Of a stretch of DNA of 64,000 nt, positions 1 through 64,000 are shown piece after piece. Where the stretch lies: positions 1 through 64,000 of the forward strand of contig CALWLJ010000004.1 in assembly GCA_944381495.1 (NCBI GenBank). The letters are read 5' to 3'. The notes beneath the pieces are model-generated. The model saw nothing but the letters and a program-made list of their open reading frames with translations, did not search any database and was not told the DNA's origin. The translations under genes were made by a program, and so were the position numbers. Position 1 is the stretch's first letter; the number at the start of each line of letters is the position of its first letter. The stretch comes from an uncultured Mediterraneibacter sp. (lineage in GTDB: Bacteria; Bacillota; Clostridia; Lachnospirales; Lachnospiraceae).

Positions 1-80
1 TTTCTCTTCAAAGAAATTTTCAAGGGTTGTTGTCTATTGTTCAGTTATCAAGGTTCCTGTCGTTCTTTTTCGCGACAACT
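1..80 (-). other. rRNA operon leader (pre-16S), running off the left edge
   Basis: On the minus strand this stretch reads through TTGATAACTGAACAAT and a short A-rich segment to the window edge. That string is the kind of conserved leader found just upstream of 16S rRNA in Clostridia and Bacilli (family knowledge). No mature 16S sequence is inside the window, so the rRNA gene itself is inferred from the leader and the three strong promoters behind it. Confidence 0.6.
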
Positions 81-85
81 TTGAT

Positions 86-114
86 ATTTTATCATATGCA
101 GTTCGCTTTGTCAA
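86..114 (-). promoter_or_regulatory. Proximal promoter of the inferred rRNA operon
   Basis: Minus-strand -35 TTGACA (109-114) and -10 TAAAAT (86-91) are separated by exactly 17 bp. It is the last of three tandem consensus promoters and lies directly in front of the conserved leader. Confidence 0.75.
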
Positions 115-184
115 GAACTTTTTTTATTTTTCTTTTCTGTCTCATCCGCTTTCCTTTCGGTCAGCTTCAAGCGACAGCTTGTTT

Positions 185-213
185 ACTTTATCACATTCAG
201 ACTTGTTTGTCAA
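185..213 (-). promoter_or_regulatory. Middle promoter of the inferred rRNA operon
   Basis: Minus-strand -35 TTGACA (208-213), 17-bp spacer, -10 TAAAGT (185-190). An AT-rich stretch upstream could serve as an UP element. Confidence 0.75.
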
Positions 214-358
214 CAACTTTTTTCATCTTTTTCAGTTGAAAGCTTTGTCAACATAGCGTTCATTTTTCAGCCTCTCTATTCCCTCCGGTTGTTCCGCCTC
301 CGCGTCTCCGGCCGGGAACTCTGCGGCTTTTGAAGCCCTGTCCTCAGCGACAGGTGTT

Positions 359-387
359 ATCTTACCACCAGTTTCTGGAATTGTCAA
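359..387 (-). promoter_or_regulatory. Distal promoter of the inferred rRNA operon
   Basis: Minus-strand -35 TTGACA (382-387), 17-bp spacer, -10 TAAGAT (359-364). It starts a roughly 140-bp GC-richer segment before the next promoter. Confidence 0.65.
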
Positions 388-431
388 TGTTTTTTCTGTT
401 TTTTATTTATTTCAGACAATTCAAACAATTT

Positions 432-471
432 AGGTGTGAGAAACGTATAATCGTATTACTTTCTCACACCT
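432..471. terminator. 12-bp inverted repeat, possible terminator after crcB
   Basis: AGGTGTGAGAAA (432-443) pairs perfectly with TTTCTCACACCT (460-471) around a 16-nt AT-rich loop. In the minus direction it lies downstream of crcB, but no strong U tract follows, so termination is only a guess. From 472 to 598 nothing else is recognisable. Confidence 0.4.
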
Positions 472-598
472 GTTATAGAGTCATACTTTATATGTAACTA
501 ATCATCAATGCCAGATGAATTTCCCCTTTACATCCGTCGTTAAGTGAACAGGCTGACATATTCGTTTGGTTTATTGCATAGGGAGTTAAGCCATTCTT

Positions 599-973
599 TC
601 ATAGAAAAATACCTGCCGCAGCCTGGCCGCCAAACACAGCTGCCGCCCCCGCTGCCATACTGAGTACAGCGTACAGAGCAGCCATCCATGTATTTCCGCC
701 GCTTATCAGATCTCCGGTTTCCAGGGCAAAAGATGAAAATGTAGTAAATCCACCGCATATCCCCACTTTCAGAAATAGAACGAGCCGCGGATTCACTGAA
801 TTATTTTTCAAAGCCGCTGCCGCTATCACCCCGATCACAAAAGATCCGATCACATTGATTGCAAATGTACGAATAGGAAATACCCAATTTTCATTTACCG
901 GGATCAGGCCGATCAGATATCTGCATACCGATCCGATAAAGCCCCCGATTCCGACTACAATACAGTCCATCAT
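599..973 (-). CDS. crcB: CrcB/FluC fluoride channel
   Basis: This 124-residue protein is a small membrane protein that exports fluoride as a dual-topology dimer. It has the family length and four hydrophobic segments. The N-terminal GGFIGSVCRYL stretch and the GGFTTFSSF motif in the middle are hallmark CrcB features. The ATG at 973 follows AGAAGGGGATT at good spacing. It is the last gene of a unit with the lipoprotein gene, 48 bp upstream. No fluoride riboswitch was recognised upstream, so it may be expressed with the MarR-controlled unit. Confidence 0.9.
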   Translation of the reverse strand: MMDCIVVGIGGFIGSVCRYLIGLIPVNENWVFPIRTFAINVIGSFVIGVIAAAALKNNSVNPRLVLFLKVGICGGFTTFSSFALETGDLISGGNTWMAALYAVLSMAAGAAAVFGGQAAAGIFL

Positions 974-1021
974 ACATAATCCCCTTCTCTTAATCCTGTT
1001 ATTTTCAGCACTGCTGCTCTT

Positions 1022-1459
1022 CTATTCCCCGTCAAGGACAAAATCATACAGATCCTCTTCGATCTTATAGATCCCCTCATATGGACGTTCTGCATAATAA
1101 CTGCTGCCCGCCTTATACAGGTAGATCGTATCAGAATCCTCTCCCGTTATAAGTTCGACCTTAATATAGTCGTCTGTCATCGGTGTGTCATTCACACTCT
1201 GGCGGGACGTCAGTTCAGAATGTTCCGCTGCCTGTGACAGTTCTTCGATCCATTCCCGGTCTTCATGGATAACCGCCTTTTCTTCCGCGGTTACCATTAC
1301 CGAGTCGATTTTCGCAACATCCGGGATACTCATTTTACCGCCGCTGCCGCACCCGCTCAATGCCAAAACAGCAAGCGGCACGACAACAGCTTTACACATT
1401 TTCTTCAAATTTCTCTTAAGATCTGTCTTCAAAATATTCTCTATTTTCACTTTTACCAT
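1022..1459 (-). CDS. Small lipoprotein (DUF5301-like)
   Basis: A 145-residue predicted lipoprotein. A basic N-terminus and hydrophobic run end in the lipobox ALSGC, after which a Gly/Ser linker leads into a mostly beta, acidic domain containing EDSDTIYLYKAGSSYYAE. The fold resembles small DUF5301-type domains found in Clostridia, but this assignment is from memory of the pattern. The start at 1459 is preferred over an upstream in-frame ATG because GGAGAGG sits 8 bases in front. It lies between the MFS transporter and crcB and is probably co-transcribed. Function unknown. Confidence 0.7.
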   Translation of the reverse strand: MVKVKIENILKTDLKRNLKKMCKAVVVPLAVLALSGCGSGGKMSIPDVAKIDSVMVTAEEKAVIHEDREWIEELSQAAEHSELTSRQSVNDTPMTDDYIKVELITGEDSDTIYLYKAGSSYYAERPYEGIYKIEEDLYDFVLDGE

Positions 1460-1566
1460 ATCGACCTCTCCATTCATGCCGCAGGCCACCGGCATTCTTC
1501 TATACCTGTTTATCAGATTCTGATATAAGCATAGCATACAATCGTTGATATTTTATTATGCAAATC

Positions 1567-2967
1567 TTAATGTTGTATGAATGGCTTTTCATTTTTTACT
1601 GCAAATATGGAAATTCCCAGCAGGATCAGCGCGCCTGCCGCCATCCACAGGAAAGCTACATTCATTCCATGGATCAGCGCCCGATCCCCGTAAGCTGCCG
1701 CCGAGCTCTGGCTGACAAGCGTCATAATGCCCACAAACAGCGCGGATCCGATGGATCCGGCAATGGTACGGAATGAAGTGAGCAATGAAGATGCATCCGC
1801 AACTTTCTTGAATTCCACCTTGGTAGTTCCCCATGTCAGGAGCGGCATCATCAGGCTTCCGATAGAAACGTTTCGAACCACATTGAGGACGGCTGCAACC
1901 CAGAGGGGTGTGCTCAATGAGAGAAATACCATCCCGACATTGCTTATGAACAGAACTGCCGCACCGGCCACGAATATTTTTTTGATTCCCATCTTATCAT
2001 AGAAACGTCCCGCAAAGGGGCTGACAAGTGTGGTAGCGAGAGATCCCGGCAATGTGACCAGTCCGGACACCACGGCAGAATACCCCATAACGCTCTGTAC
2101 ATATAACGGCATCATGACTGATGATCCCATCATTACAAGATACAGCACCATACTTGATATCACACTGACAGCATAATCCCGGTTTGTCAGGATTGTCATG
2201 TCAAGGAACGGCTTCTCAAGACTGCACTGGCGTACAACGAAGAATACACATACAACGATACCGATCACCAGCGGAACGCCTGCCTCCATGCTGACCAGGC
2301 CATAGCTTGTGATATTTCCGATACCAAGAGTAATGCCGCCGAACGCCAGGATACTTTCCACGAAGGAAATCACATCGAACTTCTTGTCCTGGAGTTCCAG
2401 CACATTTTCGAAAACAAAAGCTGACAGTACAAAGGATACGGACATGATAACCAGCACGCCCCAGAAAATAGATTTCCATCCGAAGGCGTCAATCAGCAGT
2501 CCGGCAATCGTAGGCGCTACGATAGGCGCAGCGGTCGTCGCCAGACCATAGGTTCCCATCATGGTTCCTTTTTTCTCCGCCGGGTAGACTGACAGGATCA
2601 CCACCTGTGCCGCGGACATAAGGACGCCGTTTCCACATGCCTGCAGGACCCTTCCTATCATCATCACCGCAAAGTTGCCTGAAAAGATGCTGAAGAGCAG
2701 ACCGATGATAAACATCCCTATTCCGCTCAGATACAGCCTTCTCGTAGGAAATCTGGTTATAAGAAATGCGGTCAGAGGCATCACGACTCCCATAGCCAGT
2801 GAATATCCGCTGGTGACCCACTGACCGACAGATGTACTGACCTCAAAGTATTCCACCAGGTTCGGCAGCGCAGTTGTCATAGCTGTTGAAAGGGTGGATG
2901 AAGCAATACCGGAAACGACCAGACAGATGAATATCATCATCCGCTTTGCAGTATCATTATTCTCCAT
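1567..2967 (-). CDS. MFS multidrug efflux transporter (DHA2/EmrB-QacA-like)
   Basis: A 466-residue proton-coupled drug antiporter of the inner membrane with about 12-14 hydrophobic segments. Seen in the sequence: N-terminal loop with TALPNLVEYF and WVTSGYSLA, typical of DHA2 exporters, and an APTIAGLLID motif-C-like segment in helix 5. The ATG at 2967 overlaps the end of the marR gene by 11 bp and is preceded by GGAGGAACATC, so the two are translated from one message. Such MarR-MFS pairs typically respond to toxic small molecules; the substrate cannot be predicted. Confidence 0.88.
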   Translation of the reverse strand: MENNDTAKRMMIFICLVVSGIASSTLSTAMTTALPNLVEYFEVSTSVGQWVTSGYSLAMGVVMPLTAFLITRFPTRRLYLSGIGMFIIGLLFSIFSGNFAVMMIGRVLQACGNGVLMSAAQVVILSVYPAEKKGTMMGTYGLATTAAPIVAPTIAGLLIDAFGWKSIFWGVLVIMSVSFVLSAFVFENVLELQDKKFDVISFVESILAFGGITLGIGNITSYGLVSMEAGVPLVIGIVVCVFFVVRQCSLEKPFLDMTILTNRDYAVSVISSMVLYLVMMGSSVMMPLYVQSVMGYSAVVSGLVTLPGSLATTLVSPFAGRFYDKMGIKKIFVAGAAVLFISNVGMVFLSLSTPLWVAAVLNVVRNVSIGSLMMPLLTWGTTKVEFKKVADASSLLTSFRTIAGSIGSALFVGIMTLVSQSSAAAYGDRALIHGMNVAFLWMAAGALILLGISIFAVKNEKPFIQH

Positions 2968-3418
2968 GATGTTCCTCCATTCTGTGCCATACTTTTTTAT
3001 TGATATTATTTGCGATCTCCTGGAGGATCTGTTCCGTCAGTTCCAGATCCTGCTGCCGGATTCCGGCGCTGACCGTTTCATAAAAATCCGCATGGATCTT
3101 CTTGATCTGCTTTGCGGCGGGGATCGCTTTCTCAGTCAGATACAGATGTTTCATACGGCGGTCATTTTCATCTCCGGCAACAGTTAAATACCCGATCTCA
3201 CTGAGCTTCTTTATGGTTTTTGAGAGTGTGGCCCGGTCTACACGGAAACGCTCTGCCATCTTCTGAGGGGATGCACCCGGATGTTCATAGAGATATTCCA
3301 CGTAGAACTGCTGTCCCCATCCGATCTCATATTCTGCAAGGCCATGATCATAATACATCTTCATAAGTCTGTCGCAGATTGAAATACAGCGGCCCAGATT
3401 TGAAAAATTATCATTCAT
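2957..3418 (-). CDS. MarR-family transcriptional regulator
   Basis: A 153-residue dimeric winged-helix repressor. The DNA-binding part is visible around residues 50-110, with a helix-turn-helix reading MAERFRVDRATLSKTIKKL and a wing with the DENDRR signature that contacts the minor groove. The flanking helices form the dimer interface. The ATG at 3418 has AAAGGAG about 11 bases upstream. It is first in an operon with the MFS exporter, and a palindromic operator overlaps its own promoter, so autorepression relieved by a ligand is likely. Confidence 0.9.
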   Translation of the reverse strand: MNDNFSNLGRCISICDRLMKMYYDHGLAEYEIGWGQQFYVEYLYEHPGASPQKMAERFRVDRATLSKTIKKLSEIGYLTVAGDENDRRMKHLYLTEKAIPAAKQIKKIHADFYETVSAGIRQQDLELTEQILQEIANNINKKVWHRMEEHHGE

Positions 3419-3465
3419 ATTTCACCGAACTCCTTTCCAGACAGATTGCACGTTCTGCGTTCCAA

Positions 3466-3501
3466 ACTATACCATAAATTAGTAGCGTGCGCAACTATTA
3501 A
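3466..3501 (-). promoter_or_regulatory. marR-MFS promoter with overlapping palindromic operator
   Basis: The -35 TTGCGC (3489-3494) and -10 TATAGT (3466-3471) are 17 bp apart. An interrupted palindrome TTAnTAG-N9-CTAnTAA at 3479-3501 covers the -35. This size and placement fit a MarR-family operator and imply self-repression. Confidence 0.7.
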
Positions 3502-3511
3502 TTTAAAAAGG

Positions 3512-3579
3512 CAGGGACAGAAACTGGCGGGAAAGCATATATGTCATATGCATAAGTTTCCTGCTTATTTCTGTCCCTG
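3512..3579 (-). terminator. Terminator of the pot operon
   Basis: CAGGGACAGAAA (3512-3523) pairs with TTTCTGTCCCTG (3568-3579), with further pairing of GCGGGAAA and TTTCCTGC inside. In the minus direction the stem is followed by CCTTTTTAAATT, a good U tract, just before the marR operator region. Confidence 0.75.
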
Positions 3580-3632
3580 TCATGCTCTTATGATAAGTTT
3601 TTCCGCTTTGTTTTCTAATACATTCCGGTCTT

Positions 3633-5216
3633 TCAGCTTTTCCTTCTGAAAATGTCGTCCCGTTTCCAGAAGACGACAGCCAGAGCGATCACGATCAGGA
3701 TCCCGGCTGCGATCCTGCCCCAGTCATCTGCAGACAGAGACGACAGGTCAAAGCACCGCACATTTACCCACATCTGGTTGATCCGCTGGTTATTCTCCTT
3801 GTCAAAATACTGCATGACAACAGCCCGCTCCAGCACATCCTGCGGCGGATACTGAGCAAAAAGCTGGCGGTTTGCCTGATCCGGTTCCGCGGTGATCACA
3901 TAGTCCGGATCTGAGTCGTCGCCGCTGAAGAAGAAGCCTACTGGATACTCAATATTATCCTCGCTCTCTTCTTCTGCTCCATAGCACCAGTCTGCATAAG
4001 CATAGATAATATCGCTATTGCCGCCTGCAATTACAGACGTATAGCCAATATAATACATGTTGCGCACCACATTGTCAGGTCTGGACATAAAATTGATAAA
4101 TGCCTCTGCGGCCTGCTGCTTTGCGCTGTCTTCACCGATCCCGTCCTTGAGCATGACCCATCCGTCAAACCAGACGTTGGTACACTCTTCCGGCACAGCA
4201 TAGGCAAGGATATAATCATCGATCTCCGCCTGATCCAGAGTATAAACCGCGTCCCCGGACCACTGATAATTTGCCAGCACCTTTCCGGTCACCATATCTG
4301 ATTTTCCACTGTCAGACTCAAATGAATAGGCGTTTTCCTTCATCTGCTTCAGAATCTTCTCCGCCTTTTTCACAGTTTCTTCATCCGTCCGGTTCATCAG
4401 CTCCGCGATCCGTTCCAGACGGTCGTCGGAATTTATGAAATCCGGATCCAGCAGCTCATCCTCATTGAGGATCCCAAGGGCAGCAAAATAGCTGTCACGG
4501 ACATTATCCTTTACAGTGACCTGTCCCTTGTATTTCGGATCTGCCAGAATAGCCCAGTGCGAAGCCTCCTCCTCGGAGATTTCTTCCGGATTATAGACGA
4601 TCCCGGTGGTCCCCCACATATACCCTGCTGCATAACGGCTCCACGGTTCTCCGTTGATAGTATTTGTATCGAATATATTTCTTATATAATCCGAGACTCC
4701 ACGGATGTAATAATTGTCTTCCCTGTTCTCGTCGAAAAACCCGTCTGAGAGAGGCTTCAGCCGATCCTCGGCGATCAGCTTCATGAACATATACTCTGAT
4801 GGACAGACAAGATCGAAATCATTTCCCAGTGTAAGCTGGTTGTAGAGATCTTCATTCGTACCAAAGGTAGAATATTCCACATCAACGTCCACACCGTAAT
4901 TCTCAAAATACCATACTTCAAAATCCTCCACCATGGAGTTCTCCCCGAGAATCACTGTCTCATCCTCATTGTCCAGTTCTATGGCCTCTTCTTCATCCCA
5001 GCCGCCCTCATCGATATATTCTTCCCAGTTGGCGATCCGCAAAATCACCTTTTCTGATGAAGACGAAGCTGTACTGCCCTGCACTGTCTGCACGTTCGTT
5101 TCGTCAACTTCCGCCTCAGCAGCTGACACAGCCAAGGGTCTGTTCCAGACACCTGGCATCAGTACTGCCACAGCCAGAAGCGCCGCAGTCACTTTAATCC
5201 TTTCCCCTGCTGTCAT
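3633..5216 (-). CDS. potD: PotD-like polyamine-binding protein, membrane-anchored at the C-terminus
   Basis: A 527-residue extracellular solute-binding protein of the spermidine/putrescine importer. It has an N-terminal signal peptide with an AVSAAEA type I cleavage region and no lipobox cysteine. The binding-protein core begins with LRIANWEEYID and includes AGYMWGTTGIVYNPEE and a C-terminal PDNVVRNMYYIGYTS. It is much longer than the usual 350 residues because of acidic insertions, and ends in a transmembrane helix (GILIVIALAVVFW) with a basic tail, so it is anchored at the C-terminus. The ATG at 5216 follows AGGAGGTG; a GTG two codons earlier is too close to it. It overlaps potC by 23 bp. 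Confidence 0.88.
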   Translation of the reverse strand: MTAGERIKVTAALLAVAVLMPGVWNRPLAVSAAEAEVDETNVQTVQGSTASSSSEKVILRIANWEEYIDEGGWDEEEAIELDNEDETVILGENSMVEDFEVWYFENYGVDVDVEYSTFGTNEDLYNQLTLGNDFDLVCPSEYMFMKLIAEDRLKPLSDGFFDENREDNYYIRGVSDYIRNIFDTNTINGEPWSRYAAGYMWGTTGIVYNPEEISEEEASHWAILADPKYKGQVTVKDNVRDSYFAALGILNEDELLDPDFINSDDRLERIAELMNRTDEETVKKAEKILKQMKENAYSFESDSGKSDMVTGKVLANYQWSGDAVYTLDQAEIDDYILAYAVPEECTNVWFDGWVMLKDGIGEDSAKQQAAEAFINFMSRPDNVVRNMYYIGYTSVIAGGNSDIIYAYADWCYGAEEESEDNIEYPVGFFFSGDDSDPDYVITAEPDQANRQLFAQYPPQDVLERAVVMQYFDKENNQRINQMWVNVRCFDLSSLSADDWGRIAAGILIVIALAVVFWKRDDIFRRKS

Positions 5217-6018
5217 ACGCACTCACCTCCTGCTTTCCAGACGGTCCGGCAGCCGCCAGGTTCATGATCACTACCGCCAGGATCACCACGAGAAAGATCA
5301 CGGTGGACAACGCCCACAGTGCCGTCTTGATCTCTGTCTGCGCGCCCTTTGTAGCGTTATAGACATAGGTGCTGATGGTGTCGAATGTAGCCGGTTTCGT
5401 GTATGTGGAGATAAAATAGTCATCCAGCGATAAAGTGATCGACAGCATAAATCCGGACAGGATCCCCGGAATGATCTGCGGGATCACCACTTTATACAGC
5501 GCCTGGAAAGGCGTTGCCCCCAGATCCAGCGCCGCCTCATAGAGACCGTTATCCATCTGCTTGAGCTTGGGCAGTACGGCCAGATACACGAAGGGTGTGC
5601 ACAGTACCACATGTCCGATCACAAGCGGGATAAATGTGTTCTTCTCAATCCCTAGTACGACGATCAGTAGGATACAGATGGAAAAAGCAGTCACAACATC
5701 TGCGTTCACCACCGGGATCTGATTTGCCGTATCAACGATCCTCCTGGGGATCGGTCTGGAATAAAAGGCACCGATAGCGCCCATAGTTCCGAGAATGGAT
5801 GCGATCACAGCCGCTCCAACTGCCAGAAGCAGCGTACCGATGATCATATTGCGCAGTTCTTCCATAGTAAAGAGTGTAATATAATTCTGCATCGAAAATC
5901 CCCTTACCGCTCCTATGGTCGTAGAACTGGTAAAACTGTAAAACGCCAGGATCAGGACCGGGATATACATGAACAGCGCAACAACTGTCAGCCAGGAATA
6001 TGATATTATCTTTTTCAT
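5194..6018 (-). CDS. potC: PotC-like polyamine ABC permease
   Basis: A 274-residue inner-membrane permease with six hydrophobic segments. The cytoplasmic EAA loop that docks the ATPase is visible as YEAALDLGATPFQALYKVVIP. An N-terminal helix and the QNYITLF segment are typical of PotC. The start ATG shares its A with the TGA stop of potB (TGATG), indicating translational coupling. It pairs with PotB to form the channel of the polyamine importer. Confidence 0.92.
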   Translation of the reverse strand: MKKIISYSWLTVVALFMYIPVLILAFYSFTSSTTIGAVRGFSMQNYITLFTMEELRNMIIGTLLLAVGAAVIASILGTMGAIGAFYSRPIPRRIVDTANQIPVVNADVVTAFSICILLIVVLGIEKNTFIPLVIGHVVLCTPFVYLAVLPKLKQMDNGLYEAALDLGATPFQALYKVVIPQIIPGILSGFMLSITLSLDDYFISTYTKPATFDTISTYVYNATKGAQTEIKTALWALSTVIFLVVILAVVIMNLAAAGPSGKQEVSAYDSRGKD

Positions 6019-6821
6019 CACAGTATCGCCCCCCTGTTGTCCAGATCACTCTGATCTACTTTTCCCGTAAAAACGGATACCACGCAAATGCCGGCAAACA
6101 GGATCAGTGAAATCATAGATCCATTGTTCCAGTCATAGATATTGAAGTAACTACCGATGAGAGATCCCATAATATACGTACTGTTGTAGATCATATCCAG
6201 GATCACATAGTTTGTCATGGCCGGAAGGAAGGTCATAGTCACACCGCTTACGATCCCCGGCATGGAAAGAGGAAGCGTCACGCGGAAAAACACAGCCGCC
6301 GGGCCAGCCCCCAGATCCTGCGCTGCCTCCAAAAGGCTCACATCCAGCTGAAGGAGTGTTGTATAAAGCGGCAGGATCATAAATGGAAGGAAATCATATG
6401 TCATGGCGATCACAGTATTTAGAAAAGGATGCAGAGACAGATTTCCCTCGATCAAAGTAAGAACTTCTTTGAGTGCAGTGATCCTTAATGTAAAATTGAT
6501 CCACATAGGAAGGATAAACAGCATGAGAAGCACCGGGCCTCTCTTCAGTCCACTCCGGGCCAGCACATAAGCGGTCGGATAGGCAATAACAAGACAGACT
6601 GCCGTAACCACCAGGGCGACAACGATACTGTAGCACAGTGTACCGATGGTATTGCCGTTGGTAAAGAAACTGAGCAGATTGGCCAGCGTAAAGCTCCCTG
6701 TCCCGTCCGTAAACGCATAATAAACGATCACTGCCAGCGGCAGGACCACAAAACAAACGAGAAACAGTGCATACGGAATACACAGCTGTTTCCGGCTGAA
6801 ACGAAAAACTCCCATGATCAT
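6018..6821 (-). CDS. potB: PotB-like polyamine ABC permease
   Basis: A 267-residue membrane permease, partner of PotC. Six hydrophobic stretches are visible and the EAA loop reads LLEAAQDLGAGPAAVFFRV, followed by the PLSMPGIVSG segment common to this family. The ATG at 6821 overlaps the potA stop as ATGA, with AGAAGG in front. The C-terminal part ends with a short basic tail (KVDQSDLDNRG). Role and membership of the operon are clear from gene order potA-B-C-D. Confidence 0.92.
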   Translation of the reverse strand: MIMGVFRFSRKQLCIPYALFLVCFVVLPLAVIVYYAFTDGTGSFTLANLLSFFTNGNTIGTLCYSIVVALVVTAVCLVIAYPTAYVLARSGLKRGPVLLMLFILPMWINFTLRITALKEVLTLIEGNLSLHPFLNTVIAMTYDFLPFMILPLYTTLLQLDVSLLEAAQDLGAGPAAVFFRVTLPLSMPGIVSGVTMTFLPAMTNYVILDMIYNSTYIMGSLIGSYFNIYDWNNGSMISLILFAGICVVSVFTGKVDQSDLDNRGAIL

Positions 6822-8251
6822 CCCTGCCTTCTCTTCAAAATGATCTGATCCTCCGGAATCATCAGGCTGACATGGTCACCTTCATTCCAGAGATCATCCT
6901 CGTCAAGTACAAAATCATCCTCAGTTGCCGTGCGCACCGTATAATTATAATGACTCCCTTTATAAATGAAGGAAATAATGTTTCCATTTGCCCTGTATTC
7001 TTTCGGCTCATCGCTCATGGAGACCGCTTTCACAGGCACTTCCACAGTAACCTCCATATCCGTCAGATCCACCTCTTCTCCATCTGCCGTGAGCACGGCT
7101 GCCTCTCTGATCAGGCGGGAACCTTCAAACAGCTGTGTCAGATCACAGCGGTAATTGCCGCCCGCAAATGCAACCCGGCCGTCTTTTGTGATGATTCCGT
7201 CAAAGACATTCATCATGACGCCTGCCGGCATGACATGTATATTATCAGGATCGATCCTCATACCGATCTCCTGCCCCGGTTTTGCACTTCGGATGTTCTG
7301 GATCACAACTTCATTATCCCCACATAGTGCTGTGATCTCATAATACATTCCTTTAAATATAGTAGAATCCACGACACCACGGATCTGCCCCTTTTCCGGC
7401 GCCGTGATTTCCACATCCTCCGGTCTGACTACAACATCCACCCTGGTATCCTTGGGTACGTTATCTACACAGGGGAATTGGGCATTACAGAACTCTACAG
7501 TCATAGAAGCCGTCATTTTTCCTTCAAAGATATTACTCTCTCCGATAAAATCCGCCACAAAAGCATTTTTCGGCTCATTGTAGATCTCTTCCGGAGTGCC
7601 AATCTGCTGGATCATACCGTCAGACATGACCACTACTTTGTCAGACATGGTCAGAGCTTCCTCCTGATCATGAGTCACATAGATAAATGTGATTCCCAGT
7701 CTCTCATGCATGGACTTCAGCTCAAGCTGCATCTCTTTTCTCATCTTCAGGTCCAGAGCACCCAGAGGCTCATCCAGAAGAAGAATGTCCGGTTCATTTA
7801 CAATAGCCCGGGCAATAGCGATCCTCTGCTGCTGTCCTCCGGAAAGGGTAGAGATCCGTCTTTTCTCAAAGCCTTCCAGATCTACCACTTCCAGCACTTT
7901 CTTTACCTTTTCACTGATCACGGACTTGGGCAGCTTCTTCAGGTTCAGACCGAATGCCACATTGTCATACACATTCAGATGAGGGAAAAGGGCATAGCGC
8001 TGAAACACCGTATTGATCGGTCTCTGGTTGGGCGGAATATGACTGATATCCTTCCCGTTCAGCAGGATCTCCCCCTCTGTAGGGAACTCAAAGCCTGCGA
8101 TCATCCTGAGGGTAGTCGTCTTCCCGCAGCCGGAAGGGCCGAGAAAGGTAACAAACTCCCCCTTTTTCACGGCCAGGTTAAAATCCTCCACCACGACCGT
8201 ATCATCAAAACATTTCTTGATATTCTTTAATTCAATAATATTTGTTTCCAT
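6818..8251 (-). CDS. potA: PotA-like polyamine ABC ATPase with extended C-terminus
   Basis: A 477-residue ATPase that powers polyamine uptake. Walker A GPSGCGKTT, signature LSGGQQQR, Walker B ILLLDEPLGALD and the THDQEEAL switch region are all present in the first 240 residues. A TOBE-like region follows (VDVVVRPEDVEI), then an extra domain of about 120 residues, making it clearly longer than typical PotA (around 350-380). The start at 8251 was chosen for the AAGGAGAG site at good spacing; an upstream in-frame ATG lacks one. It is first in the operon and has its own promoter. Confidence 0.93.
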   Translation of the reverse strand: METNIIELKNIKKCFDDTVVVEDFNLAVKKGEFVTFLGPSGCGKTTTLRMIAGFEFPTEGEILLNGKDISHIPPNQRPINTVFQRYALFPHLNVYDNVAFGLNLKKLPKSVISEKVKKVLEVVDLEGFEKRRISTLSGGQQQRIAIARAIVNEPDILLLDEPLGALDLKMRKEMQLELKSMHERLGITFIYVTHDQEEALTMSDKVVVMSDGMIQQIGTPEEIYNEPKNAFVADFIGESNIFEGKMTASMTVEFCNAQFPCVDNVPKDTRVDVVVRPEDVEITAPEKGQIRGVVDSTIFKGMYYEITALCGDNEVVIQNIRSAKPGQEIGMRIDPDNIHVMPAGVMMNVFDGIITKDGRVAFAGGNYRCDLTQLFEGSRLIREAAVLTADGEEVDLTDMEVTVEVPVKAVSMSDEPKEYRANGNIISFIYKGSHYNYTVRTATEDDFVLDEDDLWNEGDHVSLMIPEDQIILKRRQG

Positions 8252-8284
8252 GGTTGCTCTCCTTACCATGCATATCTTTTGATG

Positions 8285-8326
8285 CTTAATCTTATTAAGT
8301 TTAGGAGAAGCAGGTGCGTTTGTCAA
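8285..8326 (-). promoter_or_regulatory. Promoter of the pot operon with a small palindrome at the start site
   Basis: The -35 TTGACA (8321-8326) and -10 TAAACT (8298-8303) are 17 bp apart. A perfect inverted repeat CTTAAT-3-ATTAAG (8285-8299) covers the expected transcription start and could be a repressor site. Confidence 0.7.
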
Positions 8327-8482
8327 TAGATTTTACCATTTGTAAGACTTCTTGGCATATTTCCATGGCAAAAGCGGTCTGTTTGTGACTTGTTTGTAAA
8401 ATCTGGGAGTGACAGCGGATTTCAGTGGTGTTCAGTAGTATAATGGTATATGGAAATCAAGAATATACAGGAGGATGATCAC

Positions 8483-9301
8483 ATGATTTTCAAAGACCGT
8501 TTCAAAGATAAGGTAATGATCCTGACAGGCGCTGCAAGAGGCATTGGCCGGGCTACGGCTCTGCGCGCTGCTCAGGAAGGAGCAAAGATGGTACTGGCGG
8601 ACCGTCTGGAGGAACAGGGTGAAGAGACGCTGAAGATGATCCGTGACGCAGGCGGAGAGGGAATCTTCCTTCCGCTGGATCTCTCCATTGAGGAGAATGC
8701 TCAGACTCTCGTTCAGAAAGCTGTGGAAACATATGGAAGAGTGGATATCTGTGTCAATAATGCGGGAGTGATGGGCAATCCCAATCCGGTCCACCTGCTT
8801 CCGAAAGAGGATGTAGATTATACCTTCGCCAACAACTTCTATACCGTATATTTCTGCTGCAAATACGAGCTCCGTCAGTTCATCGAACAGGGAGACGGCG
8901 GCGTTATCGTAAACAATGCGTCTATCGCGGGAATGACCGGACTGGAAGGAAATCCTGCCTACAATGCGTCCAAGCATGCAGTGAACGGTCTGACGAAAAA
9001 TCTTGCTCTGGACTATCAGCGCTACGGAATCCGGGTAAATTCTGTCAATCCCTCCGGGACAAAAACTCCCATGGTTGAGGAAGCCTACGAATATGTTATG
9101 AAGAAACGTGAGGCGGCCAAAGCCGCAGGGGTGGATCCCAAGGAGATCGCCAATATGGGCGGCAGAAAACGGATGCCTATCATTGACCGCCAGGCAGAGC
9201 CTGAGGAACAGGCCGCAGCCATTCTCTTCCTCTGCTCTGACGACGCAAGCTATATGACAGGCGCTACACTGCAGACCGACGGAGGATGGACCTCCTTCTA
9301 A
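8483..9301 (+). CDS. SDR-family NAD(P)-dependent oxidoreductase
   Basis: A 272-residue cytosolic dehydrogenase. The cofactor motif is TGAARGIG near the N-terminus, the structural motif is NNAG, and the catalytic set is the S of NNASIAG with YNASK (Tyr/Lys). The C-terminal TGATLQTDGG segment is typical of classical SDRs. An insertion around residues 200-235 is longer than in many family members and would line the substrate pocket. The ATG at 8483 follows AGGAGG; an ATG 33 bases upstream lies right behind a TATAAT -10 box (8439-8444) and is less likely. Substrate (sugar, steroid or alcohol) is not predictable. Confidence 0.88.
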   Translation: MIFKDRFKDKVMILTGAARGIGRATALRAAQEGAKMVLADRLEEQGEETLKMIRDAGGEGIFLPLDLSIEENAQTLVQKAVETYGRVDICVNNAGVMGNPNPVHLLPKEDVDYTFANNFYTVYFCCKYELRQFIEQGDGGVIVNNASIAGMTGLEGNPAYNASKHAVNGLTKNLALDYQRYGIRVNSVNPSGTKTPMVEEAYEYVMKKREAAKAAGVDPKEIANMGGRKRMPIIDRQAEPEEQAAAILFLCSDDASYMTGATLQTDGGWTSF

Positions 9302-9308
9302 AACAGAA

Positions 9309-9359
9309 ATCCCCGGCAGAACGGGTCCGGTTTGATCGTGGCCGGACTCTGCCGGGGAT
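9309..9359 (+). terminator. Terminator after the SDR gene
   Basis: ATCCCCGGCAGA (9309-9320) pairs with TCTGCCGGGGAT (9348-9359), with an inner GTCCGG/CCGGAC stem, followed by ATTTAATGCTCTTTTT. A strong intrinsic terminator. Confidence 0.85.
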
Positions 9360-9402
9360 ATTTAATGCTCTTTTTATCTTACGGAGTATTTTATGCTCTT
9401 TT

Positions 9403-10105
9403 TTACTTACCGGCAATCCTCACTTCACAGTCTTTCCGGTAAAATGCTATTCCATAACAGATAATATCACGGTAGCCCTCCGTTCGAAGTTCTTCCGCAT
9501 ATCCTTTTTCGCTGATCTGTCTGACAGCAGTTTCTGCGTATTTCCCGGTCTGCTCTCGCCACCATATCCTTAATGATAGAGTTCGAACTGGTATTGATCC
9601 AATATGGACGCGGGAAAGCATTGATACTGGCATCCAGATCATAGAGAAATTTTATCACACTCCACGGGTTGTATACTTCAGTATCTCCGAACATATATCC
9701 GTCATACCATTCTTTCCTATCAGCAAAGCGTTCTTCTACTCCATAGTATTCCATTGCCCGGCGTACTTCCGCCTCGGTAAATCCAAAATGCTCACTATAA
9801 TTCCTGTCAAGCACAGAAATAATATTCAGATGGTTTAATCCTGTGAAGATGCTCTCCTTGGAGATTCTGAGGCATCCGGTGATCGCCGCAAATTTCAGGC
9901 AGGAATTTGTTTTCAGCGCTGATTCAAAAAGGGATCGGACCAGCCCCGCCATTTTATCATAAAATCCGCAGAAATATGCATTCTCAAGCGGCACATCATA
10001 CTCATCTATCAAAATGATAACCGGCACATTCTTCACTGCATATAAGCATTCACTGAGAAACTTAAGCGCACCTGAGTATTCATCATAAGATGCTTTTCTG
10101 TCCAT
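9403..10105 (-). pseudogene. Remnant of an AAA-ATPase-like/PD-(D/E)XK gene
   Basis: Two reading frames together match the family represented by the intact copy at 10968-12554. The upstream part keeps the Walker B segment IILIDEYDVPLE, the AAITGCLRISKESIF sensor region and WYDGYMFG. The downstream part, in another frame, keeps the last strand pair of the nuclease domain (KGYAEEL...[13 protein letters not shown]). The whole N-terminal part with Walker A is missing, and the region between the two parts is deleted out of frame. It is therefore a dead fragment. Its missing N-terminus faces the missing N-terminus of the reductase gene at 10182. Confidence 0.82.
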
Positions 10106-10181
10106 AATATCCCCTTCTTCTTAGTCCTGCCCTTTTCTCAGACGTTCCACTACACTCTCTTTTGCTATTGACTGATAGGCT

Positions 10182-10814
10182 ATGCGTCTTGCAGGAGAAT
10201 ATGGTCAGCTCCGTTCAGAAATGAATGCTGACGCATGGATGTACGGCACAACTACTACAAAAGAATTTACAAATTACCGCAGACCTGATCTGGACAGCAC
10301 CGCTCAGGTGCCGGAAGGAGACTTCACCGCCGACACCAGTGCATCTATGTACTATGTTTCCCTGGACACAAAGGGCGAGATCGGATGGGAATCCGGTACA
10401 TTCAATAACAGAGGGCGGGGAGAGTCCCATGTCATTGAAGTGCTCACCGCTTCCACTCCTGCTCCGTACAAAGCGTACCTGAGAAAGCGGGGCGTCTCCT
10501 ATATCATCGCCGGAGAAGATAAGCTGGACTGCCGCGCAGCCATGGAGAAGCTGTATCAACTGTTCCATATAGAAAAGCTGCTGATCTGCGGAGGAGGCAT
10601 GGCTGACTGGGCCTTCCTGTCAGCAGGCATGATCGATGAGCTCAGCCTTCTGCTGGCTCCTGTAACGGACGGAAGCCAGGGGAAGGCAGCGTTGTTCTCC
10701 CGGATGGAAGACAGCGATATGGGAGCTCCGGTAGAGTTTACGTTGAAAGAGGTTAGACAGACAGAGGGGGGAGGACTGTATCTTCGGTATCTGCCTGAGG
10801 ATGTGATAAGGTAG
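10182..10814 (+). pseudogene. 5'-truncated RibD C-terminal/dihydrofolate-reductase-like gene
   Basis: The 210-codon frame matches the RibD-C/DHFR-like reductase fold: MNADAWMYGTTTTKEF, YYVSLDTKGEIGWESG, the LLICGGGMADWAFLSAGMIDELSLLLAPV core and a final LYLRYLP strand. The first beta strand and NADPH-facing loop (about 35-40 residues in relatives) are absent, and a TAG lies two codons before the first ATG, so no 5' extension is possible. It was probably a stand-alone pyrimidine reductase-like enzyme and is likely inactive now. A truncated product could still be made, but no ribosome site is visible. Confidence 0.7.
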
Positions 10815-10903
10815 ATTGAATCAACAATGGCCCCGTCCCCTGCCGCAACTCCAAAGAAACACATTCTTTTCTATTGAAACTATACTCTAAGATTGCCTTA
10901 ACA

Positions 10904-10941
10904 AAAGAAGTCTGCCGGCTTTTCTGCCCGCAGACTTCTTT
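10904..10941. terminator. Bidirectional terminator between converging genes
   Basis: AAAGAAGTCTGC (10904-10915) pairs with GCAGACTTCTTT (10930-10941); T-rich flanks exist on both sides. It separates the reductase fragment (+) and the AAA/PD-(D/E)XK gene (-). Confidence 0.75.
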
Positions 10942-10967
10942 GTTTCAGAATTATTCCCTATAAGCTT

Positions 10968-12554
10968 CTATACAATATATTTTTTTATAGCACATTCATG
11001 CTCTTTCGTCTTTTTATCATAATTTATTCCAACAAGCAAGATTTCTCCCGTATATTGCTCAAGAGATGACGGATATTTCTTCTCCAGGATCTGGCTGATT
11101 GCCGCATTTGCATTTTTATTCCATTTGAGCTCTGCAACCAGTGCGGGATACTCCCCTGTATATTCCGGTTTCGGAAGAAATACAAAATCAGCGAATCCTC
11201 TTCCCGCAGGCATTTCACGAATTGGTTTGAAATAGTACTGCATTGCACTGAGATAGGCAATCGTAAGCACGCTGCTGAGAGAATTCTCATCATTATACTG
11301 GATAGCCGAAGCATATTCCATATGAATTTTCTCCATTCCTTTCGCCACAGCCTCTTCGTCCATATCTAATGTGGCATCCAAAAGTGCTTCGGATTCGCGC
11401 TGAAATGCTGTAAATTCATTCCACTTGTCTTCTTCGACAATCTCTGCAAATTCGCTGCGGATTTCTTCATTGGGAATGAACGCTGTCTGATCTTTCTGAT
11501 CATAGCCGAGATATCCCAGATGTATCAGTAAAGTCAGAACATCATCTTTGTTTCGAAAAGTTACCATATCATTCTGGAAAGACCTTACTCTTACTTTCAC
11601 ACTTCCGCCGGACAACATAGCCAGGATTTCTGTTTTCAAGCCATCAAAATTCATATTAATGAGCGGACGAATCGACTCATAGGTCCCTGTGTCGGACCAG
11701 TAGCTTTGAAATTCCCCCCTGAGCATTACACTGACTACTGCTTTGGGATTATATACATGCCTGCCCATAAGGCGGTATCCATCATACCAAATCTTGACAA
11801 AATCAAAATCTCTGTGATATTTTTCGCACAGATTTCTGACTTCTTCTTCTGTAAAACCAATATAAGGCGCCAAAGCACTGGCATCAAGCATGGTAAATTC
11901 GTCAAAATTATTTAGCGCTGACTGCGTTTTCACTTTCTTTATAGGAAGGATTCCCGTCAAATAGGCAAGGCTGATATATTTCGTCGGCTCTGTCCCTTTA
12001 AACATTCCCCTGAGAAAATTGATATATTCTTCCTGCACATTAAGATCTGCAGCCATATCTCTGATCAGAACATCCCATTCATCGATGATAACAATAAACT
12101 TCTTTCCTGTTGCAGTATTAATACGGGACATAGCATCCGCCAACGAAGTTACTGCATCATCAAGTAATTCCGGATATTCGTCCCTCAATTCACCGATAAC
12201 GCTGTTTTTAATGTAAGAAACAACATTTTCCGGACTTCCGGCAGGATCCATACACCATTGAACATCAAAATGAATGACATCATACCGATTTAGATGTTTT
12301 CTAAATTCACTATCTCTGCTGATAGTCAAACCTTCAAACATTTTCTCTGAATCACAGCCTCTGCTATAGTAGGCAGTCAGCATATCTGCCGTCATTGACT
12401 TACCGAACCGCCGCGGACGGCTGTTGCAGATAAATGCCTGCTTTGTATTGAGTACTTTGTTTGTATACTTTATCAGTCCAGTCTTATCGACATATATTTC
12501 CGAATTAAGAGCAACCTGAAATGCACTGTTCTCAGGATTGACAAACCTTCCCAT
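10968..12554 (-). CDS. AAA-ATPase-like / PD-(D/E)XK nuclease-superfamily protein (intact copy)
   Basis: A 528-residue protein of the family often annotated as AAA-ATPase-like (PF09820) with a C-terminal PDDEXK domain (PF08011). Seen: YVDKTGLI near the N-terminus, Walker A-like RPRRFGKS, Walker B FIVIIDEWDVLI, the YLTGILPIKK sensor region, WYDGY, and a nuclease-like core GRGFADFVF followed by ALVAELKW. The start at 12554 has AAAGGAG 8 bases upstream; an ATG 18 bases further up is an alternative. Many Lachnospiraceae and Bacteroidota genomes carry dozens of paralogues; the biological role is not established. Two broken relatives flank it. Confidence 0.88.
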   Translation of the reverse strand: MGRFVNPENSAFQVALNSEIYVDKTGLIKYTNKVLNTKQAFICNSRPRRFGKSMTADMLTAYYSRGCDSEKMFEGLTISRDSEFRKHLNRYDVIHFDVQWCMDPAGSPENVVSYIKNSVIGELRDEYPELLDDAVTSLADAMSRINTATGKKFIVIIDEWDVLIRDMAADLNVQEEYINFLRGMFKGTEPTKYISLAYLTGILPIKKVKTQSALNNFDEFTMLDASALAPYIGFTEEEVRNLCEKYHRDFDFVKIWYDGYRLMGRHVYNPKAVVSVMLRGEFQSYWSDTGTYESIRPLINMNFDGLKTEILAMLSGGSVKVRVRSFQNDMVTFRNKDDVLTLLIHLGYLGYDQKDQTAFIPNEEIRSEFAEIVEEDKWNEFTAFQRESEALLDATLDMDEEAVAKGMEKIHMEYASAIQYNDENSLSSVLTIAYLSAMQYYFKPIREMPAGRGFADFVFLPKPEYTGEYPALVAELKWNKNANAAISQILEKKYPSSLEQYTGEILLVGINYDKKTKEHECAIKKYIV

Positions 12555-12598
12555 CTTTATCGCTCCTTTCATATCTAAGTCTCCTGGCAGCCAGATCA

Positions 12599-14019
12599 CT
12601 ATTTCTCATCCCTGCTTCCCAGAATGTAAACTTCCTTTCCGCAAAACGCAAAACCATATTCATATATCTGCCTGTCATCTATTCCTTTACTTTGGAGGAT
12701 TGCAGCATACCCTTTGGAACGGACCTGTCTCAGAGCTGCCTGAGCAGTTGATATAAGATCCTTCTCTTTTGTTTTATCCTGAACTTTAAATTCCATAATG
12801 ATGGCAGGCCAGTCCTTTCTCTTTGGCTCCAGCATAGCGTCATATCGTCCAAACCCGCTCTCACGATTTGAAGTGATCACATACTGGTCATTCAGATCAA
12901 CAATAAGGCCCAATACGAATCCATGATAAAATCTTTCCGGTTCACTCTCTGACGATGGTCTGTTTCCACTGTCAAAATAACTGAAAGTTGCCTGAGAAAT
13001 ACGGTTTATATACACATTCATGGCTCTTACATCATTCTGAAGCAACGCATTTGTGAACTCGTTATAATTCGATGCGGCGGGTGAAAACCATTCTCTTACC
13101 AGTTTCCGGAAGAGGAGCATAACCTCAAAATTGGTAACGGCCAGTCTGTATTTTCTGCTCCATTCCGCAGAAGTATCTGTCTGGAACCCTGTTGGATCAC
13201 TTTTCCTATCAGCGCGTTGCTGCTGGTATTCACCCAATAGGTATCAACTTTCCTTTTATCAATATAATTCAATATTGACCAGGGATTGTAAATATCCGTC
13301 TTTCTTCCAAATGTAAATCCATCGTAACAGCGTTTTACTTCATCTCTTCTGTCATAAAGACCATACTCTTCCAAAACCTGAAAAACTTCCGTTTCCGTAA
13401 ACCCGAAAATATCCTCATACTTCTCCGTTGTGACAGTCACAACTTCAATATTATTCAGATCAGAAAAGATCGATTCTTTGCTGACTCTTGTAATTCCTGT
13501 CAATATCGCTCTTTCCAGAAAAGGATTGCTCTTAAAGGCTGAGTTAAACAGCCCACGGGTAAATTCCGTAAACTCTTTCCAGTATCCGCTCACATATGCT
13601 TCCTGCATTGGAGTGTCATATTCATCGAGAAGAATGATAACCTTTTTGTGATAAAACCGAAACAGGAAATCCGAAAGTCTTCTTATCGCTATAATGATCT
13701 CATAGTTTTCCGAATCAGACGAAATCCTGTTGAAATACTCTTTTTCCCGTTCTTTATATTCAACGGAAAAAAAATGCTCAGTCATACTCATTGTAAGAGT
13801 TTTCCCAAAACGCCTCGGCCGGGCGATCAGGGTTACCTTGTTCCCCGATTCCCACCACTCTTCAATAAATCTGGTCTTATCGATATAAAACAGATTATTT
13901 GTGATCAGCTCGTCATATTGCTGATATCCGATAGATACTTTTTTCATGAAATACTCTATTCTCCTGCCAGTATACGGTGCTGAAAATTCTCTGTAAGATT
14001 GCAATTCCATATTTATCAT
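12599..14019 (-). pseudogene. Frameshifted AAA-ATPase-like/PD-(D/E)XK gene
   Basis: Full-length relatives read in one frame, but here two frames are needed. The first (from 14019, more likely from the ATG at 13947, MKKVSIGYQQ) has YIDKTRFIEEWW, Walker A RPRRFGKT, Walker B VIILLDEYDTPM, ILTGITRVSKESIF and WVNTSSNALIG. The frame shifts around 13165-13200, and the second frame carries LAVTNFEV, FYHGFVLGLIVDL, TSNRESGFGRYDAML, AIIMEFKV and YGFAFCGKEV. Compared with the family, segments are missing between Walker A and Walker B and between TSSN and LAVTNFEV. The indel therefore came with internal deletions and the gene is not functional as one protein. Confidence 0.85.
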
Positions 14020-14087
14020 TATATCTTCAGATTATCTACAGGACAATACAATTTTAAGTATTGAATGGTAAAATCATGTCTACTTTC

Positions 14088-15809
14088 TCATTCTATAACC
14101 GACAGGATTTCTTCATATTCTGTTGGCAGTTTCAACTCAGGCTTATCATTAATCTGATATGCGAGAGGATCTGTTTTTTCCAGAACTTCCTCCAACATCC
14201 CCGGTATTTCCTTTATATTCTCCGCACAGACTTCTGCACTAGTAGAATCTCCATTCTCCAAATAAAGCTGATAACCTACATAAAGCATATTGAAGTAATC
14301 CAGGTATTCATCCAAACTATACCTGTAATATTCCAATGCCTTCTCTTTATATGTGATCATGTTACCAAAATCGCCGCGGGAATAAGCAGCTCTCGCTTTT
14401 GCATTATTCGCCAGTGGATTATCCGGATTTATTTCTAAAATATGCTCTGCCAGTTCATCCATTTTTTCTGCATTCTCCGCCTCTTTCAATAATTGCATCC
14501 ATGCATTTGTATATCCCGGATATACAAGAACTGACTCACGATACATTTTCAAATAGTACAGTGCTGACGCAGTACTCAGCCACATACTGAAGCATAAAAT
14601 TACGACTGTCCCTGATACAAGAACACTTTTCTTTGTAAATTCTTTTATTACTTTATTATCCGAGCCATCTGCATCCATAGCTGTGAATAAAAGGAAAACT
14701 ATAGAAATAAACTGAAGATTAAAATCCATCATACTGTGAAGCATAATCACAATAATAATCATTTTGCTTTGCATATTTCCTTTTCGTATTCCTAATACAA
14801 CAGCCCAGAGGAAAATACCGGTAGGGATCCATCCGACATCAAGTAACAACTGTAACAGTTCATTATGGACATTCACAACAGAGTACACTCCTGTCTGAAA
14901 TGAACCCTGTATAAAATAGTATCCCATATAGCCAAGCCCTAAAGGATGCTTCAGAATAACAGGAATTGCATCCTTAAAATATAGCAGACGTCCCAGGAAT
15001 GTACTGGAAGAAAAAGATATGGTAAATATCCTTCCTACGGAGGCCGTATCACCTGTTATCAATACATAAATACCTACTACTGCCACTACCGTCAGCAATA
15101 AGCCAAATAGGGCTAGGCAAATCTTCCTCTTCTTTGAAAGAAAAGTAAATCCTGCTACCGCTAAAAGAAGAAGAACAAATCCCGTACGGCTTCCTGTTAT
15201 AATTATTCCTGTCAAAAGAATAATAAGAATCAAAAAATCCAGAACTTCTTTCTTTTCTTTCTTCCATTTGATCCTAAATAATACAATTATAATCCCTGTG
15301 AGCAAGTATAATGCAAAAGTATTTGGATACTGAAAAAAACCTGCAAGGCGATTATTAACAGTAAAATATTCTTCAAATACGGGAATCCTGCCCAATACTC
15401 CGGATGCAACTGTCATAATTGCGCCCGATGCCGGTATATAAGCCATCAAATCGTGTTTCTGATGCGTATCCAACTGTTCTATAGCTAAAACAAGCAACGG
15501 CAATGGCAGATATTTTAACATTCCAAATAATGCCATTCCTGCATCAACAGCCCAGAACGCACTCAAACCGTATGCTATAGTCATTACAACAGCAGCTAAC
15601 AAAACTGTACTTCTGAAAATAAGTATTCTTCCCGTATTCCTGAAGCAGTAGCCGAGATACCCTAAAATAGATATGCATGCCACCGCTGATGACCATTCAT
15701 AATACATTCCCATAAAGAATGGGAAAACACATAATAGAATCTTCAACGGCTCTGGATTATTTTTCTTTTCTTCTTTTTTAAATTGTCGTATAGTTTTTCT
15801 TTTTGACAT
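14088..15809 (-). CDS. Wzy/O-antigen-ligase-like membrane polymerase with TPR tail
   Basis: A 573-residue protein with about 11-12 membrane helices. The central external loop with RLAGFFQYPNTFALYL, the following TGSRTGF and the NVHNELLQLLLDVGW motif are hallmarks of the O-antigen ligase/polymerase (Wzy_C) family. The last 170 residues are soluble and alpha-helical, with TPR-like repeats (ILEINPDNPLANNAKARAAY). In a Gram-positive host it would polymerise or ligate capsule, teichoic or cell-wall glycans rather than LPS. The ATG at 15809 follows GGGAGGG. It lies just downstream of the LRR genes, separated from them by a terminator and a structured spacer. Confidence 0.82.
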   Translation of the reverse strand: MSKRKTIRQFKKEEKKNNPEPLKILLCVFPFFMGMYYEWSSAVACISILGYLGYCFRNTGRILIFRSTVLLAAVVMTIAYGLSAFWAVDAGMALFGMLKYLPLPLLVLAIEQLDTHQKHDLMAYIPASGAIMTVASGVLGRIPVFEEYFTVNNRLAGFFQYPNTFALYLLTGIIIVLFRIKWKKEKKEVLDFLILIILLTGIIITGSRTGFVLLLLAVAGFTFLSKKRKICLALFGLLLTVVAVVGIYVLITGDTASVGRIFTISFSSSTFLGRLLYFKDAIPVILKHPLGLGYMGYYFIQGSFQTGVYSVVNVHNELLQLLLDVGWIPTGIFLWAVVLGIRKGNMQSKMIIIVIMLHSMMDFNLQFISIVFLLFTAMDADGSDNKVIKEFTKKSVLVSGTVVILCFSMWLSTASALYYLKMYRESVLVYPGYTNAWMQLLKEAENAEKMDELAEHILEINPDNPLANNAKARAAYSRGDFGNMITYKEKALEYYRYSLDEYLDYFNMLYVGYQLYLENGDSTSAEVCAENIKEIPGMLEEVLEKTDPLAYQINDKPELKLPTEYEEILSVIE

Positions 15810-15848
15810 ATACCCTCCCTGATAAAAACCAGAACTCTGTTAAAAATC

Positions 15849-15969
15849 GGATAGGTGAAGTAAAGCTTCCCCTATCCGCCACGATAATGCGGACAACTCA
15901 CAGCTCTGCTGTTCACTGACCATCGTCCGGCAAATGACTGCTCGTGCAAGCACAGCAGTCGCTTGCCGG
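15849..15969. repeat. Structured intergenic element with two hairpins
   Basis: Two strong inverted repeats sit between the LRR gene and the polymerase gene. GGATAGG (15849-15855) pairs with CCTATCC (15871-15877). CCGGCAA plus GACTGCT (15927-15942) pairs with AGCAGTC plus TTGCCGG (15954-15969). The segment is GC-richer than its surroundings and codes for nothing recognisable. It could be a dispersed REP/MITE-like element or an RNA leader of the polymerase gene. Confidence 0.5.
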
Positions 15970-15988
15970 TCTTATCGCATAAAATTAT

Positions 15989-16015
15989 CCCCGGCAGTTG
16001 ATTTTCCCGCCGGGG
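15989..16015 (-). terminator. Terminator after the BspA-like LRR genes
   Basis: CCCCGGC (15989-15995) pairs with GCCGGGG (16009-16015); in the minus direction it is followed by ATAATTTTAT. It closes the transcription unit of the two LRR genes. Confidence 0.75.
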
Positions 16016-16040
16016 TATCATTCAAAAAATATTGAGGCAA

Positions 16041-17975
16041 TTATACCGTTTTTCTTTTCTTTATAATTACCATACCAGTACACGTTGCCGCAGATACAAG
16101 CCCAACTACAAGCCATAATGTAATATCAACGTTATCACCGGTTTTCACATTACCGCTCGCAACTTTACTGTTTGTTTTACCAGAAGCTGTTCCGCTAGAG
16201 CCTGTCCCGCTTCCTGCTCCTGAACCAGCACCACTGCCTGATCCAGCGCCTGTGCTTCCACCTTCACCGCTTTCATCTAATATTGTAAGGTAAGTACTGA
16301 TGCTGCCATCAATATAATTAAGTGTAACCGTATGCCTTCCTGTAGAAAGAGTGTCAAGATAAGAGGACGCGAAAGTCAGGACAGTGGATCCCTCTTCAAC
16401 TGTGTAATTTGACGGATCTACAATCTCTCCATCCATCTCAACACTTACAAATTTATTGAATTCACCAGTACAGTAAATGACGACATCCCGACCAGAGAAA
16501 CGAATATAAGTGTCGTCCGTCCGGTCTGGAACGATTGCCAGTTCTATTGAATCATCTAAAGATACAAAATTAAGGATATTATCTGCTGCATATGTCTCTG
16601 CAATTGTTCCGGGGTAACCATAAATCGTGAACCCTTCAACTGTTACCGTCGGAATATTTTCACCTTGTACCACCTTCTCATATCCAAGAGCATAGTCACC
16701 AATTTCCGTTACACTATCAGAAACTGTTATACTTTTCAGCCCTGTACCGCAAAATGACCATGTTCCTATCGATGTTACATTATCCGGAATTGTAACATCA
16801 GTAAGACTCTCACATCCGGCAAACACACCATATTGAATGCTTGTCAGACTGTCGGGAATTTTAATATTCGAAAGGTTGGTACAGTTAGCAAAAGCCTGTG
16901 AACCAACAGAAACAACACTATCAGGTATATTAATATTACTTAAACTGCTGCAATAATTAAACACCTGCGAGCCAATAGATTCAACGCTATCAGGAATATT
17001 AACATTTATCAGGTTACGACAGTATTTGAAAGCTCGATCTTCTATTATGTTGACACTATTTGGAATAATAATCTCAGTGAGACTGTCGCAGGAAAAAAAT
17101 GCACTATTTCCGATTATTTCCACACCAGGTTCTATAACTAAATTTTCCAGATTTTCACAGTTCTCAAACGCAGATTCACCAATTTCTTTGACACTTCCGG
17201 GAATTGTAATCTTTTCCAACCCCGATGAACCAAATGCAAACACGTCAATTGATGTCACACCATCTGGTATCACAATTTCGGACAAATCATAACATCCAGA
17301 AAATGTATTACTCAATATTTCGGTTAAGCTATTTGATAGATATACCTTTTTTAGACTACTGCAAGATTTAAATGCAGAACTTCCTAAACTAACGACACTG
17401 TCCGGAATAGTAATTTCTAAAAGGCTATTACAGTAGCAAAATGCATCTTCTTCAATACTTGTAACAGAGTCCGGTATAGAAACTTGCGTTAACGCTTCGC
17501 AAAATTCAAATGCACTGTCCCCAATACTTGTCACTCCATCTTCAATTACTACAGCTGTAATTTCATCCCTGTAATCACTCCATGGAGCGTCCCCCTCAAT
17601 CTCCATTGCTCCGTTTCCAGAAATTGTAAGAGTTCCGTCTGATGACAGAATCCAGGTCAGATTCTCTCCTACTGTTCCTGATGGAATATCCTGACTCTCA
17701 TCTTCTATTTCATCTACATCAGTTTCACCCTCATTTGTATCATTGCTTCCGTCTGTATCAATCTCATCCTCCGGCAATGCATCAGCTTCATCATATTCGG
17801 CCAGATCAGTTTCTGACATCATATTTTCATAAGCTGTCTCCGTGTTACTTTCATCAATAACACCCTCAGCAAAGCTGTCTGTGACAGCATCCTCGGCCGC
17901 TCCGACAGCGACACCGGTCATCGGGTATAACAGCAAAGCTGTTGATAATGCCATTGCTAAAACTTTCCTCTTCAT
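16041..17975 (-). CDS. BspA-like leucine-rich-repeat cell-wall protein (LRR_5), copy 1
   Basis: A 644-residue secreted adhesin-like protein. It has a signal peptide ending near VAVGAAE, an acidic linker, a beta segment reading WILSSDGTLTISGNG, and about 11-12 tandem LRR_5 repeats of the form SxxxCxxLxxIxIPDSVTSIG. Then comes an X2-like beta domain (VDPSNYTVEEGSTVLTF), a Gly/Ser linker and a C-terminal sorting-like tail: NVKTGD, a hydrophobic helix, and KKRK. The tail looks like a non-canonical sortase signal in place of LPxTG. Its start has GGAGG 8-9 bases upstream. It is 52 bp behind copy 2 and probably co-transcribed. BspA-like proteins bind host matrix or other bacteria in known cases. Confidence 0.88.
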   Translation of the reverse strand: MKRKVLAMALSTALLLYPMTGVAVGAAEDAVTDSFAEGVIDESNTETAYENMMSETDLAEYDEADALPEDEIDTDGSNDTNEGETDVDEIEDESQDIPSGTVGENLTWILSSDGTLTISGNGAMEIEGDAPWSDYRDEITAVVIEDGVTSIGDSAFEFCEALTQVSIPDSVTSIEEDAFCYCNSLLEITIPDSVVSLGSSAFKSCSSLKKVYLSNSLTEILSNTFSGCYDLSEIVIPDGVTSIDVFAFGSSGLEKITIPGSVKEIGESAFENCENLENLVIEPGVEIIGNSAFFSCDSLTEIIIPNSVNIIEDRAFKYCRNLINVNIPDSVESIGSQVFNYCSSLSNINIPDSVVSVGSQAFANCTNLSNIKIPDSLTSIQYGVFAGCESLTDVTIPDNVTSIGTWSFCGTGLKSITVSDSVTEIGDYALGYEKVVQGENIPTVTVEGFTIYGYPGTIAETYAADNILNFVSLDDSIELAIVPDRTDDTYIRFSGRDVVIYCTGEFNKFVSVEMDGEIVDPSNYTVEEGSTVLTFASSYLDTLSTGRHTVTLNYIDGSISTYLTILDESGEGGSTGAGSGSGAGSGAGSGTGSSGTASGKTNSKVASGNVKTGDNVDITLWLVVGLVSAATCTGMVIIKKRKTV

Positions 17976-18027
17976 TCTTACTTTTCCTCCACTTAACTAA
18001 ATATCCATTTATTACCTGCTCACTGGC

Positions 18028-20166
18028 TTACCCAATCTTTCGTTTCTTTTGAACGATCAAAATTCCTATGCCAACTGCTGCTGAACCGATTACAGTCATC
18101 AGCCACAAGTTAACATTTTCCGTATCGCCTGTCTTTACAGATGTTGTTGCATTTCCAGTGTTTGTAGTGTTTCCGCCAGCTGTTCCTGAACCAACACCTG
18201 CACCATTATCAGAGGTGTCAATCACACTGCCCCTTTCAAGAATCATAATAGGGGTGCTTACACTTCCATAAATATAATTCATTGTAACTGTGTGTCTTCC
18301 AGGTGAAAGTGTATCCAGATATGCGGATGTGAAAGTAAGGATTGTAGATCCTTCTTCCAATGTATAATTAGATGGATCTACTACCTCTCCATCCATTTCC
18401 ACACTCACAAAGTCACCAAGCTCACCTGTACAATAAATAGTCAGGCCTTCTCCCGATCCGATTACATATGTGCTTTCCGCTAATTCGGGGACAACCTGCA
18501 GTTCGTCCTGTGCCTCACTTACTAGTTTAAAATTAACGTTATTATCACCGGCATATGTCTCTGCTTCAGTTCCGGGATATCCGTAAATTGTGAATCTATC
18601 TACAAGAACAGACTTTTCTCCTTCATCTGTTTCAACAAGATAATATCCTACAGCCGTATGTCCTATTGATGTAACACTCTCAGGAATCACTATACTTTTT
18701 AACCCGGTATTCAAGAAAGCTGATAACTCAATCTCTGCCACACTATTAGGAATTACAATATGTGTTAAACTGGTACAATCTTCAAATGCCCATGCTCCTA
18801 TATAAGTAAGTTTATCAGGAAGATGGATTTCTTTCAGGCTTCTGCACTCGTGAAAGGTCAACCGACCAATTGAGGTTATATTATCGGAGAGAACTACTCT
18901 TTCCAAATTTATGCAGTCTATAAATGTTTCGATACCTATATCCGTCACGCTATCCGGAAGTTCGATTTCTGTTAAACTTGCGCAAGAGACGAAAGCTTGC
19001 GATCCAACATCTTCAACTCCCTCTGGAATTATTACTGAAGTAAGACTGGAGCACTCAGCAAAAGCATAATCCCCTATTGTTTTTACTCCTTCAGGAATCA
19101 CAATTTCCTTTAAATTACTACAGTAACTAAACATTCCCCACGAAATCTCGTTTATGCTATTCGAGAGCTTAATCTCTTCTAAGGAAGAACAATCTTCAAA
19201 AGTGTTACTCCCTATTTCTGTCACACTATCCGGAATCACAATTTCTTTTATATATTTATTCCCCTGGAATGCCTCCCCCGCAATTTTTGTAATAGTATCC
19301 GGGATTAGAATAGTCGTTTTATCACCAATACAGCTGATCAGGGTTTTATTTATGATCAGCAGACCATTTTCATCTACTGCCTGCTCACTCCATGGTGTTC
19401 CACCAAAAGCGTCCTGTCCGACCTCATCCAACTCCAGATTCTCAGAATATGTAATCTCAGATAAACTGCTACAGTTCTCAAATGCATGTTCCCCAATACT
19501 GGTCAAACTGTCCGGAAATGCAATCTCTGTCAGTCCGGAGCAGTTTGCAAATGCATAATCTCCGATCCACGTTACTCCAGAAGGAATAGAAACTTCTGTC
19601 AGATTAGCGCAATCGCTAAAAGCGTATGGTGCAACACATGTTACTCCTTCGTCAAGTATGACACTTCTGATATCATCTTTATACTCGTGCCATGAAATTT
19701 CGGTAGCATTAATCGAGGATCCCCAACCCATATCTCCAGTTCCAGATATGTTCAGTACTCCATCTGCTGTCAGCTCCCATACCACCTCATCATTTTCACA
19801 TGTCCCGGATGCAATGATTCCCGTTTCGGTCTCATTATCGTCCTCTGCATTTTCAGATGCATCTGCCTTGTCAGTTTCTGCATTGTCTTCTTCCGAAACA
19901 TCCATCGATAAATCATCGCCAGTTTCATTATTTTCAACAGGCATATCTTCAGATTCAGACGCTATATCATCAGCATTTTTATCTTGAACATTTTCTATTC
20001 CTGGATCTGTTTCAGATTCACCACTCTCATCAACCGCATCGGCTTCTGCTATTTCTGCAGTCATAACCTTCGCCGATGTATCAACAGAATCTGCGTTAAC
20101 TGTGGATAAAGAAGGACCGCAGATCAAAATTGAAGATAACACCAATGAAATGATCTTGTATTTCAT
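18028..20166 (-). CDS. BspA-like leucine-rich-repeat cell-wall protein (LRR_5), copy 2
   Basis: A 712-residue paralogue of the neighbouring protein with the same order: signal peptide, long acidic Asp/Glu/Ser linker (residues about 25-120), VWELTADGVLNISGTGDM entry strand, about a dozen LRR_5 repeats, an X2-like domain (VDPSNYTLEEGSTILTF) and a tail with SVKTGD, hydrophobic helix and QKKRK. One repeat is interrupted by a 25-residue insertion with TPWSEQAVDENG, common in this family. The ATG at 20166 is preceded by AGGAGGGGG. It is the first gene behind one of the four shared CGTA-N7-TACG promoters, placing it in the proposed regulon. Confidence 0.88.
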   Translation of the reverse strand: MKYKIISLVLSSILICGPSLSTVNADSVDTSAKVMTAEIAEADAVDESGESETDPGIENVQDKNADDIASESEDMPVENNETGDDLSMDVSEEDNAETDKADASENAEDDNETETGIIASGTCENDEVVWELTADGVLNISGTGDMGWGSSINATEISWHEYKDDIRSVILDEGVTCVAPYAFSDCANLTEVSIPSGVTWIGDYAFANCSGLTEIAFPDSLTSIGEHAFENCSSLSEITYSENLELDEVGQDAFGGTPWSEQAVDENGLLIINKTLISCIGDKTTILIPDTITKIAGEAFQGNKYIKEIVIPDSVTEIGSNTFEDCSSLEEIKLSNSINEISWGMFSYCSNLKEIVIPEGVKTIGDYAFAECSSLTSVIIPEGVEDVGSQAFVSCASLTEIELPDSVTDIGIETFIDCINLERVVLSDNITSIGRLTFHECRSLKEIHLPDKLTYIGAWAFEDCTSLTHIVIPNSVAEIELSAFLNTGLKSIVIPESVTSIGHTAVGYYLVETDEGEKSVLVDRFTIYGYPGTEAETYAGDNNVNFKLVSEAQDELQVVPELAESTYVIGSGEGLTIYCTGELGDFVSVEMDGEVVDPSNYTLEEGSTILTFTSAYLDTLSPGRHTVTMNYIYGSVSTPIMILERGSVIDTSDNGAGVGSGTAGGNTTNTGNATTSVKTGDTENVNLWLMTVIGSAAVGIGILIVQKKRKIG

Positions 20167-20194
20167 GATTGCCCCCTCCTGGAATTTGTATTAT

Positions 20195-20230
20195 CGTAAT
20201 GATTTTACGCTTTTTCGTTCTATTTTGCAA
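20195..20230 (-). promoter_or_regulatory. Shared-architecture promoter C (LRR genes)
   Basis: The -35 TTGCAA (20225-20230) and -10 TAAAAT (20202-20207) are 17 bp apart. The -10 lies inside the palindrome CGTA-N7-TACG (20195-20209), and the upstream flank reads CTATTGCAAAATA. The same arrangement occurs at three other sites in the locus. Confidence 0.75.
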
Positions 20231-20276
20231 TAGTGAGCTCTGAGTTTTTAAGAAAAAGCAAAAAGCCATTTTCTTC

Positions 20277-21857
20277 TTACTGCCGCACAAAACCACGCTC
20301 ATTCAGAACAAATGAATTTCCTTCCAGAGAATAATCATAAACTCTGAGATCTTCATTATGTTCTCCCAAAACAATCTGACTCTCATCTATTATGAAATAT
20401 CTCCCCCAATACCAGTCATCCGATGTTTTTACCTCATATGTACCGTCAGCATCAAAAGTATATGTCTTATCATCGTCAGACCAAACACCAGTCAAGTTAA
20501 AAGCGATTCTGTCATCAGCTTTCACCAGCGTAACCTCATCCGAAACTAGCTGATTGTTTGAAATATGCACTTCCGGTGAAAATCCATCATCCTCCATTGC
20601 CTTTAAGATCATACTTGAGGAAGAAATCTGTTGTACCATACCATGTTTTGCTTCTGCGTCTCCTTCCAGGTTCGCATAATACAATGTACCAAATCCATTA
20701 TCAGGGCTTTGAGTATAAATATGGTATACATACTTGTAATCGACAGAATGCCAAAATCCATCAATATTAAAATAACTTGCTTCAGGAACCTGAACCTGCT
20801 CTGTTTCCTGAGGATAATCGATGGGAGTATCATCCACTTCTTCCAGGAATTCATCTTCTGCCGTTTCTTTCTTTTCTTTATTTATCTCAATTATCATATC
20901 TTGAACTTTATCACCATTTGCATCTGTATCTGCATCTGTCAGTGTGAAATCAACTTTCACCATATCTGTTCCAACAGAACTTTCATCAATACTCATTCCG
21001 AACCATTTGTTGTTCCATGATGATTTCTCCAATGAAATAAAATTAATTGAATGATCTGCAAGAAGTTTATTTGCCCTGTCGCAAAATTCCTGCTGAGTTG
21101 TCACACGCTCATCCTCTGTTGCGGCATAATAATCATATCCGGCAGTATAACGTATCCGTTGTTCTCCCTCCTGAATAAAATAATCTTTTAATTCTCTATC
21201 TCTATATGTCAGCTTTCTGGAAATCATAAACAATTCGCTTTCGCTGTCAAAATCAGCGCTCATATCATACACCGTAATTTTTTCCTCATATTCTTTTTCT
21301 TCTGCCGATTCAGCAAATACAGGAGTACCTTCTTCCATAGATACGCAGACGAGTAAATCATTGACGACTGCCACATAACATCTGCTCTTGCTACAGTCAT
21401 GATCCCACAATATCGGAAAAGATATTCCGCCGGACGACTCTATATAATCCTGATAATGATTAATAACCAATCGTACATATCCTTCCTGATATTCATCGGA
21501 TATATATGCACAGACAAATGTATTTGGATATTCTTCTGTATCTGCCGTTTTATAAAATACTGCCCCGCCATTTGACGATTCATTCAGCGACGTCTCATAA
21601 CTAGAAGATTGTCCCCCACCCTGACTTGTAATATGTGTAACTTGGCTGCCGTATAAAGTGCTGTCAGCAATTCCATATTTATTTTCTACAAATGAACGTA
21701 GCTTGTCTTTTTCACTTGCTTTCTCTGTATTTCCGCCTGGCTTATCAGAATCCACTGTGTTTTCATGCGAACAAGAGCATAACAAAATACAACAGAGCAG
21801 CATGCATATAACTGAAACAATAATACTAAAACTTTTTTTCTTTCCCTTTGTGTCCAT
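20277..21857 (-). CDS. Lipoprotein of the surface locus, unknown function
   Basis: A 526-residue predicted lipoprotein: basic N-terminus, hydrophobic run and the lipobox LLCSC around residue 29, then an acidic Ser/Asn-rich linker. Two regions can be seen. Residues about 45-330 form a mixed domain with many aromatic residues (YNHYQDY-like stretches). The C-terminal 170 residues look like two small beta-barrel stretches (NLTGVWSDDDKTYTFDADG and the related NIDGFWHSVDYKYVYHIY). The family is not recognised. RBS AAAGGAA lies 8 bases before the ATG. It follows the kinase gene by 25 bp and is probably in the same message. Confidence 0.7.
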   Translation of the reverse strand: MDTKGKKKSFSIIVSVICMLLCCILLCSCSHENTVDSDKPGGNTEKASEKDKLRSFVENKYGIADSTLYGSQVTHITSQGGGQSSSYETSLNESSNGGAVFYKTADTEEYPNTFVCAYISDEYQEGYVRLVINHYQDYIESSGGISFPILWDHDCSKSRCYVAVVNDLLVCVSMEEGTPVFAESAEEKEYEEKITVYDMSADFDSESELFMISRKLTYRDRELKDYFIQEGEQRIRYTAGYDYYAATEDERVTTQQEFCDRANKLLADHSINFISLEKSSWNNKWFGMSIDESSVGTDMVKVDFTLTDADTDANGDKVQDMIIEINKEKKETAEDEFLEEVDDTPIDYPQETEQVQVPEASYFNIDGFWHSVDYKYVYHIYTQSPDNGFGTLYYANLEGDAEAKHGMVQQISSSSMILKAMEDDGFSPEVHISNNQLVSDEVTLVKADDRIAFNLTGVWSDDDKTYTFDADGTYEVKTSDDWYWGRYFIIDESQIVLGEHNEDLRVYDYSLEGNSFVLNERGFVRQ

Positions 21858-21882
21858 TTCTGCTTTCCTTTACATATATTAT

Positions 21883-24762
21883 CTAACTGATTACATCCTG
21901 TTTTCTCATTTCTTCATTTGCCATTTCAACCAGGCTGTTCAGATCATAAATCACTGATTTTCTGATACTTCCCGACGGATAGTCAAAGTAAAGTTCATCC
22001 CCCATCACATCGCTGAGATATGGCAGATATGCCAGGGTCTGACAATCCTCATCTAAAAGCACTCCATAGCAATATCCGTCTGCCGTAACGTATTGGGTAA
22101 TAATATTATCTCCTGCCTGTGTTACATAAGTGAGATATGCGTCTTCACTTAACTCACAGATCTTTTGCCCAGATTCTGCATCGTACACCTGCGGACTATC
22201 ATGCAGGCGTGCCTCTATCCGGTAATCATCTGTATAAAACACCTCATCCAGTGTCATATCCGGAGGTTCTGTAGCGGACTCTGATATTAGTTCACCATTT
22301 TCTCCGCTGTATGTCATAACTTTTCCATCACTATAAGTTACTTCCAGCCAGGACTCATCTCCTGTCCTCACATATTGTTGATCATACACGTTCTCAGGAT
22401 CCGGAAGACTCTGCTCTGCTATCACATTTCCTTCCATATCGCAAATGCGAAACTGTTTATACGAAAAGAGCATAACTGTCTGTTCATCTGCACTGATCCT
22501 TGCTTCATCATGATCAAAAGAAGCGTCATATGTCAGAATTTCATTGGTCGAATTTTCTTCATATCTCAATACACAAATTTTAGGCGTATCAATCTGACCA
22601 GTCAATACCGTATCGCCTGCCGATTTCAAAAAGCTCACATTCCCCATATCTTCAGTCTCTGAGATCAGATCTGCATTTTTATCGAAAAATAATAATTGGT
22701 CATCAGCAGAAACGGCACTGTAATTGTCACTGACAACAAACTGCTCAATCATCTTGTCCGTAGTCACCAAAGGAGTCTGATCACCGGTAACCGGATCCAT
22801 CTTCACCAGGATCTGATTCACCTGGACATAAATACCATTTTCATCCGTTTGTACATGAAAGCTGCTCTCCGACTCCATACCTGCAGTCTGACGCCTGCCT
22901 TCTGCATCTATGATCGCGAATATCGAAGCATCAGAGTCTGCTGCTGCGAAAGCAAGATAATTTCCGCTAAATCCACCTTCAAACCATGAATATCCAGAGT
23001 CTTCATCCAGTATTTTCAATTCATCCTCATCATCTGACAGACAAAAAATACCCAAAGAACCATCTGAAAAGCTCGCCGCCAGCAATGAGCCATCACTGCT
23101 TATCTCAAACAAGTTGTTATCCGGATTTGCAAAACTGTCGCTTACCATTGAGACTGTCTGGCTTCTTCCGCCAAAGTCTATTTCACCAATCTGTTCCCCG
23201 GTAGAACCGTCATACAGAATTGCTCTGCTGTCATCCTTATATACTGCTGCCGCAATATTACCTGCTGGAGCAACAGTAATTGCTGTAGCAGGCACTCCGG
23301 TCCAGACTGCTCTCTGCTCTGATATGCTGTATGCGGTAATCCCGTCTTCACCCGCATAGATTACGGTATCGTTATCCAGATACTCTATTTCTGCCAGAGC
23401 AGAATCTATAGCTGGCAGGACAGCTATAACTTCTGCTGTTTCGATATCAATGATTGCCGCATTCTTCTCATAGATACAGGCTGCTGTTTGCCCATCTGGA
23501 GAAACAGACAGATACAACGGATTTTTCTCCAGATCAATGATTCCACCTGTTTTGAAACCATCAGCAAGGTCATATACACCAAGAGCATCCGTCAGTGCCT
23601 TCTGGACTTCTGCTGTTTTCTCAGGTGTAAAAATATTCTTATCTTCCGGTATCGCGTCTAATGCATATTGGAGTGCCAGATCTACATCTCCCTTGGCAAG
23701 TGCGCTCTCTGATCGCGCTGCCAGATTTAAAACTCTTTCTTTTTCCTGCATTCTTTTCAGTCCGACAAAGCCAACGGATAATCCTAAACAGAATAATACC
23801 ACTACTGCAGCACACGCAATTCTTCCTCGTCTCTTCAGGCGTTTTACTCTGGGATCCTTGTCCCGCAGATGAAGAAATGCATTCAGCATTTCTTCAGCAG
23901 ATTGATATCGCAGATCCGGGTTTGGATTCATTGCCTTTGTAATAATCTCAACCACCTGAGGACTGAATTCATCATCTGAAAGTGGTTCCACTTTTTTTGG
24001 ATATTCAGCCGGCCTGTGACCGCTTAACAAATGATATAATGTTGCTCCAACACTATAAATGTCTGAACGGACATCAGGAATAAATTTACGATAAACTGTC
24101 TTTGACTGTTGCGATGCTCCCATTGCCTCTGTTTCAGCATCCATAGTTTCTGTCTCATCATCTGTTTTTTCATCTGTTTCTTCTATTTCTTCTTTACTGA
24201 TAACTTTCTGTGAATAACCCGGACCGTAATGTTCTGGTGAAGAATAACCTGGGCTTCTTCCCACTACGTTTTCCTCTCCCAGAGCAAGGGCAATGTTAAA
24301 ATCAATCAGGCAGATACTGTTATCCGGTGTCCGCATGAGATTGGCAGGCTTAATATCACTATGTACAAATCCGCGCGGAGGATCGCCGTGAGTCGGGCTA
24401 TGCAGATAGGCCAGCGCTTCCAGCAGCTGAATGGCCCATGCGATCACCTGGGGCTGAGAGAAACGTTCTCCTCTCTTTAATGGAACATTCAGACTTTCTC
24501 CTTCAATGTAGTCCATGACCGTGTAGACAATTCCATTTTCAATAAAAAAATCATAAACCTGAGGTATATACGTATGCCTCAGGTTTTTCAGAATATCTAC
24601 TTCACGGCGCAGAAGCTCCGGACGAGTGGTTATCTTTCTTTTATCCGCCTTGAGAACAACCTTTTTCCCAAGTCTCAGATGAATAGCCAAATACACATTG
24701 CTTCCGCCGCCATAACCGATTTTTTTGATTATTTTATAAGTGGACTCCAGTATTCCAGACAT
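21883..24762 (-). CDS. Hanks-type Ser/Thr protein kinase with extracellular beta-propeller
   Basis: A 959-residue membrane kinase. Residues 9-290 form the kinase domain: Gly-rich loop IGYGGGSNVYLA (15-26), ATP-binding Lys38, Glu54, catalytic HSDIKPAN (134-141, HSD in place of HRD) and DFN (154-156, in place of DFG). The metal- and proton-binding residues are kept, so it is probably active. A Ser/Thr/Glu-rich insert lies near residues 190-215. A membrane helix at about 312-333 leads to an outside part of some 620 residues built of WD40/propeller-like repeats (ISSDGSLLAASFSDGSLGIF), which replaces the PASTA repeats usual in Gram-positives. RBS GGATGGGGG. It overlaps the phosphatase gene by 34 bp. 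Confidence 0.88.
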   Translation of the reverse strand: MSGILESTYKIIKKIGYGGGSNVYLAIHLRLGKKVVLKADKRKITTRPELLRREVDILKNLRHTYIPQVYDFFIENGIVYTVMDYIEGESLNVPLKRGERFSQPQVIAWAIQLLEALAYLHSPTHGDPPRGFVHSDIKPANLMRTPDNSICLIDFNIALALGEENVVGRSPGYSSPEHYGPGYSQKVISKEEIEETDEKTDDETETMDAETEAMGASQQSKTVYRKFIPDVRSDIYSVGATLYHLLSGHRPAEYPKKVEPLSDDEFSPQVVEIITKAMNPNPDLRYQSAEEMLNAFLHLRDKDPRVKRLKRRGRIACAAVVVLFCLGLSVGFVGLKRMQEKERVLNLAARSESALAKGDVDLALQYALDAIPEDKNIFTPEKTAEVQKALTDALGVYDLADGFKTGGIIDLEKNPLYLSVSPDGQTAACIYEKNAAIIDIETAEVIAVLPAIDSALAEIEYLDNDTVIYAGEDGITAYSISEQRAVWTGVPATAITVAPAGNIAAAVYKDDSRAILYDGSTGEQIGEIDFGGRSQTVSMVSDSFANPDNNLFEISSDGSLLAASFSDGSLGIFCLSDDEDELKILDEDSGYSWFEGGFSGNYLAFAAADSDASIFAIIDAEGRRQTAGMESESSFHVQTDENGIYVQVNQILVKMDPVTGDQTPLVTTDKMIEQFVVSDNYSAVSADDQLLFFDKNADLISETEDMGNVSFLKSAGDTVLTGQIDTPKICVLRYEENSTNEILTYDASFDHDEARISADEQTVMLFSYKQFRICDMEGNVIAEQSLPDPENVYDQQYVRTGDESWLEVTYSDGKVMTYSGENGELISESATEPPDMTLDEVFYTDDYRIEARLHDSPQVYDAESGQKICELSEDAYLTYVTQAGDNIITQYVTADGYCYGVLLDEDCQTLAYLPYLSDVMGDELYFDYPSGSIRKSVIYDLNSLVEMANEEMRKQDVIS

Positions 24763-25544
24763 TTACATCCCCCATCCTGTTCTGCCGCGCAGATAATCAG
24801 CGCCGAAACATCATCTCTCTCACCACGTTCTACCACTTCTTTCACAGCGCCATTAAGACGCTGCCTGATCATCTTCTCATTTGATATATCTTCAGGTTTA
24901 AACCATCTTATAAGTTCATTACTGTCTATTTTGTGTCTGAAACCATCACTGCACAGAAGATATACCGCATTCTCTTTCACCTCACCACTGATATAGACCG
25001 GTCGTATCCGTTCAGACGCTCCTATTCCCTGAATGAGGACACTGGACATTTTTTTCAATCTTCCCGTTTGGATACCGGATATATTTTTCTCTGCAAAGCA
25101 GGAAAGTGTCTGATCAATCGTGAGCTGATGAGCTTTGTCGGTTATCTCATAGGCGCGGCTGTCTCCAACATGGACAATATGATATTCCCGCTCCAGAAAA
25201 ATCATTGCCGTCACAGTAGTACCAACTCGGGTCTGCATTTTTCTGCCGTACTCCCGCAGATCGAAATGTATTTTCTGCAAAAGTTTTTCCCATGAAGCAT
25301 ATATCAGATCTGCCAGTTCATCATCAGACCCTTTTGCATATTTCTTTTTCCAAAACCATTCTGCGAATTGACGGACAACTTCTTTACTTGCGAATTCGCC
25401 TTTTTCCAGGCCACCCATCCCATCGCAGATAACTGCAAGAACACAATTCTGATCGGCAAAATATCCTGGCAGAATCAGCACTGAGTCTTGATTAACTGAT
25501 TTTCTTTTGCCTTTCTGAGTTAATCCGGCTGATAAATATTTCAT
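24729..25544 (-). CDS. PP2C-family Ser/Thr protein phosphatase
   Basis: A 271-residue cytosolic metal-dependent phosphatase and the natural counterpart of the adjacent kinase. Metal-binding motifs are visible: SVNQDS (D20), CDGMGG (D41, G42), HVGDSRAYEI, LCSDGF and the final GERDDVSALII. The length matches bacterial PrpC/Stp enzymes (about 245-275). The tail after residue 255 (AEQDGGCKCLEYW) is extra, partly because the reading frame overlaps the start of the kinase gene. The ATG at 25544 has AAAGGAA upstream. It is 13 bp behind the FHA gene, so the FHA, phosphatase and kinase genes form one unit. Confidence 0.92.
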   Translation of the reverse strand: MKYLSAGLTQKGKRKSVNQDSVLILPGYFADQNCVLAVICDGMGGLEKGEFASKEVVRQFAEWFWKKKYAKGSDDELADLIYASWEKLLQKIHFDLREYGRKMQTRVGTTVTAMIFLEREYHIVHVGDSRAYEITDKAHQLTIDQTLSCFAEKNISGIQTGRLKKMSSVLIQGIGASERIRPVYISGEVKENAVYLLCSDGFRHKIDSNELIRWFKPEDISNEKMIRQRLNGAVKEVVERGERDDVSALIICAAEQDGGCKCLEYWSPLIK

Positions 25545-25556
25545 ATGCTCATTCCT

Positions 25557-26495
25557 TTATTGATGCGTCAGACGAAGTTCCAGTTCTTCGTCAGCAATTC
25601 GAAGTTTTGATCCGGGACGCAGCAGCCTAGGGGCGTCGCCCTGTCTGATCTGTTCCCCATCAGCAAATGTACTATTCTTCGAACCATTGTCTGCAATATA
25701 TACATTTCCATCCCGTACATAAAGAATAGCATGAAGCCGTCCTATCTTACGATTACCAGATATGCAGATTTCAGAAACAGACGGACTTCTTCCTATCCTG
25801 ACTATATTTTCCTGTATCACATAATCTTCGCCAGTACTTATCCGATGTAGTATATATTCAGGCTCATGATTCTGCTCTTCCCCTTCTTCCATAAAAATGG
25901 TATCTGTTGATTCTTCGCTATTATCCTGTTTGTTTTCTTCAGCGGTATCAGAATAAGATAAATCTTCAATCTGTTTTTTCAGTATCTTCGGATCAAATGA
26001 CTTATCTCTTCCGAGAGAGCTGATCAATGTTGCGATATAACTACAATTCTCTGTCTGATCATATTTAATATCAAAAAGTAATTCTCTCAAAAAAGAACCC
26101 GGATTCTTTTCATTACTTATAACAGGGAGCACGATCATAAAAATCTGTGCTGTATCCGGATTAATATAAACATTGGTTTTATCCAATACATACGAAGATA
26201 TCTCCAACATATATTCCTCTGCTGCTATGATTCCATCTGCTGCAGATTCAAAAACAGAAAGGATCTGATCTCTGCAAAGAATCTGATCCAAATAGTCTTG
26301 TAAAGGCTCAAGATCAGTAATATCATATTCTACTTTAAGTTCATCATCTGATTTTTCAAATCTGGCGGGTACTGTACCAGGTATCCTGTTATTTGACAGC
26401 ATCCCAATTGTAAGCTTGTCCAGTTTTTCTTCATCTTTCACTGTATAAATCAGATACTTTTTTTCAGACCGCTCCTCATAGTCAAATAAAGCCAT
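25557..26495 (-). CDS. DUF6382-FHA domain protein
   Basis: A 312-residue cytosolic protein. The N-terminal 170 residues match the DUF6382-type domain in layout (FDYEERSEKKYLIYT, DQILSVFESAADGIIAAEEYML, NPGSFLRELLFDI). An acidic linker leads to a C-terminal forkhead-associated domain of about 90 residues: VRIGRSPSVSEICI, KIGRLHAILY and NGSKNSTFADGEQI hold the phosphothreonine-binding Arg, Ser/Arg-His and Asn positions. It should read phosphorylated partners of the adjacent kinase. The start is uncertain: ATG 26495 has AAAGGATG upstream, and an ATG at 26507 or a TTG further up are alternatives. DUF6382-FHA proteins often sit beside Flp/Tad pilus genes, but none are here. Confidence 0.82.
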   Translation of the reverse strand: MALFDYEERSEKKYLIYTVKDEEKLDKLTIGMLSNNRIPGTVPARFEKSDDELKVEYDITDLEPLQDYLDQILCRDQILSVFESAADGIIAAEEYMLEISSYVLDKTNVYINPDTAQIFMIVLPVISNEKNPGSFLRELLFDIKYDQTENCSYIATLISSLGRDKSFDPKILKKQIEDLSYSDTAEENKQDNSEESTDTIFMEEGEEQNHEPEYILHRISTGEDYVIQENIVRIGRSPSVSEICISGNRKIGRLHAILYVRDGNVYIADNGSKNSTFADGEQIRQGDAPRLLRPGSKLRIADEELELRLTHQ

Positions 26496-26542
26496 TGTTA
26501 TGTTCATCCTTTCATCAACACCATTTTGCAAAATATACCTCT

Positions 26543-27601
26543 CTATATCCTTGTCAACGAATCAAGCCCGGCAATCTTTTCTAACAGATCTTTTCCTGAG
26601 ACGTCTTCATAATTAAGGATACCGGCAGCAACAGGAAACATTGATTCACTAATCATTCTGCCGCCGGAGACAAAACGGTTATATAGCAAAACAGCCTTTT
26701 CTGTGATATTACAGGGATCTCTGTCTTCTATTGTTTCTACAGCTTCACAAAAACGTTGAAATTTGTCCATACCTTCCGGACTCCCGTCTGTTACATAGAC
26801 AATTCTGTCGGAATAGCGTTTCATTATTTCTAATATTCTGACATTCAGATCTCTTGAATAGTCAATAATAATTTCTTCGTATCTTCCATGTTTTGCCAGA
26901 TTATACAGAAGAACATATAATTCTTCATCCTGCAGTTCCATCATATCGCAGGCATTTCGACATGGATTGAAAAAATGAACTCCAGATAAATCCTTCTGTA
27001 TCAGACTGTCTATTTTACGATAAAGATTTCCGTTTTTTTCTTTCAGAAAATGAATAACATCTGAAAAGCTATATTCATTTTCGCCCGAAAAATATAAATT
27101 TGAATTTCCAAAATTATCGAGGCTGATGTAAATGACCTTTTTCTGATCTTTGACACATCTGAGCGTATATGATGCCGCAGCCACAGATGTTCCACATCCT
27201 CCCTGAGCGGATGTAAATAAAACGATCCTCGTTCCAGACTCTTTCAGCACGGGAATCATCTCTTCGCTAAAGGTACAATCATACAAATTGAGTATATCCT
27301 GGCAAATCTTTTCAGCTTTCTGATATTTAAATACTACCGGATACCCATGAATCTCATTCCTGTCTGGTTCCTCAGAAAAAACACCTGTTATTATATTTTG
27401 CGGCAAACTGGACTGATCAACCATATCTGTCTCATCAAGCAGAATAATATCCGGTTTCAGTTCTTCTATATTCTTATAGAAAACTACATTATCTGAGAAA
27501 CAAGTCATGTTGATCGCGTCTGAATATCTCTTCTGGAAAATGTCTGAAAGCCTTTTTAAAAACTTTTCATCATGATTCAGAACAGCTAATTTTATCCTCA
27601 T
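26543..27601 (-). CDS. CpaE/MinD-like P-loop ATPase with receiver-like N-terminus
   Basis: A 352-residue protein. The first 110 residues resemble a degenerate receiver domain (IKLAVLNHDEKFLKRLSDIF, PDIILLDETD), as in CpaE of Flp-pilus systems. From residue 127 a MinD-type fold follows, with the deviant Walker A in TSAQGGCGTSVAAAS (GCGTS in place of GKGGVGKT, so the signature lysine is missing), then IYISLDNFGNSN and YEEIIIDYSRDLN. Loss of the usual lysine suggests weak or no ATP hydrolysis; it may be a scaffold. Start 27601 is chosen because an ordinary promoter lies 40-75 bases upstream and would cut any longer frame. It is first in the unit that continues with FHA, PP2C and kinase. Confidence 0.8.
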   Translation of the reverse strand: MRIKLAVLNHDEKFLKRLSDIFQKRYSDAINMTCFSDNVVFYKNIEELKPDIILLDETDMVDQSSLPQNIITGVFSEEPDRNEIHGYPVVFKYQKAEKICQDILNLYDCTFSEEMIPVLKESGTRIVLFTSAQGGCGTSVAAASYTLRCVKDQKKVIYISLDNFGNSNLYFSGENEYSFSDVIHFLKEKNGNLYRKIDSLIQKDLSGVHFFNPCRNACDMMELQDEELYVLLYNLAKHGRYEEIIIDYSRDLNVRILEIMKRYSDRIVYVTDGSPEGMDKFQRFCEAVETIEDRDPCNITEKAVLLYNRFVSGGRMISESMFPVAAGILNYEDVSGKDLLEKIAGLDSLTRI

Positions 27602-27639
27602 TGCTCCATCTCCATCCCGTGTTAATTGATATGTATTAT

Positions 27640-27675
27640 CGTAAATATTATACGTCTCAGCATTGTAATTTGCAA
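27640..27675 (-). promoter_or_regulatory. Shared-architecture promoter B (CpaE-like/FHA/PP2C/kinase unit)
   Basis: The -35 TTGCAA (27670-27675) and -10 TATAAT (27647-27652) are 17 bp apart. The -10 lies inside CGTA-N7-TACG (27640-27654), and the flank is TCAATATTGCAAATTA. It faces away from the XRE gene at 27766, which starts about 90 bp further right on the other strand. Confidence 0.78.
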
Positions 27676-27765
27676 TATTGACTTCTTTTATAATTATCAA
27701 TGGCACGGCGTACTACCATTACAACCTGAAACTGAAAATAAGATCATCTGGAGGTGACTACTTTC

Positions 27766-28071
27766 ATGGATATATTGGAAAAAATCACGCAACTTCGTCT
27801 CGAACGCGACTGGACCGAATACCAGCTGGCAGAACGTTCCGGGCTAACTCAATCCACCATATCATCGTGGTACCGCAAAAATATGCTCCCTACAATTCCG
27901 TCACTGGAACGGATCTGTGATGCTTTTGGGATTACTCTTTCTCAGTTTTTCCTGGAAGAAGATGAAAACAAAGTATCAATTACAGATCAGCAGCGAAGGC
28001 TTCTTGAATATGCGGCCAGACTTGATCCCGACCAATATAGTACATTGCTGAATTTTCTGAAAACACTATAA
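27766..28071 (+). CDS. XRE/Cro-CI family regulator, candidate regulator of the locus
   Basis: A 101-residue DNA-binding protein, the only plus-strand gene inside the 34-kb surface locus. The helix-turn-helix spans about residues 5-60: LRLERDWTEYQLAERSGLTQ, STISSWYRKN, PSLERICDAFGITLSQFF. A short C-terminal helix (QQRRLLEYAARLDPDQYSTLL) could dimerise. The ATG at 27766 has GGAGG 11 bases upstream; a GTG 12 bases earlier overlaps that site and is rejected. It is divergent from promoter B, whose palindrome lies about 110 bp away, and is followed by a terminator. That it binds CGTA-N7-TACG is an inference from position. Confidence 0.88.
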   Translation: MDILEKITQLRLERDWTEYQLAERSGLTQSTISSWYRKNMLPTIPSLERICDAFGITLSQFFLEEDENKVSITDQQRRLLEYAARLDPDQYSTLLNFLKTL

Positions 28072-28092
28072 GTCAGAGCAAGACACTATAAA

Positions 28093-28153
28093 ATCAGCAC
28101 AGATTCAAAAGGATGGAATGAATCATTCTCTGTCTTTTTTAGTCTGTGCTGAT
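28093..28153. terminator. Bidirectional terminator (XRE gene and zinc-ribbon operon)
   Basis: ATCAGCACAGA (28093-28103) pairs with TCTGTGCTGAT (28143-28153). ATTTTTC follows on the plus strand and TTTTATAG on the minus strand. It ends the XRE transcript and the long leftward operon, so the kinase unit starts afresh at promoter B. Confidence 0.8.
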
Positions 28154-28167
28154 ATTTTTCAAAGATA

Positions 28168-29988
28168 TCAATCTTTAAAGCGATATCCGCATCTTCCGCA
28201 GAATTTTTCTCCTGGCTTATGCATATTACCGCATTTGGGGCAAAAAGTGGTATTGTATAGTATCTCCTGATTATGCTGCGTCTTTCGATTTTTTCCGTGT
28301 AGCCTTCTTTCAGGCTCTGAAATTTCTTTTTCTCCCTGTCTTTTCCTGTTACCCTTCTTCAGCCTATTCTTCACCTTCCAAGCTCCTAGTGTTATTAATG
28401 ACACGGAAAAACACACTGCAAAGATATAAAGTAAAAGTTTTTTATAGTGGAAGCATCTGAATGAAATTTGTTCTGAATACTTTCCTTCATCCGAACAGGT
28501 ATATTTAAGAATATTGCTGCCCTCTTCAAGCTCTGACGTCCCTGCGTTATACGGCAAAATATAGTTCAATTCTGTTTCACCTGAGTAAACATGAATATCA
28601 CTGTTTTCCAGTAAAAGCTGCTCCGCGACAGTACTTTCAAATATAGGAAGTGCTTTCCTGTCCACTTCGAAGTTGCAGCTTTTTACCCCAAGTATTCTTT
28701 CTGTATAATGCTCAACATCTTCCGGGAACCATGACTGAAAACTTACTTCATAATAACGATTTCCCTGGTCATCATATATCCGAAGACTGTCTCCGTCTTG
28801 TAGTCTGCTGCTTAAGTCTTCTTTAATCATCTCATGATATTCATCGGCAATTTCTCCGTTCATACAGAATAGAATCGAACGCTTTATTTTTTTCAACTCG
28901 TCTGACAAATCTGTCCAAATCTGTATAGAGTCAAACATCACTGCTTCATCATAATAAAAACGTACATTTCCATTTTTCTCATCACATGAAACAGTGTTTC
29001 CACTGACATTTACCAGGCCATTATCATATGTATCATCATCTTCTTCACTTATTTCCTGTACTGCCGCAAGATTCTCGTAATCGTCTGTCAGTTCCAAACG
29101 GTATCTAAATCCCCCTTCTTCTGTAAGCAGGGGCTCCACATCAATACTTTCTTCCGTTTCCATTCTTACTGTACTTTCATCTTTATAGTATTTTCTATGG
29201 CTGATATTCACCGATGTTCTTAACACTATCATAGTGTTTCTGACCAATTCCTCTTCAGTTGTTGCTGTGAAATTCACCGTACAGGATCCGGAATCACTTT
29301 CATATGTGGCTCCGCATGCTTTGCTCCGTTCTTCTACAGCAGACAATGCTGAGGCAGCCATTTCTTCTGTTGGACGTATCTCAATTGTTCTGGTCCAAGC
29401 TCCGTCCTGATCCAAAACCGTATTTATTTCAATATTGTCACATGAGAACACATCCTCTTCCGCTGTGTTAAACGCACCGGAATTACTAAACTCTTCTCCA
29501 TTTAATATAATCTTGTCCGAATGAACCTGTAAAAAGCCGGAAAAATCTTGCTCTTCCGTAAGTTCTTTCTGGTTCATCGCACGCCCGATAAATCCAAAAA
29601 GTTCAGAAGGAAGAAAGTTCTCAATATAATCTGTTTCTGTTACTGAATAAGTTGTAATCGGCTTCTCTCCCAACAAAACAGTCAGCTTTTCCTCATAATC
29701 AATATAAGAATCAAAAGAAAACCTGAGAATCAAATACAGATTTCTCCCCTGCGATTTCGTACTACATGTAAACCAGTCCTGCTGATTCTGACTGATCATC
29801 ATCTCCAAGGTTGTTCGGCCTCCGGATACAAAATTCTCCAGATCAGAATTCGAGATCCGACATATAGTAATCCTGTTTCCGGCGAACTCATCCATATTTC
29901 GAAAACTTTCCTGTGCTCCCACCGGTACGGCTGTAAATGCCAGCATTAATGCAAGAATTCCAAATATTCCAGCCCTTATTCTGCCCAT
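28168..29988 (-). CDS. Exported membrane protein with C-terminal zinc ribbon
   Basis: A 606-residue protein with reversed layout relative to most of its neighbours. A signal peptide (residues 1-25, ending PVGAQE) is followed by an extracellular part of about 490 residues that is beta-rich and acidic and not recognised. A membrane helix at about 517-537 (LLLYIFAVCFSVSLITLGAW), a very basic linker, and a cytoplasmic zinc ribbon CPKCG...CGRCG at the extreme C-terminus complete it. The ribbon thus still ends up inside the cell. RBS GAGGAATG. It is the last gene of the leftward operon, 10 bp after the previous one. Function unknown. Confidence 0.75.
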   Translation of the reverse strand: MGRIRAGIFGILALMLAFTAVPVGAQESFRNMDEFAGNRITICRISNSDLENFVSGGRTTLEMMISQNQQDWFTCSTKSQGRNLYLILRFSFDSYIDYEEKLTVLLGEKPITTYSVTETDYIENFLPSELFGFIGRAMNQKELTEEQDFSGFLQVHSDKIILNGEEFSNSGAFNTAEEDVFSCDNIEINTVLDQDGAWTRTIEIRPTEEMAASALSAVEERSKACGATYESDSGSCTVNFTATTEEELVRNTMIVLRTSVNISHRKYYKDESTVRMETEESIDVEPLLTEEGGFRYRLELTDDYENLAAVQEISEEDDDTYDNGLVNVSGNTVSCDEKNGNVRFYYDEAVMFDSIQIWTDLSDELKKIKRSILFCMNGEIADEYHEMIKEDLSSRLQDGDSLRIYDDQGNRYYEVSFQSWFPEDVEHYTERILGVKSCNFEVDRKALPIFESTVAEQLLLENSDIHVYSGETELNYILPYNAGTSELEEGSNILKYTCSDEGKYSEQISFRCFHYKKLLLYIFAVCFSVSLITLGAWKVKNRLKKGNRKRQGEKEISEPERRLHGKNRKTQHNQEILYNTTFCPKCGNMHKPGEKFCGRCGYRFKD

Positions 29989-29998
29989 ATTTCATTCC

Positions 29999-32656
29999 TC
30001 AATATAAATTATAACGATATAGTACCTCTGACTCTGACCAGGATGGCATTGTATAAAAGAAGATTCTGTTATCTACCATCTCCATATCGCATTCATCCAT
30101 ATTACATGGAATTTCGTCAAGACTTACAGTTGCAATTTTTGTCTTTGTTGTCATAGATTCGTCCATACGATATAGTTCCAATTCTGTCTCCGTCTGATCC
30201 ATGTAATACCAGTACCCAGCTTCGTCCTGTTCAAAGGTAAAAAAAGCTGTCCTGCTGCTAACTGATGTAATTACTCGTGAGCTTCCGTCCTCCGCCTGGT
30301 AAAGAACTACATTATACTTTCCATCCTCTCCATCCAGCTCTGTGAGGATCCCTTTTTCTGTTGGATTCCACCCGGAAATTCCTTCTGCCTCTACATAATT
30401 ACCTTCGTCTGCTGACAGCCAATATCCAGTCGCTGCAGTTTCCCTCAGATACCCATTAGAAATAAGTTCAAATGCGGCATAATAGTTCCCCATATCGTCC
30501 TTTATGCACTGTTGAGGAGTCAATTCGCCCTCATATGTTTCAAGAATACGGCCCTCATTTGACATCAGATAGTAGAAGCAATCCGGTCCTGTCAGCCAGG
30601 AAAACGCATTTTCTTCCTGGGTGAGAACAAGGTAATTTCCATCTTCTTCCACCATGATTTCCACACTCTCTTCGAACTCCGCAAGCTTTTCCTTCTCCAA
30701 CGAAAACCTGTCAATCGTATAAATCTGCGTATCAGTAAACGAAGGCACATAATAGAAATCATCATCATCCATGAGCAGTACATACTTTACATCTTCCAGA
30801 ATAATTTTGGTAACTGTACCATCCTTACTTATACGTCTTACGTTATATGACTCATCTTCAACTGGTTCCAGAACATAAATATACGATTGATCGAGTCCGC
30901 ATATTGAGAAAAAATCGCCTTCGTAAATCACATCACGGCTGAAGATTTCTTTGCTTTCCCGTAACAGCTTGCCATTTGTCCCCTTATAGTAGAAGTCATT
31001 CTCATCTTCTGCCGTCATCTTATTCCAGGTCATAGTATCTTCATTATAATGCGTCTCTCTCTTCTGTCCGGTTTCCCATAAAGTAATATCAAGAAGAGTT
31101 CCTTCCCATTCCAAAGCCGTGGAGGCATTTATACCCCATAATTTCACCTGCATTTTCAAGCAGGCCTTTAAATCTAATATTTTTGCATAAAGTCTTGCAT
31201 AATATGACGAATTTAGTCCGGCAGAAGACTCCTCTTTATCAGAAACCTCCAGAGTTATACCACCTTCAACTTCTCCTCCTATTTTTGCAATCCCCGCATC
31301 CACAAGATTAATATTAAAAAAATAAAGGAGCGCAGAAGTTCCTATATGTATATCAGCATCTGCATTAGCTTCTATCTTTACTTCATAGCTTATCTCTGGT
31401 TCTTTTGAGTCATCTTCAAACGAATGTACCAAATTGTTGTCTTTTACAAAAACAAACTTATTCTCGAACTCATCTGAATATTCAAAGTTTTCTGTCATTT
31501 TAAGAGATAAGTTTCCATACAAATCGATATACAGCATAAAGCCGCAAGACAATGGAACATATTCATGTCGCTTCTCGATATTTGAATTTAGGCTGTTTCC
31601 GATTCCAGATACATAGACGGGAGCCTGACAGCTGCAGTCAAAATACAGAATAGGAAATACTTTCTTCTTTAGCCCCTGCAGTTTTACAAAGCTGAGAATT
31701 TCTTCCTCTGTTGTTTTACCGGATACTTCTCCAGAAAGAGCCAACTCCGTTCCCACAGCAAATACTTGCTTCCCGCTTACTCCTGCTGATATTTCTCTTA
31801 TTCCATATTCTTTATCAAAATCTGCGGTAAAATTTAACTTCAAATCTTCCAGTCCGAGCTTGCCGGTAATTTTACAGGAATTGCTATAGCTGGCATCATA
31901 TGTCTTGCTATTTTTTTCTTCCTCTTCATCATCGTTTAATAATTCCAATAATTCAATTAAGTCAGCATCAATATCAACAATCAAGCTGCCGGCGTTCAAA
32001 CTAAGAGTGCTATCGTCATTTGTCTTTTCACAACTGACGTCTGCCATCATATTTTGTACTTCTGGAGTTCCGTTTTCTGATGCTTCTGTACTCTCAAAAA
32101 AATCTGCTGGTATAGTATCAACTGCTGTAACCGTTACTCCATCTACTGCACTGATATTTTCTATATTTTCAGTGTTTATCTGAAGTTCTTCATCCAAATA
32201 TAGCTGATCGAACACTTCATCTATCATTGGTGACTCAACAGATATAACTCTTTCTTCTCCCTGTACAGTATTTGACAGAACTTTTCCGATATAAGTTTCC
32301 TGCAGTGGAGTTGACTGATTTCCGTCCAGCCAGAAAATATCGCCTGTGCCAAGCTCCGTCAGTCCATTTTCTGTATTCTCCGCAAATTTGAGTATCAAAT
32401 CTGTTTCCCCAAATTCTACTGATGTAATTGTTTCATTTACAGCATCAGCATCTTCATCCATATACATATATACATTTTGATTCAGTATACCTTCATTTTC
32501 TTTTTCATCATCTCCGCTTTCTCCGGCTGATTCCCACCCGTCCTGTGTTTCATCAACAATTTCCGGCGAGGGTTGAAAAAAGAAGAAAAACCATGCTGCA
32601 CCAGCACTTAAAATCAACAGGAGAAGTAAAAAAATGATTAAAATTTTTCTTTTCAT
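29999..32656 (-). CDS. Large membrane-anchored extracellular protein, unknown function
   Basis: An 885-residue protein anchored by an N-terminal helix (residues 4-27: ILIIFLLLLLILSAGAAWFFFFF after KRK). The extracellular part begins with an acidic linker. Its middle is a beta-rich region (ISAGVSGKQVFAVGTELALSG), and from about residue 560 come repeated short strands such as NDFYYKGTNGKLLRESKEIF and DDFYYVPSFTDTQIYTIDRF that look like a beta-propeller. No zinc ribbon is visible, unlike its neighbours. The ATG at 32656 has AAAGGA in front; a GTG 27 bases upstream lacks a site. Function unknown; by position it belongs to the surface system. Confidence 0.72.
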   Translation of the reverse strand: MKRKILIIFLLLLLILSAGAAWFFFFFQPSPEIVDETQDGWESAGESGDDEKENEGILNQNVYMYMDEDADAVNETITSVEFGETDLILKFAENTENGLTELGTGDIFWLDGNQSTPLQETYIGKVLSNTVQGEERVISVESPMIDEVFDQLYLDEELQINTENIENISAVDGVTVTAVDTIPADFFESTEASENGTPEVQNMMADVSCEKTNDDSTLSLNAGSLIVDIDADLIELLELLNDDEEEEKNSKTYDASYSNSCKITGKLGLEDLKLNFTADFDKEYGIREISAGVSGKQVFAVGTELALSGEVSGKTTEEEILSFVKLQGLKKKVFPILYFDCSCQAPVYVSGIGNSLNSNIEKRHEYVPLSCGFMLYIDLYGNLSLKMTENFEYSDEFENKFVFVKDNNLVHSFEDDSKEPEISYEVKIEANADADIHIGTSALLYFFNINLVDAGIAKIGGEVEGGITLEVSDKEESSAGLNSSYYARLYAKILDLKACLKMQVKLWGINASTALEWEGTLLDITLWETGQKRETHYNEDTMTWNKMTAEDENDFYYKGTNGKLLRESKEIFSRDVIYEGDFFSICGLDQSYIYVLEPVEDESYNVRRISKDGTVTKIILEDVKYVLLMDDDDFYYVPSFTDTQIYTIDRFSLEKEKLAEFEESVEIMVEEDGNYLVLTQEENAFSWLTGPDCFYYLMSNEGRILETYEGELTPQQCIKDDMGNYYAAFELISNGYLRETAATGYWLSADEGNYVEAEGISGWNPTEKGILTELDGEDGKYNVVLYQAEDGSSRVITSVSSRTAFFTFEQDEAGYWYYMDQTETELELYRMDESMTTKTKIATVSLDEIPCNMDECDMEMVDNRIFFYTMPSWSESEVLYRYNLY

Positions 32657-32712
32657 TCTTCTTTTTCCTTTGTTATCTTCCACTTATCAAATAGCAATAG
32701 TCTGTTTATATG

Positions 32713-33342
32713 TTAGTTTTTATAAAATTCTACAGCTTCCTGATCCTCAAATGAATAAGTTCCTGTTGAATCCGACGCCTCAATTGGTGTTAATTTAAGA
32801 ACCATATAGTCTCCAAATCCCCACTCGTATGCATACAGCAAATCTTTTACAGGTTCTTCTATTTCATATTTATAAACCTCTTCGATTTTGTCGCCCCACT
32901 GATCCGTATAATTCAAAATAATTCTTTTACTTGATTCATGCCACTCATATGTTGCTGCTTTTACTTCACCATCTTCTACAATCTCGGCATCTCCACTAGT
33001 ATCATCACTCGGAGCATAAAAAGTAACTCCGTCCCCTTCACCATTGATCCAGGCTCCTTCTAATTTTCCCAAATCCGATTTTTCTGTCCCCAATATACGT
33101 ACAACCGCAAAAACAATTATTCCAACAATCAATACTGCTGCCAAAAAACTAAAAGCTTTCTTTTTCCCCTTATTTTTCCTTTGCTTTTTCTCTTCATAAC
33201 TATCGAACACTGATGAGGGATTCACATAAGTGTCTGTTCTCAGCCCGCTTTTTTCTGATAATTTATATTCAACAACTGTTCCACAATAAGGACAATATTT
33301 TACATCTTCATCAAGTTTTTCCCCACAGTTTGAGCAATACAT
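32713..33342 (-). CDS. Zinc-ribbon membrane protein, 209 residues
   Basis: The N-terminal zinc ribbon CSNCG...CPYCG (residues 3-22) is followed by a charged linker, a membrane helix (FSFLAAVLIVGIIVFAVVRIL, about residues 65-85) and an extracellular domain of about 120 residues rich in Trp, Tyr and acidic residues (LEGAWINGEGDGVTFY, KRIILNYTDQWG). The outside domain resembles small lipocalin-like or DUF5640-type barrels that start with a GxW motif. RBS GGAAGGAGG. It is a typical member of the locus: ribbon inside, one helix, one domain outside. Confidence 0.78.
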   Translation of the reverse strand: MYCSNCGEKLDEDVKYCPYCGTVVEYKLSEKSGLRTDTYVNPSSVFDSYEEKKQRKNKGKKKAFSFLAAVLIVGIIVFAVVRILGTEKSDLGKLEGAWINGEGDGVTFYAPSDDTSGDAEIVEDGEVKAATYEWHESSKRIILNYTDQWGDKIEEVYKYEIEEPVKDLLYAYEWGFGDYMVLKLTPIEASDSTGTYSFEDQEAVEFYKN

Positions 33343-33362
33343 GTTTTCCTCCTTCCATATAT

Positions 33363-34139
33363 CTACTTCAACTTAAAACCACATATTCCACAAAAGGCTG
33401 CTCCTTCATCCACAATACTTCCGCATTGAGGACATCTTAAAATATTATCCGGCATCATATCCAGATCTGCTATCTCTGTCATGATATCGTCTTCCGATAA
33501 TTCTCCCTCCGTAGATATCTCGTTATTCGGTTCTGATTTCCATTCAGGTTCTCCCACGATTTCAGGTGTAATATCTCGTTCAGCATCATATGGTTTTATC
33601 ATTTTGGAACGCGATTCTAATATTGCAGCTTTTTTTACTTTTCCTTCTTCCCTCACTATATAAGTGATTCCCCATATACTTCCTGCTATGATTAATACAT
33701 AAATGGTGCACCATACATATAACGGTAAAATTTTGATATTAATATTGTCAAAAAGCAATAATAATATTGCGTTATCTTTTATAACAGCATAAACATCCGT
33801 ATATAATCTCCATGCTAAAACCGCGACTTCACCGTTAATTATAACTGCGCCTGACAAAGCAATTATATATGAACTTTTCCAGCCGGATACAAACATAGAC
33901 ACCATACATATAAGTATTGTAACAAAAATGATCAGTACAATTACAAGAGGCCCTGCAAGGAACTCCTGTATAGGCTCCAAAACATACTTTGATGCTGAAG
34001 TATCGCTTCCCGCTACCACCGCTCGGAACAAATCCATCAGACATATATCAGTCTTCTGGACTTCCATGAAAGGAATTAAGGTCACAAGCAATGAAGAACA
34101 AAACAGTAATCCTATCAGATATTTTAATATTTTTCTCAT
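33363..34139 (-). CDS. Polytopic membrane protein with C-terminal zinc ribbon
   Basis: A 258-residue protein with four hydrophobic segments (around residues 7-25, 64-85, 90-110 and 140-160) and a cytoplasmic tail of about 90 residues ending in a zinc ribbon CPQCG...CGICG. The tail is acidic before the ribbon. The first segment may act as an uncleaved signal. Only a weak ribosome site (ATAGGAAA) precedes the ATG. No family is recognised; it could be a membrane platform for the single-pass ribbon proteins encoded beside it, but this is speculation. Confidence 0.72.
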   Translation of the reverse strand: MRKILKYLIGLLFCSSLLVTLIPFMEVQKTDICLMDLFRAVVAGSDTSASKYVLEPIQEFLAGPLVIVLIIFVTILICMVSMFVSGWKSSYIIALSGAVIINGEVAVLAWRLYTDVYAVIKDNAILLLLFDNINIKILPLYVWCTIYVLIIAGSIWGITYIVREEGKVKKAAILESRSKMIKPYDAERDITPEIVGEPEWKSEPNNEISTEGELSEDDIMTEIADLDMMPDNILRCPQCGSIVDEGAAFCGICGFKLK

Positions 34140-34185
34140 TTTCCTATCACTCTCCCAGTCTTCATTTTGACAACTTTATCTATAT

Positions 34186-34503
34186 TCAAAGAGGGTTTCC
34201 ACATTTAATACAGAAGATTTCTCCCGGTCTTGTCTCTCTTCCACAACAAGAACATATATTTTGAGATTTCGGTTTCATTTTTACCGCCCCTTCTGCCCCC
34301 ATCTTGCCCAGCCTGGTCCCGCAATTTGTACAAAACAAAACGTCATCGCTCATTTCCATTCCACAGGACGGGCATACTCTCTGTTTAGGAGAAGATGTTG
34401 TTGTTTGATCTGCAATCTGTTCTAACTTCATCCCACAGTTTGTACAAAATCTGGTTCCTTTCTGTACAGCCATCCCACAGGAGGGAGATGTAATACCATC
34501 CAT
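34186..34503 (-). CDS. Soluble triple zinc-ribbon protein
   Basis: A 105-residue protein consisting almost only of three short zinc ribbons and no membrane helix. Ribbon 2 (CPSCG...CTNCG) and ribbon 3 (CSCCG...CIKCG) are complete. Ribbon 1 reads SPSCG...CTNCG, so its first cysteine is replaced by serine. The start at 34503 has GGAGAGGG upstream; an earlier in-frame start would add a stretch unlike the family. As a cytosolic protein made of the same module that sits on the membrane partners, it might be an adaptor between them. Confidence 0.72.
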   Translation of the reverse strand: MDGITSPSCGMAVQKGTRFCTNCGMKLEQIADQTTTSSPKQRVCPSCGMEMSDDVLFCTNCGTRLGKMGAEGAVKMKPKSQNICSCCGRETRPGEIFCIKCGNPL

Positions 34504-34580
34504 AGATCCCTCTCCTAATCTCTTATATCCCAATATTCTGGATTCAATACTGATCTTACGAGTTAAGATAGCAAAATCAA

Positions 34581-35414
34581 TCAATAAAATTCCATTTCTG
34601 ATATAGCAGTATCTTCATATTTGCTACCAGGATAAACTGAATTAATAGTAACTGTTATCGAGTCCGTTTCAAGAGGCGTTAACAATTGTATCTTTTGTAC
34701 ATCCATAACATCCTGCAAAACAATCTCTTCTGACGTACCATCGGACGCAGTAACTGTAATTTTTTCCGGGCGGGAATTTTTATAATACAGATCACTGCTT
34801 TTTTGATACCCTGCACTAATACTGATTCCATTAACACTGTAATCTCCGTCAAACAAGAATACGATTGTTTCTCCAATTCCCTGTCCATCCGCGCCTTCCA
34901 CCCATGCCGTTGATAAATCTCCATCGGTTATACGCTCGGGAGCATGTGTCATATTGTATTCTGACAATGACGATGATGCATATATGCTTCGGATATGGTT
35001 CATATCTATGCTTTCCGGAACATTAACATTTTCTGCTGTCTCATCTGCATTTTCTCCTTCGCCAGAGATTTCTGTTTCAAATTCTTCCGTCGGCGTATTA
35101 TCTGTTACCGTCTCTGAATTTTCTTCGGGATCATTCGTACTAATTTCCTCTATATCTTCTTTCAGCGAATCTATTTCATCATTTATTAATATATCTTCAT
35201 CAAAATATTTTTCCTGTTTTTTACTGCTTCTATTGTCAAGAAAATAAATACCTACTGCTGCAAGTAACGCCGCTGCTGCCAATATAGTAATAATTACAAA
35301 CACTAATAAAAATTTTGATTTTTTACGCGGAGCGTCCTTTTTAACAGACGCTCCGCAGTATTTACAAAATTTTGTATTCTCAGAAATTTCTTCCCCGCAT
35401 ACTATGCATTTCAT
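34581..35414 (-). CDS. Zinc-ribbon membrane protein with NADase-type glycan-binding domain
   Basis: A 277-residue protein. Zinc ribbon CIVCG...CKYCG (3-21), basic linker, membrane helix (FLLVFVIITILAAAALLAAVGIYF, about 34-57 with a short break), a Glu/Asp/Thr-rich stalk, and from about residue 145 an extracellular discoidin-like domain. The latter shows IYASSSLSEYNMTHAPERI, DGDLSTAWVEG, GIGETIVFLF, ISAGYQKS and YPGSKYEDTAISEM, the layout of the NADase-type glycan-binding domain. It should bind carbohydrate outside the cell. RBS AGAGGAAAAG. Confidence 0.85.
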   Translation of the reverse strand: MKCIVCGEEISENTKFCKYCGASVKKDAPRKKSKFLLVFVIITILAAAALLAAVGIYFLDNRSSKKQEKYFDEDILINDEIDSLKEDIEEISTNDPEENSETVTDNTPTEEFETEISGEGENADETAENVNVPESIDMNHIRSIYASSSLSEYNMTHAPERITDGDLSTAWVEGADGQGIGETIVFLFDGDYSVNGISISAGYQKSSDLYYKNSRPEKITVTASDGTSEEIVLQDVMDVQKIQLLTPLETDSITVTINSVYPGSKYEDTAISEMEFY

Positions 35415-35449
35415 ATGATCTTTTCCTCTGTGTTTATGCCATTTGATAT

Positions 35450-36358
35450 CTATTCTGAAAAGAATTTATCAATCCCGTTTGCTATTCCAGTAACAATTTT
35501 ATTCTGGTAATCCTCTGTTGCAAGCAATCGATCCTCTTCCGGGTTAGTCATATATCCCATTTCAACAATTGTAACAGGTACCTGGCACCAGTTAATTCCA
35601 CTCATAGTATCTGTTTCCCAGACATATTCCTTATTACATCCGGCAGAAGCAGTCAGTTCATCAAGTACATATGTTGACAGTTCCTTGCTCTGCTGATAGA
35701 ATTCGGAATTATACGGATTATCCGGCGTCTGACATATTGTCATGGCTCCATTCACAGAGCTGTTTTCAGAACCATTCGCATGAATTCTGATAAAAGCATC
35801 CGCATTTGCATCATTTGCCACAGCAGCTCTTTCGGAATTGCTGATATCTACATCATTTGTAGTTCTTACCATGATCACCTGATACCCTCTGTTTTCTAAT
35901 TCTTGCTGAAGCTTTAGCGAAACCATCAAAGTCAGTTCATATTCATCTAATCCGCTGACACATCCTGATGTGCCGCTGGATACTTTTGCTTTCATTTCAC
36001 TAGATCCAGGTCCTACAGGCTCTTTCTCATAGTTTCCTTTTGCCTGATGTCCTGCATCGATAACAACCAGATATCCTCCACCATTGGTATTGCTATTTAT
36101 ATTCTCGTCTAATTCTTGATCCGATGGTTCATTCATCTTCTCCGTGTCTTCTTTCTCTTCTGATATTTCATTCTCTTTCTGTGTTTCTGATAGCTGTTGT
36201 GTATTTTCCTCTGGCTGTGGTGCAGGAATCACAATTTCACGGATTTCAGATTCTCCATCAGAGCTTTTATCATCAGCTTCCCTTTTTTCTCCACATCCAA
36301 ATAGTGTGCATACAACAATCACCAAAAGGAAAATATATAATTTGTGATATTTCTTCAT
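35450..36358 (-). CDS. N-acetylmuramoyl-L-alanine amidase (Amidase_3) lipoprotein
   Basis: A 302-residue cell-wall hydrolase that cleaves the bond between MurNAc and the stem peptide. Lipobox TLFGC near residue 22, acidic Gln/Glu linker, then the zinc amidase core from about residue 97: VVIDAGHQ (first His), [15 protein letters not shown] (Glu), [16 protein letters not shown] (second His) and [14 protein letters not shown] (catalytic Glu). The ATG shares its A with the TAA of the YARHG gene, so the two are coupled. Within the locus it may open peptidoglycan for the large surface proteins, or remodel the wall in response to the kinase. Confidence 0.9.
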
Positions 36359-37545
36359 TATCGGTACCCATGATCTTTCTCATATTGAACAATTAAATCT
36401 CGGTTGGCAATCTCATACTTATTTAACATAGATTCTTGAAAATCATCTGGATCTATTGTCGGTTGATACCAGTCGAACTGACTGAAGTAGTTTCTTATCT
36501 GCTCGTCATCAAATTTACGTCCATTTCTCGCGTATATTTCATTTCTTGCCAGCTTAACTTCCTCTTTCGTCAAGGCGTCCAGCTCTGATTCAGAAATATA
36601 TCGGGAGTCACTTCCCTCCAGTATATATTCCCGGGCAGAACTTCCATTTGCGAGAGCTGATTCCCAATCATTCTTCAAATCAACGGCATCCTGATACACA
36701 CTGCTTTCCCAACTCAAATACTGAGATGTACTTTCCAGATCATAATTTACAGCATTCTGACTGTCAGATGTATCTGTTGAATATCTCCAGCGAATAAGCT
36801 GATCATTCATAAAATAAAATCTATGAGAATCACTGCCTTCATAATATGCAAAAATCAGCTTGTCTCCATCATAGTAAAAGGATCTGCTATATTCAGAATT
36901 TCCGCTCCCTTTGGCCGCAATTATTGCTTTCAAATCTGAACCATCATAATATGCAGCTATTCCTGTATCAGGATAAATCACTGTGTATGCTCCCGATGAA
37001 ATGGAGGATACGATATTATTGTACTGTTCTCTGATCAGTTCTACGTTTTCCTCCACATCTATGAGATCTGACTGGTTCTGTCCTGAAGAGTCCTCTGTAT
37101 CTTCAGATTCGGTAATATCAACTGTTTCTTCTGGAATTTCCGACAAAGATAATTCATCTTCAGTCGATTCATTTTCTATTCCGTCCGTATTTCTATTTCT
37201 GTTATCGTTATTATTTCCTGTGAAATATAATACTACGACTGCAATAAGCGCAGCGGCGGCAAGTAATGTAAAGGCCAAAAAGATTTTCACAAATTTGCTG
37301 CCCTTTTTCTTCTTTTTTGTTCTTTCGATTTTCCGTTCATGTTCTGCGCTTTGTCCTTCGTTTAACAGAGTACCACATGTCGTACAAAAGGTATTCCCCG
37401 GCTTTACCTTTGCCCCACAAACAGGGCATTTATTCCATGTCTTTTTGCTGTTTGCCGCCTCAATAGACTGCTGAACAGAAGTTCCGCAATACTTACAGAA
37501 TTTTGAATCAGCATTTATTTCATTTCCACATCCGACGCACTTCAT
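36358..37545 (-). CDS. Double zinc-ribbon membrane protein with YARHG domain
   Basis: A 395-residue protein. Two ribbons (CVGCG...CKYCG and CPVCG...CTTCG) fill the first 60 residues, then a lysine-rich linker, a membrane helix ([21 protein letters not shown], about 90-110) and an acidic stalk. The extracellular part has a middle domain with repeated YYDG/FYYDGD strands and a C-terminal YARHG domain of about 80 residues ([26 protein letters not shown]). YARHG domains are found outside the cell in many Firmicutes and are thought to bind wall or polymer. RBS GGAGGCGG. Confidence 0.85.
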
Positions 37546-37619
37546 AAATCCGCCTCCATCTCATCATTCCATCAGGAAATTCCGTTCTGTCGGAAATATC
37601 TCTATGTGTTTCACAATAT

Positions 37620-38255
37620 TTATGCTATATAGAGTATCCGCCATTCGTTGTCTTCTTTTGACATCGTAATAGACACTGTACGATTGATTTTTTTCCCATC
37701 CTGCTCTACTGTCACGGAAACTTCCGCGATTGAAATCTGCTCGATCATACTGATATCAAAATCAGGATATGCCGATTCTATCGTATCAAAGAATTCATCC
37801 TGTCTTCTCTCGGACAGATCATAAATCTCATCAATTGCGTAGGAAAATTTATAATTATGTCCCACTGACTCTTCAAAACTATCCAGGCCATAGCCGACTG
37901 CGGACTCAAAATATGTCTCTGCAGCATCATCATATCCATAATAATACATGTCGCTGGAAAGTGAGATCAAAGTCTCAATATCATAATCTCTGTAGGCATT
38001 CATAACTTTCCGTACAAATCCCTTTCTTCCAGTGAAGTTAGAAATAACATTCACCGCAACAATAACGATTATCAAAATAAGTACGACTATGCCGATAAGC
38101 TTAAAGCGCTTTTTACTTTTTTCTCTCTTCTTTGGATCAACATACTTAAATTCTTGTGTCCGACCGGAGTATCCTGCGACAGGTGTCCCACACTGTCCGC
38201 ATACTCTTGCATCATCATCTAACGGTGCTCCACAATTTCCACAATATTTAGCCAT
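37620..38255 (-). CDS. Zinc-ribbon membrane protein, 211 residues
   Basis: Ribbon CGNCG...CGQCG (5-22), a basic linker with KKREKSKKRFK, a membrane helix (LIGIVVLILIIVIVAVNVI, about 52-72) and an extracellular domain of about 135 residues: helical start (RKVMNAYRDYDIETLISLSSDMYYYGY) and three or four strands at the end (VSVTVEQDGKKINRTVSITM). This layout resembles NTF2-like or DUF4878-type ligand domains. RBS AGAGAGGTAGAG. It starts one base after the stop of the large metalloprotease gene, so it is co-translated with it. Confidence 0.77.
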   Translation of the reverse strand: MAKYCGNCGAPLDDDARVCGQCGTPVAGYSGRTQEFKYVDPKKREKSKKRFKLIGIVVLILIIVIVAVNVISNFTGRKGFVRKVMNAYRDYDIETLISLSSDMYYYGYDDAAETYFESAVGYGLDSFEESVGHNYKFSYAIDEIYDLSERRQDEFFDTIESAYPDFDISMIEQISIAEVSVTVEQDGKKINRTVSITMSKEDNEWRILYIA

Positions 38256-38256
38256 T

Positions 38257-41200
38257 TTACTCTCTACCTCTCTTTGCTCTTTTTCTTATTCGTAATACAA
38301 TAAAGATACTTATATCAATGAATATCAGAATACCTGCGCCTCCAAGCGCAAAGATAACCCACTCCGGCGTTTTTACCTCCTCTCCGTATCCATTTTCTTC
38401 TGCCCGTAATCTTGTGTCATATTTTCCATCACCATCGTCATCAATATTCAGGATACTTTCTGAAGAGACCTCGGCTACTGTATCAATTTTTGTTCTCTTT
38501 GTTATTCTGATATTTTCAAATCGTCTGAAATCATCATAATTACCGTCATCATCCATAAAACCTATTGTATAATTCATAGTCCCATAACCGGTTCCGACAA
38601 TCTCCAGATCATAATCCGCTCCTTCCTTTAGTCTGAGCACTTTAATCCGGTCATCCTTTTCCTCAGATTCAGACTGTTCGGATTCGCTTTCCTCAAAAGT
38701 CAACGTTCCAAAATCTGTTCTTACATTCAGATCTTCATCCGATGAATTCAGAGTTTCTCCTTCATATGTGACTGATACATCAACCGGGCAGGCAATTCTG
38801 ACATATATATACTTCTGCCCGTTAATCTGATCCGCAATATCACCAAAAAAGAACACCAGGTCATCTGCACTTGCAACTTCATAGTGACATCCGTCACTTG
38901 CAAGTTCCTCCATCAAATATTGAGCCGACGATTTATCACTCCCCATGTTTTCGAAGAATCCCAACGTATATATTAAAGTTCCACTGTCTTTAATTTCATC
39001 CGCATATGCGATCAATTCTTCGCCTTGTTTTCCATCGTTTGGCATACCATCGCTCATAAGAACTATGATTTTCTTTTTCGCATTACTGTTTGCAAGCATC
39101 TGCTGCGCTTCCTGAAGTCCAGATTCCATATTTGTTCCTCCGCCGGAAGAAATCTCAGACACTGTTTGCGTCAGAAAGCTCTTGTCCATGGAAAAATCCG
39201 CATTTCGTTCTGCGCTGCTATCATATGTAACAACACCAATACTGGCATCTTCTTCAAGTATCGTATCAATAAAATCTGTAGACGCCTTAATCGTCTCTTG
39301 TATAGGAGTCCCTTCCATACTTCCGGACCGGTCTAGTACAAGCACGATATCCCTTTCATCTGATGTTGTTCTTCCTGGCGTCTGCGATCCGGTATTCTGC
39401 TGATAATCTCCCCATTCGCATATAAAAGCAGTTCCTCCGTTTACAGTATTATTGCCAAAGTCTCCATCATTCCACGAACCATCAGAGTATGCCTCATATA
39501 GCATTCCATAATCTTCATTTGAATTATCTCCGTTTGGTTCTCCACTATGCCAGTTTGTATAGGATACCGGCTCACCAGTACACCATTTCCAGGTTCCCTC
39601 ACTTTCGGAATCACTAAATCCGAAATATGCACTTCCGTAGTTTTGCCGGGTAATATAAGAATGCACAAAATCATTCTCTTCCTGAGAAGTCAAAGTGGCA
39701 AGATAGCCGCCTTTGTCTGCACAAAACTGCAGGGCTTCTTCATATGTAGAGGCGATTCCTCCTGTGTATAGATAGTAATAGTGGCCGTTGAATTCGACAG
39801 CATCAGCAGGGATAGAAACTTCCTCATCATTTACTACAGTTACGGTATTACTACGCCCAAACTGTGATGTCATAATAATTCTGTCGTTTTCACTATCCGG
39901 TCGTACTTTTACAGTTTTATTAATATGTAATGTACTATCTGCTCTGTCTGTAATATCTATGGCATAATCTCCTTTAGGCAAAGATATACTTATTTCATCC
40001 GGTGTAGTTACCTCGATTTCTTTTTCATAATCACTTTTAATCCAGCCCCACTTGAACCATCCCGAGTATTCTTTTCCAGTGATTAAAATATCATAGTTCC
40101 CATACAGATCGCCATTTCTGTCATATACCATCAAAGTTGTCTCTGTATTAATCGTCTCTTCTTCATTTTGAGAAGCAATTCCCACACGATCAAATGCCCC
40201 TTTGATACAATTCATTTTGCTCGTTCCAAATCCCAGAAACTCTGCTGTCATCTCCATGTTTTCCCGTAGAACTACAAATGTGCAATTTGAGGGAAGCGTC
40301 AGCATCGTGTTATACCATAGACTGCGCAATTCATCATTTGTTAGTTCTGTAAAATTACCATTAACACCTGTGCTCATCAGATACGCACAATGAGAAATAA
40401 TTGTAGAAAAGCCATGTGAGTAATCAGTCAGAGAATTTCCTGTTGTAAGCATATACCAACCTGTTGTTCCATCCGTAGTTGTATATTGGCTGTATGATTT
40501 ATCCCCTATGGCAGCCGGGTATCCATTAGACATTGGGTCAATCATGTTTCTATTGAAATGTATCCAGTCCGGCGATTTCGAGTTTATATAGGCTTCAATT
40601 AATTCTCCAAAAATATCTGAATATGCTTCATTAATTGCACCTGGTTCATCCGTGGCTCCCGTACTTGTATCAATATCTATCCACTCAACATTTTTTCTAG
40701 TAATAATATGAGTATATTCATGAGCTAAAGTATCAATTTTTTCAACACCGGTCCCGCTTCCCATAGAAAGATACCCCACCACTTCTCCTGTATCAGTTTC
40801 CACATTACCTCCCAATGCATTTTCCCCTGAATCATACATATCATTATAATAAAAGTAGTTAAGATCATAACCGGTATTGTTACAATAATCACTATAATAA
40901 TCTCTAACTTTACCCGCATTGTATAACAGGCGTACACCTTTCTCCGCTTCTAATCTCTTTTCTTCGTTCGAATCTCCAAATACATTATTATCACTTGTTA
41001 TTAACAAATTTTCTGAATTTTCACCTTTGGAATTTGTTTTATTGTACGAGTAAATTTTAATTCCTTTTTCAGCGTCATATAATTGATATATTTTCTCTAT
41101 ATCATCGTAATTTCCCCGTACTACTGTTTTCTTTTCTATATCGTAGCATTCAACGGATGAATCCTCATACACAGATGTCTCCTCGGCTATTACTTCCCCT

Positions 41201-42081
41201 GTATTTGCATTAACCAGCAGACTATTAAAACTGAGTGGAGAATTATTCAAATATACCTGCACTTTATATATGTACTGTGCTGTATCCTGATAAGGATAAA
41301 TAAAAAGATTTTCATTTGATAAATCATTAATGCGAACAGACGCCTCATCTTTAGCAGTTCCATTGTTTATCAAATATTCCTTTATATTGTCCATTATCTC
41401 TTCCTGATTTAGATAATTAATGTCATCTATTTTGTCCTCTACTTCTATAGCATTAGAAGAAAAAGCCGCCGCTTCTCCATCCTCTTTTGCTATAACCACC
41501 ACCGTCCGACCATATACCGGAATGCCTTGATATCTCTGCTGCAGTCTATAATACGTATATCCATCAGAAGTAGTAATACTATTTACTGTCAGTTCCTCAG
41601 CCACACTATCTAACCCTAACTGATTCAAGGCATCTGCAGCCGCAAGAATAGCTGACTCTTCATCAAGAATTTCTATTTCTGTATATTTCCCTTCCAGATG
41701 ATTAAACTCCTCCAATTCTTTTTCTTGCGGAAGAATATCATAATCTTGGAGAATTGCTTCCATAACGGGTGGGATGTCTATAATACCAAAGTATATAAAT
41801 AACCTTGTTATAACCAAAACACAAAAAAATAAAATTAAAATAATTAAAAATTTTTTTGGGGATCGTTTATTCTTTTTATCAGCAGAGTTGTTATTTTCTT
41901 TATTATTTTCAGCTGATTTTTTGTTATTATTTCTTGGTTTCCTCAACCTTTTCTCTGATTGATTGTCTTTATCCTGCGAAAAATGAACAGATTTATGTTC
42001 AGAACTTTCCATATCGCAATTAGGACACTTTCCCGTCTTCTCATCCAGCCTGGTTCCGCATTTCCCACAAAACTTAGCCAT
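38257..42081 (-). CDS. Zinc-ribbon / thermolysin-like protease / C-type lectin / VWA surface protein
   Basis: A 1274-residue giant. Zinc ribbon CGKCG...CPNCD (5-22), basic linker, membrane helix (about 78-100), then outside: FTP/PepSY-like propeptide (residues 130-280), an M4 metalloprotease with HEYTH around 454-458 and GAINEAYSDIFGE as the third zinc ligand region, a beta segment, a C-type lectin domain (about 765-890, with WHSGEPNGDNSNEDYG), and a von Willebrand A domain (about 908-1095, MIDAS DRSGSM). A second membrane helix at about 1240-1262 with basic tail follows, so both ends are anchored. Start 42081 has GGAGGGGG. Expected to bind glycans or proteins and cleave locally, possibly to mature neighbours. 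Confidence 0.87.
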   Translation of the reverse strand: MAKFCGKCGTRLDEKTGKCPNCDMESSEHKSVHFSQDKDNQSEKRLRKPRNNNKKSAENNKENNNSADKKNKRSPKKFLIILILFFCVLVITRLFIYFGIIDIPPVMEAILQDYDILPQEKELEEFNHLEGKYTEIEILDEESAILAAADALNQLGLDSVAEELTVNSITTSDGYTYYRLQQRYQGIPVYGRTVVVIAKEDGEAAAFSSNAIEVEDKIDDINYLNQEEIMDNIKEYLINNGTAKDEASVRINDLSNENLFIYPYQDTAQYIYKVQVYLNNSPLSFNSLLVNANTGEVIAEETSVYEDSSVECYDIEKKTVVRGNYDDIEKIYQLYDAEKGIKIYSYNKTNSKGENSENLLITSDNNVFGDSNEEKRLEAEKGVRLLYNAGKVRDYYSDYCNNTGYDLNYFYYNDMYDSGENALGGNVETDTGEVVGYLSMGSGTGVEKIDTLAHEYTHIITRKNVEWIDIDTSTGATDEPGAINEAYSDIFGELIEAYINSKSPDWIHFNRNMIDPMSNGYPAAIGDKSYSQYTTTDGTTGWYMLTTGNSLTDYSHGFSTIISHCAYLMSTGVNGNFTELTNDELRSLWYNTMLTLPSNCTFVVLRENMEMTAEFLGFGTSKMNCIKGAFDRVGIASQNEEETINTETTLMVYDRNGDLYGNYDILITGKEYSGWFKWGWIKSDYEKEIEVTTPDEISISLPKGDYAIDITDRADSTLHINKTVKVRPDSENDRIIMTSQFGRSNTVTVVNDEEVSIPADAVEFNGHYYYLYTGGIASTYEEALQFCADKGGYLATLTSQEENDFVHSYITRQNYGSAYFGFSDSESEGTWKWCTGEPVSYTNWHSGEPNGDNSNEDYGMLYEAYSDGSWNDGDFGNNTVNGGTAFICEWGDYQQNTGSQTPGRTTSDERDIVLVLDRSGSMEGTPIQETIKASTDFIDTILEEDASIGVVTYDSSAERNADFSMDKSFLTQTVSEISSGGGTNMESGLQEAQQMLANSNAKKKIIVLMSDGMPNDGKQGEELIAYADEIKDSGTLIYTLGFFENMGSDKSSAQYLMEELASDGCHYEVASADDLVFFFGDIADQINGQKYIYVRIACPVDVSVTYEGETLNSSDEDLNVRTDFGTLTFEESESEQSESEEKDDRIKVLRLKEGADYDLEIVGTGYGTMNYTIGFMDDDGNYDDFRRFENIRITKRTKIDTVAEVSSESILNIDDDGDGKYDTRLRAEENGYGEEVKTPEWVIFALGGAGILIFIDISIFIVLRIRKRAKRGRE

Positions 42082-42116
42082 AATCCCCCTCCTCGCTATG
42101 CGACACAAAAGCAAAA

Positions 42117-42149
42117 AGCAACAGACGGGAACATCCCCTGCCTGTTGCT
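42117..42149 (-). terminator. Intrinsic terminator or attenuator before the metalloprotease gene
   Basis: AGCAACAG (42117-42124) pairs with CTGTTGCT (42142-42149) with inner CGGGA/TCCCC pairing. In the minus direction it is followed by TTTTTGCTTTTGT. It lies only 36 bp before the 1274-residue gene, so read-through would set the level of the genes downstream. Confidence 0.75.
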
Positions 42150-42155
42150 CCTCGA

Positions 42156-42572
42156 CTAATTCATGTAATTGCTGATCATCTTGTCAATAACCGGTATAAC
42201 AATAGTTCCCTGACTCAATGCTTTCAGCCCAAGCCCGATAAGCAGAATTGTTTCGATAAGACTGATTCCGCTTGTAATTGCCGCAACAATTTTATTGAGA
42301 AGAACAATACTAAAAGAGCCATTAAAAATATAAACAATATTATTAATAAAGCTTATTGCGTCCGGAATCAGATTAATCAATGCTGACAAAAGTGAAAAAG
42401 ATACGAGTACAGTTACTGCTTTTACAGCGCTTCTCCTTAACCATACATTTTCCTCAAAAAGGAGAACATATCCCGCAAGCAGAACCGTAACAAGGTATCC
42501 GCCAAATAAGCCAGCAAAATAAATCACCGCTCCCATTGCTCCTACAGTTATTCCTAATCTCGTTTTTTTCAT
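42156..42572 (-). CDS. Small polytopic membrane protein, 138 residues
   Basis: Four hydrophobic segments fill most of the protein (LGITVGAMGAVIYFAGLFGG, LVTVLLAGYVLLF, AVTVLVSFSLLSALINLI, ISLIETILLIGLGLKAL). One loop carries EENVWLRRSAVKA. No zinc ribbon. The arrangement resembles small membrane proteins of the DUF4870 or inner-membrane protein YqiK-neighbour type, but no family can be named with confidence. The start at 42572 has AGGAGG five bases upstream. It is 16 bp behind a ribbon protein gene and followed by a terminator. Confidence 0.7.
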   Translation of the reverse strand: MKKTRLGITVGAMGAVIYFAGLFGGYLVTVLLAGYVLLFEENVWLRRSAVKAVTVLVSFSLLSALINLIPDAISFINNIVYIFNGSFSIVLLNKIVAAITSGISLIETILLIGLGLKALSQGTIVIPVIDKMISNYMN

Positions 42573-42588
42573 ACCCGCCTCCTGGATC

Positions 42589-43005
42589 TTAATTATATTC
42601 CTGCACTTCTTCGTAGCAATCATCACATACAAATACTATCATTCCCAAAAGATTTTCATAATGTCTGCTTGACTTATCACCACAGAGCGCACATTCTGAA
42701 CTGCAATCTTTACAAACATATGACGTAGAACCATCGCTTGTTTCATATGCAATTGACGGTCTGTCTCCACACCAGTCACATGGTTCATCAGCAATCGGAT
42801 TTCTAAAAAAGAAAAATGCCGCTGCAACTGCAATAACAGCTATACAGCCAATCGCGATTACTTTCTTTGAATTGGAAGAATTTCTCTTGATATGCTCAGT
42901 CTTTATCTTTCCTTCTTCACTGTTGCCAGAACTTACAGGCGCACCGCAATGTGGACAAAACTTACCTCCATCCAACTTTGCGCCACAATTACCACAATAC
43001 TCCAT
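42589..43005 (-). CDS. Zinc-ribbon membrane protein with a second, extracellular CxxC cluster
   Basis: A 138-residue protein. Cytoplasmic ribbon CGNCG...CPHCG (4-20), membrane helix (VIAIGCIAVIAVAAAFFFF, about 48-67), and a short outside part with four CxxC pairs: CDWCG, CKDC, CALCG and CDDC. The outside cluster looks like two more ribbons or treble clefs and could bind metal or form disulfides, which would be unusual outside an anaerobe. RBS GGGGGATAAAG. Function unknown. Confidence 0.74.
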   Translation of the reverse strand: MEYCGNCGAKLDGGKFCPHCGAPVSSGNSEEGKIKTEHIKRNSSNSKKVIAIGCIAVIAVAAAFFFFRNPIADEPCDWCGDRPSIAYETSDGSTSYVCKDCSSECALCGDKSSRHYENLLGMIVFVCDDCYEEVQEYN

Positions 43006-43040
43006 CTTTATCCCCCTTCCTCATAACATTTGCAGGAGAA

Positions 43041-43622
43041 TTACAGCTTTGCACCGCATTCCGAACAAAAGACAGAATCTCCCGACTGCACCGTTCCGCA
43101 GTTCGGACATATCTTTTCTTTTATTTCAAAAGAGCTTTCAGGATTTTCATTTACAGTCATACTCTGCATTGGTTTTCCACAAGAGGTACAGAACTTCATT
43201 CCTTTCTTCACTGAGGCACCGCAATTCATACATGTCATGTATTCATCAGAGTTTTTCTGTTCCTGCATTTTAGGCATTGGTGAACCACATGAACTGCAAA
43301 ACGCAAATCCGCGGGGAACTTCAGCCCCACAATTCTGGCAATGCTGAACACCTTTGATATCCTGAATCTGTTTTTTATATCCGCTGATCTTTTGCTCAAG
43401 TTCCGCAACCGTCGCAACCATTCCGCTAAACGCTTCCTCACTGTCATTCGCATGAAGAGATACGTACAGTTTTCCAATCTGATAATATGTATTATTAATT
43501 TTATTCTCTTCTTGCGAGATTAACGAATTAATTCGTGCAACATCTGTCATTTCTTTCGTTTTCTGCATCGTTTTCTGTCCGGCATCTGTAACTTTTCTGC
43601 TGATATCGTCAAATAATCCCAT
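43041..43622 (-). CDS. Soluble coiled-coil protein with three zinc ribbons
   Basis: A 193-residue protein with no signal peptide or membrane helix. Residues 1-95 are amphipathic helix and coiled coil (MGLFDDISRKVTDAGQKT start, then VATVAELEQKISGYKKQI). Three complete ribbons follow: CQNCG...CSSCG, CMNCG...CTSCG and CPNCG...CSECG. The start at 43622 has AAAGGAG upstream; the in-frame ATG 21 bases earlier would overlap that site. It is the first gene after promoter A and a good candidate for an inner-face organiser that pairs with ribbons on the membrane proteins; that role is inference. Confidence 0.78.
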   Translation of the reverse strand: MGLFDDISRKVTDAGQKTMQKTKEMTDVARINSLISQEENKINNTYYQIGKLYVSLHANDSEEAFSGMVATVAELEQKISGYKKQIQDIKGVQHCQNCGAEVPRGFAFCSSCGSPMPKMQEQKNSDEYMTCMNCGASVKKGMKFCTSCGKPMQSMTVNENPESSFEIKEKICPNCGTVQSGDSVFCSECGAKL

Positions 43623-43744
43623 CTTCTCTTCTCCTTTTGTCATCTTTAATTTTCAGAAAAAAGTCATCCGTTTTCTCAAGCTAACAGCCACAATAAAACG
43701 GTTCCTTCAGTCTTTCATCTTTATATTTTAATCGTTTCATATAA

Positions 43745-43780
43745 CGTAATAATTATACGATTATTCGTATTATTTTTCAA
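43745..43780 (-). promoter_or_regulatory. Shared-architecture promoter A (middle operon)
   Basis: The -35 TTGAAA (43775-43780) and -10 TATAAT (43752-43757) are 17 bp apart. The -10 is inside CGTA-N7-TACG (43745-43759), and the flank TCAATATTGAAAAATA matches the other sites. Transcription would begin about 120 bases before the coiled-coil ribbon gene. Confidence 0.78.
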
Positions 43781-43825
43781 TATTGAATTTAGAATTCCCA
43801 TTCACAGAAATAGTCCGATGCATCA

Positions 43826-43921
43826 TCATCCTGACCAACGCATCAATCTCACCACATTCTTCTTACTGCCACAATACAAGATCTCATCTTCTATCTCTTT
43901 CCCGCAATTTGTACAAAACAT
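43826..43921 (-). pseudogene. Short degenerate zinc-ribbon gene
   Basis: An ATG at 43921 with GGAGGGAAAG in front opens a 31-codon frame: MFCTNCGKEIEDEILYCGSK and then a run-out. The second CxxC pair is missing in this frame, but a one-frame shift after YCGSKK restores CGE and stays open to 43770. It therefore looks like a ribbon gene damaged by an indel, and promoter A now lies within its former 3' part. A short functional peptide cannot be excluded. Confidence 0.55.
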
Positions 43922-43957
43922 CTTTCCCTCCTGCATTAGGATTTTACCTTTCCTTTT

Positions 43958-44107
43958 TTATCTCTTCTGACTTTCACCATATTCTTTATCAAGCTGTCTG
44001 TTCAACTTAGCAGATTTGACTTTATAAGTAATAAAAAATATCAAAGCTAAAATCAAAGCAATTACAGCCATGGCCATTCCACCGTAAAACAGCACTTCAT
44101 TCAACAT
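43958..44107 (-). CDS. 49-residue single-pass membrane protein
   Basis: A small gene easily missed. The ATG at 44107 follows AGGTGAG about 9 bases away and lies 17 bp after the subtilisin gene. The product starts MLNEVLFYGGMAMAV, has one long hydrophobic helix (residues 5-29) and a charged cytoplasmic tail (KVKSAKLNRQLDKEYGESQKR). Such size and layout fit an accessory subunit or regulatory peptide of a membrane complex. No homologue is recognised from sequence alone. Confidence 0.65.
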   Translation of the reverse strand: MLNEVLFYGGMAMAVIALILALIFFITYKVKSAKLNRQLDKEYGESQKR

Positions 44108-44124
44108 TTTAATTCTCACCTCAA

Positions 44125-46917
44125 CTATTCATATCCCACAAAACCTTCTTCACCGCCCGCATTATAAATACCATAATAAGGAAGTGTCTCTTCTTCATCT
44201 GGATTGAAAAAGGCCTGTAACCAGACTTTAAATCCTTCAGGCAATTCATCAACAGGTGTTCCTGGTACATAAATAAGGAATTCATCTGCATTATCAAAGC
44301 CATACGGGTCAGCATAAATAAATCTCTGGTCATCTTCATAATATACATCTCCAGAAACCCCTTCGATTTGAAGGCTATCTAATCTCATAGAATATGTATA
44401 ATCATTCACTTGTTCCGGCTCAGTAAATTTTCCCGAAAAATTACATATATATACTGTACCGCCTTCATATCCGCTTCCAGAATCCCCTAACTCGCTGTCA
44501 TAATAGTAACCCTTAAAACTGCCATCACTTTCAAATGTCAATTCTGTGCTCCATGCTCCAGCTCCACTTGAAAATATAAAAACAGACGGCATTGAATCAA
44601 ATATTGATTCCTTATTGGCAATATCCTCTGTTTTCTTCCAAAAAATAGTGTATTCATATACCTCTGTCTGCAGCATTATCGAATCACCATTTTCTACAAT
44701 CAAAATATCCCTTGTTTCATTTATATTTTCTTCGTAAGTAAGAATGTCATAAGTCAACTGACCATTATTCATATTCCAAGTACCTTCTCCACCTATTCCT
44801 GCTCCAATGTAATACGAAAAGGTTCCGTCCGCGTTGATTGTCATCCCACTTCCATATTGTGTATAAGCAGATCCAAATATTTGTTTCATTGATTGGCCAT
44901 TTTCTTCCATGGTCCTTTCATCATCTATCTGCCATATTCCTTCAGCTGCTCTTGCATCATATCCTTCCTGATTCAAATAGATTTTATCGCTTAAATAATT
45001 TACGCTGCCCTTTTCAACCGTTATTTGTACAGCGTATTTCGTATTCTCTCCCGGCCATGTATAGGCTTCATATCCTTCCGCCTGTACCGCCAGTGTATAT
45101 TCACCTTCTGGTAATATTAATTCGAAATGTCCTCTTGTATCCGTTGAAACACTTTCTGTTTCACCGGTAGCTGTATTTACTGCCGAAACTACAGCATTTT
45201 CAACGCCTACATTTTCATCATCTGCATTTACTACCCAGCCAAGAATCCCTGCCTGTTCCTCCAATTGTACATCGCTGTCAATTTCAATTTCAGCAGCAGC
45301 TTTTACTGACCGAGCTGCATCAACAAACTTGCATTCCGTACATCTTTCGTTCTCATAGCGGCAGACAAGCTCCTTGACTTCTTTGCCTGAAAGAGACTGA
45401 TTAATCGACCATACCATTGCAGCTACCCCGGATACATGCGGTGACGCCATAGACGTTCCGCTCCAGTTTCTTGTATCGCCATTTTCATCTACGAATGAAT
45501 TTTCATAGCCATTATCAGGAACTGTTGAAAATATAATTTCCCCCGGAGCGTATATATCCACCCGGTCTCCGCCATTTGAGAAATTGCTTACTTCAAATTC
45601 TGAATCTACAGCACCGACAACTATAATCCTGTCATAAACATCTGGATATTCTTCTTCATCAATTACTGTGGTCCACCAATTATATTTGCTGTCATATATA
45701 ATATTGTTATATCTGTCAGAGTCGTTTCCCGCAGAATTTACAAGCACATAATCGTAACCTTTTTCTAACAACCGCTCAAGAAAATCTGCAAGAATATAAG
45801 AATTGGATTCCAAAAAACTGACCTGTTCTTCCCATTTCGAACCCGTGTATCTTATCCCGTTTGCTTTATAGTGGAATCCCAGACTGCTGTTTATTACTTT
45901 TACATTTCTCAAAATGAGTTCCGCATAAGCAATCTTCAGAAATACAGATGATGTCCGGAGAGAACCATTCTCAGGATAACTGCAGCCGCCTTTGTATGAT
46001 ACTCCATATAGATTATCTGCTCCATATGGATATACTCCGCATATTCCTTCTTGATTATCTGAGCGTGCCGCCATTGTTCCGGCCACATGCGTTCCATGCT
46101 CCTGATCACTGGTTTCATCGGATAAATTATAAAAAACCTCTGCAAATCCCAAATCTTCATGATTTTGATCGAATCCTCCGTCGATCAGTCCAACTCGGAC
46201 CGGATGAACTCTAGACTGATTTTCTTTCAAAATATCCCATGCATTAAAGGTTTCAATTGCCTCAATTCCCCAGCTTGTTCCTTCTGCATCAATGAAATCC
46301 TCCAGATCTTCCTTCCATTCCTCACCATATATAAATGCATCATTTTCCTCTGACTGTGTCTCTTCCACCTGATCAGATGTATTAAAAAAGTAATTCAGAT
46401 ACGCATCTGCGATTTTATCTTCATCTCTTAACCTGACAATAACGTCATTCAATTCTTCTCTTGTATATGCCCGATCCAACCTAAATTGGTAATCTCCTGT
46501 CTGTTCAATCCAGCCGACAATATCAGCTCCAAACGATTTTGCTATCTTTTCTATATCGTCATATTTCACTGATTGCTCTGCAACAATAAGAATTTCATTA
46601 TCTGCGTACATAATGCCATCTGAATCCGTAGCGATATGCTCTTCTTCTGTCTGATAAAAATACACTTTTCCAATATTATCTGCATCGTACGCTGTATCTT
46701 CATTCTGATTACTTTTTCCCCAAAATCCATCTTTCCAAAGTATCAGAAACATTACTGAAATGATGCAGCAGATGAATAACAAAAGCAAAATCCACTTCCA
46801 TTTTTTCGGTCTCTTTTTCTTATTTTTCAATTTTTTCGATGTTTTTTTCGAAGCATCTGAAATCTTATTCCCACAGTACGGGCAAAATAAAGCACTGTCA
46901 TCTATTTTTTTCCCCAC
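44125..46917 (-). CDS. Zinc-ribbon-anchored subtilisin-like protease, frameshift at the N-terminus
   Basis: A 930-codon frame opening at a GTG. Half of a zinc ribbon remains (KKIDDSALFCPYCGNKI), then a basic linker, membrane helix (about 42-63), a propeptide-like domain, and an S8 protease with Asp in GLIDGGFDQNHEDL (about 243), His in EHGTHVAGT (about 273) and Ser in GTSMASPHVSG (about 488). A carboxypeptidase-regulatory-like domain (VNTATGETESVSTDTRGHFEL) and a C-terminal beta domain follow. A better start is the ATG at 46933, which encodes MICQYCG and would complete the ribbon, but it is out of frame by one base across the run GGGGAAAAAAA (minus strand). So the N-terminus is frameshifted, or switchable. 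Confidence 0.85.
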   Translation of the reverse strand: MGKKIDDSALFCPYCGNKISDASKKTSKKLKNKKKRPKKWKWILLLLFICCIISVMFLILWKDGFWGKSNQNEDTAYDADNIGKVYFYQTEEEHIATDSDGIMYADNEILIVAEQSVKYDDIEKIAKSFGADIVGWIEQTGDYQFRLDRAYTREELNDVIVRLRDEDKIADAYLNYFFNTSDQVEETQSEENDAFIYGEEWKEDLEDFIDAEGTSWGIEAIETFNAWDILKENQSRVHPVRVGLIDGGFDQNHEDLGFAEVFYNLSDETSDQEHGTHVAGTMAARSDNQEGICGVYPYGADNLYGVSYKGGCSYPENGSLRTSSVFLKIAYAELILRNVKVINSSLGFHYKANGIRYTGSKWEEQVSFLESNSYILADFLERLLEKGYDYVLVNSAGNDSDRYNNIIYDSKYNWWTTVIDEEEYPDVYDRIIVVGAVDSEFEVSNFSNGGDRVDIYAPGEIIFSTVPDNGYENSFVDENGDTRNWSGTSMASPHVSGVAAMVWSINQSLSGKEVKELVCRYENERCTECKFVDAARSVKAAAEIEIDSDVQLEEQAGILGWVVNADDENVGVENAVVSAVNTATGETESVSTDTRGHFELILPEGEYTLAVQAEGYEAYTWPGENTKYAVQITVEKGSVNYLSDKIYLNQEGYDARAAEGIWQIDDERTMEENGQSMKQIFGSAYTQYGSGMTINADGTFSYYIGAGIGGEGTWNMNNGQLTYDILTYEENINETRDILIVENGDSIMLQTEVYEYTIFWKKTEDIANKESIFDSMPSVFIFSSGAGAWSTELTFESDGSFKGYYYDSELGDSGSGYEGGTVYICNFSGKFTEPEQVNDYTYSMRLDSLQIEGVSGDVYYEDDQRFIYADPYGFDNADEFLIYVPGTPVDELPEGFKVWLQAFFNPDEEETLPYYGIYNAGGEEGFVGYE

Positions 46918-46983
46918 AATATTGACAAATCATAATGATTCCTATTTTTCCTTTCCATATACAAAACCTGTACACTGATTGAC

Positions 46984-48459
46984 TTAACTATCTACCGCTA
47001 CACCTTCTCTTAAACTCATATTGAAATAATATTGAGGTTCTATTTTCTCGCCATCCGCATCATAATCATAGAAATATATCCAGTCTGTTCCCGGTATTAA
47101 AGCCGCATCTGTCCATTCACATTCAACTTCATTGTAGCCACATTCTGTATTCGCTAAACCTGTCTTCCCATTTGCATTACGGATAAAAACATATTCATCA
47201 TTTCCAAAGTCTACAATATCCATATTATTAATTAAAATTTCTCCATCAGACCTAACCACAATTTCATCATAAAATTGTTCCTGTACAATAAGTGTCCATT
47301 CCTTTGCTGCCATATTAGTTATATTCCAAAATCCATAATCACCAATGGTCCATCCGTCATCTAGTTCAAATACTATTTTTCCGGCTTTGTCAATAATAAC
47401 CTCGGATTCTTCAGTTGAAGCCAGTGTACAGTCTGAATTCCAAAAGCCCAGACCGCCTACAAACTGTGGAGGAATTACTATATTTCCATCCGCATCAGCA
47501 TATCCAACTTTACCATTTTCATCGATTGGGAAAAGATCCGATGTCATTTGTCTTGTATCCTCCATTAGTACTTTAGACATAACAAAAACATTTGGAGTTT
47601 TGCACCGTTTTCCCGTTTCATCAAAGCAACTTCCTATTTTATATTGATTCGATGAATTCTGTTCATTTTCCAGCATCCCTGCAAAGTAGACGTGATTATC
47701 AATTTCATAAGGATAAATAGCATCATAAACACATGGAACAACAACTTTTTCATTTCCCTTTCCAACACCAATCTTATCGCCTTTATGTAAACAGAAAAAC
47801 GGATTATCTTCTGTAGCAAGGAGCTCAATATTGTCATACTGTTTATACAAACGAACATCTCCTTGATAAAGATAGACCTGTTTATCTCCATCTTTTTCAT
47901 TCGTACATATATATAATATATAATCTCCTGCTTTGCTTACTCTAATGGATTCCCACTCTATCGGCTCAATAACACTTCCTTTTCTATCTACCATGCCCAT
48001 GTATTCATCTTTGGTAACCACATAGATTCCCTCTGAATATTGCTCTGCATCATCAAATTCACCAATTGTCTTCTTTTCTTCGCCTAATACATTAATAAGA
48101 ATCCATACTCCACCTCTATTAGCAAGAGCTTCTTTTCCTTTAAAGGCCGTAACATTATCATATATCGCATCAATTTTCACTTTTCCTGTTTTGCTGCTTA
48201 TATACCCCCACCTTCCATTTTCTGTATATGGTAGGAGCGATGTAAGTGTCATTTTTATCTCTCTATACACAACCATAATCATTACCAAACATATTCCTAT
48301 TGTCAAAAGAGAACAGCACATCTTAAAAAATAAACAGCTTTTCCATACCTTTTCTTGAGGTTCAAAATTTTCTTGCATTTCCTTTTCAAGAGGTACTCCA
48401 CACTTTGGGCAAAATTTCTCTTGTCCTGCTAATCTTTGTCCGCAGTTGCTACAAAACAT
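46984..48459 (-). CDS. Zinc-ribbon membrane protein with WG repeats
   Basis: A 491-residue protein. Ribbon CSNCG...CPKCG (3-20), membrane helix (about 45-66, LLTIGICLVMIMVVY), and an extracellular part with WG (KWG-type) repeats: ENGRWGYISSKTGKVKI, YMGMVDRKGSVIEPIEWESI, ENGKVGYADADGNIVIPPQF and degenerate copies. WG repeats are widespread in bacterial surface proteins and likely bind proteins or polymer. The ATG at 48459 has GGAAGG upstream; a GTG just before it is too close. It follows the Lgt-like gene by about 50 bp. Confidence 0.83.
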   Translation of the reverse strand: MFCSNCGQRLAGQEKFCPKCGVPLEKEMQENFEPQEKVWKSCLFFKMCCSLLTIGICLVMIMVVYREIKMTLTSLLPYTENGRWGYISSKTGKVKIDAIYDNVTAFKGKEALANRGGVWILINVLGEEKKTIGEFDDAEQYSEGIYVVTKDEYMGMVDRKGSVIEPIEWESIRVSKAGDYILYICTNEKDGDKQVYLYQGDVRLYKQYDNIELLATEDNPFFCLHKGDKIGVGKGNEKVVVPCVYDAIYPYEIDNHVYFAGMLENEQNSSNQYKIGSCFDETGKRCKTPNVFVMSKVLMEDTRQMTSDLFPIDENGKVGYADADGNIVIPPQFVGGLGFWNSDCTLASTEESEVIIDKAGKIVFELDDGWTIGDYGFWNITNMAAKEWTLIVQEQFYDEIVVRSDGEILINNMDIVDFGNDEYVFIRNANGKTGLANTECGYNEVECEWTDAALIPGTDWIYFYDYDADGEKIEPQYYFNMSLREGVAVDS

Positions 48460-48510
48460 CACTTCACCTTCCTCACTTCCTGTTTCTCTGATATATTTTC
48501 TAATAGTACT

Positions 48511-49326
48511 TTATTTATTCTCGGGAGTCCCAGCCGAAGCGGGTTGCATAGTCTTTTTATGAACTTTTAATCGAATTTGTCTACATTGACAAATAACTAC
48601 TCCTAGTACAAGGAAAATACTAACCCACTGTGAAACTGATAATCCGTCAATAATTTTTCTTTCAAAGTCATCATATCGTAAAAACTCTAAGATAAACCGG
48701 ATTACAGCATAAGTTACCAAATATATTTCCACACTCTTTATATGTTTTTTATCATGTACATATATATAGAGAAACAGAATTAGTGACAGACATATTTCTA
48801 GAAATGCCTCTACTCCCTGTACTGGGAAGAGCGAAACTCCAATTGGTGCTATATGAGAATTGTTATATACAATAGCGCCTGGTCCATCATAAGGAATCCC
48901 ATAACAACATCCCGTTAACAGGCAGCCAATACGGCCAAATGCATGTACGAGAGGAATTAATGGAACTTCAATCTTCATATAAGTCATCACATCAAACTTG
49001 AACATTCTGCTGCAAACCAGAGCCCCTAAAAGACCTCCCAACAAACCACCGTAAAATATATATCCTCCACTCATTAAGCGCGTAAAATAATCCGGCTCAG
49101 TTACTCTTGAGAAATCAATCTGAGGGAAAGATACAATAAGATATAAAAGTTTTGCCCCCACCATCGCTCCGATTCCCACACACCCTGCCAATGTTATAAA
49201 ATCGTTGATATCTAAATAATACACTTTTGCTTGTATATAGCCTGCAATTCCGCCTGCCAAAATGCCAAGAACAATAAATAGTCCATAATACGGAATCATT
49301 AAACTTCCTATCTGCATTCCGATCAT
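48511..49326 (-). CDS. lgt: Lgt-like prolipoprotein diacylglyceryl transferase
   Basis: A 271-residue membrane enzyme with seven hydrophobic segments that adds diacylglycerol to the lipobox cysteine of prolipoproteins. The key loop reads HAFGRIGCLLTGCCYGIP, the form seen in divergent Firmicutes Lgt proteins in place of GRxGNFxN. Also seen: GGYIFYGGLLGG (the YGG region), the Pro/Gln-containing segment LFPVQGVEAFLE and FILEFLRYDD. AAAGGA lies ten bases before the ATG at 49326. A standard housekeeping lgt is usually elsewhere, so this may be a second, locus-specific copy. The lipoproteins at 20277 and 35450 are possible substrates. Confidence 0.82.
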   Translation of the reverse strand: MIGMQIGSLMIPYYGLFIVLGILAGGIAGYIQAKVYYLDINDFITLAGCVGIGAMVGAKLLYLIVSFPQIDFSRVTEPDYFTRLMSGGYIFYGGLLGGLLGALVCSRMFKFDVMTYMKIEVPLIPLVHAFGRIGCLLTGCCYGIPYDGPGAIVYNNSHIAPIGVSLFPVQGVEAFLEICLSLILFLYIYVHDKKHIKSVEIYLVTYAVIRFILEFLRYDDFERKIIDGLSVSQWVSIFLVLGVVICQCRQIRLKVHKKTMQPASAGTPENK

Positions 49327-49367
49327 CACCTATATTTCCTTTTCCATACTTTTTAAAAAGTCAATAA

Positions 49368-49392
49368 GAGGAGATGCGAAATACATCCCCTC
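49368..49392 (-). terminator. Weak hairpin between the small membrane gene and lgt
   Basis: GAGGAGATG (49368-49376) pairs with CATCCCCTC (49384-49392) apart from one G-U pair in the RNA; TTATTGACTTTTT follows in the minus direction. It may act as a partial terminator. Confidence 0.4.
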
Positions 49393-49403
49393 TAAATCCA
49401 CTT

Positions 49404-49655
49404 CTATGATAATAATGCCATTCCCCCTACGCAAGCAACACACGCCGCATACATCAGCAAACACAAAATTGTCCCAATAATCGAGCAGATAAAACCCGCT
49501 GAGGCAATTCCCTTTTCTTCCGGTCTTTTTTTCCCCTGAGACCCCATAATAATTCCGATAATCCCCAGAATAGCTCCAAGCCATCCGAGTCCACCTCCAC
49601 TGAAAAGGCCAATAACAATTGAAATAATTCCTAATACAAGTGATGCTATTCCCAT
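49404..49655 (-). CDS. Small DUF4190-like membrane protein, 83 residues
   Basis: Two hydrophobic hairpin regions (GIASLVLGIISIVIGLFSGG plus GWLGAILGIIGIIMG, and GFICSIIGTILCLLMYAACV) around a charged loop with KRPEEKG. The pattern of Gly-rich helices repeats like DUF4190/DUF4870-type small membrane proteins. The ATG at 49655 follows GGAGGG; an ATG 12 bases upstream overlaps that site. It is the first gene behind promoter D, although that promoter is about 370 bp away. Confidence 0.7.
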   Translation of the reverse strand: MGIASLVLGIISIVIGLFSGGGLGWLGAILGIIGIIMGSQGKKRPEEKGIASAGFICSIIGTILCLLMYAACVACVGGMALLS

Positions 49656-50022
49656 TTTACCCTCCATTTTCGTCTGATAATTTTGTCAAACATAATCTCT
49701 TTTCCATTATCATCAATTCATAAAATTAGTTTGTACCCATCGAATTCATATTCAAACACCTACTGTTCTGAACTGAATATACTTGAATTCATCATAGCGA
49801 CTATACTATCTGTTTTGACGCGAATTTCCTTCAGACCATTTGTCCATCATTTCCGCTCAATTTTCATCACAATATAGGCCAAAAAAAGCCTTGTCTATCC
49901 CTCCTCCTACATATCATTTATTCTTCAGCCCCCTGATTTCTCACATTGCATTATATCAGCCGTCCAACAATTTTAAGTTTGTACTAATCTAAAGTACAGA
50001 AAACATCTTTGGTGTTTAAATA
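49656..50022. other. Long leader or decayed stretch upstream of the surface locus
   Basis: No intact gene is seen. On the minus strand an isolated strong ribosome site (complement of 49899-49910) has no usable start behind it. Further on, a frame running through LKEIRVKTDSIVAMMNSS is interrupted by a single TGA just after its first codons. The stretch may be the 5' untranslated region of promoter D plus the remains of a small gene. Confidence 0.45.
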
Positions 50023-50058
50023 CGTTATAATTATACGATTATATATACTATTTTGCAA
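50023..50058 (-). promoter_or_regulatory. Shared-architecture promoter D (right end of the surface locus)
   Basis: The -35 TTGCAA (50053-50058) and -10 TATAAT (50030-50035) are 17 bp apart. The -10 is inside CGTA-N7-AACG on the minus strand (50023-50037), one base off the full palindrome, and the flank TCAATATTGCAAAATA is the clearest of the four. Confidence 0.75.
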
Positions 50059-50068
50059 TATTGATTTC

Positions 50069-50141
50069 AGTATCAAAAACTTGAATCTCCAGAACCTATA
50101 TACTATATTACAAACGGAAAAGGAAACCGAAAGCGGCTTAC
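50069..50141 (+). repeat. Relic copy of the antisense-RNA promoter unit
   Basis: This 73-bp stretch resembles 50335-50408: AGTATCA, then AACTTGAATC, a 17-bp spacer (-35 TTGAAT 50081-50086, -10 TATATT 50104-50109) and GGAAACCG-AAAGCGGCTTAC. No toxin frame is found beside it, so it is probably the remains of a second toxin-antitoxin copy. Confidence 0.6.
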
Positions 50142-50316
50142 TTTCAATAATAACTAAGCTGGGGATTATAAAAGCAAAAGTCTTGCAAGGAGAAAACAAA
50201 AGAAGTATAGTATAAAAAGGTATTGAACTGATATATCTGAAACACATCTGGCAGTTTCTGCCACTATAATTCCTACAGTAAATTTACACCGCCTTAGAGT
50301 ATAATTATCATTGGCA

Positions 50317-50341
50317 AAAAATAGTACCATTTTAGTATCAT
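50317..50341 (+). repeat. Left direct repeat flanking the relic element
   Basis: AAAATAGTACCATTTTAGTA and the bases around it recur with one mismatch at 51270-51293, right behind the integrase remnant. This fits an attachment-site-like repeat. Confidence 0.5.
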
Positions 50342-50381
50342 AAACTTGAATCAAAATAACCAATATGCTATATTATGAATA

Positions 50382-50475
50382 GAAAAGGGAAACCGCAAGC
50401 GGCTTACCCCAAAAGTAATTGACTGTTACTTACAAACAGCCGTCACTATTCGCAGTAGTTGGCGGCTATTTCTTT
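50382..50475 (+). ncRNA. Antisense RNA of a type I toxin-antitoxin locus
   Basis: A promoter with -35 TTGAAT (50347-50352), 17-bp spacer and -10 TATATT (50370-50375) would start an RNA near 50382. It first makes a stem (GGGAAACCGC...GCGGCTTACCC, 50388-50410) and ends at a hairpin AGCCGTCA (50439-50446) / TGGCGGCT (50461-50468) followed by ATTTCTTT. It is complementary to the 3' end of the toxin message on the other strand. Size, position and convergent direction fit type I antitoxin RNAs. Confidence 0.65.
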
Positions 50476-50565
50476 CCCTTGAAAATCTCATAGCAGAGAC
50501 CAACAAGAGCGACAATGAATATCAAATATCAACAACTGGATCAGATCCGAGTATGTAACGTTCAT
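50466..50565 (-). pseudogene. Holin-like type I toxin peptide broken by a 7-bp duplication
   Basis: From the ATG at 50565 (AGGAGG upstream) the frame reads MNVTYSDLIQLLIF and then shifts. If one copy of the tandem repeat AATATCA (50518-50524 and 50525-50531, plus strand) is removed, it continues as IVALVGLCYEIFKGKK and stops at 50466: 30 residues with one membrane helix and a basic tail. That is the classic form of putative holin-like toxins of Firmicutes mobile elements. The duplication disables the toxin. Its leader carries a sequence complementary to the message's own 3' end. Confidence 0.75.
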
Positions 50566-50620
50566 CGGCATCGCCCTCCTTTCTTTCGTCTGGAGGGTAC
50601 GCCCCTCCGAAAAAATCAGA

Positions 50621-50646
50621 GGGTAAGCCGCCCGCTTCGGTTTCCC
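50621..50646. repeat. Inverted partner of 50388-50410 (5'-3' pairing of the toxin message)
   Basis: GGGTAAGCCG and CGGTTTCCC here are complementary to CGGCTTACCC and GGGAAACCG at 50388-50410. In the toxin mRNA these lie at the 5' leader and the 3' end, so the ends can pair. Confidence 0.65.
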
Positions 50647-50679
50647 TGTCCATATACTACCATAAGCACGGAGCGCACA

Positions 50680-51277
50680 CAATATCTATTTGAGGCACTC
50701 TATTTGAAGTACAAAGAGTATATCCGGCTCCGGATCAGGGAGAGCACGACAGCCAGTCGCTTCTCTATGATTGACAGGCATATACTGCCATTCCTTAAAA
50801 AGAAACTGGTGTCAGATATATCGCCCGCGGATGTAGCAGCGCGGCAAAATGAAATGCTTCTGAAAGGGTTGAGCAATACCTACCTGAACCAGATAAATAT
50901 CTATCTGAAAGCTATTTTTTCCTACTTCGAGATCTTGTACTATACCGATATGCGTGAGGGGGCGCTGTTAGCTTTGACGCTGAACGACATTAATTTTAGA
51001 GAAAACCAGATCCGGAGACGCGCCTGTTTAATAAGCGTCCTCAGTATCTCCGCTCTATTTAAGGGAGTGCACTGCTAAGGTTGGGGTGAAAGAAATACAT
51101 GTACATGATGTCCGACACTCACACGCTTCACTGCTGACCGATCTGGGCGCTAATCCGGTGCTTGTGGGTGATCGTCCGGGGCATGAATCGCCGGATATTA
51201 CGCTAAAGACGTATGCGCTTCTATTTTCGCACAAACAGACTGATATAGCATCAAAAATCAGGAAGTACGAAAAATAG
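50680..51277 (+). pseudogene. Tyrosine recombinase (integrase) remnant
   Basis: The first part keeps the SAM-like DNA-binding region (YLKYKEYIRLRIRES, LNQINIYLKAIFSYF) and the entry to the catalytic domain YYTDMREGALLALTL with the first catalytic Arg region. The second part, in another frame, keeps IHVHDVRHSHASLLTDLG, DRPGHESPDITLKTYA. The middle of the catalytic domain (more than 60 residues) is lost and the frame is broken around 51040-51080. The final catalytic Tyr is present in KTYA. It is therefore dead. It belongs with the adjacent toxin relic to an integrated element that has almost disappeared. Confidence 0.85.
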
Positions 51278-51293
51278 TATCATTTTAGTATCA
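51270..51293 (+). repeat. Right direct repeat flanking the relic element
   Basis: AAAATAGTATCATTTTAGTA, one mismatch from the left copy at 50317-50341. It ends just after the integrase stop codon, the usual place of an attachment site. Confidence 0.5.
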
Positions 51294-51310
51294 ATTGGCA
51301 AAAAGAAGAA

Positions 51311-51345
51311 AGCCGAGTGCCCTCTTCATTCGGGTTCTCGGCTTC
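51311..51345 (-). terminator. Terminator of leuS
   Basis: AAGCCGAG (51311-51318) pairs with CTCGGCTT (51338-51345); TTCTTCTTTTTG follows in the minus direction. Confidence 0.8.
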
Positions 51346-51352
51346 TATCATC

Positions 51353-53785
51353 TTATTTCATCACAATATTAATAATCTTCTTCGGCACATAGATCTCTTT
51401 GATCACATTCCCTGTCAGCTTATCCGCGATTGCTTCTTTTCCAGCCGCAATAGCGTCCTCTTTGGATGCCTCAGCGGAAATACTGATGACAGCTCTTGTC
51501 TTTCCGTTGATCTGTACCGGAATCTGAATCTCGTCCTCTTTCATCTCGTTCTCATCGTAGGTCGGCCATCCTGCTTTGAAGACAGTCTCTGTATGGCCAA
51601 GCTGCTCCCACATCTCCTCTGCGAAATGCGGTGCGAAGGGTGAGATCAGGACTGCGATTGTCTCAAGTGTCTCTTTATCGATTCCTCCTGTCTTCTTGGC
51701 AAGCTCGATGAGCTTGTTGTTATACTCCATGAATCCGGAGATAACGGTATTCAGGCTGAAGCTCTCCAGACGAGTCGTGATGTCGTATACCATCTTGTGG
51801 CGGAGACGGATCATCTCTTTCGTCGGCTGGATATCCTGATCCTTGCTGTCCATGAGCAGGTTCCAGAGACGTTTCAGGAAACGGTTGACGCCGTCGATTC
51901 CTCTGTCATCCCACTCAGCATCCAGCTCCGGCGGTCCTACAAAAAGTTCATACATTCTCAGGGAATCGCATCCATAGTCACGGACCAGATCATCCGGGGA
52001 AACGACATTTCCTTTGGATTTACTCATCTTGATTCCGTTCTTTCCGGTGATCATACCCTGGTTGAACAGTTTATGGAACGGCTCGTCGAAGTCGATCACA
52101 CCGATATCATACAGGAACTTTGTATAGAATCTGGAGTACAGCAGATGAAGCACTGCATGTTCCACTCCGCCGATATACATATCTACCGGCAGATATTCGT
52201 CCGCTTTCTCTCTGGAAACCAGTTCTTTGTCATTGTGATTGTCTACATAGCGCAGGAAATACCAGGAGGAACCCGCCCACTGAGGCATGGTGTTTGTCTC
52301 TCTCTTAGCCGGTTTTCCGCACTTCGGACACTTGCAGTTCACCCACTCGTCGATAGCTGCCAGCGGTGACTCGCCGGTTCCTGTAGGCTCGTAGGATTCT
52401 ACATCCGGCAGGCGCAGCGGGAGCTCTTCTTCCGGCACGGGCACACATCCGCAGTCCGGACAGTGTACGATCGGGATCGGCTCTCCCCAGTAACGCTGAC
52501 GGGAGAATACCCAGTCACGCAGCTTGTAGTTTACAGTAGCGCGGCCGATTCCCTTTTCTTCTATGATATGGGGAGCTTCCTTTTTCAGCACTGCGGATTC
52601 CATGCCGTTCCACTCACCGGAATTGATCATGGTTCCTGAAGCGTCTGTGTAAGCTTCTGTCATATTCTCGATCTCTTTGCCGTCTTTTGCGATGACCTGT
52701 ATGATCGGGATATTGAACTTTGTAGCGAACTCAAAGTCACGGTCATCATGAGCAGGCACGCACATGATAGCTCCGGTACCATAATCTGCCAGTACATAGT
52801 CAGACAGCCAGATCGGTACCTTTGCGCCGTTCAGAGGATTGATCGCATAGCTTCCTGTAAACACACCGGTCTTCTCTTTATCCTGCATACGGTCTACGTT
52901 GGACTTCATGGAAGAATCGTAGATGTATTTCTCGACCGCATCTCTTGTCTCATCTGTTGCAAGAGATTTTGCCAGCTCATGCTCCGGAGCAAGGACCATG
53001 AATGTCGCGCCGTAAAGGGTATCCGGTCTTGTCGTATAGACTGTAATCTTCTCATTTCTGCCGTCTACCGGGAAATCAACCTCGGCGCCGTATGATTTTC
53101 CGATCCAGTCTGTCTGCATTTTCTTAACCTTCTCCGGCCAGTCAAGCTTATCAAGGTCATTTAAAAGACGGTCAGCATATTTTGTGATCCGCAGCATCCA
53201 CTGACGGAGATTCTTCTTTGTCACCTCAGCTCCGCAGCGCTCGCATTTTCCGTTTACGACCTCTTCATTTGCAAGACCTGTCTTACAGGACGGGCACCAG
53301 TTGATTGGGAATTCCTTCTCATAAGCAAGACCTGCCTTGAACATCTTCACGAAGATCCACTGTGTCCATTTGTAGAAATTCGGATCTGTTGTATTTACTT
53401 CCATATCCCAGTCATAGAGCGCCGCGATATCGTTGATCTGTCTCTTGATATTTGCCACGTTCTCAGCTGTTGATTTTGCCGGGTGAACGCCCATCTTGAT
53501 GGCATAGTTCTCTGCCGGCAGACCGAAGGCATCCCATCCCATGGGGTGAATAATATAGTAGCCCTGCTGCAGTTTGTAGCGGCTCCATACATCGGAGATG
53601 ACATAGCCTCTCCAGTGTCCTACATGAAGACCGTTTCCTGACGGATACGGGAACATATCCAGGCAGTAATATTTCGGTTTCTTCTTTCCGTTGTCATCCA
53701 CCTTGGGATTTACCGGATTCTCTTCCCATTTCTCGCGCCATTTCTTTTCAATGGCTCTGTGATTGTACACAATCTTTGTACCCAT
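51353..53785 (-). CDS. leuS: Leucyl-tRNA synthetase
   Basis: An 810-residue class I aminoacyl-tRNA synthetase that charges tRNA-Leu. HIGH-type motif GNGLHVGHWRGYV near residue 45, editing domain in the middle (TTRPDTLYGATFMVLAPEH), zinc-type cysteines in CPSC and CERCG, and the KMSKS motif in GIKMSKSKGN. Length is normal for bacterial LeuRS. The start at 53785 (MGTKIVYNH) has GAGGAAATG upstream; longer frames run into the terminator hairpin of the leader. It is controlled by a T-box leader and is a single-gene unit. Confidence 0.97.
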   Translation of the reverse strand: MGTKIVYNHRAIEKKWREKWEENPVNPKVDDNGKKKPKYYCLDMFPYPSGNGLHVGHWRGYVISDVWSRYKLQQGYYIIHPMGWDAFGLPAENYAIKMGVHPAKSTAENVANIKRQINDIAALYDWDMEVNTTDPNFYKWTQWIFVKMFKAGLAYEKEFPINWCPSCKTGLANEEVVNGKCERCGAEVTKKNLRQWMLRITKYADRLLNDLDKLDWPEKVKKMQTDWIGKSYGAEVDFPVDGRNEKITVYTTRPDTLYGATFMVLAPEHELAKSLATDETRDAVEKYIYDSSMKSNVDRMQDKEKTGVFTGSYAINPLNGAKVPIWLSDYVLADYGTGAIMCVPAHDDRDFEFATKFNIPIIQVIAKDGKEIENMTEAYTDASGTMINSGEWNGMESAVLKKEAPHIIEEKGIGRATVNYKLRDWVFSRQRYWGEPIPIVHCPDCGCVPVPEEELPLRLPDVESYEPTGTGESPLAAIDEWVNCKCPKCGKPAKRETNTMPQWAGSSWYFLRYVDNHNDKELVSREKADEYLPVDMYIGGVEHAVLHLLYSRFYTKFLYDIGVIDFDEPFHKLFNQGMITGKNGIKMSKSKGNVVSPDDLVRDYGCDSLRMYELFVGPPELDAEWDDRGIDGVNRFLKRLWNLLMDSKDQDIQPTKEMIRLRHKMVYDITTRLESFSLNTVISGFMEYNNKLIELAKKTGGIDKETLETIAVLISPFAPHFAEEMWEQLGHTETVFKAGWPTYDENEMKEDEIQIPVQINGKTRAVISISAEASKEDAIAAGKEAIADKLTGNVIKEIYVPKKIINIVMK

Positions 53786-53902
53786 GATACTCATTTCCTC
53801 ACTTTCCATTATCTCATCCGCATCAGAAAAAGATCGCAGCCAGCTTCTCACAGATAACATCTGCAGCACGCATATCTCCTGTCATAGTCCGATGCATAAA
53901 GA

Positions 53903-54246
53903 AAGCCTTTTCTTCTCAATTCAAGAGACGAAAAGGCTTAATTCCGTGGTACCACTCTTATTCATCTGTCCAAATATAACTGAAAACTGCCGGAAATCTG
54001 TATCCGGATTCTTGCCATACGACAGATGCACTCATTGATTCTGTAACGGGAACTCCCGCCTCCGCTTACAAGGACCGCTATGTGACTTCAACGACTCTCT
54101 TCAGCGAAAGGACTCCAAGGCCAGTTCAGAGCCTGTGCTGCTGCCTCGCACCACCCGGCAGCTCTCTGAAAGCAGCCCGTACCGCACGGACAGGATCCGG
54201 CGGACGTCAACTCCTACTATTCCTCTTCATTGTCTTTGCAATATAC
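53903..54246 (-). ncRNA. T-box riboswitch (leucine) leader of leuS
   Basis: The minus strand has all T-box landmarks in order: AGAGAGCTGCCGG (54155-54167) and GGTGGTGCGAGG (54144-54155) of stem I, a candidate specifier loop GAACTG with codon CUG for Leu (54122-54127), the antiterminator bulge GTGGTACCACGG (53944-53957), and a terminator stem AAGCCTTTTC/GAAAAGGCTT (53903-53912/53930-53939) with a T-rich 3' side. Uncharged tRNA-Leu would open the antiterminator and allow leuS expression. Confidence 0.9.
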
Positions 54247-54252
54247 TCAATT

Positions 54253-54281
54253 ATTATATGAAGGATGTTAAAATAAGTCAA
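54253..54281 (-). promoter_or_regulatory. Promoter of leuS
   Basis: The -35 TTGACT (54276-54281) and -10 TATAAT (54253-54258) are 17 bp apart and lie directly upstream of the T-box. Confidence 0.8.
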
Positions 54282-54294
54282 GGACAAATTTTCA

Positions 54295-54834
54295 TTATAT
54301 TCCTCTTTTTATCCTGGATTCCCAGAGCACTACATCGCCGGATTCCAGGCTCTTCTTCACATCAATGAGCCTCTGATTCGACGACCCGCGGAATACAAGG
54401 GTGATATCCTTCAGGCTTTCCACGAATCTCCCGTCTACCAGCACATCGATCATAGACAGCATCTCATCCGTGTATTCGCATCTCGCCCTGCTCTCAGAGA
54501 GCAGCTGACTGTCATACAGATATCCACTGTAGCACCAGATATTTTTTTCCGGATACCTCTCTTTTACTTTCCGCAGGAATGGCACGAGAGCTTTCTGGTT
54601 CTCCGGCTCAAATGGCTCTCCCCCCAGGAGGGACAGACCATTGATATAGGAAGGTTCCAGAGCATCCAGCAGCTCTTTTTCCGTCTCTTCCGTAAACTCT
54701 TTTCCATAATGGAAGTCCCAGGTAGCTTCATTAAAACACCCCGGACAGTGGTGGGTGCATCCGGAGACAAAGAGAGATACTCTCACTCCCTCTCCGTTTG
54801 CGATATCACACTTTTTGATTTCACCGTAATACAT
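54295..54834 (-). CDS. nrdG: Anaerobic ribonucleotide reductase-activating protein
   Basis: A 179-residue radical SAM activase that installs the glycyl radical on NrdD. The iron-sulfur motif is CTHHCPGC (CxxxCxxC), followed by LSLLGGEPFEPENQ, the GGEP motif for SAM binding. The length is usual. The ATG at 54834 has AAGGAAG upstream; longer frames overlap nrdD. It is 14 bp behind nrdD and surely in the same message. It works in the cytosol under anoxia. Confidence 0.95.
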   Translation of the reverse strand: MYYGEIKKCDIANGEGVRVSLFVSGCTHHCPGCFNEATWDFHYGKEFTEETEKELLDALEPSYINGLSLLGGEPFEPENQKALVPFLRKVKERYPEKNIWCYSGYLYDSQLLSESRARCEYTDEMLSMIDVLVDGRFVESLKDITLVFRGSSNQRLIDVKKSLESGDVVLWESRIKRGI

Positions 54835-54848
54835 ATTCTTCCTTCTCT

Positions 54849-57008
54849 TTACAGATGCAGTACTCTCTCTTTGATCTCCTGAGTACGGCCCTGGTTCCAG
54901 AACTGAGTTCCGATGTAACCGCATGTCCTCCTTGCCACGTTCAGAGTGTTTTCATCCCGGTTTCCGCAGTGCGGACACTCCCATACAAGCTTTCCGTCCT
55001 CTGTGGCCACGATCTGGATCTCTCCGTCATAGCCGCATGCCTGGCAGTAATCACTCTTTGTGTTCAGTTCCGCATACATGATATTATCATAAATATAGCG
55101 GATTACCTGAAGGACTGCCGGAATGTTGTCCTTCATATCCGGTACTTCTACATAACTGATAGCGCCTCCGGTAGACAGAGCCTGGAACTGAGACTCGAAT
55201 TTCAGCTTGGAGAACGCGTCGATCTCTTCTCCTACAAACACATGATAACTGTTTGTGATATAGCTCTTATCTGTAATTCCGGGAATAATACCGAAACGCT
55301 TCTGGAGACACTTTGCAAACTTATATGTAGTACTTTCGATTGGCGAACCGTAAATACTGAATCCGATATTCGTCTCCTCTTTCCACTTATCACATGCTTC
55401 ATTCATATGCTGCATAACCTGAAGAGCAAATGGTGTTGCCTCTGGATCTGTATGAGATTTCCCGGTCATGTATTTCACACATTCATACAGGCCTGCATAG
55501 CCCAGAGAAATGGTGGAATATCCGCCATACAGCAGTTTGTCAATGACCTCGCCCTTCTTCAGACGGGCCAGAGCGCCGTACTGCCACAGGATCGGCGCCG
55601 CATCGGAAAGAGTGCCTTTCAGTCTGTTGTGTCTGCACATAAGAGCACGATAGCACAGATTCAGTCTCTCGTCAAAGATTTTCCAGAACTTATCCATATC
55701 TCCGCCTGAGGAAAGTGCCACGTCCACCAGATTAATAGTCACAACCCCCTGGTTGAATCTGCCGTAGAACTTATAATTTCCATTCTCATCTTTCCAGGGG
55801 CTCAGCGCGCTTCTGCATCCCATTACAGGGAAACAGTTACCTTCTTTCAGCTCTTTCATCTTCTTCTCGGAAATATAATCCGGCACAAGACGCTTTGCGG
55901 TACATTTTGCCGCCAGCTCTGTCAGATAGTAATACGGCTGTCCTTCCTCGATGTTATCCTCTTCCAGCACATAGATCAGCTTCGGGAACGCAGGTGTAAC
56001 CCAAACGCCTGCTTCGTTCTTCACACCTTTGATGCGCTGTTTCAGCGTCTCCTCGATGATCATTGCCAGGTCTCTCTTCTCGGACTCTGACTTGGCTTCA
56101 TTAAGATACATAAACACAGTCAGGAACGGCGCCTGCCCGTTGGTAGTCATCAGGGTGATCACCTGATACTCAATCGTCTGCACACCCTTGGTGATCTCTT
56201 TTTTCAGACGTCTCTCCACGATCTCATTGAGCACGTGCTCCGGATACTCTGTTCCGACCAGTTCCATCTCCGCCAGAACTTCCGTGCGGATCTTGTCTCT
56301 GGATACCTGGACAAAGGGGGCCAGATGGGTAAGAGAAATACTCTGTCCGCCGTACTGGTTGCTGGCTACCTGCGCGATGATCTGTGTGGCAATGTTACAT
56401 GCTGTAGAGAAACTGTGGGGTTTCTCGATCATTGTGCCGCTGATCACAGTGCCGTTCTGGAGCATATCCTCCAGGTTGACCAGATCACAGTTGTGCATAT
56501 GCTGGGCAAAATAATCGGAATCATGGAAATGGATGATTCCCTCCTTATCTGCCTCTACGATGTCCTCCGGAAGGAGCATCCTCTGTGTCAGGTCCTTGCT
56601 GACCTCTCCGGCCATATAGTCTCTCTGCACGCTGTTGACCGCCGGGTTTTTATTGGAATTCTCCTGCTTTACATCCTCATTGTTACACTCAATGAGGGAC
56701 AGGATCCGGTTGTCTGTCGTATTCGCCTTTCTCACAAGGGAACGCTTATAGCGGTATCTCACATACCGTCTGGCCAGGTCAAAAGCACCTGTAGACATGA
56801 TCTGATTCTCCACCATATCTTGTATCTCCTCCACGGATACGGCGCGATTCAGTTTATTACATTTAAACTCAACATATTCTGCGATGTCTTCGATCTGGGA
56901 GTCCGTCAGACTCCTGGCTTCAGTAGAAGTATCGGCCTTTGTCACAGCCCTTACGATCTTTCTGATATCAAAAACTTCTTCCGAACCATTTCTCTTGATA
57001 ATCTTCAT
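54849..57008 (-). CDS. nrdD: Anaerobic ribonucleoside-triphosphate reductase
   Basis: A 719-residue class III reductase that makes dNTPs without oxygen. The N-terminal ATP-cone (IIKRNGSEEVFDIRKI, residues 1-90) is the allosteric domain. The core includes HDSDYFAQHMHNCDL and YGGQSISL. The C-terminal zinc site CQACGYDG...CPHCG and the glycyl radical loop RRTCGYIGTQFWNQGR are intact. Start 57008 has GAGGAG 9 bases upstream. The promoter carries two NrdR boxes, so the operon is repressed when dNTP levels are high. Confidence 0.97.
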   Translation of the reverse strand: MKIIKRNGSEEVFDIRKIVRAVTKADTSTEARSLTDSQIEDIAEYVEFKCNKLNRAVSVEEIQDMVENQIMSTGAFDLARRYVRYRYKRSLVRKANTTDNRILSLIECNNEDVKQENSNKNPAVNSVQRDYMAGEVSKDLTQRMLLPEDIVEADKEGIIHFHDSDYFAQHMHNCDLVNLEDMLQNGTVISGTMIEKPHSFSTACNIATQIIAQVASNQYGGQSISLTHLAPFVQVSRDKIRTEVLAEMELVGTEYPEHVLNEIVERRLKKEITKGVQTIEYQVITLMTTNGQAPFLTVFMYLNEAKSESEKRDLAMIIEETLKQRIKGVKNEAGVWVTPAFPKLIYVLEEDNIEEGQPYYYLTELAAKCTAKRLVPDYISEKKMKELKEGNCFPVMGCRSALSPWKDENGNYKFYGRFNQGVVTINLVDVALSSGGDMDKFWKIFDERLNLCYRALMCRHNRLKGTLSDAAPILWQYGALARLKKGEVIDKLLYGGYSTISLGYAGLYECVKYMTGKSHTDPEATPFALQVMQHMNEACDKWKEETNIGFSIYGSPIESTTYKFAKCLQKRFGIIPGITDKSYITNSYHVFVGEEIDAFSKLKFESQFQALSTGGAISYVEVPDMKDNIPAVLQVIRYIYDNIMYAELNTKSDYCQACGYDGEIQIVATEDGKLVWECPHCGNRDENTLNVARRTCGYIGTQFWNQGRTQEIKERVLHL

Positions 57009-57048
57009 TCTGCCATTCTCCTCAATCTGTCTTTTTGGTACATCGTTT

Positions 57049-57101
57049 ATTCTAATACAAAATATAGTGTTTGGCAATCCCCAAAACACATGATACTGTA
57101 T
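57049..57101 (-). promoter_or_regulatory. nrdDG promoter with tandem NrdR boxes
   Basis: The -35 TTGCCA (57072-57077) and -10 TAGAAT (57049-57054) are 17 bp apart. NrdR-box-like ACACTATATTTTGTA (57056-57070) lies in the spacer, and ATACAGTATCATGTGT (57086-57101) lies upstream; their centres are about 30-31 bp apart, three helical turns, as in known NrdR regulation. Confidence 0.75.
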
Positions 57102-57313
57102 TTTCAGAACAATGTATATGTTGTCAGAGAATTTCGTGCTTCGCCGTCTATTTGCAGATTCCGGACATAAAAAGCAGACGGCTCCGAAAATATTCAGTCA
57201 CTTCGGATCCGTCCACAATAATTATCCGTATAACAGGAGAACCTTTCTCCTTAATGCAAAATTGTCTCAATTCTGTACATCCTGTCCGGGGCATCCCGAG
57301 GAACAGGGCCGAT

Positions 57314-58096
57314 CTATCCAAGGGCCACATCCAGTATCATCATCAACGTAAAGCCAAGGGCAACTCCGATGGTACCGATATTAGAGTGTTCTCCTGCCTG
57401 AGCTTCCGGAATCAGTTCTTCCACCACCACATAGATCATGGCCCCCGCTGCAAAGGAAAGCAGATACGGCAGCAACGGTACTACAAGACCGGTCAGGAAT
57501 ATGGTCAGCAGCGCGGCCGCCGGTTCAACGATTCCTGAGAGTGCTCCATAGATAAAGGCTCTCGGCTTTGAGAGGCCCTGGCCTCTCAAAGGCATGGAAA
57601 TAATAGCTCCTTCCGGGAAGTTCTGTATGGCGATTCCCACGGAAAGAGCAAAAGCTCCTGCCAGGGTCAGTGTTGTATTTCCCGTCATCGCACCGGCAAA
57701 GCTGACGCCCACTGCCATGCCTTCCGGTATATTGTGGAGAGTTACTGCAAGGACAAGCATGGTTGTTTTTTTTAAATGGGCAGGAACACCTTCCGGCTTC
57801 TCCTCTGTGAAATGCAGATGGGGTGTCAGCGTGTCAAGCACAAGCAGGAAACCCATTCCCAGCAGAAATCCTGCCGCTGCAGGAATCCAGGCAGTTCCTC
57901 CCTTCTGCTCCGCCATATCAATGGCTGGAATCAGCAGAGACCATACAGACGCTGCAATCATTACCCCTGACGCAAATCCAAGCAACAATTTCTGCAAACG
58001 TTCATTCATCTGTTTTTTCATAAAAAATACCATTGCGGCACCCAGAGCAGTGCCGGCAAATGGTATTAATATTCCAATAATTGTATTTGTATTCAT
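57314..58096 (-). CDS. ZIP-family divalent metal transporter
   Basis: A 260-residue membrane transporter with eight hydrophobic segments. The metal-binding helix reads TLHNIPEGMAVGVSFAGA, and a second, partner helix has FPEGAIISMPL. A His-containing loop TPHLHFTEEKPEG lies between helices 3 and 4. This is the GufA/ZupT branch, which imports Zn2+ (sometimes Fe2+ or Mn2+). The ATG has AGGGAGCG upstream. It is a single gene with its own promoter. Zn control is possible but no operator was identified. Confidence 0.92.
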   Translation of the reverse strand: MNTNTIIGILIPFAGTALGAAMVFFMKKQMNERLQKLLLGFASGVMIAASVWSLLIPAIDMAEQKGGTAWIPAAAGFLLGMGFLLVLDTLTPHLHFTEEKPEGVPAHLKKTTMLVLAVTLHNIPEGMAVGVSFAGAMTGNTTLTLAGAFALSVGIAIQNFPEGAIISMPLRGQGLSKPRAFIYGALSGIVEPAAALLTIFLTGLVVPLLPYLLSFAAGAMIYVVVEELIPEAQAGEHSNIGTIGVALGFTLMMILDVALG

Positions 58097-58152
58097 ATTT
58101 ATCGCTCCCTCTGACTCTTATATTATTTATGTAGTTTTACTCCGATACCATT

Positions 58153-58182
58153 ATCATATGCAGTCAGAAGGTTTTTTGTCAA
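58153..58182 (-). promoter_or_regulatory. Promoter of the ZIP transporter gene
   Basis: The -35 TTGACA (58177-58182) and -10 TATGAT (58153-58158) are 18 bp apart, about 57 bp before the start codon. Confidence 0.6.
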
Positions 58183-58247
58183 TGTCTTCCTATGTACTTA
58201 GTCTGCTCCAGACACATCAGCGTGCGAGACAGAACCTGCTTAACATA

Positions 58248-58679
58248 TTATGCCTTTCCGGCCAGCTCCTTTCCCGCTGCCCGGCATTCTGCCAGAGTCT
58301 CCTCATCTGGAGCGTCATTTGCAATGATTCCTTCTTCTCTTATGAGGACGGCTCCGGCATTCTTCATCCGGTCAGCCCAGTCGCGCATCCACTCTCCGTC
58401 TCCCCATCCATAGGATCCGAATAACAGAATCGTCCTGCCGGACACCAGGGGTTCCAGAGACTCTACGAAGGGTTCCATCTCCGTCTCCTCCAGCTGTTCC
58501 GCTCCCATGGAAGGGCAGCCAAGAGCAAAGGCATTCTCCGATGCAAGAGCAGCTGCGTCGGCATCCGCCACTTCCATGAGGACTGCCTCGATCCCTGCCT
58601 CACGGATTCCTTCAGCGACAGCCTCTGCCATAGCCTGCGTATTTCCTGTTCCACTCCAATATACTACCGATACACTCAT
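58248..58679 (-). CDS. Short-chain flavodoxin
   Basis: A 143-residue FMN-binding electron carrier. The phosphate loop is SGTGNTQAMA, the isoalloxazine loops include LGCPSMGAEQ and FGSYGWGDGEWM. Flavodoxins replace ferredoxin when iron is low. RBS AGGAGGAAG. It lies 23 bp behind the DUF3793 gene in a unit whose promoter carries Fur-like boxes, so induction under iron starvation is expected. Confidence 0.93.
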   Translation of the reverse strand: MSVSVVYWSGTGNTQAMAEAVAEGIREAGIEAVLMEVADADAAALASENAFALGCPSMGAEQLEETEMEPFVESLEPLVSGRTILLFGSYGWGDGEWMRDWADRMKNAGAVLIREEGIIANDAPDEETLAECRAAGKELAGKA

Positions 58680-58702
58680 GTTTATCTTCCTCCTGCTGAT
58701 TT

Positions 58703-59293
58703 CTACAGAGCAATTTCCCGGATGCTCTTTCCGGTCAGAAACTCATTCACCGCGCATGTCTTCGCACGGTCAAACTCCTTGAAAATGATCCCTGCCCGCT
58801 CCGGATCACTGTATACTTTCCAATACCCGGTCATCAGGAACTTTCTTCCCTGATTCTTGATAAAACCTCTCACATCCTCTGCGGGATAACCGAGAAAGGC
58901 TCCGATCTCATGAGGAAATCCCATGTCTCTCTCCGCGAAGTCTCTGGCGCGTCCGGAGAGACGGGACAGCATTTCAGAAAGCTCCATCTCATCCTTATAG
59001 CCATATTCCCGGATCAGGCGCCGGACCGGCAGGCTCTTCAGATGGGCGCTCAGTCCTGCCTCCCGGTAAAAGAGGATCAGACATCTTCCCCCGGACCGGG
59101 AGAGGATATACCAGGAAATGTCCATTCCCCGGAACATTTCTTCCAGCCCCTGACACAGTTCTTCATCCATCGTGATCATACAGGACACTTTCAGCCCTTT
59201 CAGAAACGGCGCACACTGCAGCACAACCTGAAAGGTCAGACGGATATTCCGGTTTTTATTTTTCAAAAAATAGTTCAGCACTTCCGCAGGCAT
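58703..59293 (-). CDS. DUF3793 family protein
   Basis: A 196-residue cytosolic protein. LTFQVVLQCAPFLKGLKVSC at the start, WYILSRSGGRCLILFYR in the middle, HEIGAFLGYPAEDVRGFI and KFLMTGYWKVY are the recurring blocks of DUF3793. In Clostridia this family nearly always lies next to flavodoxin or iron uptake genes; the biochemical role is unknown. RBS AAGGAGGAG. It is first in the unit with flavodoxin. Confidence 0.87.
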   Translation of the reverse strand: MPAEVLNYFLKNKNRNIRLTFQVVLQCAPFLKGLKVSCMITMDEELCQGLEEMFRGMDISWYILSRSGGRCLILFYREAGLSAHLKSLPVRRLIREYGYKDEMELSEMLSRLSGRARDFAERDMGFPHEIGAFLGYPAEDVRGFIKNQGRKFLMTGYWKVYSDPERAGIIFKEFDRAKTCAVNEFLTGKSIREIAL

Positions 59294-59311
59294 TCTTCTC
59301 CTCCTTAATTT

Positions 59312-59388
59312 TGAGAATCATTTTCAATTGACTACATGTTACCATAAACTGGTTATAAGTTCAATATAAATTTTGAGAACATTTCTCA
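59312..59388 (-). promoter_or_regulatory. Promoter of the DUF3793-flavodoxin unit with two Fur-like boxes
   Basis: The -35 TTGAAC (59359-59364) and -10 TAACAT (59336-59341) are 17 bp apart. TGAGAATCATTTTCA (59312-59326) lies after the -10 and TGAGAACATTTCTCA (59374-59388) before the -35. Both resemble the 7-1-7 Fur box TGATAATnATTATCA. Confidence 0.7.
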
Positions 59389-59433
59389 TTTATTTTTTCT
59401 CTCCAATTTTATTACATTTTTATACTTTTATAG

Positions 59434-59462
59434 TTGTTCCCCACTTTGCTTTAGTGTATAAT
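59434..59462 (+). promoter_or_regulatory. Promoter of the small P-loop gene
   Basis: The -35 TTGTTC (59434-59439) and -10 TATAAT (59457-59462) are 17 bp apart on the plus strand. Confidence 0.65.
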
Positions 59463-59525
59463 GTACATAAGACATTTGAGAGGTGAAAAGTCTCAAACAA
59501 TACTTACATAAAGGAGAGATTCGCC

Positions 59526-59948
59526 ATGGTAAATTTAATTACAGGCCCCAGAGGCAGCGGAAAGACACAGCAAATGATCGATCTTGCAAATGAGAAGGTG
59601 AAAACTTCCAGCGGAAACGTAGTATTAATCAAAAAAAGCCACAAGGATACATACACGGTGGACTTCAACATCCGTGCGATCCGTATGGCTGATTATCCCG
59701 ACATCCTTACACTTGAAGAATTCGTAGGATTTCTTTACGGCATGGTAGCCGGCAATCATGATATCGAAGCTATTTTTATCGACAGCGTTCTGAAACAGGC
59801 AAACATCACTCTTGAGAGTCTTCCTGTATTCCTTCAGAAACTGAATAAGATTTCCAGTGAAAACAAGATTGATTTCTATCTCAGCATCAGTGCTGACAAG
59901 AAAGATATCCCGGATATAGATTCATCAGATTACAACGTGATCAGTTAA
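59526..59948 (+). CDS. Small P-loop NTPase-like protein
   Basis: A 140-residue cytosolic protein. Walker A GPRGSGKTQ at the very N-terminus and a Walker B-like IEAIFIDS around residue 80 suggest nucleotide binding; the rest is helical. Similar short proteins of Lachnospiraceae are sometimes annotated as ATP-binding or twitching-motility proteins, but the domain is too small for a motor ATPase and no pilus genes are near. RBS AAAGGAGAG. It has its own promoter and terminator. Function unknown. Confidence 0.85.
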   Translation: MVNLITGPRGSGKTQQMIDLANEKVKTSSGNVVLIKKSHKDTYTVDFNIRAIRMADYPDILTLEEFVGFLYGMVAGNHDIEAIFIDSVLKQANITLESLPVFLQKLNKISSENKIDFYLSISADKKDIPDIDSSDYNVIS

Positions 59949-59970
59949 TATTAAAAACGCAGATATTATT

Positions 59971-60002
59971 ACAGGGGCTTTGCCGAACGGCAAAGCCCCT
60001 GT
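59971..60002. terminator. Strong terminator between converging genes
   Basis: ACAGGGGCTTTGCCG (59971-59985) pairs with CGGCAAAGCCCCTGT (59988-60002). It ends the P-loop gene and may also stop transcripts coming from the trk side. Confidence 0.8.
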
Positions 60003-60087
60003 GTCTGTTCCATATTTGTTACTGTTCACACCATATTTAAGGTCGGCGCATATAGAGCCGCTGTCAGGCACGAACGGCATTGTGTTT

Positions 60088-61689
60088 TTATTTTTTTATA
60101 GAAAGTACGGTATTAGTCTCTTCCCCTTCTTTATACTCTATGGTCACGGTATCGCCAACGTTATACCGGATCACATCAAGATATTCCACAACAGGCACAT
60201 CAAAGATCGCATCCGAATCTTGCAGCATAAGATAATAATGCGTATTCCCATCGATAACGGCCTGTGCGATCTTGGAGATCGCCGCTGTCAACGTCTTCAC
60301 TTCTCTTGTATCTTCTTCTACTTCTTTGATTCCGTTCTCATACATCAGGTTCGTATAGACCTGTTCACATTCGCTTACTGTATTTCCCGTAGCTACAATC
60401 TGATAACGCTGTACATTTACCATGGCATACATCTTCACCAGACCGGCATCGTCTTTCAGGGCGATAAAGTAAGTGGGCTCTCCGGAAATATTCAGGAGAA
60501 GCGGAAATGTAGCTTTATAGTGCAGGTTCTGCACCTGGCCCTCTGCGGAAGACATGGCAGACGCCTCGGTAGCGCCTTCTACTTCATAGAATCTGGTCTC
60601 CATGGTCCTCTGATTCATAAGAACAAATCCCACATTTGACTGGTCGCCGCTGACCGATGTCACGCCTGTATATACCCACACATCATCGTCAATAGCCAGA
60701 TAATTATATCCTTCTGTAGTCTCAAGACAGTCTTTCTGCCCCAGCACACTATTCAGGAAACCATGTTTAAGAGTGCCATGATAATCATAGAGCTGAATCA
60801 GCATATCTGCTGAGTATGCCCGGTCGATCCACTGAGGTGCATCCTCAATAGCATAATCTTCCGTCTCACCGGTAATCGCATTACATAGCACGACTCTGCC
60901 GATGGTAACGCCGCCGAACAATCCAATGTTGAACTTCTTTACCGGACAGATCCAGTAGGGCACTCCTTCTTCATCCACCTCGAAGCTCAGATCGTTAAAG
61001 AGATAGGTGGGATAGCGAAAACGCAGATGCCGGTAAATGTTCCGGTTAAAGTGATCGCTGGTAGTATATTTCATCCCCTCGTCCAGCTTTACCAGCTCTG
61101 TGTCCTGGGTCGCCATATCGATCTTGATATAAGCAGGGATGCCCTCTCCCTGATTGGTAAACCATTTGATCAGGCTGGCATATCTAAGAGGCGATACCCT
61201 TACCGGCCGGTCCTGATAATTGATCTGCGAATACAGTTCATCCACTTCAAACTGAGAAACCATGTCCACCATACTTCCCATCTCCCTGTTGCCGAGAAGG
61301 GTGGCTGAATCCCGGTCAAGAAGCGGGATCTGATCGTAGGACAGCTCTTCAATATCTTTCGCGAACTCGCCGGTTTCCACTGTCAGCAGCTGCTGATACT
61401 TCTTCGCATTGATGATCGGAGAAGACAGAAGGGTGCCAAGCAGATATACAACCACCACGGCCGCAAACAGCCCCAGGATCACTTTCAGCCCTCTGGACTC
61501 CTTCAGGACCTGCCGGTTCAGTTCTTTTTTCCCTATAAATATAACTGCCGCCAGCAGAAGGAGGATGCCCAGGAATATCCAGAACTCCGTAGAATGGATA
61601 TTGACCGCAGGCAGGGCTGCATAATAGTAGATTCCAAGAACAAGAAGGGCAAGGATCACAAGAATCACTTTTGTTTTGACTTTTCTCAT
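60088..61689 (-). CDS. Conserved membrane protein of the trk operon, unknown function
   Basis: A 533-residue protein with three N-terminal membrane helices (VILVILALLVLGIYYYAALP, FWIFLGILLLLAAVIFIG, VILGLFAAVVVVYLLGTLL) and a long beta-rich outside part. Blocks such as PLLDRDSATLLGNREMGSM, FRYPTYLFNDLSFEVDEEG and KFNIGLFGGVTIGRVVLCN look like a conserved domain of Firmicutes, but no function can be given. RBS AAAGGAAAAG. It follows trkH by 31 bp and is presumably co-transcribed with it. Confidence 0.78.
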   Translation of the reverse strand: MRKVKTKVILVILALLVLGIYYYAALPAVNIHSTEFWIFLGILLLLAAVIFIGKKELNRQVLKESRGLKVILGLFAAVVVVYLLGTLLSSPIINAKKYQQLLTVETGEFAKDIEELSYDQIPLLDRDSATLLGNREMGSMVDMVSQFEVDELYSQINYQDRPVRVSPLRYASLIKWFTNQGEGIPAYIKIDMATQDTELVKLDEGMKYTTSDHFNRNIYRHLRFRYPTYLFNDLSFEVDEEGVPYWICPVKKFNIGLFGGVTIGRVVLCNAITGETEDYAIEDAPQWIDRAYSADMLIQLYDYHGTLKHGFLNSVLGQKDCLETTEGYNYLAIDDDVWVYTGVTSVSGDQSNVGFVLMNQRTMETRFYEVEGATEASAMSSAEGQVQNLHYKATFPLLLNISGEPTYFIALKDDAGLVKMYAMVNVQRYQIVATGNTVSECEQVYTNLMYENGIKEVEEDTREVKTLTAAISKIAQAVIDGNTHYYLMLQDSDAIFDVPVVEYLDVIRYNVGDTVTIEYKEGEETNTVLSIKK

Positions 61690-61720
61690 TTTCTTTTCCT
61701 TTCTGATCGTATCCCGGATA

Positions 61721-63166
61721 TCAGAATTTTCTTCTCCACAGATCCGGCGAGAGCATCAACAGGTATGGGATGATCTCCAACCTTCCGACCAGCATATCAA
61801 AACTGAACACCAGTTTTGACAGCGTCGAGAACATATGGAAATTTTCCACAGGCCCGACTTTAGAAATACCAGGGCCAACATTATTTATTGTTGTCAGAAC
61901 ACCGCTGAATGATGTAGCAAAATCAAAATTATCAATAGAAACAATCAGTACAGACGCCGCCAGTATAAAAACGTATGCCGCAAAATACACATTGATTCCT
62001 CTGAGCGTATCCTGGCTCACCCTTTTTCCGTTCAACTTGATCACTGTAACTGCGTTGGGATGAAGAATCTTCTTCAGTTCCTGCCCTATAGATTTCAGCA
62101 GGACCACGAAACGGCATACTTTAATTCCGCCTCCTGTGGAGCCGGCGCAGGCGCCTATAAACATGATTGCCAGCAGGACCGTCTTTGAAAGCTCGGGCCA
62201 TAGTTCATAATCCGCAGTGTAAAATCCTGTCGTCGTAATGACCGACGCCACCTGGAAGGAAGCATAGCGAAAGGCATGGAGCACATTTCCATATATGTTC
62301 AGAATATTGATGGTGATGATCACAATTGCCGCAGCGATCACTCCAAGGTAGGCTCTCAGCTCCTCGTTCTTGAACACGTTCTTCCAATCCTTCATAAGCA
62401 GAAGGAAATACAGGTTGAAGTTAACTCCAAACAAAATCATAAACACTGTGATCACGCCGTCGATATAAGCGCTGTCATAAAAGCTCACACTGGCGTTTCT
62501 GTTGGAGAATCCTCCGGTCCCCGCCGTACTGAAGGAATGCACAAGAGCATCGTACAGATTCATCCCGCCAAACATCAGTAGGACCACTTCAATTGCTGTC
62601 ATCACAAAATACATTCCGTAAAGAATGGTTGCGGTATTTCTGGCCTTGGGAACCAGTTTATCCGCCTCCGGTCCCGGCATCTCCGCCCGCATCAGAGGCA
62701 TGGCGCCCATATCATCCAGCGATGTGATCATCATAACGAATACCAGAACGCCCATACCGCCGATCCAGTGGGTCAGACACCGCCAGAAGTTCACTCCCAT
62801 AGGCAGAGCCTCAATATCTGTCAGAATGGTAGATCCCGTAGTAGTAAATCCAGACACTGTCTCAAAAAACGCGTCTATGTACGCCGGAATGCTTCCGGTC
62901 AGAGTAAACGGAAGAGCTCCGAACAGTGACCAGAGAATCCAGGCAAGACCAACGATAACAAATCCTTCTTTCCCATAAATCCTGCTGTTTTTCGGCTTCT
63001 TCCGACCGAAGATCAGAAAGATCACACCCAGAACCGCTGCCACTCCCACAAACGCCAGTCCTTCCCGCTCTCCGTATATGAGTGAGACAAGCGCCGGAAT
63101 CAGGAGAACAGCTCCTTCTACACCCAGCATTTTGCCAAGTATATATATTATCATTTTCTTATTCAT
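61721..63166 (-). CDS. trkH: TrkH-type potassium uptake channel
   Basis: A 481-residue membrane protein with four M1-P-M2 repeats. The filter-like segments with central Gly are visible: SGFTTTGSTI, STAGTGGFSN, ITTTGFYTADY and INNVGPGIS. It conducts K+ (some family members Na+) and is gated by the TrkA ring. Length is usual. The weak site GTGCGGAAAA precedes the ATG. It lies 10 bp behind trkA. Confidence 0.94.
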   Translation of the reverse strand: MNKKMIIYILGKMLGVEGAVLLIPALVSLIYGEREGLAFVGVAAVLGVIFLIFGRKKPKNSRIYGKEGFVIVGLAWILWSLFGALPFTLTGSIPAYIDAFFETVSGFTTTGSTILTDIEALPMGVNFWRCLTHWIGGMGVLVFVMMITSLDDMGAMPLMRAEMPGPEADKLVPKARNTATILYGMYFVMTAIEVVLLMFGGMNLYDALVHSFSTAGTGGFSNRNASVSFYDSAYIDGVITVFMILFGVNFNLYFLLLMKDWKNVFKNEELRAYLGVIAAAIVIITINILNIYGNVLHAFRYASFQVASVITTTGFYTADYELWPELSKTVLLAIMFIGACAGSTGGGIKVCRFVVLLKSIGQELKKILHPNAVTVIKLNGKRVSQDTLRGINVYFAAYVFILAASVLIVSIDNFDFATSFSGVLTTINNVGPGISKVGPVENFHMFSTLSKLVFSFDMLVGRLEIIPYLLMLSPDLWRRKF

Positions 63167-63176
63167 TTTTCCGCAC

Positions 63177-64000
63177 CTACACCAGTATATCCTTTAAATC
63201 TTCTATATGCTTATCCATCGTGACAAGAATCACGCTGTCTCCCACTTCGATGCAGTCATCGCCTCCGGGGATGATGATTTCCCTCTTTCTGGCAATACAT
63301 GCGATCAGGTTGTTTGACTTGAGAGAAAGCTCTTTCAGCGGAATTCCCGTATAAGATGTCTCAGAGCGGATAATAAACTCCAGGGCCTCCACCTGCTCGT
63401 CGACCAGCTGATACATAGTCTCTACATTGGCACTTCCCTGAGAATTCTTTCTGGCGCGGACATAACTGAGGATAGCATCCGCGGTAGCAGTCTTTGCCGA
63501 AACAATACTGTCAATACCGAAATCTTCAACCATCCTGGCTCTCCGGTCCTCATTGACCTTTGCAATGATCTTATCAACCCCCTGGCTCTTCGCGAATAGA
63601 GATGTAATAATATTCTCCTCATCCATGCCAGTAAGGGCTACAAAAGCATCCGCTTCCTCGATTCCTTCCTCGATAAGAAGATCGTGATCCGTAGCATCCC
63701 CGTTGATGATCGTCGCCTTGGGAAGGAGCTCGCATAACTGTTCGCCTCTCTCCACATCCTTCTCAATGATCTTCACCTGCATACCCACAGAGCAGAGCTG
63801 GCGGGTCAGATAATATGCAACTCGGCCGCCTCCGCAGATAATAACTTTTTTGATTTTTTCCCTGTGTTTGCCGAGAAGGTTGAAGAAAGACTCCACTTCT
63901 CTGTGGGACGCTGCGATGTGCAGTCTGTCGCCCTCATGCACCACATAATATCCGTCCGGGATCAGGACTTGATCTCCGTGTTCTACCGCACAGACCAGAA
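63177..64000 (-). CDS. trkA: TrkA potassium uptake regulator (N-terminus outside the window)
   Basis: The frame stays open to the right edge, so only the last 274 codons or so are present. Visible: the end of one TrkA_C domain (LIPDGYYVVHEGDRLHI), a second RCK Rossmann domain with VIICGGGRVAYYL, VKIIEKDVERGEQLCELLP, INGDATDHDLLIEEGI and DAFVALTGMDEENI, then a final TrkA_C domain (ETSYTGIPLKELSL, GDSVILVTMDKHIEDL). This is the usual double RCK build of full-length TrkA, which binds NAD(H) and nucleotides and gates TrkH. Confidence 0.93.
   Translation of the reverse strand, partial: LVCAVEHGDQVLIPDGYYVVHEGDRLHIAASHREVESFFNLLGKHREKIKKVIICGGGRVAYYLTRQLCSVGMQVKIIEKDVERGEQLCELLPKATIINGDATDHDLLIEEGIEEADAFVALTGMDEENIITSLFAKSQGVDKIIAKVNEDRRARMVEDFGIDSIVSAKTATADAILSYVRARKNSQGSANVETMYQLVDEQVEALEFIIRSETSYTGIPLKELSLKSNNLIACIARKREIIIPGGDDCIEVGDSVILVTMDKHIEDLKDILV

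What the first reader, a model, noticed from the sequence alone, without database searches (positions are those of the whole stretch)
28168..49655. A gene cluster of zinc-ribbon-tethered surface proteins
In about 21 kb, some dozen genes encode proteins that share one module, a short CxxC...CxxC zinc ribbon, joined by a single membrane helix to quite different extracellular domains: M4 protease + C-type lectin + VWA, subtilisin, WG repeats, YARHG, NADase-type glycan-binding and several unknown ones. In two proteins the ribbon is at the C-terminus, but topology still puts it inside the cell. Two further proteins are soluble and consist mainly of three ribbons. The repeated use of one inner-face module suggests a common docking or assembly device: ribbons of the membrane proteins could meet on soluble ribbon proteins or on a membrane platform. 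I know of no named system with this design.
Basis: partly seen in the sequence, partly recalled or inferred. Interest (0 to 1): 0.88.

Follow-up and report, generated by a model that had tools for sequence, protein, structure and literature searches.

The report
Gene cluster of ribbon-tagged surface proteins
A gut bacterium carries a run of genes whose very different surface proteins keep the same tiny zinc-binding tag on the inside of the cell, next to protein-kinase signalling genes; similar runs exist in some related bacteria, which suggests a shared inner docking point that has not been tested in the laboratory.

Summary
Twelve genes on one strand (28168-48462) carry a zinc ribbon: 15 ribbons with all four Cys, against 0.04 per shuffle; 17 of the genome's 21 ribbon matches lie in 28168-49655. 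Ten are membrane proteins with unlike outer domains, two are soluble. BLAST finds likeness only in the ribbon stretch, so this is no recent tandem duplication. Beside the run lie a Hanks kinase, PP2C, DUF6382-FHA and a TadZ-like gene.

Comparable clusters occur in other Lachnospiraceae with changed parts. In 24 genomes not chosen by ribbon number, 13 of 105 ribbon genes have another within 3 kb (expected 1.1), and 8 of 60 lower-scoring kinases lie within 5 kb of a ribbon gene (expected 1.0) against 0 of 22 PrkC-type. But 92 of 105 ribbon genes have no such neighbour, and 3 of 13 genus members have a dense cluster.

Best reading: the ribbon is a cytoplasmic docking tag in a kinase-linked membrane system (0.4). 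Main rival: a passive anchor (0.3). No contact was shown. Ribbon-helix-ectodomain proteins are known singly (YARHG proteins, TcaA); my paper searches showed no account of the cluster.

The parts
28168..29988 (-). 606 aa protein, N-terminal signal-like helix, C-terminal helix and C-terminal zinc ribbon
29999..32683 (-). 894 aa single-helix protein without ribbon, weak DUF5050 match (below cut-off)
32713..33342 (-). ribbon + helix + small outer domain
33363..34139 (-). about four-helix membrane protein with C-terminal ribbon; homologues in other loci carry another C-terminal domain instead
34186..34584 (-). soluble protein of three ribbons (first one lacks a Cys)
34581..35414 (-). ribbon + helix + NADase_transloc F5/8 type C domain
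   Evidence: PF25302, 5.3e-34
35450..36358 (-). N-acetylmuramoyl-L-alanine amidase, lipoprotein-like start (judged by eye), no ribbon
   Evidence: CwlD match 4.5e-24, below the equivalog cut-off
36358..37545 (-). two ribbons + helix + YARHG
37620..38255 (-). ribbon + helix + small domain; partial TcaA-like match, far below cut-off
38257..42114 (-). ribbon (four Cys; no PF13240 match) + helix + FTP/M4 protease + C-type lectin + VWA + C-terminal helix
42156..42632 (-). multi-helix membrane protein; in L022 its relative (59%) follows a relative (50%) of 42589
42589..43005 (-). ribbon + helix + CxxC-rich outer segment
43041..43643 (-). soluble helical hairpin followed by three ribbons (candidate adaptor)
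43826..43936 (-). short ORF with a degenerate ribbon (remnant)
43958..44107 (-). about 49 aa single-helix ORF
44125..46917 (-). subtilase membrane protein; ribbon split between two reading frames at its start
46984..48462 (-). ribbon + helix + WG repeat
48511..49329 (-). prolipoprotein diacylglyceryl transferase (Lgt), of the lower-scoring type of the genus
26543..27706 (-). TadZ-like receiver domain + weak AAA ATPase match
25557..26531 (-). DUF6382 + FHA protein
24729..25544 (-). PP2C phosphatase
21883..24762 (-). Hanks-type kinase + helix + propeller-like outer part (weak matches)
27754..28071 (+). HTH regulator, 78% identical to one beside TadZ and kinase in L004

Best explanation
The zinc ribbon is a standard cytoplasmic docking tag. 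Each membrane protein displays its own enzyme or binding domain outside and the same small ribbon inside. Inside, the ribbons are gathered by ribbon-bearing partners (the three-ribbon proteins, the four-helix protein, perhaps the TadZ/FHA module), so that a changing set of surface proteins is held or assembled as one membrane patch. The neighbouring kinase, PP2C and FHA proteins would set when this happens. Shown by sequence: the repeated ribbon, unlike outer domains, recurrence near kinases, different end domains on relatives of the four-helix protein, one domain fusion. Predicted: inner placement. Inferred: binding between ribbons and any partner, phosphorylation control, and the patch itself.
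For: 1) Fifteen complete ribbons in a one-strand run, on N- or C-terminus, with no BLAST similarity between the proteins outside the ribbon stretch.
2) Soluble multi-ribbon proteins in the same run; the hairpin protein models as a long hairpin with three ribbons on weakly predicted linkers (pLDDT 78.9). A mere anchor would not need these.
3) Ribbon genes cluster: 13 of 105 within 3 kb of another, mean 1.1 and at most 8 in 2000 simulations, in 24 genomes not chosen by ribbon number; 79 of 199, expected 4.8, in 19 genus or ribbon-rich genomes.
4) Lower-scoring kinases lie near ribbon genes: 8 of 60 within 5 kb (expected 0.97, P 5e-6, same-frame fusions left out) against 0 of 22 top-scoring ones, which I take as PrkC-type by score alone. 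L017:3227 is a kinase with an N-terminal Zn_Ribbon_1; L016:8867 and two L008 kinases have the cysteine pattern at the start, though Pfam lists no ribbon for L016:8867.
5) The window's four-helix protein ends in a ribbon; its relatives in L018, L026, L028 and L029 end in a conserved beta domain that Foldseek likens weakly to FHA. Two other four-helix proteins in L015, homology not shown, end in two and three ribbons.
6) In L029 one protein holds several N-terminal helices, a ribbon (22.4 bits, cut-off 25), helix and M4-lectin-VWA; the L028 counterpart has a subtilase and VWA and no ribbon.
7) Relatives of the window's F5/8C, YARHG and amidase genes are neighbours again in a different genus (L018), YARHG before amidase in both, F5/8C on the other side, near kinase, FHA and FHA-ABC genes.
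8) Precedent: the ribbon of archaeal ArnA binds ArnB by itself, in a system run by a Hanks kinase and an FHA domain (PMC12852372 passages).
Against: No contact was modelled or measured. Most ribbon genes have no ribbon neighbour (92 of 105 at 3 kb), and 52 of the 60 kinases lie away from ribbons at 5 kb. At 10 kb the PrkC-type control is not clean in the selected set: 3 of 17, expected 0.8, P 0.04; it is 0 of 22. The hairpin family has another ribbon within 3 kb in 6 of 35 listed places, and in the three genus loci read a single-ribbon relative sits beside lspA or a likely lspA. Ten of 13 genus genomes lack a dense cluster. The end domain of the four-helix protein is not confirmed as FHA by Pfam, hhalign or a PDB sequence search and its model is poor (pLDDT 53.8). 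Ribbons of one genome are only slightly more alike than ribbons of different genomes (0.332 v 0.303, 0 of 300 shuffles, first ribbon of 49 single-helix proteins; for all 109 ribbons 0.278 v 0.270, 18 of 300), and common descent could explain that.
Confidence: 0.4

Rival explanations
1. Passive anchor: a small, fast-folding zinc ribbon plus basic linker keeps the N-terminus inside and fixes type II insertion; the cluster is simply an island of surface proteins.
For: Ten membrane genes of the run carry it; the ribbon side of the helix is more positive in 29 of 38; little is conserved in the ribbon beyond Cys, Gly and an aromatic; 92 of 105 ribbon genes have no ribbon neighbour.
Against: Two window ribbons sit C-terminal to the last helix, where no insertion help is needed; soluble ribbon proteins lie in the run; some kinases carry ribbons; clustering with kinases exceeds chance.
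Confidence: 0.3
2. Membrane-tethered regulators: the ribbon binds nucleic acid after a signal from outside, as Coggill and Bateman proposed for ribbon-YARHG proteins.
For: Published proposal for ribbon-YARHG proteins, 73 cases with ribbon pairs (PMC3355149 passages); that paper states that zinc ribbons often bind nucleic acid.
Against: Mostly one short ribbon per protein; a dozen co-located proteins, two of them proteases with large outer parts, each as its own regulator is unlikely (judgement); ribbons also at C-termini and on kinases.
Confidence: 0.12
3. Metal or redox sensing: the ribbons report zinc or oxidation to the kinase/phosphatase module, as suggested for the TerY-P triad.
For: TerY-P (VWA, PP2C, kinase fused to a zinc ribbon) is hypothesised to be a metal-sensing switch (PMC11090510 passage); L060 has ribbon genes with VWA, PP2C-like genes and kinases.
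Against: No ribbon match in the window kinase; no metal-transport or metal-regulator family among the window proteins scanned.
Confidence: 0.08

Closest known systems
Ribbon-helix-YARHG proteins (Coggill and Bateman 2012, PMC3355149; passages seen)
   Same: N-terminal zinc-ribbon pair, helix, extracellular YARHG; 73 cases reported; window 36358-37545 is one
   Different: The passages treat single proteins; no cluster or adaptors there; proposed to be membrane-tethered transcription factors
TcaA of Staphylococcus aureus (PMC10328498; passages seen)
   Same: Zinc finger predicted inside, single helix, most of the protein outside; linked to wall teichoic acids; partial HMM matches of 37620, 36358 and 32713
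   Different: Scores far below the TcaA cut-off (at best 27.8 of 550 bits)
ArnA-ArnB of Sulfolobus (PMC12852372, PMC6509490; passages seen)
   Same: A single zinc ribbon is a protein-docking module in a Hanks-kinase/FHA/VWA system
   Different: Archaeal; ribbon and FHA are in one protein; controls motility; no membrane helix mentioned in the passages
TerY-P triad (PMC11090510; passage seen)
   Same: Kinase, PP2C, VWA and zinc ribbon together; L060 is similar
   Different: In the window the VWA is in the outer part of a membrane protein and no ribbon was found in the kinase
Kinase/phosphatase/FHA modules of Tad loci and of type VII secretion variants (PMC11217815; passages seen)
   Same: DUF6382-FHA is a component of T7SSe (with kinase and phosphatase) and T7SSf (phosphatase, no kinase found); Tad-like loci L001-L002 (with PP2C) and L003-L004 (no PP2C seen) carry TadZ, DUF6382-FHA and kinase
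   Different: No Tad or T7SS structural genes were recognised beside them in the window
One-helix zinc-ribbon protein paired with a Skillet-2 Lipocone (PMC12419801; passage seen)
   Same: Cytoplasmic zinc ribbon on a single-helix protein in a two-gene system
   Different: No outer enzyme set or kinase cluster in the passage

Membership tests
Zn_Ribbon_1 (PF13240) ribbons | Match over curated cut-off | tested here: met
   8 of 12 window ribbon proteins; 42589 (24.7), 44125 (21.0), 46984 (22.6) below 25 bits; 38257 no PF13240 match. In the six-frame search, 42589, 44125 and 46984 pass and 43868 does not
Ribbon-helix-YARHG proteins | Ribbon pair, helix, C-terminal YARHG | tested here: met
   36358-37545: two ribbons, helix at 88, YARHG 4.7e-22
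TcaA | NF053815 equivalog cut-off (550 bits) | tested here: not met
   27.8 bits at best among the ten proteins scanned
TcaA | Ribbon inside, one helix, most of the protein outside | tested here: met
   Six single-helix window proteins; topology by hydropathy and charge only, charge reversed in 46984
TerY-P triad | Kinase fused to zinc ribbon, PP2C, VWA protein | tested here: not met
   No CxxC in the window kinase; VWA lies after a helix in 38257
ArnA | Ribbon and FHA in one protein | tested here: not met
   FHA protein 25557 has no CxxC
Type VII secretion e/f | EssC-type ATPase and WXG100 protein | tested here: not met
   None in Pfam scans of 20 genes at 20277-49329; 35450 was scanned with NCBIfam only; the HTH gene, the short ORFs and the rest of the window were read as ORFs, apart from 50515
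Tad pilus locus | TadA/B/C and pilin next to TadZ | tested here: not met
   TadZ and FHA genes are adjacent in the window; in L003/L004 genes of Tad-like layout, not family-scanned, lie between them
FHA domain on the four-helix protein of relatives | FHA fold | tested here: inconclusive
   Foldseek FHA hits E 0.02-0.12 on a pLDDT 53.8 model, after a TARP hit at 0.005; Pfam, hhalign and PDB sequence search negative
Docking module | Physical contact ribbon-partner | not testable with these tools
   No complex modelling available

The most novel reading that the evidence does not exclude
A plug-in surface system: the ribbon is an address tag that lets any outer domain join a kinase-gated membrane platform made of hairpin-ribbon adaptors, a four-helix protein and a TadZ-like positioning ATPase. 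Lineages swap outer domains and swap the platform's end domain (ribbon or beta domain) while keeping the tag.
Probability: 0.2. Interest if true: 0.85.

Novelty: new variant of a known kind. Interest (0 to 1): 0.6.

Why it matters
Very many proteins in gut Firmicutes are probably named only 'zinc ribbon domain-containing protein' (my estimate; ribbons occur in 96 of 100 family genomes). If the inner ribbon is a docking tag, their outer domains (proteases, lectins, amidase neighbours) become parts of one controllable surface assembly, and the candidate partners are named here: the hairpin-ribbon protein, the four-helix protein, and the kinase/PP2C/FHA/TadZ set. That is directly testable by pull-down. 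It would also give one meaning to a layout so far explained as a transcription factor or left open.

Tried and rejected
Recent tandem duplication as the cause of the cluster: rejected by all-against-all BLAST of the 16 genes with helices and ribbons masked (the mask missed ribbons at the very start); the six pairs found lie in ribbon stretches within the first 60 residues. Distant likeness is not excluded. Chance: rejected. A dedicated scaffold role of the hairpin family: weakened. Of the rows listed (a cut listing) I chose 35 that cover the hairpin; 29 of these reach into a ribbon; 6 have another ribbon match within 3 kb (7 if a match 21 bases beyond one gene's end is counted). FHA on the four-helix protein: not settled. 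RNA families: one match, a T-box. Promoter scan: 64 found, 71.6 in shuffles; one 11-of-12 match lies in the 481-base gap upstream of 43643. Paper searches for a described system (listings of an open-access library, two of them empty) and passages of seven opened papers gave no account of a cluster; no paper was read whole.

Limits of the counts: the 19 genomes are 13 of the genus and 6 chosen for many ribbons; one search used G001-G025 in listing order without G013, which was among those 6 and has the most ribbons (25). Chance levels assume uniform placement and ignore contig ends. In one search matches within 400 bases were merged and kinase-ribbon fusions were counted; matches were merged by open frame and fusions left out. 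'PrkC-type' means E of 1e-54 or better; no PASTA domain was checked. Gene starts in the loci come from a simple script, and names such as EssC, WXG100 or Tad in them from size, layout or first residues unless a Pfam call is cited. Topology rests on a hydropathy window.
Full report
What is there. The window is contig 4 (1-64000) of a 3.19 Mb genome. A named member of the same genus group is Mediterraneibacter massiliensis (L028; its contig length and coordinates are those of G100). From 28168 to 49329 sixteen larger genes lie on the - strand; from 28168 to 43643 the gaps are at most 74 bases, then comes a gap of 481 with two short ORFs, then three more genes. Twelve carry zinc ribbons. Outer domains are M4 protease with C-type lectin and VWA, subtilase, WG, YARHG, an F5/8C-type domain and several without a name. 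An amidase, a DUF5050-like protein, a multi-helix protein and an Lgt lie in the same run without ribbons.

Is it more than chance. Complete four-Cys ribbons number 15, against 0.04 per shuffle; 17 of 21 PF13240 matches of the genome lie in 28168-49655. BLAST likeness between the proteins is limited to ribbon stretches. So one module sits on unlike proteins.

Setting. GC is 0.35-0.44 from 12 to 50 kb, against 0.44-0.49 outside (2 kb steps), and a partial tyrosine integrase lies at 50515-51078 (Phage_int_SAM_3, 5.6e-11), so the block looks like an acquired island (inference). Upstream genes are TadZ-like, DUF6382-FHA, PP2C and kinase. The closest relatives of four of the genes there in the loci fetched are in L003/L004, where HTH (78%), TadZ (41%), kinase (55% over 962 aa) and DUF6382-FHA (43% over 167 aa) lie around what reads as a Tad locus; in the window the TadZ and FHA genes are adjacent. 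A PP2C relative (36%) lies in the similar locus L001/L002. The other DUF6382 gene of this genome is in a Tad-like locus on contig 8 (L009; layout only). DUF6382-FHA is also a component of T7SSe, which has kinase and phosphatase, and of T7SSf, which has a phosphatase but no kinase found; 'zinc' does not occur in that paper's main text (PMC11217815 passages). The window kinase is the only Pkinase match in its genome at E 1e-8, but the assembly is 91% complete.

Elsewhere. Of 13 genus genomes (own included) G000, G100 and G102 have dense clusters; the other ten have 3-7 ribbon matches each, with 2-3 close neighbours in G101, G109 and G110 and none in seven. In the family 96 of 100 genomes have ribbons. 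Loci with two or more ribbon genes read here: G102 (L013/L014/L029), G100 (L010/L028), L026 (Mediterraneibacter), L025 (Blautia), L021 and L022 (uncultured Lachnospiraceae), G085 (L018, L019), G079 (L015), G094 (L005), G022 (L061), G026 (L020, L060), and loci that look like type VII secretion: G013 (L016/L017), G012 (L008), G003 (L059) (judged from size and layout). No ribbon neighbour was seen in the hairpin-family loci L023 (3.2 kb), L024, L027 (6.9 kb) and L037. Of the 32 loci, 16 were annotated and 16 were not. L018 has relatives of the window's F5/8C, YARHG and amidase genes side by side: YARHG is before amidase in both, but F5/8C stands before YARHG in L018 and after amidase in the window; a kinase, an FHA protein and an FHA-ABC transporter are near. 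L060 has ribbon proteins with two kinases, two PP2C-like genes (one by BLAST, one below the Pfam cut-off), a VWA without helix and an FHA-ABC ATPase.

Counts. In 24 family genomes taken without regard to ribbon number, 13 of 105 ribbon genes have another within 3 kb (mean 1.1, maximum 8 in 2000 simulations), and 8 of 60 lower-scoring kinases lie within 5 kb of a ribbon gene in another frame (expected 0.97, P 5e-6), against 0 of 22 PrkC-type; at 10 kb it is 10 of 60 (expected 1.8) and 0 of 22. In 19 genus or ribbon-rich genomes the figures are 79 of 199 (expected 4.8), and 17 of 52 (expected 1.6) against 0 of 17 at 5 kb; at 10 kb the control is 3 of 17 (expected 0.8, P 0.04). The other side of the same numbers is that 92 of 105 ribbon genes have no ribbon neighbour and 52 of 60 such kinases lie away from ribbons.

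The four-helix protein. Window 33363-34139 is related by BLAST to L018:12741, L026:7898 and L029:4530 (25-27%, E 4e-5 to 8e-12). Those, and L028:7152, end in a conserved beta domain of about 100 residues (A6); the window protein ends in a ribbon. Two four-helix proteins of L015, homology not shown, end in two and three ribbons. The beta domain resembles FHA domains in Foldseek (E 0.02-0.12), but the model is poor and three sequence methods found nothing; I see no canonical phosphothreonine residues in A6 (motif recalled). In L029 several N-terminal helices, a sub-threshold ribbon, helix and M4-lectin-VWA form one protein; its L028 counterpart has subtilase and VWA without ribbon.

The hairpin-ribbon protein (43041). 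Ten sequences, the window's included, align (A5). The model shows helices 8-63 and 69-97 and three ribbon hairpins with weak linkers (pLDDT 78.9); Foldseek gave no match at E 0.001 or better, and among weak ones zinc fingers bound to partners (Nup153-Ran 0.27, ArnAB 0.56). In 43 genomes 35 listed matches cover the hairpin, 29 of them with a ribbon, 6 near other ribbons. In the three genus loci read (L053-L055) a single-ribbon relative neighbours a gene that is lspA in L053 by Pfam and by likeness in the other two. Of 17 lgt loci in the genus 4 lie within 3 kb of a ribbon gene (expected 0.2, P 4e-5; a short G107 fragment was left out); two of the four are neighbouring copies in G103 and one is the window's own, so this is thin. 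A link with lipoprotein maturation is a lead only.

Mechanism. I commit to docking of ribbons on inner partners, with kinase-linked control, at 0.4. The strongest points are ribbons at either end of membrane proteins, ribbons on soluble proteins and some kinases, and the different end domains of the four-helix family. The precedent is ArnA, whose ribbon alone holds ArnB in the unphosphorylated state (PMC12852372 passages). The passive-anchor reading (0.3) is simpler and fits the many solitary genes. Nothing here measures contact.

Known or new. Ribbon-helix-YARHG proteins were described in 2012 with the ribbon inside (PMC3355149 passages); TcaA has the same layout (PMC10328498 passages). TerY-P joins kinase, PP2C, VWA and ribbon (PMC11090510 passages). 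In the eight paper searches made for such a system I saw no account of a cluster of ribbon-tagged surface proteins with ribbon adaptors. I rate it a new variant of a known kind.

Noticed in passing
window 12001-50000 and 50515-51078: Low-GC block with a partial tyrosine integrase at its edge; the ribbon cluster, kinase module and Lgt lie inside it.
   Followed up: partly
L053:7475-8701, L054:7837-9090, L055:7041-8054: A single-ribbon hairpin protein sits beside lspA (Pfam in L053, likeness in the others) in three genus members; 4 of 17 lgt loci, in three genomes, lie within 3 kb of a ribbon gene.
   Followed up: partly
window 48511-49329: The Lgt is of the lower-scoring type of the genus and is the only LGT match found in this 91% complete assembly.
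   Followed up: partly
L060:3627-10086: Two kinases, two PP2C-like genes, a VWA without helix and an FHA-ABC ATPase near ribbon genes, rather like a TerY-P set.
   Followed up: partly
L059:2-13125 and L016/L017: Ribbon proteins and kinases inside loci that look like type VII secretion by layout; L059 holds a hairpin-ribbon protein.
   Followed up: no
window 46860-46990: The subtilisin's ribbon is split between two frames at a run of A: assembly error, decay or a switch cannot be told apart.
   Followed up: no
window 16041-20166: Two large surface proteins with leucine-rich-repeat look (by eye, not family-scanned) and C-terminal helix next to the kinase module.
   Followed up: no
window 53921-54239: T-box leader before leuS.
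   Followed up: no
L028:7152-8174: The model's top Foldseek hit is a TARP subunit, over the four-helix part, on a poor model.
   Followed up: no
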